Shown here: positions 1-64,000 of the stretch, in pieces
How the letters are laid out: each line of letters begins with the position of its first letter
How positions within the stretch are numbered: the stretch's first letter is position 1
NCBI RefSeq assembly: GCF_001005725.1
Contig: NZ_LBIC01000018.1
Location: forward strand, 1 to 64,000
Length of the DNA: 64,000 nt
Direction: 5' to 3'
DNA from: Sphingobium chungbukense
GTDB taxonomy: Bacteria > Pseudomonadota > Alphaproteobacteria > Sphingomonadales > Sphingomonadaceae
Translations under genes and position numbers: made by a program
The notes under the pieces: generated by a model
Databases searched by the model: none
What the model was told of the DNA's origin: nothing
Seen by the model: the letters and a program-made list of their open reading frames with translations, nothing else

Positions 1-584
1 GACCAACTGCCTGTCAGTTCGGCCCCAACTGCAGCTTCGATCTCCGATCTCAGACCTTCCAATGCATGATCCTGCGCCGCGGCGGCAAGTCGCTCAAGCA
101 ACCGTGCCCCTGGCAAGACATACGAACGATCGTACAACCACCGACGCGCTTGACGTATCAAATCGGGCCTCGAGATCTGTGTCTCGGCTTGGCGTCGCAA
201 GAAGGCCGTCAGCATTCGCAGCACACCGTCTTCCGCAGACCGCCAGCCGATCGCTTCGGCAGCCAAGCGTTGATGCGCGAACAGCGTCATCCGGCGTCGA
301 TAGATTGCACGCAACGTTGCGATCTGTGGCGCTGGAATGCCGGCATGATTGGCAACGAACTCGAGGATTCCGGGCGGAATTCTTTCGAACGCGGCTAACG
401 GACGTCCGGTCATACGCAGGAATCCGATGTGCAGGAGCAGCCCTAAGCTGGTCAAAGGCCGCCGACGCGAAGAGACATATGGGAGCATATGCTCGGCCGG
501 CTGGAAAAAGTACTCGATCTGCGCATGGGTCAGTGAAGTGGGCAACGCGTCAACGCCCAGATATTGCTCTCGCCAGCTTTCCAT
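1..584 (-). CDS. tnpA: Tn3-family transposase TnpA, N-terminal part (runs off window)
   Basis: Reading the minus strand from the ATG at 584 gives 194 codons without a stop, continuing past the window edge. A strong ribosome site (AAGGAGA) lies just upstream. The protein begins MESWREQYLGVD and carries the N-terminal DUF4158 pattern of Tn3 transposases: an RRRPL segment, then IGFLRMTG, then a RAIYRRR stretch. The same arrangement is seen in the complete transposase at 56414-59332, but the two clearly differ in sequence, so they come from different Tn3 subgroups. The gene points away from the 38-bp terminal repeat at 727-764, as expected for the end of such a transposon. The catalytic DDE part lies outside the window, so intactness cannot be judged. 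Confidence 0.85.
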   Translation of the reverse strand, partial: MESWREQYLGVDALPTSLTHAQIEYFFQPAEHMLPYVSSRRRPLTSLGLLLHIGFLRMTGRPLAAFERIPPGILEFVANHAGIPAPQIATLRAIYRRRMTLFAHQRLAAEAIGWRSAEDGVLRMLTAFLRRQAETQISRPDLIRQARRWLYDRSYVLPGARLLERLAAAAQDHALEGLRSEIEAAVGAELTGSW

Positions 585-726
585 CGGCAGCTCTCCTTTG
601 CCGACAGACAAGGCTATGGGAATTCTTGCGGAGAGTCTTTGAAAACCTGAATGCCACACAACCCATTGATATTACGCGGAGCGGCAATGCGGCGTGTCGG
701 CAACATGCTGATTTATCACAACTATT

Positions 727-764
727 CTTACCGCTACTTTTGGCGAAAACGGTACGGGAACCCC
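727..764. repeat. Terminal inverted repeat of the Tn3-family transposon
   Basis: Read on the minus strand, these 38 bases start with GGGG and end with TAAG, the length and end signature of Tn3-family terminal repeats. They lie 142 bp upstream of the tnpA start and mark the outer edge of the element. Coding sequence of a TonB receptor resumes immediately outside, at 765. The other end of the transposon is beyond the window. Confidence 0.8.
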
Positions 765-1648
765 ATCTTGCAGGTACAATGCCGGTTCCCGGCGCTACCG
801 TGATGGGACAGGAGAAATTTACCAAGGTCACCTACAAGGCATCGCTGGATCATAAGATCAATGACGATGTCATGATCTACGCCTCGCAAAGCCGCGGATA
901 CAAGTCTGGCCTGTACAACACCCTTCCATTCCTGCCTACTGCCGCAAAGCCTGAGGTCCTCGACGCTAGCGAAGTGGGCTTCAAATCGGAGCTCTTGGAA
1001 AAGCGGCTTCGGCTCAACGGTGCGATATTCTACTATGATTTCAAGAATGCACAGTTTCAACAGTTTGACGGTCCTACTGTCACCATCATCAATGCGCCCT
1101 CAGCTCGGATTTATGGCGCTGAGCTGGAAGGCCAGGCGGCTGTTACCGATGGCTTGGTCCTGCGGTTCAGCGGCGGCTACCTGAACTCGAAATATAGGGA
1201 TTTCCCAAACGCGCAGACGCCGGTCATCAATACCAATAACAATCCCGCAACCGGTCCTGTGGGCGGGTATCAATATGGATACCAACCATTTGATGCTTCG
1301 GGCAATGACATGGTGCGAGTTCCCAAATGGACATTCAGCCTGGGTGCGAACTATAATCTGGAAACAGAACATGGGACTTTCAATTTTGATGCCAGCTGGG
1401 CATTTAATGACGGTTTTGCATGGGACGCTGACAATGAGCTTCGTCAGCCATCCTATTCGATAGTCGACGCTCAAATGAAGTACACTTTCCCCGGGGAAGG
1501 CCAGCGCTTCGCGATCCGTTTGTGGGCCAAGAACCTGACGAAGGAAAAATATTATGTCGCTCAGATTCAGAGCGATGGCCCGCGCGGCAGTTCGGCTATG
1601 CCGGGCGCCCCCCGCTCCTACGGCTTTGATTGGCTGCTTAAGCTCTAA
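765..1648 (+). pseudogene. TonB-dependent receptor, C-terminal fragment cut by Tn3
   Basis: About 290 codons encode the second half of an outer-membrane TonB-dependent receptor beta-barrel. Typical strands are visible: YASQSRGYKSG, EVGFKSELL, YGAELEGQA, an AKNLTKEKYY segment near the end, and a terminal aromatic-rich strand (SYGFDWLLKL). The signal peptide, plug domain and first barrel strands are missing. The reading frame begins exactly at the outer edge of the Tn3 terminal repeat, so the transposon insertion removed or separated the 5' part. Open frame upstream of 765 in the same phase lies inside the transposon and is not receptor sequence. The fragment cannot make a functional receptor. 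The family is well supported; the substrate is unknown. Confidence 0.85.
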
Positions 1649-1896
1649 AACATCCACCGCAAGAGTAAGAGCCAGTTTTGCGCTGGATATGGCGAACACG
1701 CTTGAATGGAGGGACTGATTCAACCATGGTCCGCAGCTGGAGTCCATCGGCGAAATTTCGTCTGCCGAAGCAGACAATCAACATTATACTGCTTTCGATA
1801 ACATCGATATAGCAGAGAAACTCTCCACTCGGCGGCTCCAGCAGCATCACAACTCTATCGCCTCAGCAGATGCTTCCAGATGACGTCATGCTGCAA

Positions 1897-2343
1897 TCAT
1901 GGTGCCGCTAATTTTACGGCTCTTGCAAAAGCTTGTGAGTCGAAGTGAGCGTGTTCAGTGCTTACCTTACCATTGACGAAAGTATCGATCAGAACCACCG
2001 GCCACGAGATATCGACACCCCCCTCCGGCGCGCCATCACCAATATATCGCGCCTTAACCGATAATTCACCTACAGCCGAGGTACTGTTAGCTATTATATT
2101 CACATATTCGACTTGAACGGTGCCGGGCACGAACTGCGCGTTATACATTTCTAGATATTCACGAAAATCTTTCTTTCCACGGACAGGGCGATCGATAAAC
2201 GGAATGTCTATATATTCCATCTCTTCATTGTAGAGCGTCAAGAGCTCATCCAGATCATTTCGCGCCCAAGCATCAACCTGCTTCCTGAGCAAGGCCTCGT
2301 TGTCACGCGAAAGCCGAGTTTCGACCGGATCCTGCATGGTCAT
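1897..2343 (-). CDS. SnoaL-like / NTF2-fold protein
   Basis: A 148-residue protein with the cone-shaped SnoaL/NTF2 fold pattern: an N-terminal helix (LLRKQVDAWARNDLDELL), a central block around EYIDIPF, and a C-terminal strand ending in STEHAHFDSQAF. Family members act as cyclases, isomerases, hydratases or plain ligand binders, so no reaction can be named. Its ATG overlaps the TGA of the upstream NmrA-like gene by four bases (ATGA), showing translational coupling in a two-gene operon. A second ATG two codons in is an alternative start. The nearby NAD(P)-binding partner suggests a joint role on a small organic substrate, but this is inference. Confidence 0.7.
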   Translation of the reverse strand: MTMQDPVETRLSRDNEALLRKQVDAWARNDLDELLTLYNEEMEYIDIPFIDRPVRGKKDFREYLEMYNAQFVPGTVQVEYVNIIANSTSAVGELSVKARYIGDGAPEGGVDISWPVVLIDTFVNGKVSTEHAHFDSQAFARAVKLAAP

Positions 2344-3206
2344 TGTCCGGCAACGCGCTGCAGCAAAGGCGCGTGCTCAGTCAGGAAAGCGTCAAGAGTG
2401 CGGGGCTCGCGTCCTGTTATAAGCGCAACTTGATCGGCGACCGAAGCGGTATCTCCCTTCATTATGCTGCGTCCGATATTTGAGAAATACTCAATGAAAC
2501 CTTCGGATGCACCTGATTTCCGAAGCCGCTCTTCTGCCGCCTGGGTCGTCTCCTCGACAGGCTGGATGACCGTCCCGGTCACAGCCGCTATGCGATCCGT
2601 GAGTTGCGCGAGGGTGAATGCATCAGGGCCGGTAAGCGTGAGCGCTTGCTTGTCATAATCCGCACCAAGCAGAACCTCGACGGCCACGGCAGCTATATCC
2701 CTCGCGTCGATCCAGGCCGTTGCGGCGCCCCCGGTCGTCATCACGATGACCCCGTCTCGACGGATCAGATCTCCAAAAAAGCGCTCATCGACGAGGTCTT
2801 GCATGAACCAGTTTGGACGCAATATGGTGTAGGTTAAACCGCTCTGTTCGACCACTCTCTCAACTTTTAATTCATCGGCATCGTCCGTGCGTGTTTCCGC
2901 CGCTATTTCCGAGAGAAGTACGATCTTGATGACGCCGAAACTCTTAGCCAACTCGACGAAATCGAAGATGATTTGCGTTACCTCGGGCGACTCTGGTTTG
3001 ACGAGATAGACGGCATCAGTGCCGTCCAGTGCAGCATCCCAAGTCGATCGGTTCTCCCAATCGAACAATATTGGCACGACGTTGCCCTGCGTGACCAATG
3101 AAGGGTTTCTTGATGCGGCCTTGACCGACGCTCCGCGCTCCGCGAGGCGTTCGACCACATAACGCCCGGTCGTTCCTGTCGCTTTGGTAACCAAAACATC
3201 GCGCAT
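2340..3206 (-). CDS. NmrA-like NAD(P)-binding protein (atypical SDR)
   Basis: 288 residues starting MRDVLVTKATGTTGRYV, an N-terminal Rossmann strand with a glycine-rich turn typical of the NmrA/atypical short-chain dehydrogenase group (quinone oxidoreductase 2-like). Further family landmarks are FDWENRSTWDAAL, LTYTILRPNWFMQ and ARDIAAVAV. The start at 3206 is preferred over an upstream one at 3236 because CAGGAG sits seven bases before it. The protein may reduce a quinone or ketone or act as a redox sensor; the sequence does not decide. It is the first gene of a pair with the SnoaL-like gene. Confidence 0.7.
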   Translation of the reverse strand: MRDVLVTKATGTTGRYVVERLAERGASVKAASRNPSLVTQGNVVPILFDWENRSTWDAALDGTDAVYLVKPESPEVTQIIFDFVELAKSFGVIKIVLLSEIAAETRTDDADELKVERVVEQSGLTYTILRPNWFMQDLVDERFFGDLIRRDGVIVMTTGGAATAWIDARDIAAVAVEVLLGADYDKQALTLTGPDAFTLAQLTDRIAAVTGTVIQPVEETTQAAEERLRKSGASEGFIEYFSNIGRSIMKGDTASVADQVALITGREPRTLDAFLTEHAPLLQRVAGQ

Positions 3207-3340
3207 TCCCAACTCCTGTTTTAGGTTATTATGCAAAGCGGCCGTATAAATCTTTTATGATAGTCCCAAAGTTATATCTAAACCTTGAGAAATTCATACC
3301 AACGTCAGCGAAATGGAGTTTGATTATACTAAATAAATGA

Positions 3341-3377
3341 CTTCTTTCTCGCTGATTGTTCGTCAGCGAGAAAGAAG
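3341..3377 (-). terminator. Hairpin terminator after the TonB receptor
   Basis: A perfect 15-bp stem (CTTCTTTCTCGCTGA and its complement) with a 7-base loop lies 33 bp past the receptor stop codon. In the minus direction the stem is followed by a T-rich tract (TCATTTATTTAG), fitting an intrinsic terminator. It separates the receptor from the NmrA-like pair. Confidence 0.65.
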
Positions 3378-3409
3378 TACAAAAAAGTCAAACTGGCATC
3401 TTTTGAAGA

Positions 3410-5695
3410 TCAGAAGCGGAAAGTGACATCCGCACTGTAGGTACGCGGTGTACCACGGATCAGGTAATCCAATCCTACAAACCGCAGGCCCAAACCGTAG
3501 GTAAAATACTTCTCGTTGAAGATGTTCTTTACGCCTGCACCCACCGCAAAACGCTTGGCGTTATATGCAATGCGACCGTTGGCTACCCAGTAGCCTGGTT
3601 GAGACAGCGTTCGGGTCTGAGCGATGTCATAATAGACACGCGAAGTATATGCACCGTCGAGACTGAGGTCGACGGTAGCGTCGTTGATTTCGGCGAGCAC
3701 GAAATCGCCGCTGAGGTTGAGGCTGAACTTTGCGGCATTGGATATCTGATTTCCTGAGACGTCGATGCCGCTCGTACCCGTAACTGTCGCATTGTTCCGG
3801 TATTTTGGATCCAACACGCCGACGCCGACGCCAAGCGTCACCCGATCCATCGGCCGCGCGGTGATATCAGCTTCGAACCCGCGAACGCGCGCGGCGCTGA
3901 TCGAACGGAGCGGAAATAGCCCGCCCGCCTCGGTCACGACAACTTGCTGATTTGCGTAATCGGTCTGGAACACAGTACCGTTGATGGTCAGCGCACGGTC
4001 GAGAAGCGTGGACTTAAACCCGGCCTCATAAGTCCGCGCAGTTTCAGGCGGCGCGAACGTGATTTCGGAGGGATCGCTGAAGGCCTGCGCGTTCACGGCG
4101 CCGCTGCGATACCCTTCGCGCATTGAAGCGTAAAGCAGGATATTTTGCGTAGGCTTCCAATTTACGCCAACTTCGAAACTCGTATTGTTGAAGGTGCGGC
4201 GATCAGAATAATTGCTGATCGATTGAATGGCTACGGGATCTACATTGTCACCCAGGAATGCGTTGAAATTAGAGACAGCGACCTTATCCCGGCTGAAACG
4301 GACACCCCCATATGCGGAAAGCGTGTCGGTTACCTCATAGTCAGCACGAAAATAAGCGGCATAGCTGTTGCGCTTCTGGTTGAAGCTGTTCGACTGGATA
4401 AAGCCGGTTCCAGTGGGCGTGAAGCCGAAGCTACATACGGCACCGCAACCCGGATCCGTCAGGAGTGAATAGTTGAAGCCTGCATTTACCGAGTCATAAG
4501 TATAGAGGAGGCCGGCCTGGACGTTTAGGGGGCCATCAAAGGAGGTGGCCAGCCGCAGGTCCTGGACGAACTGCTTCATGTTCTTGCCGAAGGTGACGAT
4601 CGGATCATCCGCCTCGATGACGAGACCGTCATCATCTCCGGTATCAACCCACCTGCCCCAGTCATAGGTCGTCACGGAGGTGAGCTTCAGGTTGTCGGAT
4701 GCTTCCCAATTCATGATCAGGTTGAGCCCGTCGCTGCGGATATCACGCTCGGGCGCGCGATTGACGGCAGTTTCGAAGAAACCCAGACCATCGCGGTTAG
4801 ACCCCGGAAGGTTGGACAGATTGTTACCGGGAAAGATGATTTGGGGATCGTTGAAGTTGATGTTGCCCGCAAACGGCGCGTAATTGCGGCCGCCGCTTCT
4901 CATGTGGTTGAAACGGAGCGTCGCCTCGAATGTGTCCGAAGGTTCAAACTGAAGCGCGCCGCGGAAGGCAAAAACATCCGTCTGGTCGAGGTCGCCAAGG
5001 CCAGGCGTAACATTCTTGAGAACACCTGTATCGTGCACATAGAGCGCTGCAACGCGCATCGACAGCACATTGTCGATCAAGGGGACCTGCAAAGCCCCTT
5101 GCAGTCGAACACGATTGAAGTTGCCGTAGCTGCCCGTCACATATCCTTCGGTGGAAAAGCCCGGTTTTTTCGTGACGATATTGACAGCACCGCCGGTCGC
5201 ATTCTTGCCGTAGAGCGTGCCCTGCGGGCCGCGCAACACCTCGACGCGCTCGACATCGAAAAGAGGCATGGTTTCGAATGTCGACAGGCCGCGGATGCCT
5301 TCGTCGATGTAGATCGCGATCGGCTTGCTCTGGTTAGCGGAATAGTCGGTCGAGGAAATGCCGCGGATGACGAAGTTGGGCGGGCCACCTTCACCGAATG
5401 GATAGTTGACCTGCGAATTAGGAGACAGCTGAATGAGATCGGAGATCTGCACCGCCTGACGCTTCTCAAGCGCCTCCCCGCCAAAGGCAGCAATGGCGAC
5501 TGGAACGTCTTGAAGGCGCTGTTCGCGCCGCATCGCCGTAACAACGATATCGCCATTGCCCCTTGCGGAAGCGGCGCTCGGTTCAGGCTGGACCTGATCC
5601 TGTGCATAAGCAGTAGCAGAGACTACCAGCGGCAGCGAAGCAAGCGAAATCGCCAGTGCGGTATGAGCAGAACCGCGGGTGATGCGAGCAATCAT
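3410..5695 (-). CDS. TonB-dependent outer-membrane receptor
   Basis: 761 residues from the ATG at 5695, which has GGGAGAAG just upstream. An open frame extends further upstream, but the signal peptide (MIARITRG, hydrophobic core, cleavage near AYAQ) fixes the start. Next come a TonB-box-like stretch (GDIVVTAMRRE), the plug domain (QDVPVAIAAFGGEALEK, VEVLRGPQGTLYGKNATGGAVN) and a full 22-strand-type barrel ending in a terminal phenylalanine (SADVTFRF). The family imports siderophores, vitamins, sugars or aromatics across the outer membrane using TonB energy. Sphingomonads carry many and the substrate cannot be read from sequence. The nearest genes are an NmrA-like enzyme and a SnoaL-like protein, which gives a weak hint at an organic substrate. 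Confidence 0.9.
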   Translation of the reverse strand: MIARITRGSAHTALAISLASLPLVVSATAYAQDQVQPEPSAASARGNGDIVVTAMRREQRLQDVPVAIAAFGGEALEKRQAVQISDLIQLSPNSQVNYPFGEGGPPNFVIRGISSTDYSANQSKPIAIYIDEGIRGLSTFETMPLFDVERVEVLRGPQGTLYGKNATGGAVNIVTKKPGFSTEGYVTGSYGNFNRVRLQGALQVPLIDNVLSMRVAALYVHDTGVLKNVTPGLGDLDQTDVFAFRGALQFEPSDTFEATLRFNHMRSGGRNYAPFAGNINFNDPQIIFPGNNLSNLPGSNRDGLGFFETAVNRAPERDIRSDGLNLIMNWEASDNLKLTSVTTYDWGRWVDTGDDDGLVIEADDPIVTFGKNMKQFVQDLRLATSFDGPLNVQAGLLYTYDSVNAGFNYSLLTDPGCGAVCSFGFTPTGTGFIQSNSFNQKRNSYAAYFRADYEVTDTLSAYGGVRFSRDKVAVSNFNAFLGDNVDPVAIQSISNYSDRRTFNNTSFEVGVNWKPTQNILLYASMREGYRSGAVNAQAFSDPSEITFAPPETARTYEAGFKSTLLDRALTINGTVFQTDYANQQVVVTEAGGLFPLRSISAARVRGFEADITARPMDRVTLGVGVGVLDPKYRNNATVTGTSGIDVSGNQISNAAKFSLNLSGDFVLAEINDATVDLSLDGAYTSRVYYDIAQTRTLSQPGYWVANGRIAYNAKRFAVGAGVKNIFNEKYFTYGLGLRFVGLDYLIRGTPRTYSADVTFRF

Positions 5696-6628
5696 ATACT
5701 TCTCCCTTTCATTATACGTCCTCTGCATAGCGAGAGTGCATTTCGCCGAAGGCACTTCCCGTTCGCGTCGACCAAGGCGCCCCCTCAGCACCTGCGAACC
5801 GCCACTGCTTCTCCTCGCGCCGAACGGAATTCTGCTTAAGCGGAGTCGACCGAGCAACATGCAGTAATTACGTTGTCGCATAATTAATGGCATTGTCAAC
5901 GCCCATTAGAGCTGGGCAGGGCACTCGCCTCGCAGCAAATGGATCAGCCGACCCTTTCCCGACGATTATCTTTTTATATTCAAATAGATAGCGTATGTTC
6001 CAAGGTTATAATGAAACACTCACAACACCAATTTCATAGCTCTTCCGAAAATAAACAGCCGAATAAATTAGTGGCCATGGGAGCAAATTTCGGCGGCGGC
6101 GAAGCGCAACCGCTCATCTTATCCTCGACAATGAAAAATTCGACTAAATCGGGCTCGGGTATGCGTTGCGCAGGCGCCACCAGCTTCACAAGGGGACAAG
6201 CAATAACGGCCGAAGATTGCGAAACAGGCGTTTCCCAGGCCGACCTTCCGGACAAGACCACGAACAATACGAGATAAGACTCGTCGCGCACAACACAATC
6301 ATTGCCGCCCCCATTGCCGACAGTTGCGAGTGGACCGGTATTGTAGGCGATATTATTAAACCAAATTCAGGATATCTGCAACTCCTCGCCATGCAGGGGG
6401 CAAGCATCGCCCCATTTTTTCGCGTGTTTGCCGAGCATCGCGGTCGGTAGCAATTTTGTGTTCGACGACGCTGAACGATCAATTTTCGACTTTGTCGAAG
6501 CGCCCGCCAAAAAAGTGGCAATGCTACAAAGATGGATGATCACTCTTCCAATGATCGCTTCTCAATGGATATTTTCATCCTTCACCAAAGTCGGTGAGAA
6601 GAATCCATTTTCGAACGCGACCTTACTA
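5696..6628. other. Region without a recognisable gene
   Basis: This 0.93-kb stretch lies upstream of the TonB receptor and downstream of the EF-hand gene. The first part, near 5700-5935, must hold the receptor promoter. Several short open frames occur on both strands (for example 6034-6291 minus and 6166-6450 plus). None has a convincing ribosome site together with a recognisable family pattern, so I call no gene. Confidence 0.5.
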
Positions 6629-6994
6629 TTACTTGGAAGCTGGTGCAGCTCCTATTCGGGCCGCGGCTTTGCCAAACTTCAACTCACGGGCGGAAAGCTT
6701 TCCGTCGCGCGTTGCATCAAGGGTCGACGGCGGGAAAGCAGCCAGTTCCCGGAAAGTGATGAAGCCGTTCCGGTTACGGTCCAGCTTTTGGAAGTTGGCT
6801 TTCGGCAGACTCTGCATTCGCCATTCCGCCAACGATATTCGCCTGTCCTGATCTGCGTCCACCTTGGCTAAAAGCTTCCGGGCCGCGATAGGGGACGAAG
6901 ATGGGGGACCGTTGGCAAACGCAGTTGGGGCCGAAATCGCAAGGAGAAGCGCGCCGACGAGGAATGAACAGGGCTTTAAAGCTCGAATGATCAT
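6629..6994 (-). CDS. Secreted EF-hand calcium-binding protein
   Basis: 121 residues with a signal peptide (hydrophobic core LVGALLLAISAPTAFA) and three EF-hand-like loops: DADQDRRISLAEW near residue 46, DRNRNGFITFREL near 72 and DATRDGKLSARELK near 93. The first two match the D-x-D-x-[DN]-G pattern closely apart from an R at the usual glycine of the first. AGGAGGT lies upstream of the ATG at 6994. Small periplasmic EF-hand proteins are common in sphingomonads and are taken as calcium binders; no specific partner is visible here. It is transcribed away from the molybdenum hydroxylase genes that begin at 7278. Confidence 0.8.
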   Translation of the reverse strand: MIIRALKPCSFLVGALLLAISAPTAFANGPPSSSPIAARKLLAKVDADQDRRISLAEWRMQSLPKANFQKLDRNRNGFITFRELAAFPPSTLDATRDGKLSARELKFGKAAARIGAAPASK

Positions 6995-7277
6995 GCGCCT
7001 GACCTCCTGTCGCTAGACATATCATCAACGTGCGACAAGGCAGATGGAGCCCTCAATTTCACAAGAAAATTCCGGCGGGCGAGGCGCGCGGACAACCGAC
7101 CCAAAGCACTCCTACGGCGTTGCGGTGCGGATCTCCTGAATGGTGTAGGCCCTGCTTGGGTCAGGCGGGCTGCACCAATTCAGCGTATGGATAATTATAT
7201 TGACGCCCCGGCTTCCGCGTGCTCAAAAGGATTGCCAATTTACCGCGGTCGGCAGTGTATGCCAGATGGGCAGTATA

Positions 7278-7736
7278 ATGATGAGGATTGAGCTGAAGAT
7301 TAATGGGTCGACCATGTCCGCCGAGGTCGACGATGATACGCCACTACTCTGGGTGCTCCGTGACACGTTGAAGCTCAAAGGTACGAAATATGGCTGTGGC
7401 ATCGGCCAGTGCGGCGCCTGCACGGTCATAGTGGACGGCCAGACCGCCCGATCTTGCTCTTTGGCTGCGACGGCCGCGGTCGGGCTCGAAGTAACCACGA
7501 TTGAGGGGCTTTCGGCCAATGGCGACCAGTTTGTACAGAAAGCTTGGCAGGATATTCGTGTTCCACAGTGCGGATATTGCCAGTCCGGCATGATAATGGC
7601 AGCCACCGCACTTCTCGGAAAGAAACTTTTCCCTACGGACGAAGACATCGATCGCGAGATCACGAACATCTGCCGGTGCGGGACCTATGATCGCATACGC
7701 GCCGCGATCCACGCGGCCGCGAACGGGCGCACGTGA
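7278..7736 (+). CDS. Molybdenum hydroxylase small subunit, 2x[2Fe-2S] (IorA/NdhA-type)
   Basis: About 152 residues, the usual length for the iron-sulfur subunit of two-subunit xanthine-oxidase-family hydroxylases. The N-terminal plant-type [2Fe-2S] site reads [11 protein letters not shown] near residue 43; the C-terminal site reads QCGYCQSGM near 104 and [10 protein letters not shown] near 137. The start is uncertain: ATG codons at 7266, 7278 and 7281 are possible, and I favour 7278/7281 because the domain begins directly with RIELKING. The subunit passes electrons from the molybdenum subunit encoded 7 bp downstream. Relatives hydroxylate N-heterocycles (isoquinoline, nicotinate, nicotine) at the carbon next to nitrogen. 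With pyridine catabolism genes next door, a pyridine-ring substrate is likely. Confidence 0.88.
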
Positions 7737-7743
7737 AGAAGCC

Positions 7744-10023
7744 ATGAATACTGACCGCCGTTCCTTGCTGAAGTCGATCGCCGCCGTTTCGGCAGGTGTG
7801 GTTTTCCCCGTCACTATGACTGGCTGCCGGGTCGCCGATCCTAAGCCTTCCGATTCGGTCGAGCTATTCTCTTGGGTTGTAATGATGCCCGACAACACGG
7901 TTCGCATCCGCATTCCACAGAGCGACATTGGACAGGGTGTGGTCACAACCCTCTCGCAGGTTCTTGCGGAAGAGCTCGATCTGAAATGGTCATCGATCCG
8001 GCCCGAATTCTTCGATCCATTGACGAACCTCAAGCGCAACAATGTGTATGTATATACATGCACGGAGAGCAGTTGGTCAGCTGACCGTCTCTTCAATCCC
8101 ATGAGAATGGCAGGCGCTCAGATCAGACAAATGCTTTTGACCGCTGCCGCCAGGCGCTCGGGCTTCGACGTAGCGGATTTGAGAACCGAGGAGAGCAGCA
8201 TCATATTGCCCGGCGGGGGACGGCAAAGCTACGCGGAGGTCGCGTCCGCCGCCTCCCACATTGCGCCGCCGCACCCCTCGCGGGTCAAACTTAAGGACCC
8301 TGCTGACTACCGGCTGATCGGAAAGCCGATCAAGCGCCTCGATCTGGTTCCCAAGACGACCGGGAAGCTGGAATATGGCATCGATGTCGATTTGCCGGGC
8401 ATGTTGTATGCGGTCGTGCAACAATCCCCTGTCTATGGCGGCAAGCTTGTCTCGTTCGACGAACAAGCGATTGCCAAGATGCCGGGCGTTGTCGGGGTCG
8501 TCCGGATCGCGGCAGGACCTTGCGGCCTCAACGGTCCGCTTGCCGACGGCGGAGAAGATTACGGGATGGACGATGCCGTTGCCGTCGTCGCGGACAGCTT
8601 CTGGAGGGCAAGGAAGGCGCTTCTGGCGCTTCCGATCGAGTGGGATGATGGGGAATTTGCTCACACCAGCAGTGAGTCCATCATGGCGGACCTGGTCAGC
8701 CGGGCTGGGCGGCCGCAGCCGGTAGTCCGGGAAGCCGGAGATTTCGCCGGGTCGATCGGCCGTGCTCACCGCGTTATCGAGGCGGATTATTCCTACCCCT
8801 TCATGGACGCGATGCCGCTTGAGCCGATCAACTGCACCGCATGGCTGAATTCGGACGGACTCCAGGTTTGGGCGTCCACGCAGTTCGCCCAGGAAGCGCA
8901 TCGACTCGCCGCAGTTACCGCCGGGCTGCCGCCTGAACGGGTACAGTTCAATCTGCCATATGTCGGGGGGGGCTTCGGACGGCGTTGCCAGAACGAATAT
9001 GTATCGCAGGCGGTCCAGATCGCGAAGGCCATTCCTGGCAAGCCCATCAAGATGATATGGACCCGCGAAGAGATGATGGCGCGCGGTTATCCGCCACCGA
9101 TTACCATCTCACGCTTCAAGGCGGGGCTTGATGAGAAGGGGAATGTGATCGCGTGGTTCAATCGCGTGATTAGCGGCACTGCGCCCGATCAAAGCTATGG
9201 ACCGGCTCGCCTACCGCACTATGTGCCGAACCTTAGGATCGAGTATGCTCGCGTCAAGACGCCTCAGCCGTTCGGCTGGATGCGCGGCGTGGCGTTCACA
9301 CAGCATGTCTGGATGAACCAGGGATTTCAGGACGAACTGGCGGTCGCCGCTGGACGTGATCCGGTCGACCTTTACATGGACCTGCTGGACGAGGGTTCGG
9401 TGCCCACTGACCTGAAAGGCCGCGACGTCGCCATTCGACGCATCCGGCACATGCGCGCCGTGTTGAAGCGGGTCTGCCAAATCGCCGATTGGGAAACGCC
9501 TCTCTCACAGGGCCGCGGCAAAGGCGTTTCGGTCAGCGACTTCAGCTATTGGGATACCTACCACACTGGCACTGCCTCATCGGTTGTGGAGGTTACGCTT
9601 GACGGCAAAGGCGGGCTTAGAGTCGATCACGTATATGTGGTGATGAACTGCGGCCGCATCCTCAATCCCGAAGTAGTCCGCGGCCAAGTCGAAGGAAGCA
9701 TCTTCTGGGCAATCACTACGGCGCTTTACGGCAAAATCACGCTCAAGGACGGTCGTGTGGTCCAGCGCAATTTCCAGGATCACAACGTCGCTCGGCTTGC
9801 CACTGCCTGTAGAAACATCGTAGTCGAACTTGTCGAGAGCGACGATCATCCTGCCGGCGTTGGAGAGGACGCCGTCCCTATTGTGATGACTGCGATGCTG
9901 AACGCAATTTATGATGCTGGTGGGCCGAGGATTCGCTCGCTTCCGCTCAGCGATCATGTGTTGTCATTTAGAAAACAGGATGGCTCAGACGCGTTGCCTG
10001 GCAAACCATCAGGCAACCTTTAG
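7744..10023 (+). CDS. Molybdopterin-binding large subunit of hydroxylase (IorB/nicotine hydroxylase type)
   Basis: 759 residues from the ATG at 7744. An upstream in-frame start at 7687 would overlap the small subunit and lacks the export signal. The N-terminus carries a twin-arginine motif (DRRSLLKS), then a hydrophobic segment and a cysteine (MTGC), suggesting Tat export and perhaps lipid anchoring, as in IorB-type enzymes. Molybdopterin-family landmarks follow: SQSDIGQGV-like PQSDIGQGVVT near 75, the LPYVGGGFGRR loop near 400, PFGWMRGV near 520, and GVGEDAVPIV near 715, whose E is the catalytic glutamate position. The likely reaction is water-dependent hydroxylation of a pyridine ring, passing electrons to the iron-sulfur subunit and then a cytochrome or other acceptor. 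This is the first step of the VPP nicotine pathway if nicotine is the substrate. Confidence 0.85.
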   Translation: MNTDRRSLLKSIAAVSAGVVFPVTMTGCRVADPKPSDSVELFSWVVMMPDNTVRIRIPQSDIGQGVVTTLSQVLAEELDLKWSSIRPEFFDPLTNLKRNNVYVYTCTESSWSADRLFNPMRMAGAQIRQMLLTAAARRSGFDVADLRTEESSIILPGGGRQSYAEVASAASHIAPPHPSRVKLKDPADYRLIGKPIKRLDLVPKTTGKLEYGIDVDLPGMLYAVVQQSPVYGGKLVSFDEQAIAKMPGVVGVVRIAAGPCGLNGPLADGGEDYGMDDAVAVVADSFWRARKALLALPIEWDDGEFAHTSSESIMADLVSRAGRPQPVVREAGDFAGSIGRAHRVIEADYSYPFMDAMPLEPINCTAWLNSDGLQVWASTQFAQEAHRLAAVTAGLPPERVQFNLPYVGGGFGRRCQNEYVSQAVQIAKAIPGKPIKMIWTREEMMARGYPPPITISRFKAGLDEKGNVIAWFNRVISGTAPDQSYGPARLPHYVPNLRIEYARVKTPQPFGWMRGVAFTQHVWMNQGFQDELAVAAGRDPVDLYMDLLDEGSVPTDLKGRDVAIRRIRHMRAVLKRVCQIADWETPLSQGRGKGVSVSDFSYWDTYHTGTASSVVEVTLDGKGGLRVDHVYVVMNCGRILNPEVVRGQVEGSIFWAITTALYGKITLKDGRVVQRNFQDHNVARLATACRNIVVELVESDDHPAGVGEDAVPIVMTAMLNAIYDAGGPRIRSLPLSDHVLSFRKQDGSDALPGKPSGNL

Positions 10024-10287
10024 ATCCGATCGGCCATCAATAGCGCCGGTTCGGGGCAGCCTCCTCACCGCCAGGGCAGCAACGCCCGCTTTTGCTTGTC
10101 CAAAAGCGCGCCATGCAGTGATGGCATTATCCCTATTCAACCGTCGATGGCCGCGAATAGTCGGTTACGATGCTTCTTCCGATCAAACCGCCGCGGGGGC
10201 GCATCGCGAACGTCGCACGGATGCAGATCACGCCCTCGCGGCGACTACGCTCCGATTTATGTCAGTGCAGAGATACTGATCAACATC

Positions 10288-10393
10288 TAGAGCATTTTCG
10301 AAGGAGATAGCATCATCTGTTGGCTGGGAAAATGCGGAAAACAAAAAACAAATACAGCTTGATCCGATCCAGTCTGATCGGATCAGGCTCTAG
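10288..10393. repeat. Dispersed intergenic repeat, copy 1
   Basis: A roughly 105-bp unit starting TAGAGCATTTTCGAAG and ending in an imperfect palindrome around GATCCGATC/GATCGGATC. A second copy in the same orientation is at 17378-17482. The palindrome lies between two convergent genes and could terminate both. The repeat also supplies the last codons and the TGA stop of the minus-strand hydrolase ending at 10383. The remainder of the gap, 10024-10287, shows no gene. Confidence 0.75.
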
Positions 10394-11324
10394 CTTGAGC
10401 CAGCCCACACGAAACATTCGCATCCAACCATCGAATCATCAGATCGGCGATTTCGTCGCTGTTGGACTCGGCCATTAGCATATGACCATTTCCAGTTATG
10501 CCATGTTCTTCCAAGACGATGTGTTCAAACACTGGAGCCCGTGCTCGTACGTACTCCGCTGCGCGCCTATTGGCATCTCTCATCCATGTGGCTTCACCTG
10601 TCACAATGGCGACCGGCTTCGCGAACGGGTCGTGAAATCCTTGATATGCCTCCGGTGCGAGACCGTTATTGAAGATTCCAAGCGGATGCACCATGCCCGA
10701 GTACCCCAGAGGTTCCGCCGCCAGTACGGCCGCGACCCGCAGCCCGCCAACGGCACTCAGAGCCCATCCGCATGGTCCCCCCATCGAGTGGCTCACTACG
10801 ACGGTCGGGCCGGTCAGATCGAGCAGTTGTTCGGCGATAGCCTCAACGTGACGCTGGCTCGCACCTAGCGAAGTGGCCATCGGTCCTTGGCTCGCCATGA
10901 ACCGGTCACCCGCCAACGGATCGGAGGGCCAGCGGCTATGCTTGGAGGCGCCTTGCCATAAGTCGTGCTTCCCCGGCTCCACGAACCGGGGGTATAGCGT
11001 TCCGTACTCTGCCGCGGGCGTTGCCGGGCCAAGCACGTTTTCGTTCCAGGCTGACCTTCCATGCCCCGGCCGATCGAGGACATATGTTGCATAGCCCGCC
11101 TGCAGGAACCGATGCACCCATCCGCGCCTCCCGTCCGGTGTCCTCACGAAGTCAGCGCCCTGTCCACCGCCGCCATGGACGAAGAGGATAGAAACCGGAC
11201 GGGGATTTACAGGAATGAACCACTGGACATAGGCGTTGATGCCGGGCCACACCGCGTCCCCGGCATCAACAGGCGGCGATGTCAGGAAGACACCGCCAAA
11301 GTCTGCCATTTCAAAGGTGCGCAT
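10383..11324 (-). CDS. Alpha/beta hydrolase, last gene of the nic operon
   Basis: 313 residues with an alpha/beta-hydrolase core: oxyanion-loop region FVHGGGGQGADF near 50, nucleophile elbow SHSMGGP near 180, and a C-terminal histidine in GNGHMLMAE near 285. The N-terminus has a substrate-facing extension (FGGVFLTSPPVDAGD). It starts 5 bp after the flavin monooxygenase gene and closes the nicE-D-X-F operon, so it should act in the same pathway. The known lower nicotinate/nicotine pathway needs only one hydrolase of this fold (NicD, encoded upstream). The role here is therefore unknown: possibly an extra amide, ester or C-C bond hydrolysis. Its last residues and stop codon lie in a dispersed repeat, so the natural C-terminus may have been altered. 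Confidence 0.75.
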   Translation of the reverse strand: MRTFEMADFGGVFLTSPPVDAGDAVWPGINAYVQWFIPVNPRPVSILFVHGGGGQGADFVRTPDGRRGWVHRFLQAGYATYVLDRPGHGRSAWNENVLGPATPAAEYGTLYPRFVEPGKHDLWQGASKHSRWPSDPLAGDRFMASQGPMATSLGASQRHVEAIAEQLLDLTGPTVVVSHSMGGPCGWALSAVGGLRVAAVLAAEPLGYSGMVHPLGIFNNGLAPEAYQGFHDPFAKPVAIVTGEATWMRDANRRAAEYVRARAPVFEHIVLEEHGITGNGHMLMAESNSDEIADLMIRWLDANVSCGLAQARA

Positions 11325-11329
11325 GTTGC

Positions 11330-12493
11330 TCAGAAATGCGTTTCCATCTGCGTCGTGAAGCTCATTTCCCGCTCAACTAGCCGCGGATCTGCGGCCACGG
11401 CGCGGAGGAAAGCGATGCGGTCCTCCTTCTCCTGTCCTTCCTTCAGGTGATAGAGGTTGCGCAGATTGAACGACGCGCGGGGCGACGTAACCTCGGCAAA
11501 CACCCGACGACGATCGCGCTCGTAAAATTCGAGTATTTCCTCCCCTGCCCCGTCGTGGATGACCCTGTTCAAAGCGCCGATCAGGGCGAAAGCATCGAAC
11601 ATGCCGCCAGTCAGGCCAAGCCCGCCTGTGGGGTTGGTGATATGGCCAGCGTCACCGACAAGCAGGATCCGCCCCACACGCATCCGATCGGCTATGCGCT
11701 GGTGCATGCGGTAGGGCGAGTAGGCGAGCACCTCATAGGGCAGGTCGGGCAGGTGATCAGCGAACATCGTGTGGATGCGCTCTTCCAGCCCCTCGAAAGG
11801 TAGCTCTGGGTCTTCGACAAAGGTTACCCGCCAGACGTCGGGCTGCTCGATCTTGCAGATAATGGAGCCGTGCTTCTGATCGAGCTGCATGACGGACTCA
11901 GGATAGTTCAGCGCCGACAGGTTGATTCTCGTGTTCGTCGCCACATAGCGCTCGGGCCAGGTTGTCCCCAGAAACTGGAGCCCCAGTACATTCTGGCGTA
12001 CCGTGCTGTTCGCGCCATCCGCCCCTATGAGATAGTCGCCTTCCAGCACTGCCGATCCATTGGGTCCCTCGACCTCCGCGATCACGCCGGCCGCAGTCTG
12101 GCAGCATCCGGTCAGCTTCGTTCGCAGCAATATCTCCACATTCGGCTGCGCCGAGACATGCCGTGCAATGATCTTGGACAACAACCCTTGGTGCAGATGA
12201 AGCGCATTCCCCCCCATCCCCTCAGGCGTCCATTTCCACTCAATAAGTTCGCCCGTGCTGTGGATACGCCAGCCGAAGGTCTGGCGCAGGAAACCCTCCG
12301 CTTCACAGTCCTGCAACAGTCCAAGCCGGTCGAGGTGGGGCAGAACCGGATAGTGATAGACCAGCGCACGCGGCTTATCGTTGAACTGCTCCTCTGCCTC
12401 GATAATCGTGACACGCGTGCCTTCCTTCGCGAGGCCGAAAGCGGTTAGCAGGCCAATGGGCCCGGCTCCAACGACGATTACATGTTGAGCCAT
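11330..12493 (-). CDS. FAD-dependent monooxygenase (6-hydroxy-3-succinoylpyridine hydroxylase-like)
   Basis: 387 residues from the ATG at 12493 (GGAGGGAACC upstream; the frame opens at 12526). A class A flavoprotein monooxygenase: FAD-binding GxGxxG in VIVVGAGPIGLLTA, DG motif LIGADGANSTVR near 165, and GD motif ILLVGDAGHITNPTGG near 285. The segment PRALVYHYPVLPHLDRLG after the first domain fits the UbiH/PheA-like group that includes the HSP hydroxylases of the VPP nicotine pathway. It does not fit NicC (6-hydroxynicotinate monooxygenase), whose N-terminus differs. The expected reaction is oxidative removal of the side chain of 6-hydroxy-3-succinoylpyridine, giving 2,5-dihydroxypyridine and a succinate derivative. 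Its position directly after nicF and in the same operon as nicX, which uses that product, supports this. Confidence 0.75.
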   Translation of the reverse strand: MAQHVIVVGAGPIGLLTAFGLAKEGTRVTIIEAEEQFNDKPRALVYHYPVLPHLDRLGLLQDCEAEGFLRQTFGWRIHSTGELIEWKWTPEGMGGNALHLHQGLLSKIIARHVSAQPNVEILLRTKLTGCCQTAAGVIAEVEGPNGSAVLEGDYLIGADGANSTVRQNVLGLQFLGTTWPERYVATNTRINLSALNYPESVMQLDQKHGSIICKIEQPDVWRVTFVEDPELPFEGLEERIHTMFADHLPDLPYEVLAYSPYRMHQRIADRMRVGRILLVGDAGHITNPTGGLGLTGGMFDAFALIGALNRVIHDGAGEEILEFYERDRRRVFAEVTSPRASFNLRNLYHLKEGQEKEDRIAFLRAVAADPRLVEREMSFTTQMETHF

Positions 12494-12539
12494 TGCGGTT
12501 CCCTCCAGTTGTTTTCTGGTGCGCATGCACCTGCGTTAT

Positions 12540-13160
12540 TCAAAGCTTTTCGATCCAATCGGTCACGTCCGCGGCGTCGGTGACGTCGCCATATTTCTGA
12601 TCGATGTCATAAAGGCTGGCTTCATGTGGCGCGTTCGCGCGATCAGCACAGCAGTCGCGCGGCACCAGAACGTTGAAGCCGGACTGCACTGCATCCACGA
12701 CGGTCGCCCGGACACAACCGGACGTAGTCGCGCCCGTTACCACTACGGTATCGACACCCGCCCCGGTGAGCATGGCCGCCAGGTTCGTGCCATGGAATGC
12801 TGATGCGCCATGCTTCACCACGATCGGATCGCCATCGGAGATCCCGGTCGCCGCATCGATCTCAACGAGCCTGCTCCCCGCGAGAAGCGCTCTCATTCCG
12901 GTGGCCTTACGCAGCCAGGCCAACGTCTCGACCTCCCAGGGCTGGTAGGCGATAGTCGTGTAGATAACGGGAAAACCACGGCTTCGGGCCAGATCGGTGA
13001 TGGCACGGGTTCGCGCGATTTGCGCATGCATATCCGCCGCCGTCGGGTAAACAGTGTCGGTGAAGCCATAGGTAAAATCGACCACCACGACCGCCGGTCG
13101 AGTGCCGCGGGGCACGCTGCCTCCGAACCCCGCCTTTTCATAGACTTCATCCTGCGACAT
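12540..13160 (-). CDS. nicF: Maleamate amidohydrolase (isochorismatase-like)
   Basis: 206 residues of the cysteine-hydrolase/isochorismatase family. The predicted triad is D28 (VVVVDFTYGF), K116 (DPIVVKHG) and C149 (TTSGCVRAT); the cis-peptide-bearing VTGATTSG loop precedes the cysteine. Known NicF/Ami enzymes hydrolyse maleamate to maleate and ammonia, step four of 2,5-dihydroxypyridine breakdown. The ATG at 13160 overlaps the end of nicX by 14 bp, in keeping with tight coupling. The family also contains carbamoylsarcosine and other amidases, so the assignment leans on context: nicX, nicD and nicE are all adjacent and well matched. Confidence 0.85.
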   Translation of the reverse strand: MSQDEVYEKAGFGGSVPRGTRPAVVVVDFTYGFTDTVYPTAADMHAQIARTRAITDLARSRGFPVIYTTIAYQPWEVETLAWLRKATGMRALLAGSRLVEIDAATGISDGDPIVVKHGASAFHGTNLAAMLTGAGVDTVVVTGATTSGCVRATVVDAVQSGFNVLVPRDCCADRANAPHEASLYDIDQKYGDVTDAADVTDWIEKL

Positions 13161-14202
13161 CGAACACCTTACCCCCTTCGCAAGCCGTCAGGTCCTTCGC
13201 TACGACTGCTCCGTCCAGCAACACCGGTTCTCCATCCAAAAACAGCGAGCAACCGCGCAGCGGTATATCGAGATGGCAGTCCGTGTCGTTCATGCCGCCA
13301 AGCTCGTTATTTGGACCGGTTGAGAACAGCACGTTGCCAAGAAAGCTACGCACCTCCATGCCCATTCCGCCGGGGAATTCGCCGGGCGTCATCCGGTGCC
13401 ACTTGGCGTCAGGATTCATTCCCCAGCCGATGTGGCTCAGCGCAAAGCCGCGCGGATCATTAAAGTCCGCCATGTACGACTTGACCAGATCAGCTTCCAA
13501 GCCGCCCCGGATCGAGGTGACGACGCCCTTCTCGATCGTGTATGTTATAGGCTCGCGCACATAAATGTTCTGCGGCAGCAATATGTCGCCCGGCGCGATG
13601 ACGATCTGCCCGTCCACGCCGTCGTCGTCGCCGCCTGTAAAGACGAAGCCGGATGGCCAGTGATCCCATCGGCCCGGCGTGTCGGTGCAGGCATATTCGG
13701 TGACAGTGGGATAGGTGCCAAGCTTATACGTGACGTCCGTCCCATAAGGCGACGTGATGTGCATCGATTTCGCGCGACCCAGCAACTCGCCTGCGACCTC
13801 CACTTTCTCACGCAACTCCCTGGAAGGCAGCATCCGCGCGAGCAACTCCGGCGGCTCCACAACCGTAAGGACGCGAGCACCCGCGGCCTGGATCGCCATC
13901 TGCTCGGGCGAGAACAGCAGGAAGATGCAGTCGATCACCATATCGGCATTCTTCAATGCCTCCACGGCTTCAGGCATCCGCGAAAGCGGCGTCTGCCCTA
14001 CCGCCCAATTGCCCATCGGTGCAGGCGCCGGCAGCCGCATGTGGTAGATATTCGCCTTGAGCGCCCGGCCCGCAGCGAGAAACGCGTCGGCATAATCTAG
14101 TCGCTCGTCACCCTGAGTCAGCACGACCAGCCGCTCGTCGGCGCGAACACCGGACATTTTCAGCTGGTGGAGGCATATCTCCGCGAAACTAGCGCGATCC
14201 AT
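13147..14202 (-). CDS. nicX: 2,5-dihydroxypyridine 5,6-dioxygenase
   Basis: 351 residues from the ATG at 14202, which has AAGGAGG upstream; the frame opens at 14268 but inside nicD. The sequence closely follows Pseudomonas putida NicX as I recall it: EPPELLARMLPS near 116, PGRWDHWPSGF near 176, HIGWG at 257 and CHLDIPLR at 309. NicX is a mononuclear Fe(II) extradiol-type ring-cleavage enzyme unrelated to classical extradiol dioxygenases. H257, H310 and D312 fit its metal ligands. It opens 2,5-dihydroxypyridine to N-formylmaleamate using O2. It overlaps nicD upstream and nicF downstream by 14 bp each. This gene is the strongest single marker that the operon degrades a pyridine ring. Confidence 0.95.
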   Translation of the reverse strand: MDRASFAEICLHQLKMSGVRADERLVVLTQGDERLDYADAFLAAGRALKANIYHMRLPAPAPMGNWAVGQTPLSRMPEAVEALKNADMVIDCIFLLFSPEQMAIQAAGARVLTVVEPPELLARMLPSRELREKVEVAGELLGRAKSMHITSPYGTDVTYKLGTYPTVTEYACTDTPGRWDHWPSGFVFTGGDDDGVDGQIVIAPGDILLPQNIYVREPITYTIEKGVVTSIRGGLEADLVKSYMADFNDPRGFALSHIGWGMNPDAKWHRMTPGEFPGGMGMEVRSFLGNVLFSTGPNNELGGMNDTDCHLDIPLRGCSLFLDGEPVLLDGAVVAKDLTACEGGKVFDVAG

Positions 14203-15016
14203 TTGCGGTGGCCTCCTTGATGTCGGCTTGAAAACCTGCGACCGCGCCGAGGAAACCGTCCAGATCATCCCACGGTATCATGTGCCCTGCGCCTTCGACG
14301 GTCACGACCTCGATGCCGGGCGCCAGTGTCCGAATTTCTTCAATATCTGCCGTTTCGATGACCGGCGAGCCACCGGCCACGACGAGCCGTATCGGCAGGT
14401 CAAGGTGCGGCAAGTCGGCATGAACGTCATCCGTATGAAAGCCTTTATAGGCCGCGTCGATCGCGCGCAGTTCGCACGTGTGGAGCCATTCAGCACGCAG
14501 CGCGCGCTGATCCTGAGTCCAGGTTGGGCAGAATGCCTTCATTTCTTCCGCCGAGCAGCCGCGCTGCGCCAGCAAGATCGAATCCTCATACCATGGCCAT
14601 GCCGAGGGATAGGGGCGACGGCCCGGCCCGCTTACGGGCGGATCGGCCAAGATCAGCCCGGCAAAAATCCCGGGCGCTTTCCGGGCGGCGCGGATCGCGG
14701 TGCGGGCGCCCATGGAATGACCAAGAATCACCGGACGATCGAGATCAAGAACACCCGTCAGCGCGACGACATCATCCGCCATTGCATCCAGGGAATAATC
14801 AAGGTCGCCAGCTTGACTTAATCCGCGGCCCCGAACGTCGAGCACATGAACCTCGTACGTCTCGGCCAGGCGAGCGGCAACGAAATCCCACGTGACCGCT
14901 GGCGACGTGATGCCAGGCACGAGAAGCATCTGACGCCACCCAGGCGCGCCATGGCGCACAAGATGGTGCCGGATGCCGTTCGCATGAACGTTGTATCCGA
15001 AAGGACTGCCGTCCAT
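14189..15016 (-). CDS. nicD: N-formylmaleamate deformylase
   Basis: 275 residues, alpha/beta-hydrolase fold. It matches P. putida NicD along its length: LVPGITSPAVTWDFVA near 32, VLDVRGRGLS near 58, LADPPVSGPGRRPYPS near 123, RAEWLHTC near 174 and GHMIPWDDLDGF near 244. S101 (GHSMGAR), D125 and H245 take the positions of the catalytic triad. It removes formate from N-formylmaleamate, the nicX product, giving maleamate for NicF. The start codon is two bases after the nicE stop. The motif match is specific enough to separate it from general hydrolases. Confidence 0.95.
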   Translation of the reverse strand: MDGSPFGYNVHANGIRHHLVRHGAPGWRQMLLVPGITSPAVTWDFVAARLAETYEVHVLDVRGRGLSQAGDLDYSLDAMADDVVALTGVLDLDRPVILGHSMGARTAIRAARKAPGIFAGLILADPPVSGPGRRPYPSAWPWYEDSILLAQRGCSAEEMKAFCPTWTQDQRALRAEWLHTCELRAIDAAYKGFHTDDVHADLPHLDLPIRLVVAGGSPVIETADIEEIRTLAPGIEVVTVEGAGHMIPWDDLDGFLGAVAGFQADIKEATANGSR

Positions 15017-15018
15017 TG

Positions 15019-15771
15019 TTAGAATGCCCCTGATAAAAGCGTCCCGCCACCGGGCACGCGCGTGTCGAGGTCAAGGGCTCGCAACATCGCCCAGGTTGTG
15101 GAGATGGCCGCCGTCAACACCGGCTTGCCGACCTGCGCCTCAACGATCGAGACGGCGGGCAGCGACGGCATCTGCACGCATGCAGACAAAATTACAGCAT
15201 CGACCTCGGCCAAATGCTCCATCGACGCGACGATGCCCGGAAGCCGGGCGGGGTCGTGAGCGGCGACTGCCAAATTATCCGAAATCTCAAGAGCGCGCCA
15301 TTCGACGACATCGATGCCTTCGGCACGAATATAGTCGACAACAAGCTCGGTTAGCGGCTTCATATATGGCGCCACAATCGCCACTCGCTTCGCGCCAATC
15401 GCCTTGATCCCATCCACGAGCGCGCCAGCTGACGATACGACGGGGGCCGGATGGCCATTATCGATTGTTGCCTGATGCAGGCGGGCCTGGGACTCACGAT
15501 GGTAACCCTTGCCCATCGACATGATAGCCACCAGACATGCATAACCCATCACGTCGACGGCCGCGTCAGATAACTCGATGGCGCACGTGTCGCTGGCGCC
15601 GTCCATTTTGGACAGCTCTTCTTTGGTCACGTGCTTCATGCGCATGCGGGCCGAATGGAAGGTAAAGCGCTCGGGCGAGATCGTCTCGCGGGCACGGAGG
15701 AGCGCCGGTATTTCAGTCTCCATCGTAACATTCGAACTCGGCACGATCTGCCCTATACGGTAGGCCCTCAA
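15019..15771 (-). CDS. nicE: Maleate cis-trans isomerase
   Basis: I place the start at the TTG at 15771: AAAGGAG lies seven bases upstream, and the resulting 250-residue protein begins MRAYRIGQIVPSSN, aligned with P. putida NicE. The upstream frame to 15840 is not NicE-like. Asp/Glu-racemase superfamily; the two active-site cysteines are seen at C79 (MGYACLVA) and C198 (LSACVQMPSLP). Other matches are FHSARMRMKHVTKEEL near 38 and VAPYMKPLTELVVDYI near 133. It converts maleate to fumarate, which enters the citrate cycle. It is the first gene of the operon nicE-D-X-F-monooxygenase-hydrolase, so the promoter must lie in 15772-16400. Confidence 0.93.
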   Translation of the reverse strand: MRAYRIGQIVPSSNVTMETEIPALLRARETISPERFTFHSARMRMKHVTKEELSKMDGASDTCAIELSDAAVDVMGYACLVAIMSMGKGYHRESQARLHQATIDNGHPAPVVSSAGALVDGIKAIGAKRVAIVAPYMKPLTELVVDYIRAEGIDVVEWRALEISDNLAVAAHDPARLPGIVASMEHLAEVDAVILSACVQMPSLPAVSIVEAQVGKPVLTAAISTTWAMLRALDLDTRVPGGGTLLSGAF

Positions 15772-16432
15772 TTGCCCTCTCCTTTGCTGCTGTGGCAACA
15801 TTAATTCGTCTGTTGGATAAATACAAGGTCGAATATCCATGGGGTCCAGCTTGGCTTATGCATATCGGAGCCGGTCCTAATTTAGTCAGGTGTCAAACAC
15901 ATGACCGATTGGACGCTGCGCCTGCGACAGCGGCCGCTGCCTATGCGCATTCTCACTTGATTTCTTTTTCTGTATAATTGATTGTGGAAATATCGGGAAG
16001 TTACCTTGCGCGCAGCATATCTGGCCGATGTGCGATTGCAGGCTGCCCGTGGGTCCTGTCTGTTTGGTTGCGAACCGCCGACCGGATTCAGTTTATAACG
16101 AGATTGAAAGATTTTCGTCGCGCGGCCGAACAAGGCGCGCCAGCGAAGATACGAGAGGAATGCACTGGATGCCACCGCAAATAACAAACGTCCAGAAACA
16201 GTCCGAAAGTTTGAATCGGCGGCATCTGGTGAGCGCCGCAGGTATCGAAGGCTCGAGCGTTACGCGTGCTTCGTGCATCTCGCGTGATACCTGGAGGAGT
16301 TCAGGGGATAAGTCCTCCCACTCCTTTGCCAATTCAAAGCGCGCGCGCCCTCGGTGTACGCCGCGTCACGCGCCCACTCATCATCATTGCCAGGAGAAGG
16401 GTGGTGCTGCTGAAGAGCCCATAACCGCTGCA
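15772..16432. other. Divergent region between nicE and the AraC-type gene
   Basis: This 660-bp stretch must carry the nicE operon promoter. An open frame in phase with the AraC-type domain runs through it from 16028, but the predicted peptide is basic, low in hydrophobics and unlike any AraC ligand-binding domain, so I do not treat it as coding. A clear operator could not be picked out by eye. Confidence 0.4.
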
Positions 16433-16906
16433 ATGCCAGGCCTATTTCAGTTGCTTTCCGACGAGGGCCATTCTTCGGACGCCTTTTTAATCCGCAGATT
16501 GAAGCAGGCGATTCTGAATGGCCCACGCTTCGATGCGGCCGAAGCCGATATTGCGCGGGATTTGGGATTGTCAGCAAGAACCCTGCGCCGACGACTCCAT
16601 TGTCTAGAGACGTCTTACGCACAAATTATCGCGGAAGTCCGATTCGCATTCGCCAAGCAATGCCTTTCCGATCCACAACTGACGATTGGCGACGTGGCTG
16701 ATCGGGCGGGCTACACCGAAGTGAGCAACTTCAGGAACGCCTTCAAACGATGGGCGCACGTTTCACCACAGGCTTTCCGCGACTTGATAGGCCTGACTCA
16801 GCCAGGACGAGCGAGCCCTCTGACCCAGCCGATTACAAAGGCCAGCATAGGCGGCCGTCATCTTTCCGCACGCAACACGTCAAAGGAGCGACCATGTCTG
16901 ACCTAA
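16433..16906 (+). pseudogene. AraC-family regulator, DNA-binding domain only (probably truncated)
   Basis: The C-terminal half is an AraC/XylS double helix-turn-helix. The first HTH reads ARDLGLSARTLRRRLHCLETSY, and the second reads TIGDVADRAGYTEVSNFRNAFKRW followed by SPQAFRD. The N-terminal ligand-binding domain found in this subgroup is absent: sequence upstream of 16433 in the same phase does not resemble it and has no good start site. It may be a broken regulator or a short DNA-binding form. Its tail runs into the start of the SnoaL-like gene at 16894. Divergent placement next to nicE suggests it descends from the operon's regulator. Confidence 0.55.
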
Positions 16907-17277
16907 ATGCACACACTACCGCTTTTATGAGCACATTCAATGACGGCGATTACGACAAAATGCTCGGTCTTCTGTCTCCAGACTGCGTGTACATGGATCC
17001 CAACGGCATCGAGCATAAGGGTGTCGATGCCATCGGCGCATCACTCAAGTCCATCTTCGACGGCACTCTTGGAAGCGTCCAGTATACGGTTTCCTCGACG
17101 ATGCTGGACGAAGCAAGCGACCGCGCCCTTGTCGCCTGGACGATGATGATGACGGCCGCAGACGGCCAGCAATCTTGCGTCGACGGGCTGGATATCCTGG
17201 ATTTTCGCGACGGCAAGCTCATCTCGAAGAACGCCTTCTGCAAAGCAAATGGACTTGCCATACGATCGGTGAAATGA
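16894..17277 (+). CDS. SnoaL-like / NTF2-fold protein
   Basis: 127 residues beginning MSDLNAHTTAFMSTFNDGDY, with AAAGGAG upstream of the ATG at 16894. The NTF2/SnoaL pattern is clear: a first helix, then LLSPDCVYMDPNG, GVDAIGASLKSIF, and a C-terminal DGLDILDFRDGKLISKNAF. A binder or small enzyme is expected; no catalytic residue assignment is possible. It sits at the edge of the nic operon block, just before the second copy of the dispersed repeat. A role in the pathway is plausible but unproven. Confidence 0.7.
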   Translation: MSDLNAHTTAFMSTFNDGDYDKMLGLLSPDCVYMDPNGIEHKGVDAIGASLKSIFDGTLGSVQYTVSSTMLDEASDRALVAWTMMMTAADGQQSCVDGLDILDFRDGKLISKNAFCKANGLAIRSVK

Positions 17278-17377
17278 AGTTCTGCCGACTTTGCGCTTCC
17301 CCGGCACTAAGCTTCGACAGCGGGAGCCGGGGAGCTTATATCAGGACCATAGTCGTCCGGATATAGGAGTGCGCAGC

Positions 17378-17482
17378 TAGAGCATTTTCGAAGCAGATGG
17401 CATCACCTGCGGGATCGGAAAATGTAGGAATCGAAAGACTTTAGAGCCTGATCCGATCCAGTTTGATCGGATCAGGCTCCAG
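17378..17482. repeat. Dispersed intergenic repeat, copy 2, with 15-bp palindrome
   Basis: Same unit and orientation as 10288-10393, starting TAGAGCATTTTCGAAG. Bases 17444-17479 form a perfect 15-bp inverted repeat (GAGCCTGATCCGATC and its complement) with a 6-base loop, able to make a strong hairpin. It falls in the 374-bp gap between the SnoaL-like and PhyH-like genes; the rest of that gap (17483-17651) probably carries the promoter of the latter. Confidence 0.75.
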
Positions 17483-17651
17483 ACAGCGTCGGGTGAATGT
17501 GGCGCGAGTCGTTCGACCGACACAGAGCGCATGATAGATCGTTTCGATCCCGCCGCTGTTCTGTGACGTCCGTGATCAAGTGCATGAATTGCAGAAATTG
17601 CCGCTCCATTTTTCCCGTCCTCGCCTTCGTTTACGTTGATAAGGTATAGTC

Positions 17652-18527
17652 ATGGCTACAATAGCTTCTGTCTCGAATGACACCTCGGTTGACGCTGTAT
17701 GTGAAATCATTGACCGGGATGGTGCCGTCATCATTGAGGGCATGATCACACCGGGTGTGATGGATCAGCTAGTCGGCGACCTGGAGCCATGGATAAAGCG
17801 TTCACCGTTCGGAGAGGCTGGCTTCTCGGGCAATCGAACCCGGCGCACGTCCGCGTTATTTGCCAAATCACGGCATATGACGGAATTTGTTCTCCATCCG
17901 TTGTTTCTAGGCACGGCTGAGAGACTTCTTTGCGTCGAGTTCCCGATGATGGCAGGCGAACGGCAGACCATGGTACGGCCCACGGTTCAGGTATCGGTGA
18001 CGCAAGCAATCGATATCAGTCCGGGCCAGGCTGCACAGGACCTGCACCGTGACGATGGAATGTACCACGTCCGCCATCCCGGTCCCCATGTGCTCCTCCA
18101 GACGCTTCTTGCAGGAACGGACTTCACCGCAAGCAACGGCGCAACGATGGTGATCCCGGGCAGCCATAAATGGGACATGGACCGGCGGCCTCAGCCCCAT
18201 GAAGCGGTTCCTGCTGAAATGAAGCGCGGATCGGGTCTTATGTATGTGGGCAGCGTCTATCATGGAGGGGGCGCGAATATTTCGAACGAGTGCCGCTTGG
18301 CGATCGCACTATCCTTCACCCAAGGCTATCATCGTCAGGAGGAGAATCAGTATCTGGTTGTGCCGCGAGACATGGTGAAACAATATCCCAAGCGGGTTCA
18401 ACAGCTTTTGGGATATGAGATGTCGCCGCCATTCTGCGGCTGGGTTGAGATGAACGAGCCCAGCATCGTCCTTGAAAGTGACGACTTCGCCATAGCCAAG
18501 GCATTCAGCCCTTATGAGCATGAGTAA
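17652..18527 (+). CDS. Phytanoyl-CoA dioxygenase (PhyH) family Fe(II)/2-oxoglutarate enzyme
   Basis: 291 residues. The Fe(II) site of the PhyH family is visible: HRDDGMYH gives H and D near 132-134, and the distal histidine is in VYHGGGANIS near 206, with an arginine (ECRLAIALSF) following for 2-oxoglutarate. The segment ASNGATMVIPGSHKWD is a standard family motif. Such enzymes hydroxylate or oxidatively demethylate small molecules. It lies between the nic operon and the amine dehydrogenase gene. One can imagine hydroxylation or N-demethylation of an alkaloid or its product, but the known nicotine pathways have no such step. The substrate is unknown. Confidence 0.75.
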   Translation: MATIASVSNDTSVDAVCEIIDRDGAVIIEGMITPGVMDQLVGDLEPWIKRSPFGEAGFSGNRTRRTSALFAKSRHMTEFVLHPLFLGTAERLLCVEFPMMAGERQTMVRPTVQVSVTQAIDISPGQAAQDLHRDDGMYHVRHPGPHVLLQTLLAGTDFTASNGATMVIPGSHKWDMDRRPQPHEAVPAEMKRGSGLMYVGSVYHGGGANISNECRLAIALSFTQGYHRQEENQYLVVPRDMVKQYPKRVQQLLGYEMSPPFCGWVEMNEPSIVLESDDFAIAKAFSPYEHE

Positions 18528-18818
18528 CAGCTTGGTACGCGGGGCAAAAATAGGTTGAGAACTATAGATCGGCCCTTGATCGATCGCTTATGTCGGTACA
18601 TCTTTGCGTCCACATCAGCGTGGAAGCAACAGGCCCGCCTTTCAACTCATCTATGCCCTTAGCTGTGTGATTGCCCCTTTTTTGGCCGCTTTCCATATGC
18701 GACTTCACGCCGTTGGCACTATGGTCCCGCGCATCCATCCGGCTCTGGACGAGATGGATGCGCGGCGGCGTCTTCCCGTCATTCCGAAAACTGACTGCGT
18801 GATAACGTGGAGTAACAA

Positions 18819-20843
18819 ATGCGCGACCCTCGATACGATATTCTCTTCGAACCGCTGCAGATCGGCCCTGTAAGAACGAAGAACCGGTTCTATGTTGTGC
18901 CGCACGCCACCGCGATGGGCATGCCCGCCCTGGATGAGATGATTGCGTTCCGGAAAGCCAGGGCCGAGGGTGGCTGGGGCGTTGTCTGTCTTGAGGAGAC
19001 GATGATCCACGAAACCTCGGACCACGCACCTTTGCCTGATCCGCGGATGTACAACGACAAATATATCGAGCCGCTATCACGCGTGGTCGCAGCCGTGAAG
19101 GAGTATGGCGCGCTCGCAGGTATAGAGCTCGCGCATGCGGGTGCCTCCGGCCCTGCCATCAACCATCGCGAACATCCGCTTTCACCCACCGGCAAGTTCC
19201 CACATTATTTCATCAATCCCATCTCGGCGCGAACCATCGACAGGCAGGACATCACAAACTTCCGCCAGTGGTATCGGGACGCGGCGCTGCGTGCCCGCAA
19301 GGCCGGCTTCGATATCATTTACGTCTACTGCGCGCACAACCTGTCGCTGCTGCAGGACTTTCTGGATACCAGGACGAACAAGCGCACCGACGAATATGGC
19401 GGCGTATTTGAGAATCGCGTCCGCTTGCTCCGGGAGACGCTTTCCGACGTGAAGGACGCGGTGGGGGACACCTGTGCCGTCGCCGTTCGCTTCGCTGTCG
19501 AGGATCGGCGTCGGCCTTCGAACATCACCGCACTCGAGGATGGTCGCCGTGTGGTGGAGGCGCTTGCCGATGTGCCTGACCTGTGGGACGTGAACGTCAG
19601 CGATTGGGCCTGGGATAGCGGCAGCAGTCGGTTCTTTGAGGAGGGCCAGCAGGAGCCGTTCATCGATTTTGTGAAAAAGGTCACCAACAAGCCGGTTGTT
19701 GGCGTCGGCCGCTTCACCTCGCCTGATGCGATGGTAAGTCAGATCAAGCGCGGAGTGCTTGATCTCATCGGGGCCGCGCGCCCTTCGATAGCTGACCCTT
19801 TCCTCCCGAACAAGATCGACACGGGCCGTCACGACGACATCCGGGAATGTATCGGCTGCAACGCCTGCACCGCTGAGGTGATGACCTATTCCAGAATCCG
19901 TTGCACGCAGAACCCCTCCGCAGGCGAGGAGCATGTGAACGGCTGGCATCCTGAGAATGTGCCGGAGGCGCACGACCCCGACGCATCTATACTCGTAGTG
20001 GGCGGCGGCCCGGCTGGCTTGGAGGCAGCCCACACGCTTGCCAAGCGTGGATATCAGGTATCTATCGCGGACGCGGGCAGCGAATGGGGCGGCCGCCTCG
20101 TACGCGAGCGGAGGATGCCGCGGCTGAGTGCCTGGGGTCGCGTGGTGGATTACCGCGTCAGTCAGCTACAGACGATGCCGAACGTCAACATGTATCTCGA
20201 AAGTCCGCTCAACGCAGACGATGTCGTGGGTTTCGGGGCCGACCACATCATCATTGCGACGGGCGCCAAATGGCGCGGCGAAGGCGTGGGACGCCATCAC
20301 GACGAGCCCATCACGGGGCACGACCTTCCCCATGTGCTTTGCGCGGAGGACATCCTCAACGACAATGTGCCGAGTGGCGGCAGCGTTGTCGTCTACGACG
20401 AGGACTATTATTATATGGCGGCCGTTATAGCCGACCGCCTTGCCAAGGCGGGTTGCAAGGTGACCTATGTAACGACGGCCAGCGATCCTTCCCCCTGGAC
20501 GCACAACACATTGGAACTCGTGCACGTCATCAATTCAATGAATGAAGCCGGGATCGCGATCGTGGTCGGCACAATGATCACATCGATCGACGAAGGTTTG
20601 GTGACCGCCAGCCGCCTGCTTGACGGGGTAGAAAGCCGCATCGACGCGGACACAGTTGTCCTGGTTACCGGCCAGATCTCTGACGATGAACTCTATCAGG
20701 AGCTGGTCGCGAAGCGCCAGGCGGGCCTCATCCGCTCGGTCGAGCGGATCGGGGACTGCCTAGGCGCTGGCCAAATCGCGCAGGCTACTTACGATGGCAG
20801 AAAGGCGGGAATCCGGTTCGGCGAGTTGACCCCAACCGGATGA
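18819..20843 (+). CDS. FMN/[4Fe-4S] amine dehydrogenase, trimethylamine-dehydrogenase family (pseudooxynicotine dehydrogenase-like)
   Basis: 674 residues (about 74 kDa). Residues 1-340 form an old-yellow-enzyme TIM barrel (FEPLQIGPVRTKNRF, GIELAHAGASG, TDEYGGVFENRVRLL). The [4Fe-4S] cysteines are C344, C347, C350 and C362 (ECIGCNAC, RCTQNP), the spacing of trimethylamine dehydrogenase. From about 390 a second flavin/nucleotide-binding module starts (SILVVGGGPAGLEAA). Agrobacterium tumefaciens S33 Pno, which oxidatively removes methylamine from 6-hydroxypseudooxynicotine, is an FMN/4Fe-4S protein of this family and size. In this setting that is the best guess. Alternatives are dimethylamine/trimethylamine dehydrogenases or N-methylproline demethylases. 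Confidence 0.72.
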   Translation: MRDPRYDILFEPLQIGPVRTKNRFYVVPHATAMGMPALDEMIAFRKARAEGGWGVVCLEETMIHETSDHAPLPDPRMYNDKYIEPLSRVVAAVKEYGALAGIELAHAGASGPAINHREHPLSPTGKFPHYFINPISARTIDRQDITNFRQWYRDAALRARKAGFDIIYVYCAHNLSLLQDFLDTRTNKRTDEYGGVFENRVRLLRETLSDVKDAVGDTCAVAVRFAVEDRRRPSNITALEDGRRVVEALADVPDLWDVNVSDWAWDSGSSRFFEEGQQEPFIDFVKKVTNKPVVGVGRFTSPDAMVSQIKRGVLDLIGAARPSIADPFLPNKIDTGRHDDIRECIGCNACTAEVMTYSRIRCTQNPSAGEEHVNGWHPENVPEAHDPDASILVVGGGPAGLEAAHTLAKRGYQVSIADAGSEWGGRLVRERRMPRLSAWGRVVDYRVSQLQTMPNVNMYLESPLNADDVVGFGADHIIIATGAKWRGEGVGRHHDEPITGHDLPHVLCAEDILNDNVPSGGSVVVYDEDYYYMAAVIADRLAKAGCKVTYVTTASDPSPWTHNTLELVHVINSMNEAGIAIVVGTMITSIDEGLVTASRLLDGVESRIDADTVVLVTGQISDDELYQELVAKRQAGLIRSVERIGDCLGAGQIAQATYDGRKAGIRFGELTPTG

Positions 20844-20885
20844 GCTCGGGACGCTGGCCGGGCATATAGCCCAGCCAGCGTTCGC

Positions 20886-21611
20886 TTATGGCACGGCCGC
20901 CTGGATGCCCGCAGCGAGAAACTCGACCATGTGGTCGAGCATCTCGTCCTTGGAAATATGCCTGATCTCACCTTCAGTCAGGTCCTCAATGCGGCCGAGA
21001 TCGTTCAGCATGAAGAGATATGTCCCCACGAGAAACGCCATGCGCAGGCCGATGGTTCTCTTGGGAATGTCGGGGAGCACCTTCGCCAGCGCATCGACAT
21101 ACCGCTTGACTGAGGCGTCGTAGACCTCCCGCCGCAGTCTCAGCGCATGCTCTTCCGGCTCGGCGTGCAGACGGGCCTGAAGGCGCACGAAGGCGGACCC
21201 CGCCTCTCCGCTGTACTTCAGATCCCATTGTGGTTGAAGATAAGCGCGGACGATCGCCTTGACCGTTAACGGTTTTCCTCCTTCAAGAAGCTGATCCAGC
21301 AGAACGTGACGGCGTCCGGACAACAATCCGCCGCGACGACGATAAACCTCATCGAACAGCTGCTGCTTGCTCTCGAAATAATAGCGGATCAACCCCTGGT
21401 TAACGCCCGCCCGCTCGGCGATATCGCGGATGCTGATGCCCGCATAGCCCCCTTCTGCGAAGGCGATCTCCGCCTTGTTGAGGATCGTCTCGCGATGGTT
21501 GCCGTCCTTCCTTGGCCGACCAGGCTTACGCCGCCTTTCTGTAGCTTCCGTCTTTTTTTCCGGAGCGGCCGCGGCCTGCGCTTCAGCTTCCATTCTCACC
21601 GCTTCCAACAT
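20886..21611 (-). CDS. TetR-family transcriptional regulator
   Basis: About 241 residues. After a basic, alanine-rich leader (RRRKPGRPRKDGNHRE) comes the TetR helix-turn-helix (ETILNKAEIAFAEGGYAGIS, then IAERAGVNQGLIRYYFESK) and a mainly helical ligand-binding domain. The gene ends 43 bp from the end of the convergent amine dehydrogenase gene. Its own promoter faces the 21.7-22.8 kb region, so it may control the plus-strand operon starting at 22793 or the amine dehydrogenase; no operator could be picked out. Starts at 21611 or 21593 are both possible. Confidence 0.85.
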   Translation of the reverse strand: MLEAVRMEAEAQAAAAPEKKTEATERRRKPGRPRKDGNHRETILNKAEIAFAEGGYAGISIRDIAERAGVNQGLIRYYFESKQQLFDEVYRRRGGLLSGRRHVLLDQLLEGGKPLTVKAIVRAYLQPQWDLKYSGEAGSAFVRLQARLHAEPEEHALRLRREVYDASVKRYVDALAKVLPDIPKRTIGLRMAFLVGTYLFMLNDLGRIEDLTEGEIRHISKDEMLDHMVEFLAAGIQAAVP

Positions 21612-21693
21612 CAAGATTTCTGAATCGCATGGGCAAGTACCAGGCTTGCGAGAAGCCGAGCTCGTCCACGTCCTTGGATAACGTCACGTCCAG

Positions 21694-21972
21694 TCACTGA
21701 ATAATATCTCCGCGATTTCGCCGATGGTCAATTTGCCTGTCCATTGTTGGAATGGACAGGTGGGGTAGCATCTGCGCATACGCCGCCAGAACCATAGCAT
21801 TGATGTTGTAACGACCGACGAGGAAGGTGGGCAGCGGCGGGCGCACTCGCGCCGAAGCTAACGCACGACGCCCGGTCGGTATCGTTTCGCGGCTGCGGCG
21901 TGCAGCAGCTGTTCCCGCCCTCGTCGTCACATTCCAACTCGCTACGGTCTTTCCGATGCGATGGGCCTTCAA
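21694..21972 (-). pseudogene. Degenerate nicE-like (maleate isomerase) relic
   Basis: The predicted peptide begins MKAHRIGKTVASWNVTT and continues with ARRSRETIPTGRRALASARVR. This aligns position by position with the start of the intact NicE encoded at 15771 (RAYRIGQIVPSSNVTM, then LRARETISPERFTFHSARMR). After this the match breaks down, with only a faint resemblance to the following helix, and about two thirds of the gene is missing. The DNA just upstream (CCTATGCTGC, then GCGTTAATTC) also resembles the sequence upstream of nicE (CCTTTGCTGC, then CATTAATTCG). The relic therefore looks like an old duplicate of the nicE 5' region or the remains of a second maleate-isomerase-like gene. Confidence 0.6.
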
Positions 21973-22792
21973 CCGCCACCTCCTATGCTGCCCAGACGCG
22001 CGTTAATTCTACACCTGCAATATTACAAGATGAAACTCTTTACTATCTCGCCGTTTAGCCCGAGCCGCCAACGTTATATTCTCGATTTTGTTGCGCGCAA
22101 CCGTCAGGATATCATGTCGTGGTATTGCTCGACCTTGAGGCGACCTGGGCAGTAAGCCGGGCGTGATGCACGGAGCAAGGTGGCCGCCATGGCCCCATTG
22201 CGAAGCAGTCGGAGGCATCGAGTGGCGTAAATAACGGGAAAAATCTGCACTTGCGATCGATCAACTGGCCTTCGCTCAGCATCCGTCGATCTCCTTCGCC
22301 CCTCGCGCATGGCTCCAGATGATCGCCGAAACGACGCATCGACTATCCGCCCAGGAAAGCCCTACGACAACAAAAACAAACCGCTCGAAACGAGGTATAT
22401 GCGCCCTGCCCTCTCGACCGAGCAGAGCCGCCTTTCTTGACTTGACCAATAATTTTGCATCTGTAGAATTAATCCGGAAATCTGAGAGAGTCTAGCGCGA
22501 GATATCCCTGCCTGAAATAACATCGTTCGGATGAACTTACCCGGGAAAGCTCAGCGCATATGTGGAGCCCGTCTGGTCGAAAATCAGCTGAGCAGATTTG
22601 ATCGGCACGGAAAGCCAGGCTCTCTTAATATAGGACTAAAGGCATGTTCGCAGTATCCGGCGATCGAGCGTGGAGAAGCAGTCTGGCCGGGTAGATACCG
22701 GCTCGGAGAACCGACGCAGGGACACTGTTCAAACCGACGACGACCCGATCTTTTTATTATTGACTTGAATAATATTCTGGAGAGAAGATTCA
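21973..22792. other. 820-bp stretch without a recognisable gene
   Basis: Short open frames occur on both strands, but none shows a family pattern or a good ribosome site. The region separates the nicE-like relic from the plus-strand operon at 22793 and probably contains that operon's control region. Confidence 0.45.
22442..22469 (+). promoter_or_regulatory. Candidate sigma-70-type promoter upstream of the 22793 operon
   Basis: TTGACC and TAGAAT separated by 16 bp, in an AT-rich patch of an otherwise GC-rich sequence. It lies 324 bp before the first gene, so it would give a long leader; another weak candidate lies nearer, around 22760. Pattern only, with no supporting data. Confidence 0.25.
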
Positions 22793-23932
22793 ATGGCCAG
22801 CCCGGCAAAGATAGATTTTGTTTATTTATCCGAGAGCGACATGATCGCAGCGGGTGTGACCGACATGCCGACCTGCGTCGATACGATGGAGGAGATGTTC
22901 GGGCTCTTGTGGCACGGCGACTATCGCATGGCGGGTGCCAATAATGACTCCCATGGCGCGATGGTGTTGTTTCCAAAGGAGTCTCCTTTCCCCGACATGC
23001 CGAAGGCGACTGCCGACCGCCGCTTCATGGCCATGCCCGCCTATCTTGGCGGTCGCTTCCGTACAGCCGGCGTCAAATGGTATGGATCGAACGTTGAAAA
23101 TCGTGAGAAAGGCCTGCCGCGGTCTATCCTGATGTTCGTGCTCAATGACGCAGACACGGGTGCGCCTCTTGCCTTCATGTCCGCCAATCTCCTGTCAGCG
23201 TACAGGACCGGCGCCATTCCCGGCGTCGGGGCTCGCCATCTGGCGCGTCGGGACTCCAAAGTGGTCGGCCTTGTCGGCCCCGGCGTCATGGGTAAGACCA
23301 CGCTCATGGCTCTGTGCGCCGTTTGTCCCGACATCGACACGATCAAGATCAAAGGGCGCGGCAAATCCAGTATCGATAGCTTCCTCGCCTGGCTCAAATC
23401 CGACATGCCCCAGATCGCGAACATCGAGGTGGTCGATACGATCGAGGCGGCGGTTCGCGAATCCGACATCGTCACCTACTGCAACACCGGTCTGTCCGGC
23501 GACCCATCGACCTATCCTCTTGTCAAACGTGAATGGGTCAAGCCCGGCGCTTTCCTGGCTATGCCATCCAGCTGTGAGATCGACAGTGACATGGAAGCTC
23601 CGGAAGTTCGTAAGGTCGTGGACAATACTGGTCTCTATGAAGCCTGGTTTGAAGAGTTGCCAAAGCCTGCGCACAATGTGGTGCCCGTCATTGGCGTAAA
23701 GTTCATGGACATGATCGCCGAAGGCCGGATGGCCAAAGAGGATCTCGAGGATTTGGGTCGCATCGTCGCTGGAGAGGCCCCGGGCCGGACGAATGATGAG
23801 GAGATCATCATCATGTCGGTGGGCGGAATGCCGGTTGAGGACGTCGCCTGGGGCACGATCGTTTATCGAAACGCCATCGAACGCAACATCGGGCAATCCC
23901 TGAACCTTTGGGAAACGCCCGTTCTGCGCTGA
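22793..23932 (+). CDS. Ornithine cyclodeaminase-like NAD(P)-binding protein (tyramine oxidase subunit B-type)
   Basis: 379 residues of the ornithine cyclodeaminase/mu-crystallin superfamily. The Rossmann motif VGLVGPGVMGKTTL is near residue 158, the active-site region KWYGSN near 94, and the NLLSAYRTGAIPGVGARHLA helix precedes the nucleotide domain. It is longer than ordinary ornithine cyclodeaminases (about 320-350 residues). It resembles proteins annotated as the second subunit of tyramine oxidase. Family members reduce cyclic imines or deaminate amino acids with NAD(P)H. As first gene of an operon with RidA and flavin amine oxidases it could handle an imine formed during alkaloid side-chain oxidation. 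GGAGAG precedes the ATG. Confidence 0.72.
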   Translation: MASPAKIDFVYLSESDMIAAGVTDMPTCVDTMEEMFGLLWHGDYRMAGANNDSHGAMVLFPKESPFPDMPKATADRRFMAMPAYLGGRFRTAGVKWYGSNVENREKGLPRSILMFVLNDADTGAPLAFMSANLLSAYRTGAIPGVGARHLARRDSKVVGLVGPGVMGKTTLMALCAVCPDIDTIKIKGRGKSSIDSFLAWLKSDMPQIANIEVVDTIEAAVRESDIVTYCNTGLSGDPSTYPLVKREWVKPGAFLAMPSSCEIDSDMEAPEVRKVVDNTGLYEAWFEELPKPAHNVVPVIGVKFMDMIAEGRMAKEDLEDLGRIVAGEAPGRTNDEEIIIMSVGGMPVEDVAWGTIVYRNAIERNIGQSLNLWETPVLR

Positions 23933-23983
23933 TGCATAATCCGTATTCGGCCAGATCGGCCGCGCTACTTAGTCGGAGGACAA

Positions 23984-24406
23984 ATGGTTAACGTCGTAAA
24001 ACTCAAGACCGGCTCAAGATATGAGGATCTGGCGAGCTATTCGCGACTGGTAGCGGTCGATAACTTGATATTCGTTTCCAACACCGCGGGCCGCAATCCT
24101 CAAACGCAGGAGATACCGGACGATGTCACCCAACAGACCGAACAGGTGATAGCCAACATCGAGCGCGCGCTTGGCGCGGTCGGAGCAAGCCTTGGCGACG
24201 TGGTTGCGTCCCGCATTTTCATCCAGGACCCGGCCGACGTACCAGCGGTCATGGCCAAGGTAGGGGAACGTTTCCGCGGCGTCGATCCGGCGATGACATT
24301 GACGTGTCCTCCACTTAGTTCGAACGTGTACAAGGTCGAGATCGAAGTGACCGCATTCCGGGGCGCTTCGAAGGGTAAGGTGGAAACCCGACGACTGTCG
24401 ATCTGA
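23984..24406 (+). CDS. RidA-family enamine/imine deaminase
   Basis: 140 residues, the normal length for the YjgF/YER057c/UK114 (RidA) family. Landmarks are AVDNLIFVSNTAGRNP, the VTQQTEQVIANIERAL helix, VVASRIFIQDPADVPAV and the VYKVEIEVTAF end. The arginine of archetypal RidA (R105) sits in a C-terminal [SA]RxxV-type motif; here that place reads PLSSNVYKVEIEV without an arginine. This places it in one of the Rid subfamilies (Rid1-7) with unproven imine hydrolase activity. It is encoded between a cyclodeaminase-like protein and a DAO oxidase, both producers or users of imines. An imine-handling role is therefore plausible. Confidence 0.8.
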   Translation: MVNVVKLKTGSRYEDLASYSRLVAVDNLIFVSNTAGRNPQTQEIPDDVTQQTEQVIANIERALGAVGASLGDVVASRIFIQDPADVPAVMAKVGERFRGVDPAMTLTCPPLSSNVYKVEIEVTAFRGASKGKVETRRLSI

Positions 24407-24448
24407 CCCACGTCGTCGTCGCTCCATCGGCGGCGGGTATATATATGT

Positions 24449-25765
24449 ATGAAGGATAGCCAGGTGGAATCGCCAACCGCATCCATAACAACTAGCGACA
24501 GGCTTCCGCGATCCGCTTCCGTGGTCATTATCGGGGGTGGGATCGTTGGGCTGACAGCGGCGCTCACGCTCAGCGAGCGCGGTGTTCAGGTGGTTGTCCT
24601 GGAAAAGGGGTCGGTAGCGGGGGAGCAGTCGTCCCGTAACCAGGGCTGGATTCGCAAGACCAGTCGCGCTCCGGCCGACGTGCCGCTGGCTGCCGCTTCA
24701 GACCGGCTTTGGGCTGGATTGGCAGAGCGGGTCGGTTCCGATGTAGGCTATCGGCAGGCCGGCATTCTCTTTCTCGCTAAAAGCGAGGCGGAAATGCATG
24801 TCCACGAGAAATGGCTACAATCCGTCGAGCAGTGCGATCTGGATTCTCGTCTGCTCACCCTGCGGGATATCGATCACCTCGTTCCTGGCGGACGCGGCGA
24901 CTGGGCTGGGGGCATCTATACGCCGTCGGACGGGCGTGCCGAGCCCTCGCTAGCCGCCTACGCGATCGCGCGCGCCGCACGCGCCAAGGGGGCGATCATA
25001 CTCGAAAACTGTGCGGTGCGCTCGCTCGTCCTTTCTGGCAGTCGTGTCACGGGTGCAGTGACAGAGCATGGCGAGATCCGCAGCGATGCCGTTTTGCTGG
25101 CGGGCGGCCTGTGGTCGCGGCGCTTCCTGGGTAATCTGGGCGTCGATCTTCCGACTTTGCCGCTTACTGTGTCGGTGGCCCGCACCGCTCCGATGGAGGG
25201 GCCGACCGAGATTGCCGTGGGAGGGCCGGACTTTTCCTTTCGGAAACATGCGGATGGCGGCTTTATCGTAACCCAGCGCAGTGCCGTAAAGGCGCCGATC
25301 ACGCTTGACCATCTCTTGATCGGCCAACGATATATTTCCTCCCTGAAGACCCAAGGGCGGTATCTTCGAGTGTCGATCGGGCGCGAATTCTTTCAGGATC
25401 TGGCCCTTCCTCGCCGCTGGAAACCTGATGCCCGTTCACCCTTTGAGCGTGTCCGAACAAAAGATCCGGCGATCGATCAACGCGCAATCGGTGAAGCTTT
25501 CGCTGCTCTGAGTGCAGCCTGGCCCGTATTCGAGCAGGCCGAAATCGTCCAGACGTGGGCAGGAACCGTGGATGTCACCCCGGACTCAACGCCAGTCATC
25601 GATCACGTGAGCAGCATCCCCGGGCTGACCGTCTGCACGGGCTTTTCAGGTCATGGCTTCGGAACCTCGCCTGCGGCGGGTGAACTGGCGGCCGACCTGA
25701 TAACGGGCGCCGACCCCATAATAGATCCGTCACCCTATCGGTTCGGGCGGTTCGCAGCATCTTAG
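24449..25765 (+). CDS. FAD-dependent oxidoreductase of the DAO (DadA/glycine oxidase) family
   Basis: 438 residues. The N-terminal FAD site is VVIIGGGIVGLTAALTLSERG (split here by its conserved acidic end VVVLEKG), followed by GEQSSRNQGWIRKTSR, which is typical of DAO-family amino acid or N-methyl amine oxidases/dehydrogenases. The C-terminal motif VTPDSTPVIDHVSSIPGL and GFSGHGFGTSPAAGELAADLI closes the FAD site. It could oxidise a secondary amine such as N-methylaminobutyrate, methylated amino acids or D-amino acids. It is third in the 22793 operon, 42 bp after the ridA-like gene. Confidence 0.8.
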   Translation: MKDSQVESPTASITTSDRLPRSASVVIIGGGIVGLTAALTLSERGVQVVVLEKGSVAGEQSSRNQGWIRKTSRAPADVPLAAASDRLWAGLAERVGSDVGYRQAGILFLAKSEAEMHVHEKWLQSVEQCDLDSRLLTLRDIDHLVPGGRGDWAGGIYTPSDGRAEPSLAAYAIARAARAKGAIILENCAVRSLVLSGSRVTGAVTEHGEIRSDAVLLAGGLWSRRFLGNLGVDLPTLPLTVSVARTAPMEGPTEIAVGGPDFSFRKHADGGFIVTQRSAVKAPITLDHLLIGQRYISSLKTQGRYLRVSIGREFFQDLALPRRWKPDARSPFERVRTKDPAIDQRAIGEAFAALSAAWPVFEQAEIVQTWAGTVDVTPDSTPVIDHVSSIPGLTVCTGFSGHGFGTSPAAGELAADLITGADPIIDPSPYRFGRFAAS

Positions 25766-25869
25766 CAATCGGTCCATCCGAAACGATTAGCGGGTCGGCT
25801 TCCGCAAAATCAGGCCGAAGATCATAAAGACCACTTGTTGGACCCACTATCGAGAGGACAGGAGCCGCA

Positions 25870-27270
25870 ATGAACGCCTACAAAATGCTCATAGATGGTC
25901 AGCTGGTGGATGGTGCGCGCATCATCCCGGTCATAGATCCTTCGACGGGCGAACCGTTCGCCCAGGCCCACGCCGCCGATGGGGCGCAGATCGACGAAGC
26001 GGTCGCATCTGCGGCGCGTGCGTTCCCGGCATGGGCGGCGGCACCTTGGGAAACGCGCCGTGCGTGCCTGCTGGAGTTCGCGCAGCGCCTCGAAAACGAG
26101 ACGGATAGCTTTACGCACCTCCTTATCAGGGAGCAGGGCAAACCCTATGGCGAAGCCCGTTTCGAGGTCGAGGCAACGATCCGCGGCATCCGTTTCTATG
26201 CGAATGTCGAGCTGAAGGCCGAGACGCGAACCCACCCCACGGGCGATTATGAGGTCGAGCGCCGCCCGCTTGGTGTCGTGGCCGGTATTACGCCGTGGAA
26301 TTTCCCGATGATCCTGGCGAGCAACAAATATGCGCCCGCTCTCATTACCGGAAACACGATCGTCCTCAAACCTGCGGCGACCACGCCTCTGACAACCCTG
26401 GAACTGGGCCGTCTGGCCGCCGACATTTTCCCCCGTGGCGTGTTCAATATCGTTGCTGACAACAACGACCTTGGTGCGCGCCTGGCCGGGCACCCGGACA
26501 TCGCCAAGGTTTCGTTCACCGGCTCCACGAACACCGGCAAGGCCGTTCTGAGAAGCGCTGCGGACGATATGAAGCGCGTTACTCTCGAACTAGGCGGCAA
26601 CGATCCCGCCATCGTGCTGGCGGATGCTAATGTCGAGGCGGCGGCCCGGGGCCTCGCTGCCACCGCCTTCCTCAATGCCGGCCAGGTATGCGCAGCGCCC
26701 AAGCGCCTCTATGTCGCCGACCAGATATATGATGATTTCAGGGAGCGGTTCGTGACCGCCACACGCGAAATCAGGATGGGGGCTGGCGACGAGGACGGCG
26801 TAACGCTCGGGCCTGTTCAGAACCGCATGCAGTTCGACAAGGTGCGCGGCATGATCGAAGAGGCAGCAGCATCCGGCACGGTACTGACCGGCGGCCACGT
26901 CGCCAATCGACCAGGCTTTTTCATCGAGCCGACCATCATTGCCGATCTCGACGATCAGGCTCCGCTGGTTACCGACGAACAATTCGGCCCCGTCGTGCCG
27001 CTACTGCGCTTTACGGATGAGGCGGACGCGATCGCGCGTGCCAACGAGGGCGCTTTTGGATTGGGCGCCTCCATCTGGACGCGGGACATCGATCGCGCGC
27101 GGCAGCTTGCTCGCGGCATCACGGCGGGCAGCGTTTGGATCAACCAGCACATCGCCATCCATCCCGATATCCCGTTTGGGGGCGTAAAGCAGTCCGGTCT
27201 TGGTTCGGAAGGCGGGATTGAGGGGGTGTACGAATACACCCGATTACAAGTGATCAATGCCGCAGGATAG
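25870..27270 (+). CDS. NAD(P)-dependent aldehyde dehydrogenase (semialdehyde type)
   Basis: 466 residues, complete. The cofactor segment ITPWNFPM is near 141, the general base E is in TLELGGNDP near 240, and the catalytic C is in NAGQVCAAPKR near 275. GVKQSGLGSEGG lies near the C-terminus. The closest functional groups are succinate-semialdehyde and related long semialdehyde dehydrogenases. Here two roles fit: oxidation of the (6-hydroxy-)3-succinoylsemialdehyde-pyridine released by the amine dehydrogenase, or oxidation of succinate semialdehyde released by the FAD monooxygenase. Only one such gene is in the window, so it may do both, or the other may be elsewhere. It lies just before the amine oxidase gene. 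Confidence 0.85.
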   Translation: MNAYKMLIDGQLVDGARIIPVIDPSTGEPFAQAHAADGAQIDEAVASAARAFPAWAAAPWETRRACLLEFAQRLENETDSFTHLLIREQGKPYGEARFEVEATIRGIRFYANVELKAETRTHPTGDYEVERRPLGVVAGITPWNFPMILASNKYAPALITGNTIVLKPAATTPLTTLELGRLAADIFPRGVFNIVADNNDLGARLAGHPDIAKVSFTGSTNTGKAVLRSAADDMKRVTLELGGNDPAIVLADANVEAAARGLAATAFLNAGQVCAAPKRLYVADQIYDDFRERFVTATREIRMGAGDEDGVTLGPVQNRMQFDKVRGMIEEAAASGTVLTGGHVANRPGFFIEPTIIADLDDQAPLVTDEQFGPVVPLLRFTDEADAIARANEGAFGLGASIWTRDIDRARQLARGITAGSVWINQHIAIHPDIPFGGVKQSGLGSEGGIEGVYEYTRLQVINAAG

Positions 27271-27309
27271 CATTCGCGATAGCGGCACCGGAAGCCAAAG
27301 AGGAGCAGC

Positions 27310-28779
27310 ATGACTACGCATCAGGACAATGACGAGCCAATGGACGATCGACACTTGGATCGGCGATCGCTGATGAAATTCGGCGCCGCGGCTGCGGGCT
27401 CAATCGCGCTGGTCAGCTGCGCCAAGGAAAACCCGAACCGGGAAGCGCGTGACGGCAAGGACGAAGGTCCCTACGATGTCGTGGTCGTTGGTGCTGGTTA
27501 CGCCGGTGTCACCGCCGCCCGCGAACTGGCTGCCCAGGGTTGGCGAGTAGTGGTCCTCGAAGCGCGTCCGCGCATTGGTGGCCGTACCTTCACAAGTAAA
27601 TTCCTTGGTCGCCAGATCGAATTGGGCGGCTCGTCGGTGCACTGGTTACAGCCGCATGTCTTCGCCGAGATGCAGCGTTACGGCTTCGGCTTCCAGGAAG
27701 TGCCGCTGCGCAACCTGGACAAGGCCTATGTGATGACTGCCGATGGCAAGGTGCACGATGTGCCACCGGCACGTTTTGACGCTGGCTACGACGACGCGTT
27801 CAAGAAGTTCTGCGAAGGCGCCAGGACCCTTTTCCCGCAACCCTTCTCGCCCTTCGCCAACCCGGAGGTTGCCAAGCTGGACGAGATTTCGGCCGCCGCG
27901 AGGATGGCAAAGCTCGACCTTGACCCTATCCAGCGCGCGTCGCTGAACGCGGAGCTGGTGCTCTACGCGGGATCCCCCACGAACACGTTCAGCGCCATGA
28001 GCTTCGTGAAGCTGGCCGCACTCGCGGCCTGGGATCCATATACCTTCACAGACTCAGAAAAGCACTGGCACATCGCCAATGGCGGCACTGCCGCACTCGC
28101 GAAAGCGATCCTCGACGACAGCAAGGCCGACGTCAGGCTCGGCACCGTAGTCAAGCAGGTGGAGACCACCGCGACAGGCGTCACGCTGCGTACTGCCGAT
28201 GGACAGATGGTCGAGGCAAAAGCGGTGCTTTTCACGTTGCCGACCCAGGTCTATCCGGACATAGAATTCAAGCCGGGCCTCTCCGCAGAGAAGCGCGCAT
28301 TCATCAAGAACGGGGACATCTGCGACGGCGCGACGATGTATATGCGCATCAAGCAGAATATCGGCAACACCTTCGCCTTCTGCGACGATCCCAATCCCCT
28401 GAACGCCATCCAGACCGAGGAGTCTGACGACACGGTGGGTACGATCCTGAAGGCGACCCTTGGCCGCCAATCCCTCCTCGACATCAACGACCAGGACGCC
28501 GTCAACGCCGAACTGCGCAAGATCCATCCGACTGCGGAGATCACCGACATCGCACCCTATAACTGGGTCAAGGACCCGTTTTCCAAGCAGGCGTGGCCTG
28601 CCTACCGGGCGGGATGGTTCAAGAAGTATAAGGACATGGCGAAGCCGGAAGGCCGCATGTTCTTCGCAGGTTCCGGGACGGCGGACGGCTGGCACGCCTA
28701 TATCGACGGCGCTGTCGAAAGTGGTATTCGTGCGTGCCGTGAGGTGACGCAGTTGCTCGAGAAGGGAAACCAACAATGA
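27310..28779 (+). CDS. Flavin-containing amine oxidase/dehydrogenase, NicA2-like
   Basis: 489 residues. A twin-arginine signal (DRRSLMKFG) and a lipobox-like LVSC near residue 36 predict Tat export with lipid anchoring. The FAD site VVVVGAGYAGVTAAREL is near 57, followed by EARPRIGGRTF. HWLQPHVFAEMQRYGFG near 115, ELVLYAGSPTNTFS near 220 and GWHAYIDGAVESGIRA near the C-terminus closely follow P. putida S16 nicotine oxidoreductase NicA2 and pseudooxynicotine amine oxidase, as I recall them. Expected reaction: oxidation of the pyrrolidine C-N bond of nicotine or 6-hydroxynicotine, or of the side-chain amine of pseudooxynicotine. The stop overlaps the start of the cytochrome c gene. NicA2 is known to pass electrons to a cytochrome c (CycN), so the pairing supports the assignment. 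Confidence 0.82.
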   Translation: MTTHQDNDEPMDDRHLDRRSLMKFGAAAAGSIALVSCAKENPNREARDGKDEGPYDVVVVGAGYAGVTAARELAAQGWRVVVLEARPRIGGRTFTSKFLGRQIELGGSSVHWLQPHVFAEMQRYGFGFQEVPLRNLDKAYVMTADGKVHDVPPARFDAGYDDAFKKFCEGARTLFPQPFSPFANPEVAKLDEISAAARMAKLDLDPIQRASLNAELVLYAGSPTNTFSAMSFVKLAALAAWDPYTFTDSEKHWHIANGGTAALAKAILDDSKADVRLGTVVKQVETTATGVTLRTADGQMVEAKAVLFTLPTQVYPDIEFKPGLSAEKRAFIKNGDICDGATMYMRIKQNIGNTFAFCDDPNPLNAIQTEESDDTVGTILKATLGRQSLLDINDQDAVNAELRKIHPTAEITDIAPYNWVKDPFSKQAWPAYRAGWFKKYKDMAKPEGRMFFAGSGTADGWHAYIDGAVESGIRACREVTQLLEKGNQQ

Positions 28780-29255
28780 TCAACCGGTTGTTGAGGTACC
28801 GTCGTTTGACGGCATGCGCGACGTTGTGCCTCGGCGCGCTCGCTGCATGCTCGAACCCGACGGCCGACGGAAACAAGCAGGACGGAAACACCGCCCCCGC
28901 ACTGTCCGCCTCCGCGGACTATTCTGCCCTGGCGAGCAATCCTGCGGAGGTCGAGGCCGGGAAGAAGGTTTTCAGCAATTGCGCCGTTTGCCACTCCGCA
29001 GAGGCTGGGGCGCCGTCCCCGGCCGGTCCCGCCCTCGCTGGGGTGCTTGGCCGCAAAATCGGTGGCGCGGCAGAATATCCATACTCCCAGGCTTTGGCAA
29101 AGGCTGAGGGGGATTGGACGCCCGAGAAGCTTGACACTTTCCTGAAGAACCCGATGGAAGCTTATCCGGGCACCGCCATGGCGTTCGGAGGCCTGGCCAA
29201 GGGTTCCGATCGAAAGGCCGTGGTCGCTTATCTGGCAAGCACCGGCTCGAGATAG
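28776..29255 (+). CDS. Lipoprotein cytochrome c, CycN-like electron acceptor
   Basis: 159 residues: a signal sequence ending in a lipobox (LGALAAC near residue 26), a linker, then one class I cytochrome c domain. That domain has the haem site CAVCH near 71 and a methionine axial ligand candidate in GTAMAFGGL near 135. Family length and the GPALAGVLGRKIGG motif fit cytochrome c2/c550 types. It overlaps the amine oxidase by four bases (ATGA), implying translation in fixed ratio. It probably takes electrons from the amine oxidase, and perhaps from the exported molybdenum hydroxylase, to the respiratory chain. Confidence 0.85.
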   Translation: MINRLLRYRRLTACATLCLGALAACSNPTADGNKQDGNTAPALSASADYSALASNPAEVEAGKKVFSNCAVCHSAEAGAPSPAGPALAGVLGRKIGGAAEYPYSQALAKAEGDWTPEKLDTFLKNPMEAYPGTAMAFGGLAKGSDRKAVVAYLASTGSR

Positions 29256-29363
29256 GGCGCGCCATTTCGCTCCCGTGGCGCCAAGTGCCGACCGGAGCCG
29301 ATTTGCACGTCGGGCTGCGCGCGACACCGGCTACCCATCTCATCCGACGAAGCGGACCAGCAC

Positions 29364-29984
29364 ATGCACGACACGCATTTCTACGAACCTCGTGCCGGAC
29401 ATGGCCTGACCCGGGATCCGTTGCGCGCCATCCTTGGCCCCCGGCCGATCGGCTGGATATCGAGCCGATCGGCTGCGGGAGTGGCCAATCTTGCGCCGTA
29501 CAGCTTCTTCTCGATGCTCTGTGACAAGCCGCCGATCATTGGCTTCTCAAGCATTGGCGAGAAGGACTCATTGGCCAACATCCGCGAAACGCGGGTTTTC
29601 GCCTGCAACCTCGTCACGCGGCGCCATGCCGAGGCGATGAACATCAGCTCGCGACCCGCGCCGCCGAGCGTTGATGAATTTGAAGAAGCAGGCCTAAAGT
29701 CGGCCGATTGCACGATCATCGAGTGCCCGCGCGTTGCGGAAACCCCGGTGGCTCTGGAGTGCCGCCTGATCGACATCAGGGGGCTGACCGATGCCGCGGG
29801 TAGCCCTACCTCGGCCTGGCTGACCCTTGGCGAGATCGTCGGCGTGCACATCGATCGCGCGCTTCTGCACGACGGGCTGTTCGACACCGCTTCTGCCGGG
29901 ATCGTGTTGAGGGCCGGCTATGCCGCGGACTATTTTGAGATCGGCTCGACAGCCGCCTTCACCATGAAGCGCCCTACGGGTTAG
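29364..29984 (+). CDS. Flavin reductase-like FMN-binding protein (DIM6/NTAB family)
   Basis: 206 residues. The split-barrel flavin-binding pattern is clear: PLRAILGPRPIGWISSRS, NLAPYSFFSMLCDKPPIIGFSS, NIRETRVFACNLVTR and GEIVGVHIDRALLHDG. Family members are NAD(P)H:flavin oxidoreductases supplying reduced flavin to a partner, or flavin-dependent decarboxylase/redox proteins. It is last in the operon, 108 bp after the cytochrome gene. No two-component monooxygenase partner is visible in the window, so its role in this pathway is unclear. Confidence 0.78.
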   Translation: MHDTHFYEPRAGHGLTRDPLRAILGPRPIGWISSRSAAGVANLAPYSFFSMLCDKPPIIGFSSIGEKDSLANIRETRVFACNLVTRRHAEAMNISSRPAPPSVDEFEEAGLKSADCTIIECPRVAETPVALECRLIDIRGLTDAAGSPTSAWLTLGEIVGVHIDRALLHDGLFDTASAGIVLRAGYAADYFEIGSTAAFTMKRPTG

Positions 29985-30096
29985 AAGATTTTTGGTCCTT
30001 GCGTAGGATGGTGGCACGTTGACAAAGGCACAACCGGCATTATTATCCAAATGGCTAATAACTGCTGTATCCACCAATCATCATCGGGGAGGTCTT

Positions 30097-30600
30097 ATGG
30101 CTCTCAACTTCAAAGCGGGCTTGACCCTATTATCCGCCCTTTGTCTCACGCCAGTCGGTGCCATGGCCCATGACATGGGCACTACTAATTCGGACGCGGA
30201 AATCACGGAAGGACTCCGCGCGTTCTTCGCTAGTCAGGACAAAGCAAATCGGGATGGTCTGTCGACCACCGAGTTGGTCAAGCGCTTCTATGCTGAAGAC
30301 GTGATCATCACGGGTGAAGGGGATGCCGTTCCCAGGCGCGGTATCAAAGATGCCGTCACCGCGCTTGACGATTGGTTCGCTTATCTGGGTCCGAATGGAA
30401 ACAAGGGCTGCGAATTTAGTGTGCAAGACTCGCTTGTGGCATCGGGCGACCTTGCTTCGGTATTCGCCGTGCTGAAATGCAAGCCGACTCCCAAGACCAA
30501 AAAGGAAGAGACGATCCGTCAGCTCTTCGTGCTGAAGCGTTCGCCGCTCGGTTGGCGCGTAGTGCGCGAAATGTGGCAGGCTGGTGACTTCGCAAAATAG
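30097..30600 (+). CDS. Exported SnoaL/DUF4440-like protein
   Basis: 167 residues from the ATG at 30097 (GGGGAGGT upstream). A signal peptide (LTLLSALCLTPVGAMAHD) is followed by an NTF2-like domain: LRAFFASQDKANRDG, VKRFYAEDVIITGEGD, RGIKDAVTALDDWF and a C-terminal GWRVVREMW strand. This is the third NTF2-fold gene in the window. A periplasmic location is shared with the amine oxidase and cytochrome, so it could bind the alkaloid or an intermediate, though nothing in the sequence proves it. Confidence 0.65.
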   Translation: MALNFKAGLTLLSALCLTPVGAMAHDMGTTNSDAEITEGLRAFFASQDKANRDGLSTTELVKRFYAEDVIITGEGDAVPRRGIKDAVTALDDWFAYLGPNGNKGCEFSVQDSLVASGDLASVFAVLKCKPTPKTKKEETIRQLFVLKRSPLGWRVVREMWQAGDFAK

Positions 30601-30641
30601 CTTTATGTTCCCCACCAGTGTTCCTGGTATCGCATAACTTT

Positions 30642-30689
30642 GCCCCGGCTTGCGCCTTTATGAAGGCGCGAGACCGGGGCTATTCTTTT
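30642..30689 (+). terminator. Intrinsic terminator after the 22793-30600 gene block
   Basis: Bases 30642-30680 form a GC-rich hairpin: GCCCCGG pairs with CCGGGGC, and inside it GCGCCTT pairs with AAGGCGC. TATTCTTTT follows. It sits 42 bp past the exported SnoaL-like gene, marking the end of that transcript. Confidence 0.75.
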
Positions 30690-30903
30690 GAATCAGGCCA
30701 GTTCCTGGCACACCGTATCGGCGAACAAAGTTAGCCAGGAAGGCCCATTCGCGCTTCCTTTTCCACGCATGTTACAGGTTCAAGTTTGGCGATTGCATTT
30801 ATGCAGATGAATAATTATGGTCGCGGCACTTGCGCTCTGTAGCCAACGGTCACCGTCAGCCATCCGGTGCCATGCGAGACGAAAAGAATTTCGGGAGATT
30901 GGG

Positions 30904-32370
30904 ATGACACAAACCATAGTTGACACTGCATCAATAGCCGTCCCTCCTCCCCGTGGAGCCGAGCCCGTTGCGTTGCCGCGCACGCTCAGCACATTCAGGC
31001 TGGCCGTATTTGTCATTGCTGCGGTCGCGCCTCTAGCCTGCGTGATCGGTGTTCTGCCGGTTGCGCTTGTGTTCGGCAGCGGGACTGCCCTGCCGCTGGC
31101 CTTCGTCATCGCGACGGTGGTTACAGCGCTGTTCGCCGTAGGCTACTCGGCGATCAGCCGCGAGGTTTTGGTGGGTGGCGCCTTTTATGCCTATATCGCG
31201 CGCGGTCTGGGATCGGTGGTGGGTATGGGCGCGGCGTGCGTGGCCGTTGTTTCCTACACGATGTTTGTGCCTGGCGGCTTCAGTTACCTGGGTTTCATCA
31301 TGCATACCACGGTGCAGGCCTTGCTGGGCTATGACTTGGACTGGGTAACCTATTCCTTGGCAGCTTGGGTCATCGTCGGCTTATTCGGTCTGCGCAAGAT
31401 TGATTTCAGCGCTCGAGCTGTGCTAATCGTAATCCTTATCGAGTTCATTCTCCTGCTGTTCTTCGACGCCGCCCTTGTCGACAAGCTCGGCACAGACGCA
31501 TTTCCAATCCAGTCATTGGATATCGGTGGCCTCGCCAGTGGTGCGCCCGGCGTTGCGATCTTGCTCGCCTTTACATGCTACTTCGGAATTGAGTCCGCGG
31601 CGCTTTTTTCGGAAGAGGCCAAGTCTCCGCAGAAGTCTGTTGCGCGGGCGACCTATCTCGCAATCGGCGCCATCGGTGTCTTCTATTTCGTGACGTCGTG
31701 GATCACCGTTGGCGGGGTGGGACCTGATAACATCAAGGGCATACCGGAGTCCGACGTCGGCCTCATCTACTTCAAGCTCAGCGACAAATTCATCAGCGGC
31801 GGATTCACCACGATCATGCAGGTCGCGGTCATCACCAGCATGTTCGCTACCGTATTGTCGATGCACAATGTGGCTGCCCGCTACATGTTTGTGCTTGGCC
31901 GCCAAGGTTGCCTTCCGCTCGTGCTCGGCCGTGCGCATCCCGTTCATGGTTCACCGACCATGGCCAGTCTGACCGTATCAGGCATCTCGCTCATAGTCAT
32001 CGTTGGAGCCGCATATCTTGGCCTGCACCCGATGCTGGGACTTGGACTGGTGGCGCTCGGCTTCGCCGCGGCTGGCGTTATGTTCATGCAGGCGCTGACC
32101 AGCCTTGCGGTCATCTCCTACTTCCGGGACCATCCGCAACGTAAGCTCTGGCAGCACGTGATCGCACCCGCACTGGCGTTTATCGGCCTGCTGGGCGCGC
32201 TATACTTTGCCTTTGAAAACTTCGAGTATCTTAGCGGTAATAGTAATCCTGTCGTCAATCGGATCCCTATCGGTATTCCAGTTGCGATGGTCGTCGGCAT
32301 CGGCTTCGCGCTTTGGCTTCGTCGCTACCGTCCGTCGCGTTTCGCTGCCATTCTTAAAGACCATCCCTGA
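30904..32370 (+). CDS. APC-superfamily amino acid/amine permease
   Basis: 488 residues from the ATG at 30904 with GGGAGATTGGG upstream (the frame opens at 30817 but lacks a site). About 12 to 14 hydrophobic membrane segments. APC features are the first helix FVIAAVAPLACVIGVLPVAL with an unwound glycine region, GAFYAYIARGLG after helix 2-3, and CYFGIESAALFSEEAKSPQKSVARAT in helix 6. These transporters import amino acids or amines. In this island it may take up an amine or alkaloid product. It has its own upstream region after a terminator. Confidence 0.85.
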   Translation: MTQTIVDTASIAVPPPRGAEPVALPRTLSTFRLAVFVIAAVAPLACVIGVLPVALVFGSGTALPLAFVIATVVTALFAVGYSAISREVLVGGAFYAYIARGLGSVVGMGAACVAVVSYTMFVPGGFSYLGFIMHTTVQALLGYDLDWVTYSLAAWVIVGLFGLRKIDFSARAVLIVILIEFILLLFFDAALVDKLGTDAFPIQSLDIGGLASGAPGVAILLAFTCYFGIESAALFSEEAKSPQKSVARATYLAIGAIGVFYFVTSWITVGGVGPDNIKGIPESDVGLIYFKLSDKFISGGFTTIMQVAVITSMFATVLSMHNVAARYMFVLGRQGCLPLVLGRAHPVHGSPTMASLTVSGISLIVIVGAAYLGLHPMLGLGLVALGFAAAGVMFMQALTSLAVISYFRDHPQRKLWQHVIAPALAFIGLLGALYFAFENFEYLSGNSNPVVNRIPIGIPVAMVVGIGFALWLRRYRPSRFAAILKDHP

Positions 32371-32794
32371 CAACCTCCAAGGTGCAGCGACCGCAATCGC
32401 TGCACCTTCTCATGCGTTTGGTGTAGAAAGATGCTAATTGTAACGGCATCCTGGCGATCCAGCGCTGACGCACAGGGCGTTCGAAATCGTCGCCCGCGCA
32501 GAGACGGCTGATGCGTTATGCTGCCGTCGGTGGGCAGCATGACCAATCGACGCTGGCTGGGTATCTCCATCAACCTCGGCGACGCTTGTTCGTAACCTAC
32601 GCACCTCAGCGCTAAACTTGGGTTCCTTTTCCCGGGCGGCGCTTGACCCGATGAACTGATAAATATTCGATTGACGAATTATTCTTGTGAGCCTCGTAGC
32701 GTGTGATAAGCTTCCCAGCCTGCGATCTTTCTGCGTCGAGGGCATCATAGGACGATCTCACTCTGCGAACAGGCTGCCATCAGGAGAATAGAGC

Positions 32795-33976
32795 GTGAAG
32801 AGCGGACTTGGTGAACATCCTCGAACTACGTTGGCGATCGCGTGTACCCTCTATGCTCTATCACTCATTCTGATCGATGTGGCGCCATTCTTCGTGGGCA
32901 TGTACGTCGATTCGTTGCGCATCAGCCTGAGCCAAGCGGGCTTCGTTCAAACGATTGACCAGGCCGGCGGCGTCGTGGGCGCCGTGCTAGGCTTCATCCT
33001 GATGCCACGCGCGCCGTGGCGGTCGCTCATATTGGGCGCTTCAATCGTGGCCACGATCGCTAATGCGGTGACTGGTTTGGCGGACAGTTACTTGATGCTC
33101 TGCCTGATCCGGTTCGCGTCGGGATTGAGCGTGGTGCTTTTGACGACCGTATGTGCATGCATCATGGCTCGAGCGACCGTTCCGGATCGCGCGTTCGGCG
33201 CCGGGATGGCCATCTCGCTGTTGCTGTCGGCCGCCGCAATCTGGCTGCTTGATGCCTTACGTGCGGATATTGGCCATGGGGCAGCCCTTTCATCGGGCGC
33301 GCTCTGGATTGGCGCCGCTGTGCTTCTGTCGCTTCTGCTTCCCGCCGACCTGCGCGGCGGCACCGGTGATCCAGGGATCTCTGATAGGGAAGGCACCCGG
33401 CTTGACACCATAGCGTTCGGAAAGATCGCGCTGGTGGGCTTGCTACTCTTTGCCGTTGGGGCAAACATAGTTTCCGGCTTTACGGAAAGGGTCGGCCTCG
33501 CCAATGGCCTTACTTCGGCCGAGGTGGCGAAGGCCGCCGCGTTCAGCTACATCTTGTCGATAGTAGCCGTCTTGATCCCGACAATTGTCGGCGTGGCAGG
33601 AGGCCGCCTTAAGTGGATCGCCTTGACTACCCTATTGTTCTTCGGCGCCATTTGGGCACTGTACGACTCCACGACAGTGTTCTCTTATACGATAGCATTC
33701 GCAGCCTACCTGTCCGCCTGGGGCCTGGGCTTGACCTATTATATGTCACTCGTTGCGGACAACGACCCGGATGAAAAGTTCACCCGCATGATCTATATCA
33801 TGAACGTGGCTGCGCAGGCTATAGGCCCCGCCATCGGTGCGACGTTGGTCGCGAAAGGCTCGCTGAGCATCGTCCTCCTCGTCGCGCCCTTCCCGGTCGC
33901 AGCTGCGTTTGCGATGATTGTGATATTCGCAACGCGACGGCCGAGCGATGCGGCACGGGTGCCTGTTGCCTCCTGA
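32795..33976 (+). CDS. MFS transporter
   Basis: 393 residues, starting with GTG at 32795 (AGGAG eight bases before). Twelve hydrophobic segments. The family signature is partial: the loop 2-3 region reads MPRAPWRSLILGA, so it is a divergent member. Possible roles are uptake of the alkaloid or export of an intermediate. It stands alone between the APC permease and a DAO oxidase, with about 60 bp to the next gene, so it may be co-transcribed with that oxidase. Confidence 0.78.
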   Translation: MKSGLGEHPRTTLAIACTLYALSLILIDVAPFFVGMYVDSLRISLSQAGFVQTIDQAGGVVGAVLGFILMPRAPWRSLILGASIVATIANAVTGLADSYLMLCLIRFASGLSVVLLTTVCACIMARATVPDRAFGAGMAISLLLSAAAIWLLDALRADIGHGAALSSGALWIGAAVLLSLLLPADLRGGTGDPGISDREGTRLDTIAFGKIALVGLLLFAVGANIVSGFTERVGLANGLTSAEVAKAAAFSYILSIVAVLIPTIVGVAGGRLKWIALTTLLFFGAIWALYDSTTVFSYTIAFAAYLSAWGLGLTYYMSLVADNDPDEKFTRMIYIMNVAAQAIGPAIGATLVAKGSLSIVLLVAPFPVAAAFAMIVIFATRRPSDAARVPVAS

Positions 33977-34032
33977 ACCATGGCTTGCGCAAATATGATG
34001 TCGGCCCGGCTTGATAGTTGGAGTAGGTAAGG

Positions 34033-35490
34033 ATGCACAATCAAACTCCCGGTTCTGGCCACGATCTGCCGCATCCGGCGTCGGGCACAGATGAGCAATT
34101 GAAGCCCTCGTCGCCCCCGCACGCCGGCAAGTCCTTCTGGATACGCGATTATGGAAGTTACGCCGCGAATCCGGACCTGGATGCCGACGTGCGATGCGAC
34201 ATTCTCGTGATAGGCGGCGGCATCGCGGGACTTTCATCGGCCTGGCACTGCGCCAAGGACGGTCTGGGCTCGGTGGTCCTGATAGAAAGCGAAATTATAG
34301 GCTTCGGCGCCAGCGGTCGAGCGGCGGGCTGGATCATGCCGCAATTTGGAATGAGTCAGTTGGCCATCCACAAGAAATACGGTGTGGAACGGTCTGCGGC
34401 GGCCTTCGCATATTGTCGTCGCGCGACTGCTTACACTCGCCAGATTATCGAACAAAATGGTCTGGACAGTGACTATCGTTCTCCGGGACTGATGCGTGTT
34501 GCTTTTGATGATAGATGGGTCGATGATCTTCACGATCTGTACTCTGCTTACCAAAAGGTCGGTGTTGATACGATAACCTGGCTTGATGCCCGTCAAGTGC
34601 AGGCCAGTTACAACAGAAATACCCATTTTAAGGCCGCAATCGCCGACACCGATCTAGGTCTGCTGAATCCCTGCAAACAAGTGCGTGAACTAAAGCGGAT
34701 TGCGGAGGCAGCGGGGGTTGCAGTGTATGAAAACACGCCAGCGACTCATCTGGAGCGGACGCCCGGCGGGGTACGGGTAACGACGCCGAGGGGAACGATC
34801 TTGGCGAGCAAGGTCGTACTGGCGACCAATGCATTCACCCACCAGCTACAAGGACCGCTCGGCAGGGAGCTCGACCGGTATCAAGCTCCGGTTTTCGCGC
34901 GCGGCGCAGTGACTGAGCGCTTGTCCGACGAACAATGGGCGTCGATCGGATGGAAACAGGGCAATGCGATCGAAAGCTCACTCGATCTGTTCCACTATAT
35001 GGCACCCACTGCGGACAAGCGGATCCAGTTCTACTTTATCTATTATGGCGGCCATCCGACGCGAACCGAAATGGAGCCAACCGTCAGCGCCAAGGGGGGT
35101 CAGGTGTCGCTTGCTCACTTGAAGGCTATCTTTCCTGCGCTGAAAGATGTCAGACTGGCACATAATTGGGGGGGGCACATGTCCGGGACGCGCGACCTGG
35201 TGCCTCACCTCACGAATGTCGGTGACGAGCGCGTGATCTACATCGGTGGTTGTTGGGGCCATGGGCTCGCCATCAACCATTTACATGGGCAGACCGTCGC
35301 AGACATGCTCGCCGGTCGCCATAGTGATCTGACCGATTTTTGGATCGTCAATCGCAAGCCGCAGCGGTGGCCCGCTTGGCCCCTTGATTACCTGGGAAAA
35401 CAGGCGACTTGGTCACTCATGAAGCGAAAGGTACGCAAGCAGCTTCGGGGTTCAATTTTCGATGATCCGGAGGGCGGTTTTCTAAAATGA
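34033..35490 (+). CDS. FAD-dependent DAO oxidase, gamma-glutamylputrescine oxidase-like
   Basis: 485 residues. A 55-residue leader containing FWIRDYG precedes the FAD site ILVIGGGIAGLSSAWHCAKDG near 57. Then come FGASGRAAGWIMPQFG, a pattern of the PuuB/OrdL subgroup where the leader binds the substrate channel, and HNWGGHMSGTRDLVPHLT and GCWGHGLAINHLHGQTVADML near the C-terminus. PuuB-type enzymes oxidise N-substituted diamines or secondary amines to aldehydes. It could act on methylamino acids produced in alkaloid breakdown. It lies right after an MFS transporter, which hints at a joint transport/oxidation unit. Confidence 0.78.
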   Translation: MHNQTPGSGHDLPHPASGTDEQLKPSSPPHAGKSFWIRDYGSYAANPDLDADVRCDILVIGGGIAGLSSAWHCAKDGLGSVVLIESEIIGFGASGRAAGWIMPQFGMSQLAIHKKYGVERSAAAFAYCRRATAYTRQIIEQNGLDSDYRSPGLMRVAFDDRWVDDLHDLYSAYQKVGVDTITWLDARQVQASYNRNTHFKAAIADTDLGLLNPCKQVRELKRIAEAAGVAVYENTPATHLERTPGGVRVTTPRGTILASKVVLATNAFTHQLQGPLGRELDRYQAPVFARGAVTERLSDEQWASIGWKQGNAIESSLDLFHYMAPTADKRIQFYFIYYGGHPTRTEMEPTVSAKGGQVSLAHLKAIFPALKDVRLAHNWGGHMSGTRDLVPHLTNVGDERVIYIGGCWGHGLAINHLHGQTVADMLAGRHSDLTDFWIVNRKPQRWPAWPLDYLGKQATWSLMKRKVRKQLRGSIFDDPEGGFLK

Positions 35491-35662
35491 CAATCACCGG
35501 GTCTACCCCCGCGCACGAAGGCAGTCGAAGGTCACCACACCGAACGCTCACTTCACCTACCATCTTGATCCATAGCTGCTCCTCGAAGCTCGGTGGATCG
35601 AAATCTTGGTTCGTGGATGTTCTCGCAAGATCATTCTTATATGTCTCGTTACTAAATAATGA

Positions 35663-35890
35663 GTGAAATATACTATGAGAGGTCAAGTTATAATTGGTGA
35701 ATCTGTTGTTCGTGATATGGAGCGACTTCTTACTGGTCAAACAGACGAAGCGTTGAGTGACAGATTTGGGATTAGCTACAACACGTGGCGTAAGATTAAA
35801 GTAGGTAAGCCAGTCAGGAATTCGCTCGCCATTCGACTGCAGTCTCGCCTTGCTCAATTGACTACATTTTCACATACTGATGACGTCTGA
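35663..35890 (+). CDS. Small putative DNA-binding protein
   Basis: 75 residues (63-71 if later ATG codons are used). The stretch GESVVRDMERLLTGQTDEALSDRFGISYNTWRKIKVGKPV looks like a compact helix-turn-helix: an acidic helix, then SDRFGISYNTW as turn and recognition helix. I do not recognise the family with certainty. It follows the DAO oxidase by about 170 bp and precedes an IS3 relic. The local sequence is AT-richer than its neighbours (ATAATGAGTGAAATATAC before the start), suggesting a separate origin. It could be a small regulator or a mobile-element accessory. Confidence 0.45.
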   Translation: MKYTMRGQVIIGESVVRDMERLLTGQTDEALSDRFGISYNTWRKIKVGKPVRNSLAIRLQSRLAQLTTFSHTDDV

Positions 35891-35931
35891 TCGCAAACCT
35901 ATTAAAGTTTTAAGTCGCCTGCAGTGGCGCG

Positions 35932-36290
35932 ATGACTCCCCAGGCGCCACGCCCACTCGACAAGGTCAACCGCGAGTTTCACGCCAGCGGACCTATTGCG
36001 CTATGGGTTGTCGACTACGTGCGTTCACATCTGGGCGAACTTCGTCTATGTTGCCTTGATAGACGCTCATCCTCGCCCGATCGTGGACTCGAAGGTCTGC
36101 TCTTCAACGGCAGCAAGCTTCGTCCTGTAGGCCCTGCTCCGCACGGCCTCTACAAGGCCGAGGTCATCTGGAGGCAAGGATTTCTGCGATGTCCCTGGCC
36201 TATGCGCCCACCCAATTGAAGCCGGTATCAAACATGCCGAGTTTTTGCTTCCACCAATATGAGCCAATGCATCAACGTTTTGGAGTCGCC
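35932..36290 (+). pseudogene. IS3-family transposase OrfB relic
   Basis: Pieces of an IS3-type DDE transposase are readable in changing frames. PLDKVNREFHASGPIALWVVD is the segment before the first catalytic D. After a +1 shift comes FVYVALIDAHPRPIV, the D-containing strand, then a stop. YKAEVIWRQG, from the C-terminal third, then appears in the first frame. Several frameshifts, stops and deletions show it is dead. No terminal repeats were found. It marks an old insertion at the junction between the alkaloid island and the sugar module. Confidence 0.65.
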
Positions 36291-36367
36291 GCGTTAAAGC
36301 CGCCATATGACGCGAGACTATACGCGTGTTTCCAAGTCCGAAAGCCTGCGGGAGTTCGCGGTCCGTT

Positions 36368-37309
36368 TCAAGACTGGCCCTTTACCAATGCCTTCAGCCG
36401 ATCGACCACTTGTTGCGTTGCCACGGCGGTCGCGGGAATGATACCGGCGAAGTGGACAAATCCATGGGTCAAATTGTCGAACTCCATGACCTCCACCATC
36501 ACCCCTGAATCGCGAAGCCGGTCGGCATAAGCGATCGCCTCGTCCCGCAGCGGATCCACGCTCAATACAACGATTAGCGCGGTCGGCAGTCCAGATAGGC
36601 TATCGGCCGCCAGTGGCGAGATAAGGGGATTCGAGCGATCCGCAGCACCAGCATAGTCTGCGGCATACATGTCCAGATTACCTGCCACCAGCGTCGGATC
36701 CGCGTCCCTTACCCGCGACGCATATTCCCTGTTGGGACGAAGATCGACGGCCGGATAAAGTAGCAATTGGCAGTCGAAGACCCCCGTTCCATCATTGCTG
36801 TCGCGCAGGGCGATGGAAACTGCGGCAGCCAAATTGCCTCCGGCGCTATCGCCACCAATTATCGCCGGACAGCCTGCTCCGCCTAGTTCCGCCCGGTTTT
36901 GCAAAACCCAGCGCGCCGCCGTCAGACTGTCTTCGAACGCGGCCGGAAAAGGATGTTCGGGCGCAAGCCGGTAGCTGCTCGTCACGACGACCATCCCCAG
37001 ATCGCGGCACAGTCTGCGCGCGGTGTGATCAACCGTTGCGAGGTTGCCGACTGCCCAGCCGCCGCCATGAACATAGTGCAGCGTGCCCTGGGCATCACCG
37101 ATCGGACGATAGACGCGTAGCGGCACCGGCCCGCCCGTGCCGACCAACCCCAGATCTTCCACCTTACCCACTTCTATGGTCCCGTCCGGGCCTACGATCA
37201 TCGGGATCATGCTGTTTGCCATCTCCCGCACCGCTGGATAATCAACCGGTCCTTCAGGGACCGCGGGAATCTGGGAAATGAGCTGCGCCAGCATGGGATC
37301 AAGGGGCAT
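36368..37309 (-). CDS. Alpha/beta hydrolase of the hormone-sensitive-lipase (HSL) esterase family
   Basis: 313 residues. Typical HSL esterase pattern: HGGGWAVGN (oxyanion hole) near 81, SYRLAPEHPFPAAFEDSL near 112, nucleophile S in GGDSAGGNLAAA near 153, D in VDPLRDEA near 250 and H in LTHGFVHFAG near 280. The family hydrolyses short-chain acyl esters. It is the last gene of a tight operon with GH68, fructokinase and a second esterase-type hydrolase, and starts 12 bp after the latter. This suggests removal of acyl groups from a fructose-containing substrate. Confidence 0.88.
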   Translation of the reverse strand: MPLDPMLAQLISQIPAVPEGPVDYPAVREMANSMIPMIVGPDGTIEVGKVEDLGLVGTGGPVPLRVYRPIGDAQGTLHYVHGGGWAVGNLATVDHTARRLCRDLGMVVVTSSYRLAPEHPFPAAFEDSLTAARWVLQNRAELGGAGCPAIIGGDSAGGNLAAAVSIALRDSNDGTGVFDCQLLLYPAVDLRPNREYASRVRDADPTLVAGNLDMYAADYAGAADRSNPLISPLAADSLSGLPTALIVVLSVDPLRDEAIAYADRLRDSGVMVEVMEFDNLTHGFVHFAGIIPATAVATQQVVDRLKALVKGQS

Positions 37310-37321
37310 GAATTTACTCCG

Positions 37322-38494
37322 TCAGAAAGTGGGAATGGTGATGCCGAGCTTATCGGCGAGGATGCCGACGACGCGATAGACGAGCGGATCTGCGATGTTG
37401 GCTATGCCCGCTCGATTACGGACATAGGCGAAACTGATGCCGGAGGGTTCATGGGCAAAGGCGAGTGCCCCGCCCATCCCGTCATGGCCAAAGGATCCTT
37501 CACCCAGCATCGGTTGCACGGCCCAGGGCAGCATTAATCCCGCGCCCCAGGTCGGCCCCGTAAAGTCTGTCATCCACTGCTTCCCCTGGGAAATGGGGGT
37601 GCGGGCGTCCCGTACGCAAGCCATGGAGGGCAGCGAAATGCCCTCTGCGCCGGTCACGACCGCAGAGTATAGACGCGCAAGCGATCGCGCGTCGGCCAAG
37701 CCGTTCGCACCAGCCAGTTCCACAGCCTGAAGGCGCGGATCATTCATCCCCTTGGCAAGTCCGCTCAGGCGTGGCTCCATCAATCCGCTCAGCGAAATCG
37801 CCCGCGCGGCCAGACTATCCGCCTCGAGCTCCGGCGAGTCCCGTTCCGGGGGCACCATGAACCGCGCGACAGGAGAGTTATCGGCGGGCAGCCTGCCGAT
37901 CTGGAGATTAAGCTGCAGGGGCTCGGCAACATGCTTCCGCAGCCATTGGCCAACGGACAGACCCGTTACCCTGCGCACCAGTTCACTGGTGATCCACCCG
38001 ATCGTGATAGGGTGATAGATATGCGCGGTGTTGGGGTCGAATATCGGCGGCTCGCTGCCCAGCCGCGCTGCCATGGCGGCAGGATCGGCAAGGTTCTCCA
38101 GAGTGATAGCGCCGCTGATCGCCGGGACGCCTGCACGGTGGCCAAGCGCTTGGCGGACTGTGACACGATCCTTGCCATGCTCACCGAATTCAGGCCAGTA
38201 GCGCGCGACTGGCGCATCCAGGTCGATCAACCCCTCATCCACCTGAGCCAGCACGCAAAGCGCCGCCACGCCCTTCGTCACGGAAAAGACCGGCGCCACC
38301 GTATCCCGGCGCCATGGTTGTCCTCCATCAGCGGTCGCCGCGCCGCCCCACACATCCAATACAGGTTCGCCATTATGGTAGATAGCGCAGGCCGCACCAA
38401 GTTCCCCGTCTTGGCCGAAGTTCGACCGGAAGGCGTCAAGACAAGTGTTGAAGGCGGGATCGGCCCAGCCCTCCACTGTGATAGGCGAGTTCAT
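37322..38494 (-). CDS. Serine hydrolase of the beta-lactamase/esterase EstB family
   Basis: 390 residues starting with the ATG at 38494, which overlaps the fructokinase TGA by four bases. The class C-like serine motif SxTK is seen as FSVTKGVAAL near 75, the tyrosine motif as IYHPITIGW near 165, and HDGMGG replaces KTG near 340. This combination is typical of EstB-type esterases rather than true beta-lactamases. No signal peptide is visible, so it acts in the cytoplasm. In this operon it is best read as a second deacylating enzyme. Transesterase (LovD-like) activity is another option for the family. Confidence 0.82.
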   Translation of the reverse strand: MNSPITVEGWADPAFNTCLDAFRSNFGQDGELGAACAIYHNGEPVLDVWGGAATADGGQPWRRDTVAPVFSVTKGVAALCVLAQVDEGLIDLDAPVARYWPEFGEHGKDRVTVRQALGHRAGVPAISGAITLENLADPAAMAARLGSEPPIFDPNTAHIYHPITIGWITSELVRRVTGLSVGQWLRKHVAEPLQLNLQIGRLPADNSPVARFMVPPERDSPELEADSLAARAISLSGLMEPRLSGLAKGMNDPRLQAVELAGANGLADARSLARLYSAVVTGAEGISLPSMACVRDARTPISQGKQWMTDFTGPTWGAGLMLPWAVQPMLGEGSFGHDGMGGALAFAHEPSGISFAYVRNRAGIANIADPLVYRVVGILADKLGITIPTF

Positions 38495-39420
38495 ACACAA
38501 TCTACCTTTTTCGTTGCCGACAACGCATGGTCCAGCGCGGCATATCCCACAGCGATCGCGCCCAAGGGGCCTGCCTCATGGCCCAGTTCCGGATTCGAGA
38601 TGAAGGCCTGCGCTGCCGCTGCACTTATATGCGGCAAATATCCGGCCAGCCTTTCGACGAACAGCGCGCGCACCTGCTGAAGCAGGAAGGACCGGTCCAA
38701 GCCGATGCTGCCGCCGATCAATATCCTTTGCGGACTTGCGGTCAGGACGATCGCGCCGATCAGTTCGGCAAGGTCATACGCGACATTGGCCCAGACAGGG
38801 TCATCCTCGCTTACCTCTTCGGCACTTCGCCCAAAACGCGCGTGCAGTGCCGGGCCGGATATCAGTCCTTCGACGCAATCGTGATGAAAGGGGCAGACAC
38901 CCGTAAAGCCATCGCCCACGGCGCGACGCAGGCGCAAATGTCCAACTTCGGGATGAAGCGCGCCATGCACCGCCAGACCGTCGATCAGGATGCCGCCACC
39001 GACGCCCGTACCCAGCGTCAGGTAACACAGGCTGTCCAGACCCCTGCCCGCGCCCCAATTCCATTCAGCCATTGCGGCGGCGTTCACGTCTGTCTCGATC
39101 CGCCAGGGAAGGCCAAGATCATGCGCCAGAATGCCTGCGATCGGGGCGCCCGACCAGCGTGGCTTGGGCGTTGCCAGCATGCTCCCATAGTCGCATGCTG
39201 ACGGGTCGACCCGCACCGGTCCAAAGGATGCGATGCCAAGCGCCGCGAAATCATGCTCGGCCTTCCAGGCGTCCAACTGCCCGCGCAACTGGGGCAGCGT
39301 CTTTTCAGGTTCAAAAGTAGGAAACTTCGCATGCGCAATCACGGTTCGTCCGCGCGCGAGCATCATCACCGCTTTGGTGCCGCCTAGTTCCACACCAGCG
39401 ACGATTTCGTCACGCACCAT
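38491..39420 (-). CDS. ROK-family fructokinase
   Basis: 309 residues. ATP-binding/phosphate 1 motif GVELGGTKAVMML is at the N-terminus, and YLTLGTGVGGGILIDG near 133 and HPEVGHLRL near 156 are the ROK core. CPFHHDCVEGLISGPAL near 176 is the zinc-binding motif of fructokinases (Mak/GmuE type), with the second H and two cysteines present. It phosphorylates fructose with ATP. It starts 3 bp after the GH68 gene, consistent with use of fructose released from sucrose or fructosides. Confidence 0.9.
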   Translation of the reverse strand: MVRDEIVAGVELGGTKAVMMLARGRTVIAHAKFPTFEPEKTLPQLRGQLDAWKAEHDFAALGIASFGPVRVDPSACDYGSMLATPKPRWSGAPIAGILAHDLGLPWRIETDVNAAAMAEWNWGAGRGLDSLCYLTLGTGVGGGILIDGLAVHGALHPEVGHLRLRRAVGDGFTGVCPFHHDCVEGLISGPALHARFGRSAEEVSEDDPVWANVAYDLAELIGAIVLTASPQRILIGGSIGLDRSFLLQQVRALFVERLAGYLPHISAAAAQAFISNPELGHEAGPLGAIAVGYAALDHALSATKKVDCV

Positions 39421-39423
39421 TGC

Positions 39424-40533
39424 TCAACCCTCCAGTGACGCGTTATCGCCCTGCAGCTTCAGGCGCACGAAGGGAGCGAAAGTTCCACCAAAGCTCCGGT
39501 CCCCATCTACCCGCCAGTCATCGACGAAGCTGGTGACCGAGAGATCAGGCAGCACAAGCCAGCTATAGGCCTGTGCAGGCGCTTCAGGCGGGTTCGCGAA
39601 CACGAGTCCGGTGCCGTTAATCGGCCGCCATCCCTTCAGCAAATGCTCCGAAACCATGCCGTAAAGGCCGGTGGGGCCTACCGGACCTGCAGGGTCGAAC
39701 ACATGCTTCTGTGTCGACCAAAACAAATAATAAAAACCGTCGCGATGGATGACATGTGGGCGTTCCAGTTCATTGTTAAGCCCGTCGGCGCTGATGACGG
39801 GCGAAATCGTGGACCATCCCGTTGGTGCTGCCTTATCCGCGACGGCAACGCCAACCACGCCGTTATAGCTGGACTGGGAAGAGGCGCACGAACCGGCAAA
39901 GAACAGATAGTCGCTCCCACCTATCGGATCGCGAAAGAAAGCGGGATCGCGAAACGCCTTGATCTGGCCGACAATGGCGGGCCCCTGAAGAGTGCTCATG
40001 TAATGCGCTGGGTCCCGCTCGACGATTTCCCGCAGCCCACGCCAGTCGATAAGACGGGGATCGCCAAACACTCCGTCGAGTGTCGCCTCGGCTGAAAAGA
40101 TGCGTTGCTCGAAGGATGGGATTGCCTCCCCCCGCCTGCCGGTTGCCGTGAAATAGAGCGTCACCGTCATTCCGTCATCGCCCACAACGGCGGAGCCCGA
40201 CCATTCCCGGCTACCGGGGGAAAAGGTTTCCGGCATTGCCGGACCCAAATGACGCCAGCCTTGAGCTTCCCGCAGGATCAGGTGGATACGTGCATGACCA
40301 TGGCGGTCGTCCGGGTCATCGAAACGCGGCGCACCTAGCGCCATCCATATCTCCCGGCCTTCGGGCAGGCGATATGGATGACCGTCTACATGTTGGATCG
40401 GCCAGGCATCCCAGATGCCCAGCTCATCGCATATGGGAATGACATCCTGAACGGCTATCCGCGCGGTGCAAGAAACATCCCCATCTGTAAGTGCAGCGAC
40501 ATGATTTGCGGTCCAGAAAGTGAGGTTTGTCAT
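39424..40533 (-). CDS. Glycoside hydrolase family 68 enzyme (levansucrase/beta-fructofuranosidase)
   Basis: 369 residues. GH68 catalytic residues are all in place: nucleophile D42 in IWDAWPIQ, transition-state stabiliser D196 in FRDPAFF, and acid/base E257 in ELERPHV. EWSGS near 110 and LYGMVSEHL near 295 are further family marks, and the sequence runs parallel to Zymomonas SacB. No signal peptide is present, although Zymomonas enzymes also lack a classical one. Reaction: cleavage of the fructosyl bond of sucrose (or a sucrose derivative), with or without fructan formation. It is first gene of the operon, with a LacI-type operator at 40849 in its upstream region. Confidence 0.9.
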   Translation of the reverse strand: MTNLTFWTANHVAALTDGDVSCTARIAVQDVIPICDELGIWDAWPIQHVDGHPYRLPEGREIWMALGAPRFDDPDDRHGHARIHLILREAQGWRHLGPAMPETFSPGSREWSGSAVVGDDGMTVTLYFTATGRRGEAIPSFEQRIFSAEATLDGVFGDPRLIDWRGLREIVERDPAHYMSTLQGPAIVGQIKAFRDPAFFRDPIGGSDYLFFAGSCASSQSSYNGVVGVAVADKAAPTGWSTISPVISADGLNNELERPHVIHRDGFYYLFWSTQKHVFDPAGPVGPTGLYGMVSEHLLKGWRPINGTGLVFANPPEAPAQAYSWLVLPDLSVTSFVDDWRVDGDRSFGGTFAPFVRLKLQGDNASLEG

Positions 40534-40848
40534 ACCGTGGCGCAGCCCATTGATAGTGAGAGAAAGTAGCGGCGTTGCGCCCCGGACTGTGTGCAGATCA
40601 GCCCGGGGCGCCGCCCGGAAGGGATGCGGAGGCTATGCTTTCACCGCGTTCCTGCCCGGAACCTTATTATTAGTAGGACTTGGCAGACGAGCATCCGCTT
40701 CCAAGCAACAGGACGCAGGCATTCAGATACGCCCCCAGCCCTCAGGACAGCGCCTAACCAGATGAGAAGCGCCTTCAGGGAGGATGCTGGACCGCCCGAA
40801 ATCAACATGTCTTCGCCCCTCCCCCGCCATCAAGTCCCTGCACAACAT

Positions 40849-40864
40849 ATGCAATCGTTTGCAT
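40849..40864 (-). promoter_or_regulatory. LacI-type operator upstream of the GH68 operon
   Basis: ATGCAATCGTTTGCAT, a near-perfect palindrome with central CG. It matches three other copies at 42381, 42500 and 48591, all upstream of genes of the same module. It lies 316 bp before the GH68 start, in the same intergenic space as the end of the symporter gene. Confidence 0.7.
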
Positions 40865-40897
40865 TAGTCAAGTCCGAATTTCAGTTAAAGGGACGAT

Positions 40898-42358
40898 TCA
40901 AGCTGCGGCAGCCATGTCCTGAGTGCCGCTTCGGCGCCGGGCCAATGTCTGCAAGATCTGTTCGTGGCGCCGTCGGCTGAGCCTGTTCCCGAACGCAAAT
41001 GGCAGGATGAAGCAAAATGCAATCGCGTGGCCGCCACCCCATATCAGCCCAAGCAGGGTCGCAGAATCCTCCGGGAGTTGAGCGACAGATCCAGTGCTCG
41101 TCTTCAATCCCACCAGCGTCAATATCATACCCGCGATCAGTGAGCCGATCCCTGTCGCAGCCTTTGCCGCGAATACAAGCGAGCTGAAGAATAAGGCTTC
41201 GCACCGTTGACTGAACTTCAACTCATGCTCATCGACGGCATCTGCAATCTGCGAAGTGAATGCAATGAAAAACAGCGAATTGCATGCCCCGAAAATCGCG
41301 CTCGCTACTGAAAGAATAATGATCGCAATCGTATTTGGAAATGGCCTGAAGAAAAAATAGGCTATCAGAACTGCCGTGATCTGGCTCAATGCTATGATCC
41401 AGACTCCCAATATCACTACTTCACGCTTTTCCCTCCATTTCAAAAGCATTGCGGTGGCCGGGATGCCCAGGAGCAAGCCTGCCTGAAAGCTCAACAGAGG
41501 AATTTGATTGAGCGACGCAGGAAGCTTCCAGAAATAGCTGTAAGCGTAGAGATTGAGCGCATTCATGCTACCAGCAGTCGTCAGCGCGATCAGGCTGGCA
41601 CAGAAAAGGAAAAGGAAAGTCGGATTGCGAGCCAGGTCTCGCAAATCTGCCAGCATCGACTTGGACGTGGCCGCCCGCGGCAAATGTTCCATAGGGCTTG
41701 TCCGAACCGCGCGCCGGACGCCGAGAATACAGATTAGCCCCATCACAAGAACCACCGAGGACAGGAGCAGGCCCAGCAGCAGATAGGCTGTGCGAGACGA
41801 GTAGGCCGCCTGTGTCGCAAAGATATAGCCGAAGGCAGGCGCAATGGTCAGAACCGTGCCGACAAATCCAAAGATCATCCGATACACAGTGACGCTGGAA
41901 CGTTCGTCGTAATCACTTGTGAGTTCAGCCGTGAGCGCCGCATAAGGAAGTGCAAAAAGCGATGTTCCGATCCGCAGCGCAATATTCAGAGAAAGCGCCA
42001 GAGCCATACCGGCAAATGTGCCGCCGAATAGCGGGAGAGCGAAGAGGCCGATTGACGCGGCGCAGACGAGCGGCAGTCCCGCGATCATATACGGCAGGCG
42101 ACGCCCCCATTTGGACCGCGTGCGATCTGATAGCGAACCAATACAAGGGTCGGCGATCGCGTCGACGACCAATGACAGGAAGATGATGAGGCCGGCCATT
42201 GCGGGGGAAAACCCGGCCACGTTAGTCAGATAGAACAGGAGGAAGGTATTGGCCACGAAGGTGGCGGAGACCTCCACCCCTTGACCGGAACCAAAAAGAA
42301 GCTTGGTTCTGATGGGTATCCTTTGGGATCGTTCCAACTTCTGCCCCTCCTGACTCAC
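40898..42358 (-). CDS. GPH-family (glycoside:cation) MFS symporter
   Basis: 486 residues with about 12 membrane helices. GPH markers are TKLLFGSGQGVEVSATFVAN in helix 1, DAIADPCIGSLSDRTRSKWGRRLPY in loop 2-3 and PYAALTAELTSDYDERSSVT in loop 4-5. The family imports sugars and glycosides with Na+ or H+. A palindromic operator lies 23 bp upstream of its start. It is the inner-membrane partner for the divergent TonB receptor: both sit on the 216-bp control region between them. Confidence 0.88.
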   Translation of the reverse strand: MSQEGQKLERSQRIPIRTKLLFGSGQGVEVSATFVANTFLLFYLTNVAGFSPAMAGLIIFLSLVVDAIADPCIGSLSDRTRSKWGRRLPYMIAGLPLVCAASIGLFALPLFGGTFAGMALALSLNIALRIGTSLFALPYAALTAELTSDYDERSSVTVYRMIFGFVGTVLTIAPAFGYIFATQAAYSSRTAYLLLGLLLSSVVLVMGLICILGVRRAVRTSPMEHLPRAATSKSMLADLRDLARNPTFLFLFCASLIALTTAGSMNALNLYAYSYFWKLPASLNQIPLLSFQAGLLLGIPATAMLLKWREKREVVILGVWIIALSQITAVLIAYFFFRPFPNTIAIIILSVASAIFGACNSLFFIAFTSQIADAVDEHELKFSQRCEALFFSSLVFAAKAATGIGSLIAGMILTLVGLKTSTGSVAQLPEDSATLLGLIWGGGHAIAFCFILPFAFGNRLSRRRHEQILQTLARRRSGTQDMAAAA

Positions 42359-42380
42359 AACACCTCTCCGTCACTATTTT

Positions 42381-42396
42381 ATGCAAAGGTTTGCAT
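42381..42396 (-). promoter_or_regulatory. LacI-type operator upstream of the symporter gene
   Basis: ATGCAAAGGTTTGCAT, two perfect 7-base half sites around GG. Located 23 bp upstream of the symporter start in the divergent control region shared with the TonB receptor, a position suited to repression. Confidence 0.75.
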
Positions 42397-42499
42397 ATAA
42401 TGGAAAGGAATCTCACGCAAGGATAACTTGTTTCCCCGCATTGATCCGTGGAATTGGAGCCCGCGATCATTTATCGCCGCAGTTCTCATTTAAAATTCC

Positions 42500-42515
42500 T
42501 TGCAAAGGTTTGCAT
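42500..42515 (+). promoter_or_regulatory. LacI-type operator upstream of the TonB receptor
   Basis: TTGCAAAGGTTTGCAT, differing from the 42381 copy at one base. It ends 59 bp before the receptor start codon, a position that could block transcription or RNA polymerase binding. Confidence 0.75.
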
Positions 42516-42574
42516 CAGAAGATATGACGGTAAACGATTGCATGCATAAACCGATAATTCGAGGGGAAACTGAA

Positions 42575-44734
42575 ATGAGACATGTTATCCTGGCTACCTG
42601 CGTGTCCGCGATTGCGCTGGCGACTTCCGCCGCCGCTCAAACGGCGCCCCCTCCCGCGACAGCAGCGGGTGATGCCGACGAAAGCCGAAATGCCCGGCTG
42701 AATGACGACATCATCGTCACTGCGTCGAAATCTTCAGCACAGCGGCTCGTCGAAGCGCCGCTAGCCATTCAGGCTATTTCCGGCGAGGAGCTGGCGGGTA
42801 GGAATATCCGCAACGCAGACAGCCTGATCACCGCGATCCCCGGTGCTTCGCAGTCAGAGCAGTTGGGCGAGTTCCTGCGCGCATACTCGATTCGCGGTTC
42901 TGGCACGGGCGGCGGCATTGGCGATACGCTCGTAGGCTATTATCTCGACGAAACGCCTTACATCATTCCCAATGCCCAGTTTGCTCCGCAGCCCAGGCTG
43001 ATGGACCTTGATCGCGTGGAAATTCTACGCGGCCCTTACGGCACGCTCTATGGTGCGGGCGCGATGGGCGGGACGATCATCTACCACACGAAAAACCCTG
43101 ACCTTTCCAAGTTCACCGCCGACGCGGAAGCTTATGTCGCCAATGTAAAATCCGCGAGCAAGGCAGCCTACGGTTTTGCGGGGGCGGTCTCCATTCCGAT
43201 CGTAGCCGACGAACTCGCGATCCGCGTCAGCGGCGGCTATGATTACCGGCCCGGTTTTGCCGATGTGTACGCTGGCGCGCCGGTCGGGACTCCGTTCAAA
43301 CGCAATGCCAATGACGTAGATCATCGCGACCTTCGCGTCGTTGCGCTTTGGAAGCCAAGCGACGCCTTGAGCGTCAAGCTGCAATATCAACATTTCGATG
43401 GCTACCAGCATTATAGCCAGCAGATGAGCTCGGTCGATCCGTATTACTTCAGAGATTATGGTACTGTTCCCGGGTTCGAGAAGACCAATAATAATTTGTA
43501 TGCGGGGTCCATCGATCTGGACGTTGGCTTCGCCACGCTCACCAGCTCGACCGGCTATGTTGATTTCAGCACCAGCTATCTTACCAGCCTGAACTTGGCT
43601 TTCCTGGGCGGAATTGGTGAGCTCGGAAACGGCTATGACGGCTACAGCTTTAGCCAGGAACTGCGACTCGCTTCCAATAGCGGAGGACCGTTACACTGGG
43701 TGCTCGGCGGTTTTTACAACAAGGCCAAGAATGCGTTTAGTCAAACGGTAGACTTCCCCGTCCCCCTCCTCAACGGCTTGGGTGTGACTACAACTCGGAC
43801 GAAAAACTATTCCGGCTTTGGCGAGATCAGCTATGATCTTGCCGATGGGAAGCTCGTTCCCCTGGCTGGTATCCGCGTCTATCACGATGACCGAAACTTC
43901 ACGAGCATACAGGCTGCCGCGCCGAGCACAGGCGGATCGTCCTCGCCCACCGTTGTCACCTGGCGTGCCAACCTCGCCTACCATCCCAACCGTGACACGA
44001 CCATCTACCTGAACGCGGGCACGGGCTTTCGAAGCGGCATCGTGCAGTCTCAGTTGCAGGTCAACGCCCTGCTCCTTGACAACATTGATGGGATGGGCGC
44101 GTTGAAGCCAGACCGAATGCGCAACCTGGAGCTGGGGCTTAAGGGAAGGCTGCGGGACGCGCGGCTGAGCTATGAGATCAATATCTATGATCTGCGATAC
44201 AAAGACATCCAGTCGGCTCTGGTGACGAGTTCCGGCGTGGCAGCTTTCGCTTCTCTTGGCACTGCCCGCATCCGCGGGATTGATCTCTCGCTTCAATGGG
44301 AGCCCGTGGTCGGCCTGACGCTCGGCGTTTCGGGTGATGTCAACAACTCTGAATATGTCTCCGTTAACCCCGCAGTGGCGAGTGGTATTGGGCCTACGGT
44401 TGCAGTCGGCAACCGGATCATCAACCAGCCACGTTGGACCGCACGTGCCGACATCGGCTACACTACGCCGCTGGGCGATGACCTTTCACTGTATTTCAAC
44501 GGCTCTGCCTCCTTCAGTGACAATCGCCTGAACCAGTTTGGCAATCTCACCGCTAAGACCGCTATCGTCGATGGGAATATCGGCCTTCGCAAAGGTAATA
44601 TTGAAGCCGAGCTTTACGCTCAGAACATCACCAACGAACGTGGCCCGTGGTTCATCCGGCAATATAATCCGGACCTGATCGGGGGCCCGACTCCGCAAAC
44701 GGTGGGCCTGCGCGTTCGGCTGCATTATAAATAA
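42575..44734 (+). CDS. TonB-dependent receptor for a sugar (LacI-controlled)
   Basis: 719 residues from the ATG at 42575 (GAGGGGAAACTGAA upstream), where a signal peptide begins (MRHVILATCVSAIALATSAAAQ, cut after the AxA). TonB-box-like DDIIVTASK follows, then plug-domain motifs (EAPLAIQAISGEELAG, VEILRGPYGTLYGAGAMGG) and a barrel ending GLRVRLHYK. The last residue is not the usual F, a mild oddity. The operator upstream, the symporter opposite and the GH68 operon point to outer-membrane uptake of sucrose, a fructoside or a sucrose ester. This is inference from regulation. Confidence 0.88.
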   Translation: MRHVILATCVSAIALATSAAAQTAPPPATAAGDADESRNARLNDDIIVTASKSSAQRLVEAPLAIQAISGEELAGRNIRNADSLITAIPGASQSEQLGEFLRAYSIRGSGTGGGIGDTLVGYYLDETPYIIPNAQFAPQPRLMDLDRVEILRGPYGTLYGAGAMGGTIIYHTKNPDLSKFTADAEAYVANVKSASKAAYGFAGAVSIPIVADELAIRVSGGYDYRPGFADVYAGAPVGTPFKRNANDVDHRDLRVVALWKPSDALSVKLQYQHFDGYQHYSQQMSSVDPYYFRDYGTVPGFEKTNNNLYAGSIDLDVGFATLTSSTGYVDFSTSYLTSLNLAFLGGIGELGNGYDGYSFSQELRLASNSGGPLHWVLGGFYNKAKNAFSQTVDFPVPLLNGLGVTTTRTKNYSGFGEISYDLADGKLVPLAGIRVYHDDRNFTSIQAAAPSTGGSSSPTVVTWRANLAYHPNRDTTIYLNAGTGFRSGIVQSQLQVNALLLDNIDGMGALKPDRMRNLELGLKGRLRDARLSYEINIYDLRYKDIQSALVTSSGVAAFASLGTARIRGIDLSLQWEPVVGLTLGVSGDVNNSEYVSVNPAVASGIGPTVAVGNRIINQPRWTARADIGYTTPLGDDLSLYFNGSASFSDNRLNQFGNLTAKTAIVDGNIGLRKGNIEAELYAQNITNERGPWFIRQYNPDLIGGPTPQTVGLRVRLHYK

Positions 44735-44744
44735 GGACCGAAGC

Positions 44745-44777
44745 ATGGCGAGCTGTCGTTTATCGACAACTCGCCAT
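44745..44777 (+). terminator. Hairpin after the TonB receptor
   Basis: ATGGCGAG pairs with CTCGCCAT and, inside, TGTCG pairs with CGACA, with one mismatch and a 5-base loop. It sits 10 bp past the receptor stop. No T-run follows, so termination is possible but not certain. Confidence 0.45.
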
Positions 44778-44927
44778 CCGAGAGCCCGGAGTGTTGGAAA
44801 GAAAATAGTCTGGTCCCGGGCGACAAGATGTCGCTCGGGATCAAGCATAAGCAGCGTATGCATCAAACAGCGGACAGGACAGGATGATGAACGACATTCT
44901 GCGTAAGCGTGGGCTGGAGGCCGCAGA

Positions 44928-46481
44928 TCAGGCGGCTTCGGCGATCGGTTGCTGATCTGGTCGCCAATTCCAGGGCATGAGTTCATCCCAGCGAGCGGCA
45001 GGCCAGTTGCCGGCGATCTTGGCGATAACGTCGGCAATATAGGCCTGTGGTTCGAGGCCGTTGAGCTTTGCGGTCTCGATAACGGAGTAGATGGCCGCCG
45101 CCCGATCGCCGCCTGCCTTTGATCCGGCGAACAGCCAGTTTTTACGGCCCAAGGCCACGCATCGCATGGCACGCTCCGCAATGTTGTTATCGATCTCCAG
45201 ACGCCCATCATCGAGGAAGCGCGTGAGCGCCACCCAGCGCTTGCGACCATAGGCGATCGCTTTCGCCATCTCGGACTTGGGCGAGAGGCGGCGCAGGGCA
45301 TCGTCAAGTGCTTGCCGCAGCTCATCGATCAACGGCTGAGTGCGGTCGTGCCGGCTTCGTCGGCGGATCTCGGGTTGCTGGCCTTGAACCTCTGCCTCGA
45401 TCTCATAGAGTTGGCCGATGCGTTCTAGCAGGTCGGTGGTGAGCGGCGTCGGCTTGGTGGCGTGGATGTCGAATATCTTCCGCCGGAAATGCGCCCAGCA
45501 AGCAACCTCGGTGACGCGGTTCGTGTCGTAGAGCTTGTCATAACCGGCGTAACCATCAGCCTGCAGGTAGCCGGCGAAGTTGGCCAGCTGACGCTGGGGA
45601 TGCGCACCGGTGCGATCGGTGGTGAACTCATACCAGACGAGCGAGGGGGTCGTAGCGCCCGAGCCACGATCATCGACGGCGTAAGCCCAAAGCCTGCCGG
45701 TGGCCGTCTTGCCCCGGCCCGGATCAAGCATGGGAACAGGCGTATCGTCGGTATGGATCTTTGAGGCGGTGAGGCCCACCTCGCGAATGCGACTGACGAT
45801 CGGGTCGAGCAGCACGGATGCCTGTCCTACCCAGCCCGCCAGTGTCGATCGGTCGATCTCGACCCCCTGCGCAGCCATGATCTCGGCCTGGCGGTAAAGC
45901 GGCAGATGATGGTCGAACTTGGAGACGACAACGTGGGCCAGCGTGCCGAAGGTCGCCTTGCCGCGCGCTATCGCCTTTACCGGCACGGGCGCCTGGACGA
46001 TCTTCTCGCAGGACCGGCAGCTATACTTGGGCCGGATGGTCCGAACGACACGCCATTGCACTGGCACGGCATCGAGCATCTCGTCGCTATCCTGCCCCAG
46101 AGGCCGCAGCGCTCCGCCGCAATCTGGACAGGTGCAACTGCCCTGTTCGTGCTCGATCCGCTGTTCCTCCCGCGGCAGATGAGCAGGCAGCGCACGAACA
46201 GGCGACGGCCGATCAACCTCTGCCGGATCGGCCCGGCGGGCGGCGGCGACGATGGCCTCGCCTTCGAGCTCTTCGAGCGCAAGCTCAAGCTGTGCGATCT
46301 GAGTGTCGAGCTTCTCGGACGACTTGCCGAACTGCATCCGCTTGAGGCGCGCGATCTGCACGCGCAGCGTGTCGATCAGGATGTCGCGGGCAGAAATATG
46401 GGCGTGGGCCGCCGCCAATGCAGCTTCGAGCTCGGCGATCCGAGCGTCTTTGTCAGCGGTGGAAAGGCCTGCGTCCGACAC
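44928..46481 (-). CDS. tnpC: IS66-family transposase TnpC (DDE)
   Basis: About 517 residues from a GTG at 46481 (AGGA upstream; a TTG at 46502 is an alternative). The order is: an N-terminal helical region with the RMQFGKSSEKLD motif, a zinc-finger-like CTCPDCGGALR followed by YSCRSCEK, the catalytic core (HTDDTPVPMLDPG and DGYAGYDKLY segments with acidic residues), and the C-terminal RWVALTRFLDDGRLEIDNN with the catalytic E region. AERAMRCVALGRKNWLFAGS follows. This is the complete length for the family. It catalyses movement of the element together with TnpA and TnpB. Confidence 0.92.
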   Translation of the reverse strand: MSDAGLSTADKDARIAELEAALAAAHAHISARDILIDTLRVQIARLKRMQFGKSSEKLDTQIAQLELALEELEGEAIVAAARRADPAEVDRPSPVRALPAHLPREEQRIEHEQGSCTCPDCGGALRPLGQDSDEMLDAVPVQWRVVRTIRPKYSCRSCEKIVQAPVPVKAIARGKATFGTLAHVVVSKFDHHLPLYRQAEIMAAQGVEIDRSTLAGWVGQASVLLDPIVSRIREVGLTASKIHTDDTPVPMLDPGRGKTATGRLWAYAVDDRGSGATTPSLVWYEFTTDRTGAHPQRQLANFAGYLQADGYAGYDKLYDTNRVTEVACWAHFRRKIFDIHATKPTPLTTDLLERIGQLYEIEAEVQGQQPEIRRRSRHDRTQPLIDELRQALDDALRRLSPKSEMAKAIAYGRKRWVALTRFLDDGRLEIDNNIAERAMRCVALGRKNWLFAGSKAGGDRAAAIYSVIETAKLNGLEPQAYIADVIAKIAGNWPAARWDELMPWNWRPDQQPIAEAA

Positions 46482-46540
46482 CGCGATCCTATAGCGGAAC
46501 AATGGTCATAATGCCAGGAAAAGCGCCGGAAAATGGGCGT

Positions 46541-46888
46541 TTATCCCGCTAATGAAGGGGTGAACGTGCGCTCGGGCCGGCGCCAATCTATGCCTTCCAA
46601 CAGCATGGAAAGCTGGGCTGCGGTCATCACCACCGATCCAGTCTTGGTCGATGGCCACACGAACCGGCCACGGTCCATCCGCTTGGAGAAAAGGCACATG
46701 CCCTGACCGTCATACCAGAGCAGCTTCACCAGATCGCCGCGCTTCCCCCTAAAGGCGAACAGCGCGCCGGAATGCGGGCTTTGCTCCAGAACCTGCTGCG
46801 TCATCACGGCAAGGCCGTCAAAACCCTTGCGCATGTCCGTCGCCCCGCAGGCCAGGAATATCCGCGTGGAGGGCGGCAGCGGGATCAT
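46541..46888 (-). CDS. tnpB: IS66-family accessory protein TnpB
   Basis: 115 residues, the standard IS66 TnpB (IS66 Orf2-like): ACGATDMRKGFDGLA near 13, FRGKRGDLVKLLWYDGQGMCLFSKR near 46 and FVWP near 78. The ATG overlaps the tnpA stop by four bases. It is needed for transposition in IS66 elements; its exact biochemical role is not settled. Confidence 0.92.
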   Translation of the reverse strand: MIPLPPSTRIFLACGATDMRKGFDGLAVMTQQVLEQSPHSGALFAFRGKRGDLVKLLWYDGQGMCLFSKRMDRGRFVWPSTKTGSVVMTAAQLSMLLEGIDWRRPERTFTPSLAG

Positions 46889-47328
46889 CGCGTCAGGATA
46901 CCAATCACCCGCGAAAGGGCATCGGCATCTACCGTGGCGTCCACACTCACCCTGATGCCCGACGGCAACTCGATGCCGATCACGCCATCGGTGCGCGCCG
47001 CGGTCGTCAGCGCGGGCAAGGCCAGCTGATCGCTGATCTGCACCTCCGCAAAGGCAGGCTTGATCGACTTGCGCACCCCGGCGAGCTCACCGGACATCGC
47101 CTGTCGCCGCCATGTGTAGATCGAGCCGCTGCCGACGTCATGGCGTTCACAGGCCGCGCGCACGCAGCCCTCCGGGCCGAATGCATCCCGCAGCACGGCC
47201 AGCTTCTGCTCTACCGTCCACCGCCGCCGGCCTGACACCCGGCTAACGATCTCTATCCGACTACTCATACGACCGCTCGTATGAGTAGTCGCTGCGCTGC
47301 TCGCTGAATCTTCAATCTCGTCCGACAC
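46885..47328 (-). CDS. tnpA: IS66-family accessory protein TnpA
   Basis: 147 residues. The helix-turn-helix WTVEQKLAVLRDAFGPEGCVRAACERHDVGSGSIYTWRRQ (split here at natural turns) is typical of IS66/IS3 TnpA. The C-terminal part GVIGIELPSGIRVSVD is the IS66-specific segment. It is first gene of the IS, 76 bp inside the right end. Confidence 0.9.
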   Translation of the reverse strand: MSDEIEDSASSAATTHTSGRMSSRIEIVSRVSGRRRWTVEQKLAVLRDAFGPEGCVRAACERHDVGSGSIYTWRRQAMSGELAGVRKSIKPAFAEVQISDQLALPALTTAARTDGVIGIELPSGIRVSVDATVDADALSRVIGILTR

Positions 47329-47509
47329 CGGCCACCCCGCTTAAAGAGCGGCAATCATCCCGGCTAATGGGCGCTGCGCAAGGCGGTCGCCAGACCCCGC
47401 TTACCATTCTGCCAAGCCATCAAATGGCGGAATGGCTATTGGCCAAGGGTAGTTACAAGCTGTTGGACTGAAGGATCACCAATGCGGTGCAGAGGGTGCC
47501 GAAATGCAA

Positions 47510-48571
47510 CTAGGCGGAATCCCTAACAACCAGTTCGGGCGGCAAGCGCACTGAGGAACATGTCTCCCCCTTCATCCGCCTGAACAGAAGCTCGCACATC
47601 AATTTCGCGCCTTCTTCCAGATCCTGGCGGATGGAGGTCAGCGGCGGATTGCTCTGCGCCGCGATGGGCACATCGTCGAAGCCGATCACCGAGATGTCTT
47701 GCGGGACCCGACGTCCTCCCGCAGCGGCCGCCTGAATAACGCTCATCGCGACCACGTCCGAGGCTGCGAAAACGCCGTCGATGTCGGGGTGCTCTACCAG
47801 CAGCTGGGCAGCGGCCGAGAAAGCATCTTGCGCGGTAAGATGCGTAGGCACAAGTACATGCGCCTCGTAAATTTCGGGCGGCAGCATCGTCTTGAAGCCT
47901 TCATACCGGGCAGCGAATTCAGGCACATCCGTGTTGCCGAGGAAAGCGAGCCGCTTCCTGCCCCTGTTCAGGAGATGTTCTGCCGCGAGCCGCCCGCCGC
48001 TGATGTTGTCCGCGCCCACGGAAACATAGCTCTGGCCCGAAGACCACTGTCCCCAGACGACCATCGGCTCATAGCTCGACCCTACTTCCTGAAGTACCGC
48101 CGCCTGGTCAGACTGACCGATCACGAGCACGCCATCTACCCGGCTGGAGGCGATAATTTGCTTCAGCCAGGCATCCTGTTGCGGTTCTATACGTCGCAGC
48201 AGAAGATTATATCCGCGCTGGGACACCTCGTCCGCCAAATAGGCCAACATCACCATGAAAAACGGATCGCTTAGATGTTGAGACTTTTCATGTCCCAGCG
48301 GCAATATCAAGGCAATGGTATGGGACTGACGCGTGCGAAGCGTGCGAGCTGCAGGATTAACCGTATAACCGACGGCTTGCGCCAGTTCTTGAATACGCTT
48401 CCGAGTTTTGGAAGAAATGAGCTCACTGTCCGCGAGCGCACGTGACACAGTAGCCGCCGACACGCCCGCCAGCTTAGCCATTTCCTGCAATGTGCGGGCT
48501 CTGGTGCCGACCAGACTAACGGCAGCATCGGCCGTTTTCGGTCTTCTATCCGATTCCTTGGTTTTAATCAC
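47510..48571 (-). CDS. LacI-family repressor of the sugar module
   Basis: 353 residues. After a 25-residue leader, the LacI helix-turn-helix TLQEMAKLAGVSAATVSRAL and the hinge helix (VNPAARTLRTRQS) are clear. The periplasmic-binding-protein-like core follows (ALILPLG, DGVLVIGQ, GRKRLAFLGNTD, DGVFAASDVVAMSVIQ, SVIGFDDVPIA, LTSIRQDLEEGAKLM). Operators with the same palindrome occur before this gene (48591) and before the receptor, symporter and GH68 operon, so it probably controls all of these and itself. The ligand is likely a sugar such as sucrose, fructose or a derivative. Confidence 0.9.
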   Translation of the reverse strand: MIKTKESDRRPKTADAAVSLVGTRARTLQEMAKLAGVSAATVSRALADSELISSKTRKRIQELAQAVGYTVNPAARTLRTRQSHTIALILPLGHEKSQHLSDPFFMVMLAYLADEVSQRGYNLLLRRIEPQQDAWLKQIIASSRVDGVLVIGQSDQAAVLQEVGSSYEPMVVWGQWSSGQSYVSVGADNISGGRLAAEHLLNRGRKRLAFLGNTDVPEFAARYEGFKTMLPPEIYEAHVLVPTHLTAQDAFSAAAQLLVEHPDIDGVFAASDVVAMSVIQAAAAGGRRVPQDISVIGFDDVPIAAQSNPPLTSIRQDLEEGAKLMCELLFRRMKGETCSSVRLPPELVVRDSA

Positions 48572-48590
48572 AGCCCTTTAGAACAGGATT

Positions 48591-48606
48591 TTGCAAACGA
48601 TAGCAA
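48591..48606 (-). promoter_or_regulatory. LacI-type operator upstream of lacI (autoregulation)
   Basis: TTGCAAACGATAGCAA, with one mismatch in the right half. It lies 20 bp upstream of the lacI start, suggesting self-control. The remaining intergenic stretch to 48896 shows no gene. Confidence 0.65.
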
Positions 48607-48896
48607 CAACAATCCAAACGAGTCGCCAGATGCGGGATGCTCTTAGCTGGCAGACTCCGTGCGAGCGAAACCCATTCAGGACGACGCAAGGTCGGATCGT
48701 AGTGCTACTTGCCGGTAGCATAAATCCGACCTGGATGACGATCGTGATAGCCTTGCCGCCGACTGTAGCGCGATCGCCACGTAATCGACGGTGCTCTTCA
48801 AACTGCTTCAGCGCAGGATGGCAGGTCTCGGCAGTTTCGCTTTATCGATTCGCGACTTAAGCTGGTTACAAGTAGTTGGTGGGCGGACCAATCTCC

Positions 48897-49643
48897 TTAC
48901 GTACGAGCTGGAAAAAGCTTGCTTTCGATGCGATGTCGGGTCTCGAGCAGGAATGGCAGTCGCTCCTTGAGTGCATGCTCTTGAGGATTGAGCTCGACGA
49001 TACTGACGGAAATGGCTGCCCGCGCTTTGCCACGCTGATCAAGGATCGGTGCCGACAGGCACATCAGGCCTTGCGAGGTCTCCTCGATCTCGGTGGCCCA
49101 CCCCCTTTCGCGCGCCAGCGTAAGTTCCGTCCTGATCTGGTCCGGATCGGTGATGGTCGCGGGCGTCAGGCGCACGAATGGCGCACTCGCCAGATAGTCT
49201 TCGATCTCGTGGGGGCAGAGGTGCGCCAGCAAAACCTTGCCGATGGCAGTGCAATAAGCCTCAAGCTGGATCTGCTCGGCTGAATGTACCTCAGCTTGGC
49301 CGTAGCGCTGCTTGACGAGATAGGTCACCATGTCGCCCTCCAACACAGCTAAATGCGCGTGAGCACGTGTAACGCGTGCAAGATCTGCAAGTGGACGGCG
49401 GCTGATCTCCGCGAGCAGTGGCGACAGCGGATAATTCTCGGCGATAATATGCCATACGGCTCCGAGCCGATAGCGCCCCTTTCGCTCGGCGACGAGATAG
49501 CCGCGGCGTATCAGCGCGGTAACGATACGATGCGCGGTGGAAAGTGGCACGCCAGACGCTTCGGACAGTTCGCTCAATGAGCAGGGCGCGGTTTCCGCAA
49601 CCTGCTCCAGAATGTCGAAGGCCTTATCCACCAGTTCAACCAT
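48897..49643 (-). CDS. IclR-family transcriptional regulator
   Basis: 248 residues from the ATG at 49643 (AAGGA upstream; a GTG at 49670 would add nine residues). The winged HTH is CSLSELSEASGVPLSTAHRI with RRGYLVAERKGRYRLG. The effector domain carries LAVLEGDMVTYLVKQRYG, CTAIGKVLLAHL and RGWATEIEETSQGLMCLSAP. IclR proteins control aromatic and organic acid catabolism. It is divergent from the ferredoxin oxidoreductase gene at 49809, with 165 bp between them, so that gene is the probable target. Confidence 0.88.
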   Translation of the reverse strand: MVELVDKAFDILEQVAETAPCSLSELSEASGVPLSTAHRIVTALIRRGYLVAERKGRYRLGAVWHIIAENYPLSPLLAEISRRPLADLARVTRAHAHLAVLEGDMVTYLVKQRYGQAEVHSAEQIQLEAYCTAIGKVLLAHLCPHEIEDYLASAPFVRLTPATITDPDQIRTELTLARERGWATEIEETSQGLMCLSAPILDQRGKARAAISVSIVELNPQEHALKERLPFLLETRHRIESKLFPART

Positions 49644-49808
49644 CCGCCCGTCCTTGGCAGGAAATCCCACTGGATGAGAATAATGGGGCTAAGCCTGTTT
49701 GTCGAGACACGGCAGATCGCGATACATGCATCAAGTCATCACAATCACGGCTAATTCACAACTTTGGTCAGGCCGTGGACGAAACAGACATTAACAAGGG
49801 AGAGGTCC

Positions 49809-52800
49809 ATGTCGTCGCCCAAGATCGCGCCTGACGCGAAATATCTCCAAAGTTCAGGAAAAGTTTATTTGTCCGGCAATCAGGCACTTGTGCGGATGAC
49901 GCTGGATCAAGCTCGCCGTGATAACGCGGCGGGCCTCAACACCGGTGGCTTTGTTTCCGGCTATCGCGGCTCTCCGCTCGGGCATCTCGATCAGGAATTC
50001 ACGCGCATCGCGCCGCTGCTGGCGGAACACGATATCCGCTTTCAGCCCGGCGTGAACGAGGATCTGGCTGCCACGGCTGTCTGGGGCACGCAGCAGATCG
50101 GCTTCTTCGATCCCAAGTTTGAAGGCGCGTTTGGCCTTTGGTACAGCAAAGGACCCGGTATCGACCGTTCCGGCGACGCCCTTCGCCACGCCAACCTTTG
50201 GGGCACCGCTCCCAACGGCGGCGTCGTCATGGCCGTGGGTGACGATCCGATGAGCCGATCAAGCTCGATCCAGCAGCAGTCGGAACAGACACTAGCCTCG
50301 CTTTGCATACCAACATTCAATGCCGCCAATGTGCAGGACATTTACGACTTCGGCCTGATCGGCTGGCAGCTCTCGCGCTACGCTGGCGTCTGGACCGCGG
50401 TCAAAGGCGTGTCTGACATTTATGAATCGTGGCTGGCAATTGACGTCGATCCGGCACGGACCATCATGCACCTGCCTCCTGCGGCTGGCAACGTTCATAC
50501 TCGATGGCCCGATCGCTCGGTGGATCAGGACGAGCGCATGCTTAAGCTGCGGTTGCCGGCGGTTCACGCCTTTGCACGACTTAACCGGCTCAACCGCGTC
50601 ACACATGGCGCGGCGCGTCCGCGATTGGGTATCCTGACCACCGGCAAGAGCTGGTCCGACACGCTCGAAGCGCTGGCCGACCTGGGTATCGACGCAGAGC
50701 AGATGGAGACGGCGGGCCTCGCCTTGTTCAAGGTCGGTCTCGTGTGGCCATTGGAAGCGACCGCGATCGAGGCGTTCGCACAGGGCTTGGACGAAATCCT
50801 CGTCATTGAGGAATGCCGTCCCATTCTGGAACCGCAGGTGAAGGACATCCTGTTCAACCTTCCCGCCAATGCGCGCCCGCGCGTGCTCGGCAAGATGGAC
50901 GCGCAGGGCGCGCGCTGGATGCCCTCGCATGGTGAGCTGGACCCCGCGTTGATCGCGCGCGTCCTGCATCGCTGGCTCTCGCCGATGCACCGAACCGACG
51001 CGATGGATGCCTGGGTCGGATATCTCGATCATGTCCGCACGGAACTGGCGAAGCCGCGCTCGAACGTGATCCGCACGCCTTATTTCTGCTCTGGCTGCCC
51101 ACACAACAGCTCGACCAAAACTCCTGCCGGGTCCAGTCAGTTAGCCGGGATTGGCTGCCACTGGCTGGTCAACCTGATGGACCGCGACGTCATATCCTAT
51201 CCGCACATGGGCGGTGAGGGCGCCAACTGGGCAGGCGCGGCGCATTTCCTCAATGACAAGCATATCTTTGTCAATTTGGGCGATGGCACCTGGTATCACT
51301 CGGGATCGCTCGCAATTCGCCAGGCGGTCGCGTCGGGCGTAAACATCACTTACAAGATCCTTTACAACGACGCGGTCGCGATGACGGGTGGACAACCCGT
51401 CGACGGACCGATCAGCGTCCAGCAGATCACGCACGAGTTGCGCGGGGAGGCGATCGACAAGATTGCTGTGGTTTCCAGCGCCCCCGAAAAATTCAAGGTT
51501 GCCGATTTCGCGCCGGGCACGACGCTCCACCATCGGGACGAACTCGATACGGTGCAGCGCGCTTTCCGCGACGAGAAGGGCGTCTCGGTCATCATCTATG
51601 AGCAGACCTGCGCGACCGAGTTGCGGCGCAGGCGCGGCAAGAAGCTGGCGCCCGATCCGGCGCGGTGGGTGATCATCAACGATCGCGTGTGTGAGGGGTG
51701 CGGCGATTGTTCGGTCCAGTCGAACTGCCTGTCGGTGCAGCCCTTGGAAACAGAGTTCGGGCGCAAGCGGACGATCGACCAGTCGTCGTGCAATAAGGAT
51801 TTCTCCTGCGTGAAGGGCTTCTGCCCGTCCTTCGTCACGATCGAGGGCGGCATGCTGGCCAAGCCGACGGGCGTAAAGATAGGCGATACATTTTTCGCCG
51901 GGTTGCCCGAGCCCGAGGTGCGTGAGACCGCCACGCCATTCGGCGTGATGGTAACCGGCATCGGTGGCACCGGCGTGGTGACTATCTCCAATTTGATCGG
52001 CACGGCCGCGCAGGCAGAAGGCAAATCGGTCCAGGCGCTGGACCTTACCGGCCTTGCCCAGAAATTCGGCGCGGTCTATTGTCACCTCAAGGTTGCTGAC
52101 GATGCCGGGCAGTTGCTCGCGACGCGGCTTTCAGTCGGTCAGTGCGACCTGCTGATCGGCGCCGACATCGTGACCGCTGCTTCCGACGAATCGCTTTCTC
52201 GGCTACGTGAAGGCACTACAGTGGCCGTGGTCAACGAACACGCGACCGTCACAGGGGCTTTCACTCGCGAGCGCGATTTCGAAGTACCTGTCCCGGCGCA
52301 GCGTGCCGCGATCGAGCGCTTCTGCGGCAAGGGTCGCGTCAGCTTCGTTGAGGCGACCGAGTTGGCCGAACAGCTTACAGGTAATACGATCGGCGCCAAC
52401 ATCATGCTGCTCGGCTTTGCCTGCCAGAAGGGTTGGCTGCCGGTTGGTCATAACTCGCTCGAACGTGCCATTGAGGCGAACGGCGTCGCGGTACGTGCCA
52501 ATCTCCAGGTGTTCGCGCTCGGGCGCCTGCTGGCTCACGATCCTGCGGCATTGGCGTCGATCGCCAATGCGGGAAAGCCGAACCGGGACAGCCTGAAGCT
52601 TTCGGAAGGGGTCGAGCATCTGATCGCGCGGCGGCGACGCGACCTGGTTGCTTATCAGAACGAGGCGCTGGGGGTTCGTTTCCTCGCGCTGATCGACGCA
52701 GTGGTAGCGGCAGAGAGGGCGATTGCACCATCGTCCACGGCTCTGACTGAGATAGTTGCGCGCAACTTCTACAAGCTGCTCGCCTATAAGGACGAGTATG

Positions 52801-53264
52801 AAGTCGCGCGGCTTTTTACCGACGGCACCTTCCTCGACACCGTACGCCAAGGGTTCAGCGGGGATCACAAGCTGCGCTTCCACATGGCACCGCCGATCTT
52901 CTCCAAGATCGATCCGGCGACGGGGCGACCGAAGAAGAAGGAATTCGGCCAATGGATGCTCACTGCGCTACGCCTCCTGGCGAAACTCAAACACTTGCGC
53001 GGGACAGCGTTCGACCCATTTGGCTATAGCGAGGAACGGCGGGCAGAACGCGCGCTGATCGACCGATACGAGACAATGATTCGCGAAATCCTCGTCAGCT
53101 TGTCGAGCGCCAACTTCGATGCGGCAGTTGGTTTGGCGCGCTGGCCGGATATGATCCGCGGCTACGGCCCGGTCAAAGCGGAGAGCATGGCCAGCGCTGA
53201 CGCGGCAATTCCCGCATTGCGGCAGAAGCTCGGCCTTGCGCCAAAGGATGCAATCGCTGCTTGA
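49809..53264 (+). CDS. Indolepyruvate ferredoxin oxidoreductase, fused subunits
   Basis: 1151 residues from the ATG at 49809 (AGGGAGAGG upstream). The order is: a pyrimidine-binding/alpha domain (GGFVSGYRGSPLG near 45, FNAANVQDIYDFG), a thiamine diphosphate domain (YFCSGCPHNSST near 420, GDGTWYHSGSLAIRQA near 497 and a following N), an iron-sulfur segment (CEGCGDCSVQSNCLSV near 635, SCNKDFSCVKGFCPSF near 665), and a gamma domain (GIGGTGVVTISNL near 718). This single-chain form is common in Alphaproteobacteria. It decarboxylates aryl pyruvates from aromatic amino acids to aryl-acetyl-CoA, reducing ferredoxin. Upstream lies a divergent IclR regulator. Confidence 0.92.
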   Translation: MSSPKIAPDAKYLQSSGKVYLSGNQALVRMTLDQARRDNAAGLNTGGFVSGYRGSPLGHLDQEFTRIAPLLAEHDIRFQPGVNEDLAATAVWGTQQIGFFDPKFEGAFGLWYSKGPGIDRSGDALRHANLWGTAPNGGVVMAVGDDPMSRSSSIQQQSEQTLASLCIPTFNAANVQDIYDFGLIGWQLSRYAGVWTAVKGVSDIYESWLAIDVDPARTIMHLPPAAGNVHTRWPDRSVDQDERMLKLRLPAVHAFARLNRLNRVTHGAARPRLGILTTGKSWSDTLEALADLGIDAEQMETAGLALFKVGLVWPLEATAIEAFAQGLDEILVIEECRPILEPQVKDILFNLPANARPRVLGKMDAQGARWMPSHGELDPALIARVLHRWLSPMHRTDAMDAWVGYLDHVRTELAKPRSNVIRTPYFCSGCPHNSSTKTPAGSSQLAGIGCHWLVNLMDRDVISYPHMGGEGANWAGAAHFLNDKHIFVNLGDGTWYHSGSLAIRQAVASGVNITYKILYNDAVAMTGGQPVDGPISVQQITHELRGEAIDKIAVVSSAPEKFKVADFAPGTTLHHRDELDTVQRAFRDEKGVSVIIYEQTCATELRRRRGKKLAPDPARWVIINDRVCEGCGDCSVQSNCLSVQPLETEFGRKRTIDQSSCNKDFSCVKGFCPSFVTIEGGMLAKPTGVKIGDTFFAGLPEPEVRETATPFGVMVTGIGGTGVVTISNLIGTAAQAEGKSVQALDLTGLAQKFGAVYCHLKVADDAGQLLATRLSVGQCDLLIGADIVTAASDESLSRLREGTTVAVVNEHATVTGAFTRERDFEVPVPAQRAAIERFCGKGRVSFVEATELAEQLTGNTIGANIMLLGFACQKGWLPVGHNSLERAIEANGVAVRANLQVFALGRLLAHDPAALASIANAGKPNRDSLKLSEGVEHLIARRRRDLVAYQNEALGVRFLALIDAVVAAERAIAPSSTALTEIVARNFYKLLAYKDEYEVARLFTDGTFLDTVRQGFSGDHKLRFHMAPPIFSKIDPATGRPKKKEFGQWMLTALRLLAKLKHLRGTAFDPFGYSEERRAERALIDRYETMIREILVSLSSANFDAAVGLARWPDMIRGYGPVKAESMASADAAIPALRQKLGLAPKDAIAA

Positions 53265-53465
53265 GCTTTGGTGCCCCCGAAACGAATGCAGCCGGAATGG
53301 GATTGCGCAAGATGGAGGTGAGGCGCGCCTGGTGCGGAAGCAGATATTGTTGAAACGCCAAGGCTATCCCCACCGCGCCACGCGTTGCTGTCAACCAATC
53401 CGTGCCACCCGCGGCGAGACTTCAGTCGACGCATTCCTTGTCCCCCGCCGCGAAAAATCCGACGA

Positions 53466-53703
53466 ATGAGTGAGGTGGTGCTCTATGCCTTAGCGCTCCT
53501 GGCGCTTCCTTCGAGACGAGATCAGCGCGAGCATGGTTACAGAAGCCATTGCGGATGCGCGCGTATCGAGCGTCAATTATGCCGAGGTCGTCAAGCACTT
53601 CATCCATGCGGGCAAAGGCTGCCATCTTCCAGCAGTCAACCACTTCTACAATTTCCGGCTGCGGCATTTGGAGCCCGGAAGTCATAAGCCCACTCGCGTT
53701 TGA
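53466..53703 (+). pseudogene. VapC-like PIN-domain toxin relic
   Basis: The first 20 codons (MSEVVLYALALLALPS) resemble the start of a PIN toxin, where D would be expected in place of Y. After a frameshift the second frame reads ARVSSVNYAEVVKHFIHAG, the conserved central part of VapC. The C-terminal acidic motif is missing. No intact antitoxin is visible upstream. It is a decayed fragment in the 530-bp gap 53265-53793, which otherwise holds no gene. Confidence 0.5.
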
Positions 53704-53793
53704 GGCCAAGGTGGCATAATGAGATAAGTGACCGACAGACGACCGTTGCACGTCCCCATAACGAAGCAATCTGGTGGCAATGGAGATAGACTG

Positions 53794-54801
53794 ATGAAGC
53801 TTGACGATTCAGAATGGCCTCTCTTCGGTCGCATCACAGACATTCGGCCGGCCCTGGCCGAGGCGCGTACACGAAAGCAGCTTTTGGTGTTGGGCACATT
53901 GGTGGGTGTGCGGGGCTCATCACCACGGCCACCTGGCACCCAAATGCTGTTCGAATGCAGTCGCGCGACGGGCTATTTCTCGGGGGGTTGCCTGGAAACG
54001 GATGTTGCCAACCATGCGGAAAAGGTGCGGGCGGACGGTCGACCGCGCCTGCTTCGCTATGGCGATGGCAGCCCCTGGCTGGACATTCGCCTCCTGTGCG
54101 GCGGCTCTCTCGACATAATGCTCGAACGCCTCGATCCCGACGATCCCGCGATCGGAAATCTGTTGACTGCTGGCGCCGGGCGCTGCCCCGTGATGCTGAC
54201 CAGCGACGGGCTGAGCCGATCTACATCCATAAGCTGCGCCATTGCGCCGTTCACCTTCGATGGTCGCACCTATGGACTCGGGTTTGACCCTGCATGGCGG
54301 GTCATGATCGTCGGTGGGGATCCGATCGCCCTGGCAATCGCCGAAATTGCGGCGGTATCCGGGTTCGATACCACGCTCATCAGGCCCTTCGGTCCCATGA
54401 CACCGCCCCCGATCGCCAATATCCGTTATTCTCGCAATGCCGCGCCAGACGCGATCAGGGAAATGGCGCCAGATGCCTGGACAGCGATCGTGACAGCAAT
54501 GCACGACGATGACATCGACGACGATGTAGTGGTCGAAGCCCTAGGGTCAGATGCCGGTTACATAGGCGTTCTGGGGTCCGCAAGGCGGATTGCCCCGCGG
54601 CGCGAGCGCCTTCTAGCCGCAGGATTACCGCTTATGCGGATCAATGCACTGCACGCGCCAATAGGGGCCGTGCGAAGCGGCAAAACGCCGTGGGAAGTCG
54701 CGGTCTCGGTGATCGGCGAAATCATGCAGGTGCGCGCGGATCGGGAGACGTTTCGCAAGCCGAAACAAGAGCTCTTAACAGCAGAAAGGGACCCCGATTG
54801 A
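53794..54801 (+). CDS. XdhC/CoxI-family molybdenum-enzyme maturation protein
   Basis: 335 residues from the ATG at 53794 (GGAGAT upstream; an earlier frame opens at 53728). The N-terminal XdhC domain carries LVLGTLVGVRGSSPRPPGTQM, FSGGCLETDVANHA and LLCGGSLDIMLER. The C-terminal Rossmann domain carries RVMIVGGDPIALAIAEIA, AIVTAMHDDDIDDDVV and GYIGVLGSARRIAPRRERL. Such proteins bind molybdenum cofactor, help sulfurate it and insert it into xanthine-oxidase-family enzymes. The only such enzyme in the window is the hydroxylase at 7278-10023, so this is its likely helper even though it lies 44 kb away. Confidence 0.85.
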   Translation: MKLDDSEWPLFGRITDIRPALAEARTRKQLLVLGTLVGVRGSSPRPPGTQMLFECSRATGYFSGGCLETDVANHAEKVRADGRPRLLRYGDGSPWLDIRLLCGGSLDIMLERLDPDDPAIGNLLTAGAGRCPVMLTSDGLSRSTSISCAIAPFTFDGRTYGLGFDPAWRVMIVGGDPIALAIAEIAAVSGFDTTLIRPFGPMTPPPIANIRYSRNAAPDAIREMAPDAWTAIVTAMHDDDIDDDVVVEALGSDAGYIGVLGSARRIAPRRERLLAAGLPLMRINALHAPIGAVRSGKTPWEVAVSVIGEIMQVRADRETFRKPKQELLTAERDPD

Positions 54802-55014
54802 TCGGGATGATATCTATGAAATTTCGTGAACATCGCTGTCGGTTGATCCAATGGCGATACAAGTCACCCCGGTCTTCGAGCCCTGCGGAATCAGACTGCA
54901 CCACAATCACTCTATCTTCGTGCAGCTAGCTGCTCATCCTCCCCCGCAACCTCGAGTGTCGGAGGACATGATCCACCAGTTCACAGTCATTTTTCGAATT
55001 AAGGACTCCTGACG

Positions 55015-56061
55015 ATGGTCGTTGCTGCCACTTCGAATACGAAACCCCTATCGGGACTACGGGTAATTGAATTTGCCGGTATCGGCCCGGGTCCTCACGC
55101 CGGGATGCTCCTAGCCGACATGGGCGCAAGCGTCACGCGCATTGACCGACCGGGCGGCAATGGCTGGCCCAATCCCGTAGCTGACCGCGAACGGACAGTT
55201 ATCGAACGGGACTTCCGCAGCGAGGTTGGGCGCTCTCGTGCTGTGGATCTCGTTGACGATGCCGACGTACTGATTGAAGGTTTTCGGCCCGGCGTGATGG
55301 AACGGCTTGGGCTGGGCCCCGAACGACTTTGCGCGCGAAATTCCGGCCTTATTTACGCGCGTATGACTGGCTGGGGCCAAGACGGGCCGCTCGCCTCGAG
55401 TGCTGGGCACGACATCAATTATATCGCCCTAGCGGGAGCGCTCGCGCCCATGGGATCCGCTGATCAACCACCGCGGCCGCCACTTAACTTGGTCGGGGAC
55501 TTCGGCGGCGGTTCGACATTCGTGGTCATCGGTATACTGGCGGCGCTATGGGAGCGGGAACGTTCGGGCAAGGGCAAAGTCATCGACGCCGCGATCGTCG
55601 ATGGTGTATCCTCCCTCATGTCCTTTTTCGCGGGATTGCTACCACAGGGAGTGATTTCGCTGAACCCGCAGGAAAATATCCTCGGCGGCGAGGCGCCTTT
55701 CTACCGTTGCTACCGCTGCTCCGATGGACTCGACGTCGCGATTGGCGCGATTGAACCGCAATTCTACAAATCACTTCTTGAGCGAATTTCGGCGCCGCTT
55801 TCACTGCTGGACGGGCGTGACGAGCCAGCCAATTGGTCGGCTCAGTCACAAATTCTAGCATCGATATTCGCGTCGCGTACCCGGGAAGAATGGTGCAATC
55901 TGTTGGAAGGTACGGACGCATGTTTCGCCCCCGTTCTGACAATTGAAGAGGCAGCCCAACATCCGCACATGGTCGCCAGGCGGAGCTATACAGTTGTCGA
56001 GGGAGCTTTGCATGCTGCACCAGCTCCCCGATTTTTGGAATTACTGTCCGAGATGCGGTAA
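55015..56061 (+). CDS. CaiB/BaiF-family CoA transferase or alpha-methylacyl-CoA racemase
   Basis: 348 residues. Family marks are LSGLRVIEFAGIGPGPHAGM with ADMGASVTRIDRP, VLIEGFRPGVMERLGLGPE, LIYARMTGWGQDGPLA, and SAGHDINYIALAGALAP, where H and D match the racemase active-site pair. AFYRCYRCSDG and ACFAPVLTIEEAAQHPHM lie near the end. The sequence fits Amacr-type racemases best, although CoA transferases share most motifs. It is slightly shorter than usual. The neighbouring ferredoxin oxidoreductase makes aryl-acetyl-CoA esters, so a role in acyl-CoA handling is reasonable. Confidence 0.85.
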   Translation: MVVAATSNTKPLSGLRVIEFAGIGPGPHAGMLLADMGASVTRIDRPGGNGWPNPVADRERTVIERDFRSEVGRSRAVDLVDDADVLIEGFRPGVMERLGLGPERLCARNSGLIYARMTGWGQDGPLASSAGHDINYIALAGALAPMGSADQPPRPPLNLVGDFGGGSTFVVIGILAALWERERSGKGKVIDAAIVDGVSSLMSFFAGLLPQGVISLNPQENILGGEAPFYRCYRCSDGLDVAIGAIEPQFYKSLLERISAPLSLLDGRDEPANWSAQSQILASIFASRTREEWCNLLEGTDACFAPVLTIEEAAQHPHMVARRSYTVVEGALHAAPAPRFLELLSEMR

Positions 56062-56301
56062 ATGCTTGCCTACTCTATAAATTTAGATTGGAAACAATCT
56101 GGAAAATTGTTGGAGAGGTCCCTGCCCTGAAGCAGATTGCCCGACTCTTGCCAAAAGACGCCGGGCTTTACGGAGACATTGGATTATGAATCACGCTGTA
56201 ACCGCTGTAGTTGTCATCACCTGCACCCTCAGCGGAAGCCAGCATCCGACTGAAATCGGAGGGACTCCTCCCTCAAAGCGTCTCTGATCTAAACCCCATG
56301 A

Positions 56302-59300
56302 GGGGTTCTCGTGACGGCGGTGCAAAAAGTGCCGCTAAGCAACCCATTGGAATTGCTTGCATAATAGCGCAACACTCGCGGTAAGTGATTGATATCCCTC
56401 ATTCTGGAGGTTTTCATATTACGCTCCTGATCCCGGCAGCCGGCGGTTTCCCGCCCAGGAGCCGATCCCGGTGTGGCGAAACGTCAATGGTGATGACGCC
56501 TTTGGTGTTGATATGCTCGTGCGCATTGGGGGCGATGTGCATGATGTGATGATCCGGAAAGGTGTTCGGCCTTCGCGCTCGAACCTCACCGATCCGGACC
56601 GCGTTCCACGTCATGATAACGTTGGTAAGCAGTGTCAGGCCTGATGATATCGCGGCCATTTGCTCGGGCGTGCGACCATGCCGTGCGCCGATCGGCCCTG
56701 AATAGATCGCGCGCTGCAGGGTGTGGACCGACTCGCCTTGGCTGAGCAACGCGTCATTCATCCCACGGAACGCCGGATCGCCAAGATAAGCGCCCAGGAA
56801 GCGGGTCAGTAACAGCCTGCCGAAGGCATCGCCTGCCTGAAACGCCTCATCGCCCCGCGCAGCGCTGCCAAAGCGGTCCAGAACGTAGGTGGCCGAACAC
56901 CAGCCACTCTTGGTCGATGCCGCAATCCGCAGAAGCGGGTCCCATCCCCGGGTGATCGCGCTGGTTGAGACGGTTTCACTCACAATTGGCCGCAGGCTGG
57001 CAGGTACATCGAGGCCACGCGGAAGATAGAGCTTGCGCTTGTTCATCCCGGCAAGCCTCGGGGCGAGATCAAATCCCACCAGATTGGCCAGCGCCATGCC
57101 GAAATGTGTGTGGCCATGCGTATCCACTGCGACACGGTGGAGGTCGACGGCTTCGTGGCGAAGAGCTCCCTCGATAGCGGCCCCGGCTTGCCGCCGGTTC
57201 AGAACGACGGCTTGGTCATGCAGGATCACCCATTGGTCGAGCACATGGGTGTAGGTTCCGACTGCCGGCGTGCGGCGCCGCGGATCATGGCGGGCTGTCC
57301 AGAGACGGCGTGTTGCATCAAGGCTCATCATGTCGGCCGATGCCTGAATCCCACCTCCCCACAGCTTGGTGACCGGAAGCGTCCTGAAATGATCAAGCAC
57401 CAGGCGGTTGGCCCACGGCAATCGACCATTTGCCTCGATGCGGCGCATCATCTCGCCGACTGCGTCGGCTTCAATATTAAGCGTCATGCGCGCCATGTCG
57501 GCGGCAGTCAGATCAGAACCCAAGGCGATCAGGGCCGCGTAGAGGATTATGAGCTCATGCTCGCTTCGGGGCGTCCTGCCCAACAGGGCCCAGGAAAAAT
57601 GCGTGGTGGCATCTATTGCGATCAGCAAGTCCGGTAATTGGATCTTTCCGACGCTGGCGAACAGTTCGCGACGAATGGCCTTGAGCCTTTCGTCTTCGGG
57701 AGCCGCCTTGAGTTTTGGAACGACCAATCGGTTGTTTTCGATCCGGATATCGCCCCTCGACACCGCCGCATCGATGGCTTTCAGGGCCGTCGAGAGTTCA
57801 TCCTTGATCCAGCGAATGGTCGTTTCCGGCGTGGCTGACACGGCGAGGTTTCGCACGAACCGTGCTCGTTCCTTTTTCCATTGCGCCTTTGGGATCAGGC
57901 GGTCCTCAGGGGCACGATGTTCCAAACTGTGGTCGACGCTGGCCTGCCCATTGCGCAGCGAGCGTTTGAGAAGCATGAGCGTCGCCGCCCTATAGCCGCC
58001 AAAGGCGGCCTCGCGGTCCGGTTGATCGATGAGGAACGCCCACGTCCGGCCGAATGGATTGGGGGTGCCTTCCGGCAATCGCCCCATTTCCGAAGCCGCC
58101 ACCCGGTCCAGTGTCGTCAATGCCTGCGCAAGCGGGTGCGTCGACGGTAGGTCCAGGCTGATCGACGAAGCCGCGCGCAACAACTCGCTCGCACCTCTGC
58201 CTGCTGTCGCCAGTTCCCGCCGGACCCTGCCAACCTTCGTGGATGGACCGTGCGCGCCAGCCGGCAGGAACGGCGCCAACATGGTGCGCATCTGGTCGCG
58301 CACGACGGAAGCGGAGATGTTCTCGTCATCCACAAGGCTTGCCAATTGCAAGACCAAGGCTTGATGTCGTCGCAGTTCGTCCTCGACCGCTGCCTCGGCG
58401 CGGGTTCTGGCCTGACGCCAGAGATCGGCGATCCGGTAGTCGATCATCCCCAGACCGTCATCCGTCAGACGCAGCAGTTGTAGACGTAGAAAGCAGGCTA
58501 TTTCAACGGTCTTGCGCTCACCACGCATTCGCTTGAGCGTCGCAGGTTTGCGGTAAAGCATTGATCTCGCCTGTGCCTTCAACGTTCCGGCCGCTAAGCC
58601 AAGATGGAGCTTATCGGCCCCAAGTTTCTTCAGAAAATCGATCTTCGCGATATGGTCGGCGAGGCCTTTGGTTTTACGGGACGCGGGACTGTCTCGAAGC
58701 CATTCCAACCGCGTCTTGCCGTTCGGCATCGTCTCCGACAGCTCAAGCGGCCAGGCCTTCGTCTGTTCTATCCCCACTGCGGCTACCGCACCGGCCAACA
58801 GACCGCCATCGTAATGGCGCCGGGCGCCTGATGCAGAACTCCTCAGCCGTCGCGTTGGCAACTGGACATAGTGGTGATCACGGAGCCATGCGCGCGCGGC
58901 TTGTTCCAACTCGTCCACGAGGAATTTGTCGCCGGCCTCGCGCCGCAGAAAGCCATTCAGCGCGCGTTCCCCGTGCTCGGTGAGGTCGCGCAAACCCAGT
59001 GCCTGTTTCGCCGCGACCTGGTGCTCGAACAGCGTGCGGTGGCGGCGGTAAAGCGCGCGGATTGAGGCAAGCCGGGGCGGTGCAATCCCAAGCTCGGCAC
59101 CGAGATGAGCCAGCACTTGCGGCGGGATCATCTCCACGGAATTGAGTGGCGCTCCCGTGAGGCGCAGAAAACCAATCTGCAGCGCCACGCCCAACCGGTT
59201 TAACGGTCGCCGGCGGCGGTGGACGGCTCGCCGATCATCCTCGGAAAGCGAGAAAAAGTGCGCGACTTCGGGTTCGGCTAAATTCTCCGGAAACCGTTCC

Positions 59301-59493
59301 CAGCCAAGATATTGTCGAAACGGCGCATCCACGACTCGGCCCTCCCCGGAAAGAGCCTACACTCCACTGGCTGAAGGTCGAAAAACCTCACTGCCAAACG
59401 ATATCAAAGGGTTACAATTTTCTTGTATATTTTATCGCTACATTTCAATAACTTGCTTAGCGGCACTTTTTGCACCGCCGTCACGAGAACCCC
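56302..59493 (-). mobile_element. Tn3-family transposon carrying only tnpA (3192 bp)
   Basis: Perfect 38-bp terminal inverted repeats at 56302-56339 and 59456-59493 start GGGGTTCTCGTGACG and end CTAAG; identity continues three more bases. Between them is one complete tnpA and no resolvase, res site or cargo gene that I can see. The 5-bp flanks differ (CATGA on the left, GGATT on the right), so there is no target duplication. Either one flank was rearranged or the element arose by recombination between two copies. The right end lies directly against the broken IS1634-type gene. Confidence 0.92.
56414..59332 (-). CDS. tnpA: Tn3-family transposase TnpA
   Basis: 972 residues, full family length, starting with GTG at 59332 (GGGGAGGG upstream). 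The N-terminal DUF4158 part reads RRRPLNRLGVALQIGFLRLTG. The catalytic Tn3 domain follows: LLIAIDATTHFSW near 575 with the first D, TYTHVLDQWVILHDQ near 690, HRVAVDTHGHTHFGMALANL near 725 and the final acidic residue in the C-terminal third. It is uninterrupted. It performs replicative transposition; without a resolvase in the element, cointegrates would need host or other resolvases. Confidence 0.93.
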   Translation of the reverse strand: MDAPFRQYLGWERFPENLAEPEVAHFFSLSEDDRRAVHRRRRPLNRLGVALQIGFLRLTGAPLNSVEMIPPQVLAHLGAELGIAPPRLASIRALYRRHRTLFEHQVAAKQALGLRDLTEHGERALNGFLRREAGDKFLVDELEQAARAWLRDHHYVQLPTRRLRSSASGARRHYDGGLLAGAVAAVGIEQTKAWPLELSETMPNGKTRLEWLRDSPASRKTKGLADHIAKIDFLKKLGADKLHLGLAAGTLKAQARSMLYRKPATLKRMRGERKTVEIACFLRLQLLRLTDDGLGMIDYRIADLWRQARTRAEAAVEDELRRHQALVLQLASLVDDENISASVVRDQMRTMLAPFLPAGAHGPSTKVGRVRRELATAGRGASELLRAASSISLDLPSTHPLAQALTTLDRVAASEMGRLPEGTPNPFGRTWAFLIDQPDREAAFGGYRAATLMLLKRSLRNGQASVDHSLEHRAPEDRLIPKAQWKKERARFVRNLAVSATPETTIRWIKDELSTALKAIDAAVSRGDIRIENNRLVVPKLKAAPEDERLKAIRRELFASVGKIQLPDLLIAIDATTHFSWALLGRTPRSEHELIILYAALIALGSDLTAADMARMTLNIEADAVGEMMRRIEANGRLPWANRLVLDHFRTLPVTKLWGGGIQASADMMSLDATRRLWTARHDPRRRTPAVGTYTHVLDQWVILHDQAVVLNRRQAGAAIEGALRHEAVDLHRVAVDTHGHTHFGMALANLVGFDLAPRLAGMNKRKLYLPRGLDVPASLRPIVSETVSTSAITRGWDPLLRIAASTKSGWCSATYVLDRFGSAARGDEAFQAGDAFGRLLLTRFLGAYLGDPAFRGMNDALLSQGESVHTLQRAIYSGPIGARHGRTPEQMAAISSGLTLLTNVIMTWNAVRIGEVRARRPNTFPDHHIMHIAPNAHEHINTKGVITIDVSPHRDRLLGGKPPAAGIRSVI

Positions 59494-60345
59494 GGATTGG
59501 GGGTAGCGAGAATAGTGAAGGGGGCGGTGTCGCTGCGGGTGCCGTGAGCAAGGCAGCGGTTCCTGGTGAAGTTTGCCAGTTCGGAGAGCAGGGTTGCAAA
59601 GCTGTGGACGGGTGAGCCGTCGTCGAGCTGGCAGCGCCTGATTTTGGCAAGCGCCCCAGCAGAGCGTTTGGCTGGGGCGACGGGATCGCGCTCAGCCTTG
59701 GCCTCCTGATCCTCATCAGCGAACATCATTTCGCGCCAGGCCTCGCGCATGTGCCATTCGACAATAGGCCAGGACGCAAAGGGAAATGCGCGCGCATCCG
59801 GTCGGCGCCGCTGAGCCGCCCCGCAGCCACGCTGGCGCTGATCGTAGCCAGCGCCGCCTCGGTCGCGCGCAGCATGCCCTCGCGCTTGTACCCCCGCAGG
59901 CGGGCGAGCTGCGGATTACGGCAGGCGACCAGCCTCTCGCCGGGATAATCGCGATGAGTGAACTCGAACAGATTGCGCTCGTCGAACAGATCCAGCTGGA
60001 GCACGCCGTCTGAGGCGAGGCCGCGGATCACCCCAGTCTTCTGGGCGGTGATCCAGTCGGTACCGTCGATCTGTGCGATCTCCTCGATCGCCTTTTGCGA
60101 GATCATGCCGCGGTCGCCGACGATGACCATCTTATCGATGGCAAAGACGTTCTTCACCCGCTCGATCTAGGGGATCAGGGTCACCGGGTCGGCGGTGTTG
60201 CCGTCATGGACCGAAACCGCCACCGGACAGCCGCGGGCATCGGTCAGCATCCCAAGTTGACCTGAAGGGTGCGGGCCTTGCGATCGCGACTGTAGCCGCG
60301 CTTGGCCAGCGGGCAGTGCTTGGGGGCCAGCTCAAGTCCGAGCCT
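59494..60345 (-). pseudogene. IS1634-family transposase, broken and cut by Tn3
   Basis: The minus strand reads LAKRGYSRDRKARTLQVN, then a one-base shift, then GMLTDARGCPVAVSVHDGNTADPVT, then an in-frame TAG at 60167-60169. Next come VFAIDKMVIVGDRGMISQKAIEEI and LFDERNLFEFTHRDYPGERLVACRNP, all hallmarks of IS1634/IS4-type DDE transposases. Near 59750 a large internal part is missing. The end (EWHMREAWREMMFADEDQEA through TRNRCLAHG) follows in another frame. The last codons run into the Tn3 repeat, so that element or its recombination removed the 3' end. Confidence 0.8.
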
Positions 60346-60856
60346 ATATGGCCAAGCTACAGCGTGGCATTGAATGCGTTGCCGTCCGAGACGGAACCTT
60401 CAAGGACATGAGCGCGCTTTATCCGGCATTGCGCATGGTCCATTGTGAGCATCATTATATTTCTGCTCGCCGCGCGCAGATGCCCCATCTCTTGTTGTGG
60501 CGCTTCCTTGCGAGCATGGATTTGATGGTACGACTGATGAACCGGCTCAAAAACTGACAGTGGACAGGCCCATGCCGCTTTTTATGTTTTAGCGAGATAG
60601 TGCCGCTTGATGACACCCATGATCCTGCGGTATACTATTGCCAGACGCATTGCAGGCCAAAATCTGGCGCTATTGGAGTCTTGCGATCTCCGGAAAACGA
60701 CACAGTTTACATAGACAGTGATGGTATTGCTATTAACATAATATATATTATCAAACTTTTTATCGTTTTAAATCAATGAGTTAATTTTTACTCCACCGAC
60801 ATCGAGTGGCCCGTCCGCCGGTGCAAGCGGCCCGACTTTGTCCAGCGCGCTCTGGA
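60346..60856. other. AT-rich stretch with one unassigned small frame
   Basis: A 69-codon frame at 60348-60557 (plus; contains MVHCEHHYISARRAQMPHLL) has no ribosome site I trust and no family I recognise; it may be a gene fragment. From about 60690 to 60790 the sequence is strongly AT-rich. Nothing else is visible. Confidence 0.35.
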
Positions 60857-62104
60857 TCAGGTTGACCAGAGTACGGAGACTGGAACGCCAGAGATCCTCT
60901 CGCTGACCGGCCGCAAGCCATCGTGATCATGTAGCACCAGGCCACGCACGAACTTGTCGCCGGCCGCCGCTTCCAACTTGCGTAACCCCGAAAAATCTCC
61001 CCTGCGCAATGTAGCGGAGGCTTTGACCTCAATGCCCACAACCCGGCCTTGTTGATCCTCAAGCACAAAATCCACTTCGTCGCCGTCCTTGGTCCGGAAG
61101 TGCGAAAGCGTTACTCTCGCTTCGCTCCAACCGATGAGCTTTCGGAGTTCCGCCCCCACAAAGCTCTCGAGCAGCGGCCCGAAGCGGTCCGGGTCGGCTT
61201 GCGGCGGGACCGGACTGAATTGACGAAGCGCGGCGAGTAGCCCGCTATCCAGGAAGTGATGCTTGGGAGTCTTGATCAGCCTCGATATGCGATTGCTGAA
61301 CCATGGCGGCAGCGTATCGATCAGGAACATGCGCTCAAGGGTTTCGATATAACGCCCCACTGTCGCCCTTGAAATCTGAAGGGCGGATGCAATGTTGGCA
61401 TGATTGGACAACTGTCCAGACTGTTCCGCGAGCAGCCGAACCAGCAGCGGCAGCTTTTCAAGCTGCTCGATCGTTGCGATATCACGAACATCCCTGTCCA
61501 GGATCAAGGTCAAGTAGTCGTTGAACCATTTGGCACGGCGTCGTGCATCCTTTCGCCCGATGGCTTCGGGATATCCTCCGCGCGAGACGAGCTCAGCCAG
61601 ATCTTGCCCAACAACAGCATCGGCCACACGGAGCGGCTCGTTGCTGAAGAACCGGTCGAGCGCGTCTCCAGAGCGATCAAGCAACTCTGATTGCGCAAAG
61701 GGAAAGAGTTCGACGATCTCAATCCGCCCCGCCAGTGAATCGCCGATTGTTGGCAGGGCCATAACGTTGGCCGAGCCTGTAAGCAAAAACCGGCCCGGCG
61801 CAGTGTTAGTGTCGACCGACTGCTTTATTACCAGCATAAGCTCTGGAGCCCGTTGAATCTCATCGATGACCGCACCCTGGAGGTTCCGGATAAAGCCGAC
61901 CGGATCATTCTTGGCACTGGCAAGGATAGCCGGGTCGTCCAGGGACAGGAATGGACGCTGATCATTCACAAACTTGCGCACCAGGGTCGTTTTTCCAGCC
62001 TGGCGCGGCCCTTCAACGAGGACTACCCGCGTGTCCTCGAGTGCAGTTGCAACAGCCTTCTCGGCGCGCCGCTCCACGAGCGGGGATGTGGGTGCCATAC
62101 TCAT
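60857..62104 (-). CDS. AAA ATPase with DUF4143 (AAA_14) domain
   Basis: 415 residues. Walker A VEGPRQAGKTTLVRKF is near 30, Walker B AVIDEIQRAPEL near 78, and sensor LLTGSANVMAL near 107. A winged-helix part follows (ALQISRATVGRYIETLERMFLIDTL) and then the C-terminal DUF4143 with a restriction-endonuclease-like core, DGDEVDFVLEDQQGRVVGIEVKAS. The family is widespread and mobile; functions are poorly known, with links to defence or DNA processing suspected. No antitoxin-like neighbour is visible. It stands alone between mobile-element debris and a barrel-protein relic. Confidence 0.85.
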   Translation of the reverse strand: MSMAPTSPLVERRAEKAVATALEDTRVVLVEGPRQAGKTTLVRKFVNDQRPFLSLDDPAILASAKNDPVGFIRNLQGAVIDEIQRAPELMLVIKQSVDTNTAPGRFLLTGSANVMALPTIGDSLAGRIEIVELFPFAQSELLDRSGDALDRFFSNEPLRVADAVVGQDLAELVSRGGYPEAIGRKDARRRAKWFNDYLTLILDRDVRDIATIEQLEKLPLLVRLLAEQSGQLSNHANIASALQISRATVGRYIETLERMFLIDTLPPWFSNRISRLIKTPKHHFLDSGLLAALRQFSPVPPQADPDRFGPLLESFVGAELRKLIGWSEARVTLSHFRTKDGDEVDFVLEDQQGRVVGIEVKASATLRRGDFSGLRKLEAAAGDKFVRGLVLHDHDGLRPVSERISGVPVSVLWST

Positions 62105-62316
62105 GGCTGCTTGCTACATTAAAATACGTCCAATCGTCAATATATGTCCGTCCAATCGTCAGTCAGCGTTCGGCTACATGCTCGTAAGCTGGAATTCAGG
62201 CTTTCCGAGCCAAGCCGGTTTTCCTCAACATTGAGAATCCATCGGCCGCCTGGAAATCTCCCTCTCCCCATAGCGTCAGCACAATCTACCGGCAGGTCGC
62301 GTTCGCTACCTAAACG

Positions 62317-62445
62317 CAACGCATATGCGAAGATCGAGTATCGCTACACCGATATAACGATTATAAGGTGAGCGCGGGCTCACAGAGCGTCAGCCTGGGC
62401 TTCAACCGCCACCAGTTTCTCGGAGGCATCGGCTTCCGCATGTAA
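62317..62445 (+). pseudogene. Outer-membrane beta-barrel protein, C-terminal relic
   Basis: NAYAKIEYRYTD, then a frameshift, then GSQSVSLGFNRHQFLGGIGFRM and stop. This is the last two barrel strands of an OmpA-like/opacity-type outer-membrane protein (usual end GGIGFRF). The rest of the gene is missing or unrecognisable upstream. The following 62446-62783 stretch shows no gene. Confidence 0.6.
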
Positions 62446-62783
62446 TGGACGTGCAGGGCGGGCGGCAATCAGAGCGCGCGCCCTGTTTGCATTGGACAGT
62501 GATTAACGCAGGTGCCGATTTGACCGATTTAAAGGCAGCGGCCTAGCGGGTCGGGAATTCTTGAACCCGCATTAGACCGATTGACGCGGACACGGCGTGG
62601 CATCTCACCGGTGGCGCAGTTTCAAGTTCTCTTACCCATGAAATACGCTCAGTCGGCTACTCCCAGCGGCAGGAACCTAGCTCCGACCAGTGGACAGCGC
62701 GGTTTCTCGCCCCCATCTTCATGGCAAAACGGGGCTTGAGCGCTCATGCATGGGCAAGGCGCGGCGCAGGTAAAGGATATGAG

Positions 62784-63620
62784 TTGAACGACAGCATCGC
62801 CTATCTCGGTCTCCTTGCCGATGAGGAGATCGAACTGGACAGCGCCGCACTGATGTTGAGCGCCCTGGATCATGAAGGCACGGACATCGAGCCCTATCTC
62901 GACCAGCTTCGCGCTATCAATGCCGCCGTCGATTCGGCGCGCGACGGCATTGAGGCGAAGTATCTGCAGTCCGGCGAAGCACAGGGCGCGCTGCTCGCGC
63001 AGTTGATCGGTGCCGATTTCGGTTTTGCGGGCGACAGCGAAAGCTACGACGCGCCGCTCAACGCCGACATGATCCGCGTGCTCGACCGGCGGCGCGGCCT
63101 ACCCGTCAGCCTCTCGATTCTCTATGTGGCGGTCGCGCGGCGAATGGGCTGAACGGCCCACGCGCTCAACACGCCCAGCCATGTGTTGGTGAGCATAGGA
63201 CCGCCAAAGGCGCCGGCGCTGATCGATCCCTTCCACGGTGGATCGCTGATCGAACCCGAAAAACTGATGACGCTGCTTGAGCGTGCGCTGGGACCAGACG
63301 CCTCGCCAAAGGACAGGCATGTTGCGCCCATGTCCAATCGGATGACGCTGGTGCGGCTTCTGATCAACCAGGCGACCCGTGCGGAACAGGCCGGCGACAC
63401 GGCGCGCGCCTGCGCTCTTTACGAGCGCATGACCGTGGTAGCGCCGGAACATGGCGCTGCCTGGTGGACACTGGCCCGGCTGCAACTGGTCGAGGGGCAA
63501 GTCGATGCCGCACGCGCCAGCCTAAGCGCCATGCTGGAAATCACGCGCGATCCCGAACGGCGAGGGCAAATCCATGCAACGCTCAATCGGCTTGCAGGGC
63601 AACCATCAGGCCGCGGATGA
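62784..63620 (+). pseudogene. SirB1/transglutaminase-like protein interrupted by one TGA
   Basis: From a TTG at 62784 (AAAGGA upstream) the frame reads MNDSIAYLGLLADEEIELD, ALMLSALDHEGTDIEPYLDQL, and RRRGLPVSLSILYVAVARRMG, followed by TGA at 63150-63152. It then continues in the same phase as TAHALNTPSHVLVSIG, DPFHGGSLIEPEKL, a TPR-like part (TRAEQAGDTARACALYERM) and a stop at 63620. SirB1 proteins have W at the TGA position (GW-x-A), so a single TGG-to-TGA change explains it. Total length of about 278 codons matches the family. Either a true nonsense mutation or a base-call error. Confidence 0.75.
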
Positions 63621-64000
63621 AACGGAAGACATGCTTCACCAACCTTGCCCGACATCCTTGTCGATGCTGAGGTGTGTCCCATAAGGAAGGACCTACAACG
63701 TCGTGTGGAGCTTTGAAGTTTGGGTCGCTATTGCCTCATCAGGCGGTGACTGCGCGAACGGGAAGCCTTCTACAAAGCCCTCATTGACAAGACTATGCCC
63801 TTACGAATGGGGCCAATGGCGCAAAGCGATGGAAGCTTCGATAGCGTGGGTCTTGAAATTCGATCGGGTGCAAAGCATGTCCCTGCCGATGACGATCGAC
63901 CTGAACAAAGCACCCAAGGCATCTTGAAGGCGATGAGCTGGTCAGCGCGTCGTGAGGGCTGGAACCCGCAAAGTGAGGATGCCCGCGACGATGGGGATGT
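63621..64000. other. End of window without an assigned gene
   Basis: A 74-codon frame at 63703-63927 has no recognisable family. An ATG at 63935 (MSWSARREGWNPQSED) opens a frame that runs off the window and could be a gene start; it is too short to judge. Confidence 0.3.

Follow-up and report, generated by a model that had tools for sequence, protein, structure and literature searches.

The gene island in the window, the 64,000-nucleotide stretch of Sphingobium chungbukense contig NZ_LBIC01000018.1 analyzed here, is very probably an ndp (VPP hybrid) nicotine catabolic cluster encoding a route from nicotine to fumarate; this identity is the best explanation of the island as a whole. Judged by its nucleotide sequence, the stretch is a near-exact copy of a sphingomonad nicotine cluster that has already been described, a catalogue entry and not a surprise except for a few passenger genes. 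The annotation settles the function of the island and, by comparison with Sphingomonas melonis TY, the order of its steps; the useful remainder is narrow, consisting of a possibly shared cytochrome and an amine cassette.

A described sphingomonad nicotine cluster

A megablast search of plasmid records with positions 7200 to 31000 matched 62 of them, two of which cover 80% or more of the query at a single place: plasmid pSH1 of Sphingobium xenophagum (99.0% nucleotide identity, one piece) and p1 of S. fuliginis KK22 (98.3%, three pieces), both of which are annotated with ndp names. The match to the annotated pSH1 extends over 23.8 kb in one alignment at 99.0% identity, which excludes chance. 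The proposal made by a sequence-only reading, that of a VPP-type nicotine island in a sphingomonad, is upheld. Its published counterpart in S. melonis TY is the ndp cluster of which ndpAL, ndpB, ndpC, and ndpD were tested by knock-out and complementation, and the same account already lists Sphingobium homologues, including that of KK22 (PMC5343071). The roles of NdpA to NdpD were thus shown in TY and are assigned here from sequence. TY was likewise shown to grow on nicotine and to induce the genes (PMC5343071), and nicotine is the predicted substrate of the island in the present strain.

Each enzyme named by the sequence-only reading was found where that reading had placed it, with the expected family and catalytic residues (Table 1). 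Pfam matches were obtained for the 2Fe-2S and Mo-cofactor subunits, the FAD monooxygenase, the isochorismatase (nicF), the alpha/beta hydrolase (nicD), the Amdase-type isomerase (nicE), the FMN/Fe-S enzyme, the aldehyde dehydrogenase, the amine oxidase, and the cytochrome c; the NicX-type protein had no Pfam match and was recognized by its match to PDB entry 7cn3 (E 2e-93). The three residues of 7cn3 conserved in NdpE are, we assume, iron ligands, and those listed for NdpF presumably form its triad; the claimed agreement at ligand and triad positions was borne out for both proteins. The pathway had been called nearly complete, which was too cautious: all nine of the core VPP enzymes listed in a review (PMC7688666) have their genes in this one cluster. 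The mix of enzymes, which had been called unusual, is the set of the published TY cluster (PMC5343071). The earlier interpretation is supported in part, being right in substance, with its claimed oddity already in print.

The sequence branch is that of the ndp genes of the Sphingomonadaceae and not of the vpp genes of the Rhizobiales: the identities with the ndp plasmids are those given above, whereas NdpAL and NdpB are 45 and 56% identical to their counterparts in Shinella HZN7 (NdpAS, 61%). These values lie near the 45 and 54% reported for TY NdpAL and NdpB against the vpp enzymes (PMC5343071), which supports the ndp identity. The window shares with the TY cluster, and with the copies on pSH1 and KK22 p1, ndpA to ndpH, AraC and TetR regulators, a TonB receptor, a cytochrome c, and a flavin reductase; it differs from KK22 p1 in that IS66-type and Tn3 transposase genes lie inside the KK22 copy of the block, whereas no mobile genes were found inside the block in this window. 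The vpp/nct clusters of Shinella HZN7, Agrobacterium S33, and Ochrobactrum SJY1 encode the same reactions, and in HZN7 the RidA protein, aldehyde dehydrogenase, and 6-hydroxynicotine enzyme follow in the same order; however, those clusters adjoin an azurin-type copper protein, whereas that of the window adjoins a cytochrome c. Among the other loci compared (L004 to L015), four (L004, L005, L014, and L015) have nearly the same sequence as the window and cannot count as independent of it; L005 is from S. estronivorans, L006 from N. guangzhouense, and L010 to L012 from gammaproteobacteria.

Table 1. Features of the island with their predicted functions (positions in the window; percentages are identities)
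Feature	Position	Strand	Basis
TonB-dependent receptor, probable outer-membrane uptake protein	3410..5899	-	TonB receptor and plug families (Pfam)
ndpAS, 2Fe-2S subunit of nicotine dehydrogenase	7281..7736	+	Pfam Fer2 and Fer2_2; start as in L014 annotation
ndpAL, Mo-cofactor subunit	7744..10023	+	Pfam MoCoBD; Tat motif, lipobox MTGC, GVGE motif
Alpha/beta hydrolase, conserved with ndp genes	10383..11324	-	Pfam; 60-68% in L010, L011, L013
ndpD, 6-hydroxy-3-succinoylpyridine 3-monooxygenase	11330..12493	-	PDB 7da9 (HspB), E 1.5e-138; start by L014 annotation
ndpG, maleamate amidohydrolase	12540..13160	-	Pfam Isochorismatase; L014 annotation
ndpE, 2,5-dihydroxypyridine dioxygenase (NicX type)	13147..14202	-	PDB 7cn3; His265, His318, Asp320 conserved
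ndpF, N-formylmaleamate deformylase (NicD type)	14189..15016	-	Pfam alpha/beta hydrolase; Ser101, Asp125, His245
ndpH, maleate isomerase	15019..15723	-	Pfam Amdase; L014 annotation
AraC-type regulator	16160..16906	+	Pfam; start by L014 annotation
SnoaL/NTF2-like protein	16894..17277	+	Pfam; relatives adjoin ndpC in L009, L011, L012
PhyH-type dioxygenase	17652..18527	+	Pfam
ndpC, 6-hydroxypseudooxynicotine dehydrogenase (Pno type)	18819..20843	+	PDB 6l6j, 1371 bits, residues 1-669
TetR-type regulator	20886..21593	-	67% to regulator next to ndhA of Shinella HZN7
OCD-family protein, 'tyramine oxidase subunit B' family	22793..23932	+	NCBIfam NF004848, 703.9 bits (cut-off 362)
RidA family protein (imine hydrolase type)	23984..24406	+	Family match
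DAO-type FAD oxidoreductase of amine cassette	24449..25765	+	Family match
Aldehyde dehydrogenase	25870..27270	+	Pfam; 60% to gene in front of Shinella nctB
ndpB, 6-hydroxynicotine dehydrogenase	27310..28779	+	PDB 6cr0; Tat motif, lipobox LVSC
Cytochrome c, likely electron acceptor	28776..29255	+	Pfam; CAVCH, lipobox-type signal LAAC; 4-base overlap with ndpB
Flavin reductase family protein	29364..29984	+	Family match
APC-type amino acid permease	30817..32370	+	Family match
MFS-like membrane protein, candidate transporter, GTG start	32795..33976	+	Pfam MFS_1, 25.7 bits (below cut-off 33.4)
Second DAO-type FAD oxidoreductase	34033..35490	+	61-81% in L008, L010, L011

NdpB and the location of the first two steps

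The NdpB-type enzymes of the Sphingomonadaceae have been named NctX and predicted to be lipoproteins and cytochrome-c-using dehydrogenases; they act on 6-hydroxynicotine and are thought to hand electrons to the adjoining cytochrome c, but soluble production of an enzyme of the group failed (PMC12272882). NdpB of the window, encoded inside the ndp cluster, has with its 56% identity to NctB a value within the 55–60% of the NctX group, carries a Tat motif and lipobox by pattern match, and is followed by a cytochrome c gene. Such a gene adjoins ndpB in 12 of 12 loci (L004 to L015) and is absent beside Shinella nctB. In an alignment of ten NdpB/NctB proteins, seven of the 21 published substitutions were read, and at all seven NdpB has the dehydrogenase letter: S, V, V, I, T, E, and E at positions 68, 90, 100, 214, 300, 328, and 329, against G, A, M, V, E, Y, and A in NctB (numbering of PMC12272882; with an offset of 8, the NctB-side letters agree with the published ones at all seven). 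The flavin-facing lysine is also kept (K381 in the window). Four of the switch positions are not uniform across eight relatives: position 68 is S except for C in L011 and A in L012; position 100 is split evenly, with four V and four I; at position 300, four relatives carry T, L010 has N, L011 and L012 have C, and L013 has D; and position 329 is E except for Y in L011 and L012.

The same pathway might instead involve an NdpB that functions as a periplasmic, O2-using oxidase, with the cytochrome c serving only NdpA or another enzyme. Most of the tested Tat-exported relatives lacking a neighboring cytochrome are oxidases (PMC12224317), and plasmids with only the ndpB or only the ndpA of TY gave activity in Sphingomonas aquatilis (PMC5343071), a host in which there is thus no strict need for the cytochrome of the cluster. 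We nevertheless regard an oxidase as unlikely, given the overlap of the cytochrome gene with ndpB, its adjacency in every one of the loci, and the dehydrogenase state of all the switch positions read; TY NdpB was, moreover, only very weakly active after purification (PMC5343071), which further argues against an O2-using enzyme and would be in line with cytochrome c as the acceptor.

NdpAL begins MNTDRRSLLKS and runs to MTGC, and NdpB contains DRRSLMKFG and runs to LVSC, each a Tat motif followed by a lipobox, while the cytochrome c has a hydrophobic signal ending in LAAC (all pattern matches). The NdpB lipobox pattern recurs in nine of nine loci (L004 to L009 and L013 to L015) and in L010; the corresponding LQSC of L011 and L012 fails the pattern, and a pattern search found no signal motif in Shinella NctB, a further difference from the window. 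A lax lipobox pattern is matched by the cytochrome in 11 of 12 loci, the exception being L010. With NdpAL, the twin-arginine motif is kept in all seven sequences compared (L007, L010, L011, L012, L014, L015, and Shinella), and the lipobox in L007, L012, L014, and L015. These features suggest that both first steps would be periplasmic, on lipid-anchored enzymes. Against this stand the absence of the NdpAL lipobox from L010, L011, and Shinella and the plasmid annotation, which starts NdpAL at the equivalent of position 7777 (ATC) and would cut off the Tat motif; the preferred start is the ATG at 7744, which lies after the ndpAS stop and is preceded by GAAGAAG.

NdpA and NdpB are accordingly pictured as possibly anchored by lipid on the periplasmic side, both using the neighboring lipoprotein cytochrome c; that they would share it is our own inference, and no statement that NdpA is a lipoprotein or shares a cytochrome was found in those parts of the published accounts examined. 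Were both enzymes periplasmic with their own cytochrome, the inner membrane would have to be crossed only by a later intermediate. The NdhAB enzyme of Agrobacterium S33 is located in the periplasm and, lacking FAD, uses a small carrier protein, pseudoazurin; the second enzyme is a cytoplasmic oxidase (PMC7688666). A missing cytochrome was considered as the cause of the failure of the ndp genes in P. putida KT2440 and was dropped, since NdpC and NdpD, which do not depend on a carrier of this kind, failed there too (PMC5343071).

The OCD-RidA-FAD amine cassette

Between the ndpC region and the aldehyde dehydrogenase gene lies a set of three genes in which an OCD-family protein, scoring above the cut-off of its family, is adjoined by RidA and an FAD oxidoreductase, as in a tyramine-oxidase-type cassette. 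Of the 11 genomes or records that encode NdpB or NctB, six have the OCD gene, once each; those without it are N. guangzhouense (L006), L010, L011, L012, and the Shinella plasmid. Among 396 Sphingomonadales genomes, NdpB (E ≤ 1e-120) was found in two and OCD (E ≤ 1e-100) in nine, including those two; the two NdpB-bearing genomes (G000 and G257) are near-identical copies and not independent, and better evidence for the association comes from L008, L009, and L013. The cassette is contiguous, in the order OCD-RidA-FAD, in all seven of the genomes lacking NdpB at that threshold, so that an origin specific to nicotine was set aside; the nicotine genes seem to have been joined by an amine module of general use. 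Unlike those seven, the copy in the window lies inside a nicotine island, with the same gene order. Five of the seven NdpB-less stretches (L033, L034, L036, L037, and L038) have an aldehyde dehydrogenase at 35–41%, and three (L033, L034, and L036) a full-length match to the permease. Literature searches yielded nothing about the cassette and no characterized reference for it. No match above cut-off to the glutamylmethylamide synthetase family was found in the genome; a search for methylamine dehydrogenase matched no control genome and so bears neither way on a methylamine role. What becomes of the released amine is one example of a step, unassigned in the parts of the published accounts examined, in which the cassette might take part.

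Taken together, a tentative and rather doubtful proposal may be framed: in sphingomonads, the first two oxidations of nicotine would take place outside the cytoplasm, with NdpA and NdpB anchored by lipid and both feeding one lipoprotein cytochrome c, and a recruited OCD-RidA-FAD cassette would deal with an amine freed from nicotine or from an alkaloid related to it (for example methylamine, or the primary amine of nornicotine). Alternatively, the enzymes could serve mainly another 3-substituted pyridine (for instance nornicotine or anabasine), nicotine being incidental and the cassette handling the resulting primary amine. The recurrence of the cassette with NdpB or NctB favors this, as do the close clusters in gammaproteobacteria (L010 to L012). 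A different main substrate is nonetheless quite improbable, as NdpC belongs to a type of enzyme whose substrate is the N-methyl intermediate of nicotine, TY with the same type of cluster grows on nicotine, and the cassette, through its presence in the seven NdpB-less genomes, is no pointer to a pyridine. As to distribution, NdpB, the cytochrome c, and many ndp genes are present in L010 to L012, with ndpC not found within the 20.2 kb of L010; NdpB at E ≤ 1e-120 was found in two of 244 genomes of the order of Pseudohalioglobus, neither of them adding to the relatives already identified; and a P. lutimaris enzyme is mentioned in PMC12272882.

Step order and accompanying genes

With nicotine as the predicted substrate, the route would follow that of TY. 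The order of steps had been considered open, and the TY mutants supply it, namely nicotine to 6-hydroxynicotine, 6-hydroxypseudooxynicotine, 6-hydroxy-3-succinoylpyridine, and 2,5-dihydroxypyridine; an ndpB mutant accumulates 6-hydroxynicotine (PMC5343071). That ring hydroxylation is most likely the first step here follows from the identity of NdpB as the 6-hydroxynicotine enzyme of the published NctX group within an ndp cluster, and the sequence relationships in the window give no ground to expect an order other than that of TY. NdpA would hydroxylate the pyridine ring of nicotine to give 6-hydroxynicotine, the pyrrolidine ring of which would be dehydrogenated by NdpB to 6-hydroxy-N-methylmyosmine and then opened to 6-hydroxypseudooxynicotine. 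NdpC, whose second-best solved relative (histamine dehydrogenase, 682 bits) follows the 1371 bits of 6l6j, would remove methylamine from this intermediate, and the aldehyde dehydrogenase would yield 6-hydroxy-3-succinoylpyridine; in S33, the aldehyde dehydrogenase encoded upstream of hno oxidizes nicotine semialdehyde (PMC8552603). NdpD is expected to convert 6-hydroxy-3-succinoylpyridine to 2,5-dihydroxypyridine, and NdpE, NdpF, NdpG, and NdpH to take the latter to fumarate.

The amine oxidase had also been read as resembling NicA2 of the pyrrolidine pathway. Its nearest solved relative is the (S)-6-hydroxynicotine oxidase 6cr0 (568 bits) and not a nicotine-oxidizing enzyme; 7kho, 7khn, and 5ttj, which we take to be NicA2 entries, come next at 448 bits, and the NicA2-type pyrrolidine pathway was dropped on this comparison. 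It is highly improbable that the pathway is a mixed one, with a NicA2-type enzyme acting first and on nicotine itself: the second-place NicA2 entries and the Tat signal and cytochrome arrangement common to NicA2 and NdpB speak for it, and the nearer relationship to 6cr0 and the 6-hydroxynicotine accumulated by the TY ndpB mutant against it. With its neighboring cytochrome c, NdpB, as a predicted amine dehydrogenase exported by Tat, resembles the NicA2-CycN pair of Pseudomonas putida S16 (PMC12224317), but NicA2 acts on nicotine, with pyridine hydroxylation later in the pathway, and NdpB is nearer to NctB in sequence. The nicotinate pathway was likewise dropped, given the match of the monooxygenase to HspB and the presence of side-chain enzymes.

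The limits first drawn for the island, 7278 to 29255, proved too narrow: conservation with L014 and L015 extends over a block from about 3410, at the TonB receptor, to 35490, at the second FAD oxidoreductase. Within those first limits, an extra hydrolase, the AraC and TetR regulators, the SnoaL-like and PhyH proteins, and the OCD-RidA-FAD set had gone unlisted. The open reading frame of the TonB receptor opens at a TTG, and its true start is possibly further in; the protein is 98 and 96% identical in L014 and L015 and 71–75% beside ndp genes in L007 and L013, and a TonB receptor is drawn in an ndp figure according to its legend (PMC7688666). Finds of the APC permease were confined to the near-identical loci L004, L005, L014, and L015, whereas relatives of the MFS-like protein occur at 45–54% in L006 to L011 (over 164 residues only in L008), and the latter protein, despite its below-cut-off Pfam match, is favored over the permease as the candidate transporter of the cluster.

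NdpC-like and NdpB-like proteins in other genomes

Among the compared loci from other genomes, an NdpC-like protein accompanies the OCD-RidA-FAD amine-oxidation cassette in both L008 (2616-4592) and L013 (113-2050). These proteins share 48% identity with the 6-hydroxypseudooxynicotine dehydrogenase NdpC of the window, whereas the corresponding value in L009 is 84%; judged by sequence, the L008 and L013 proteins are possibly paralogues that would act on a different amine substrate. Clusters of the ndp type were also found in gammaproteobacteria, namely a Halieaceae MAG (L010), Pseudohalioglobus lutimaris (L011), and a further MAG (L012), with NdpB identities of 56-67% and a cytochrome c gene adjoining that of NdpB in each.

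Molybdenum hydroxylase maturation and mobile elements

Proteins of the XdhC/CoxI type are maturation factors for molybdenum hydroxylases, and the one encoded in the window may have as its client an enzyme other than that of the ndp block. The presence of Tn3-family and IS66 transposase genes fits a mobile or plasmid-like setting.

Maturation and transposase genes of the window
Feature	Position	Location
XdhC/CoxI-type protein	53728-54801	beyond the conserved ndp block
Tn3-family transposase gene	56414-59332	
IS66 transposase gene	44928-46502	within the sugar-use gene group

Hydrolase and sugar-use genes

Of the two tandem genes at 36368-38500, one codes for an alpha/beta hydrolase (Abhydrolase_3) and the other for a serine hydrolase of the beta-lactamase family. 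Genes for sugar use occupy 38491-48571, and comprise those for a ROK kinase, a GH68 levansucrase/invertase, an MFS sugar transporter, a TonB receptor, and a LacI regulator.
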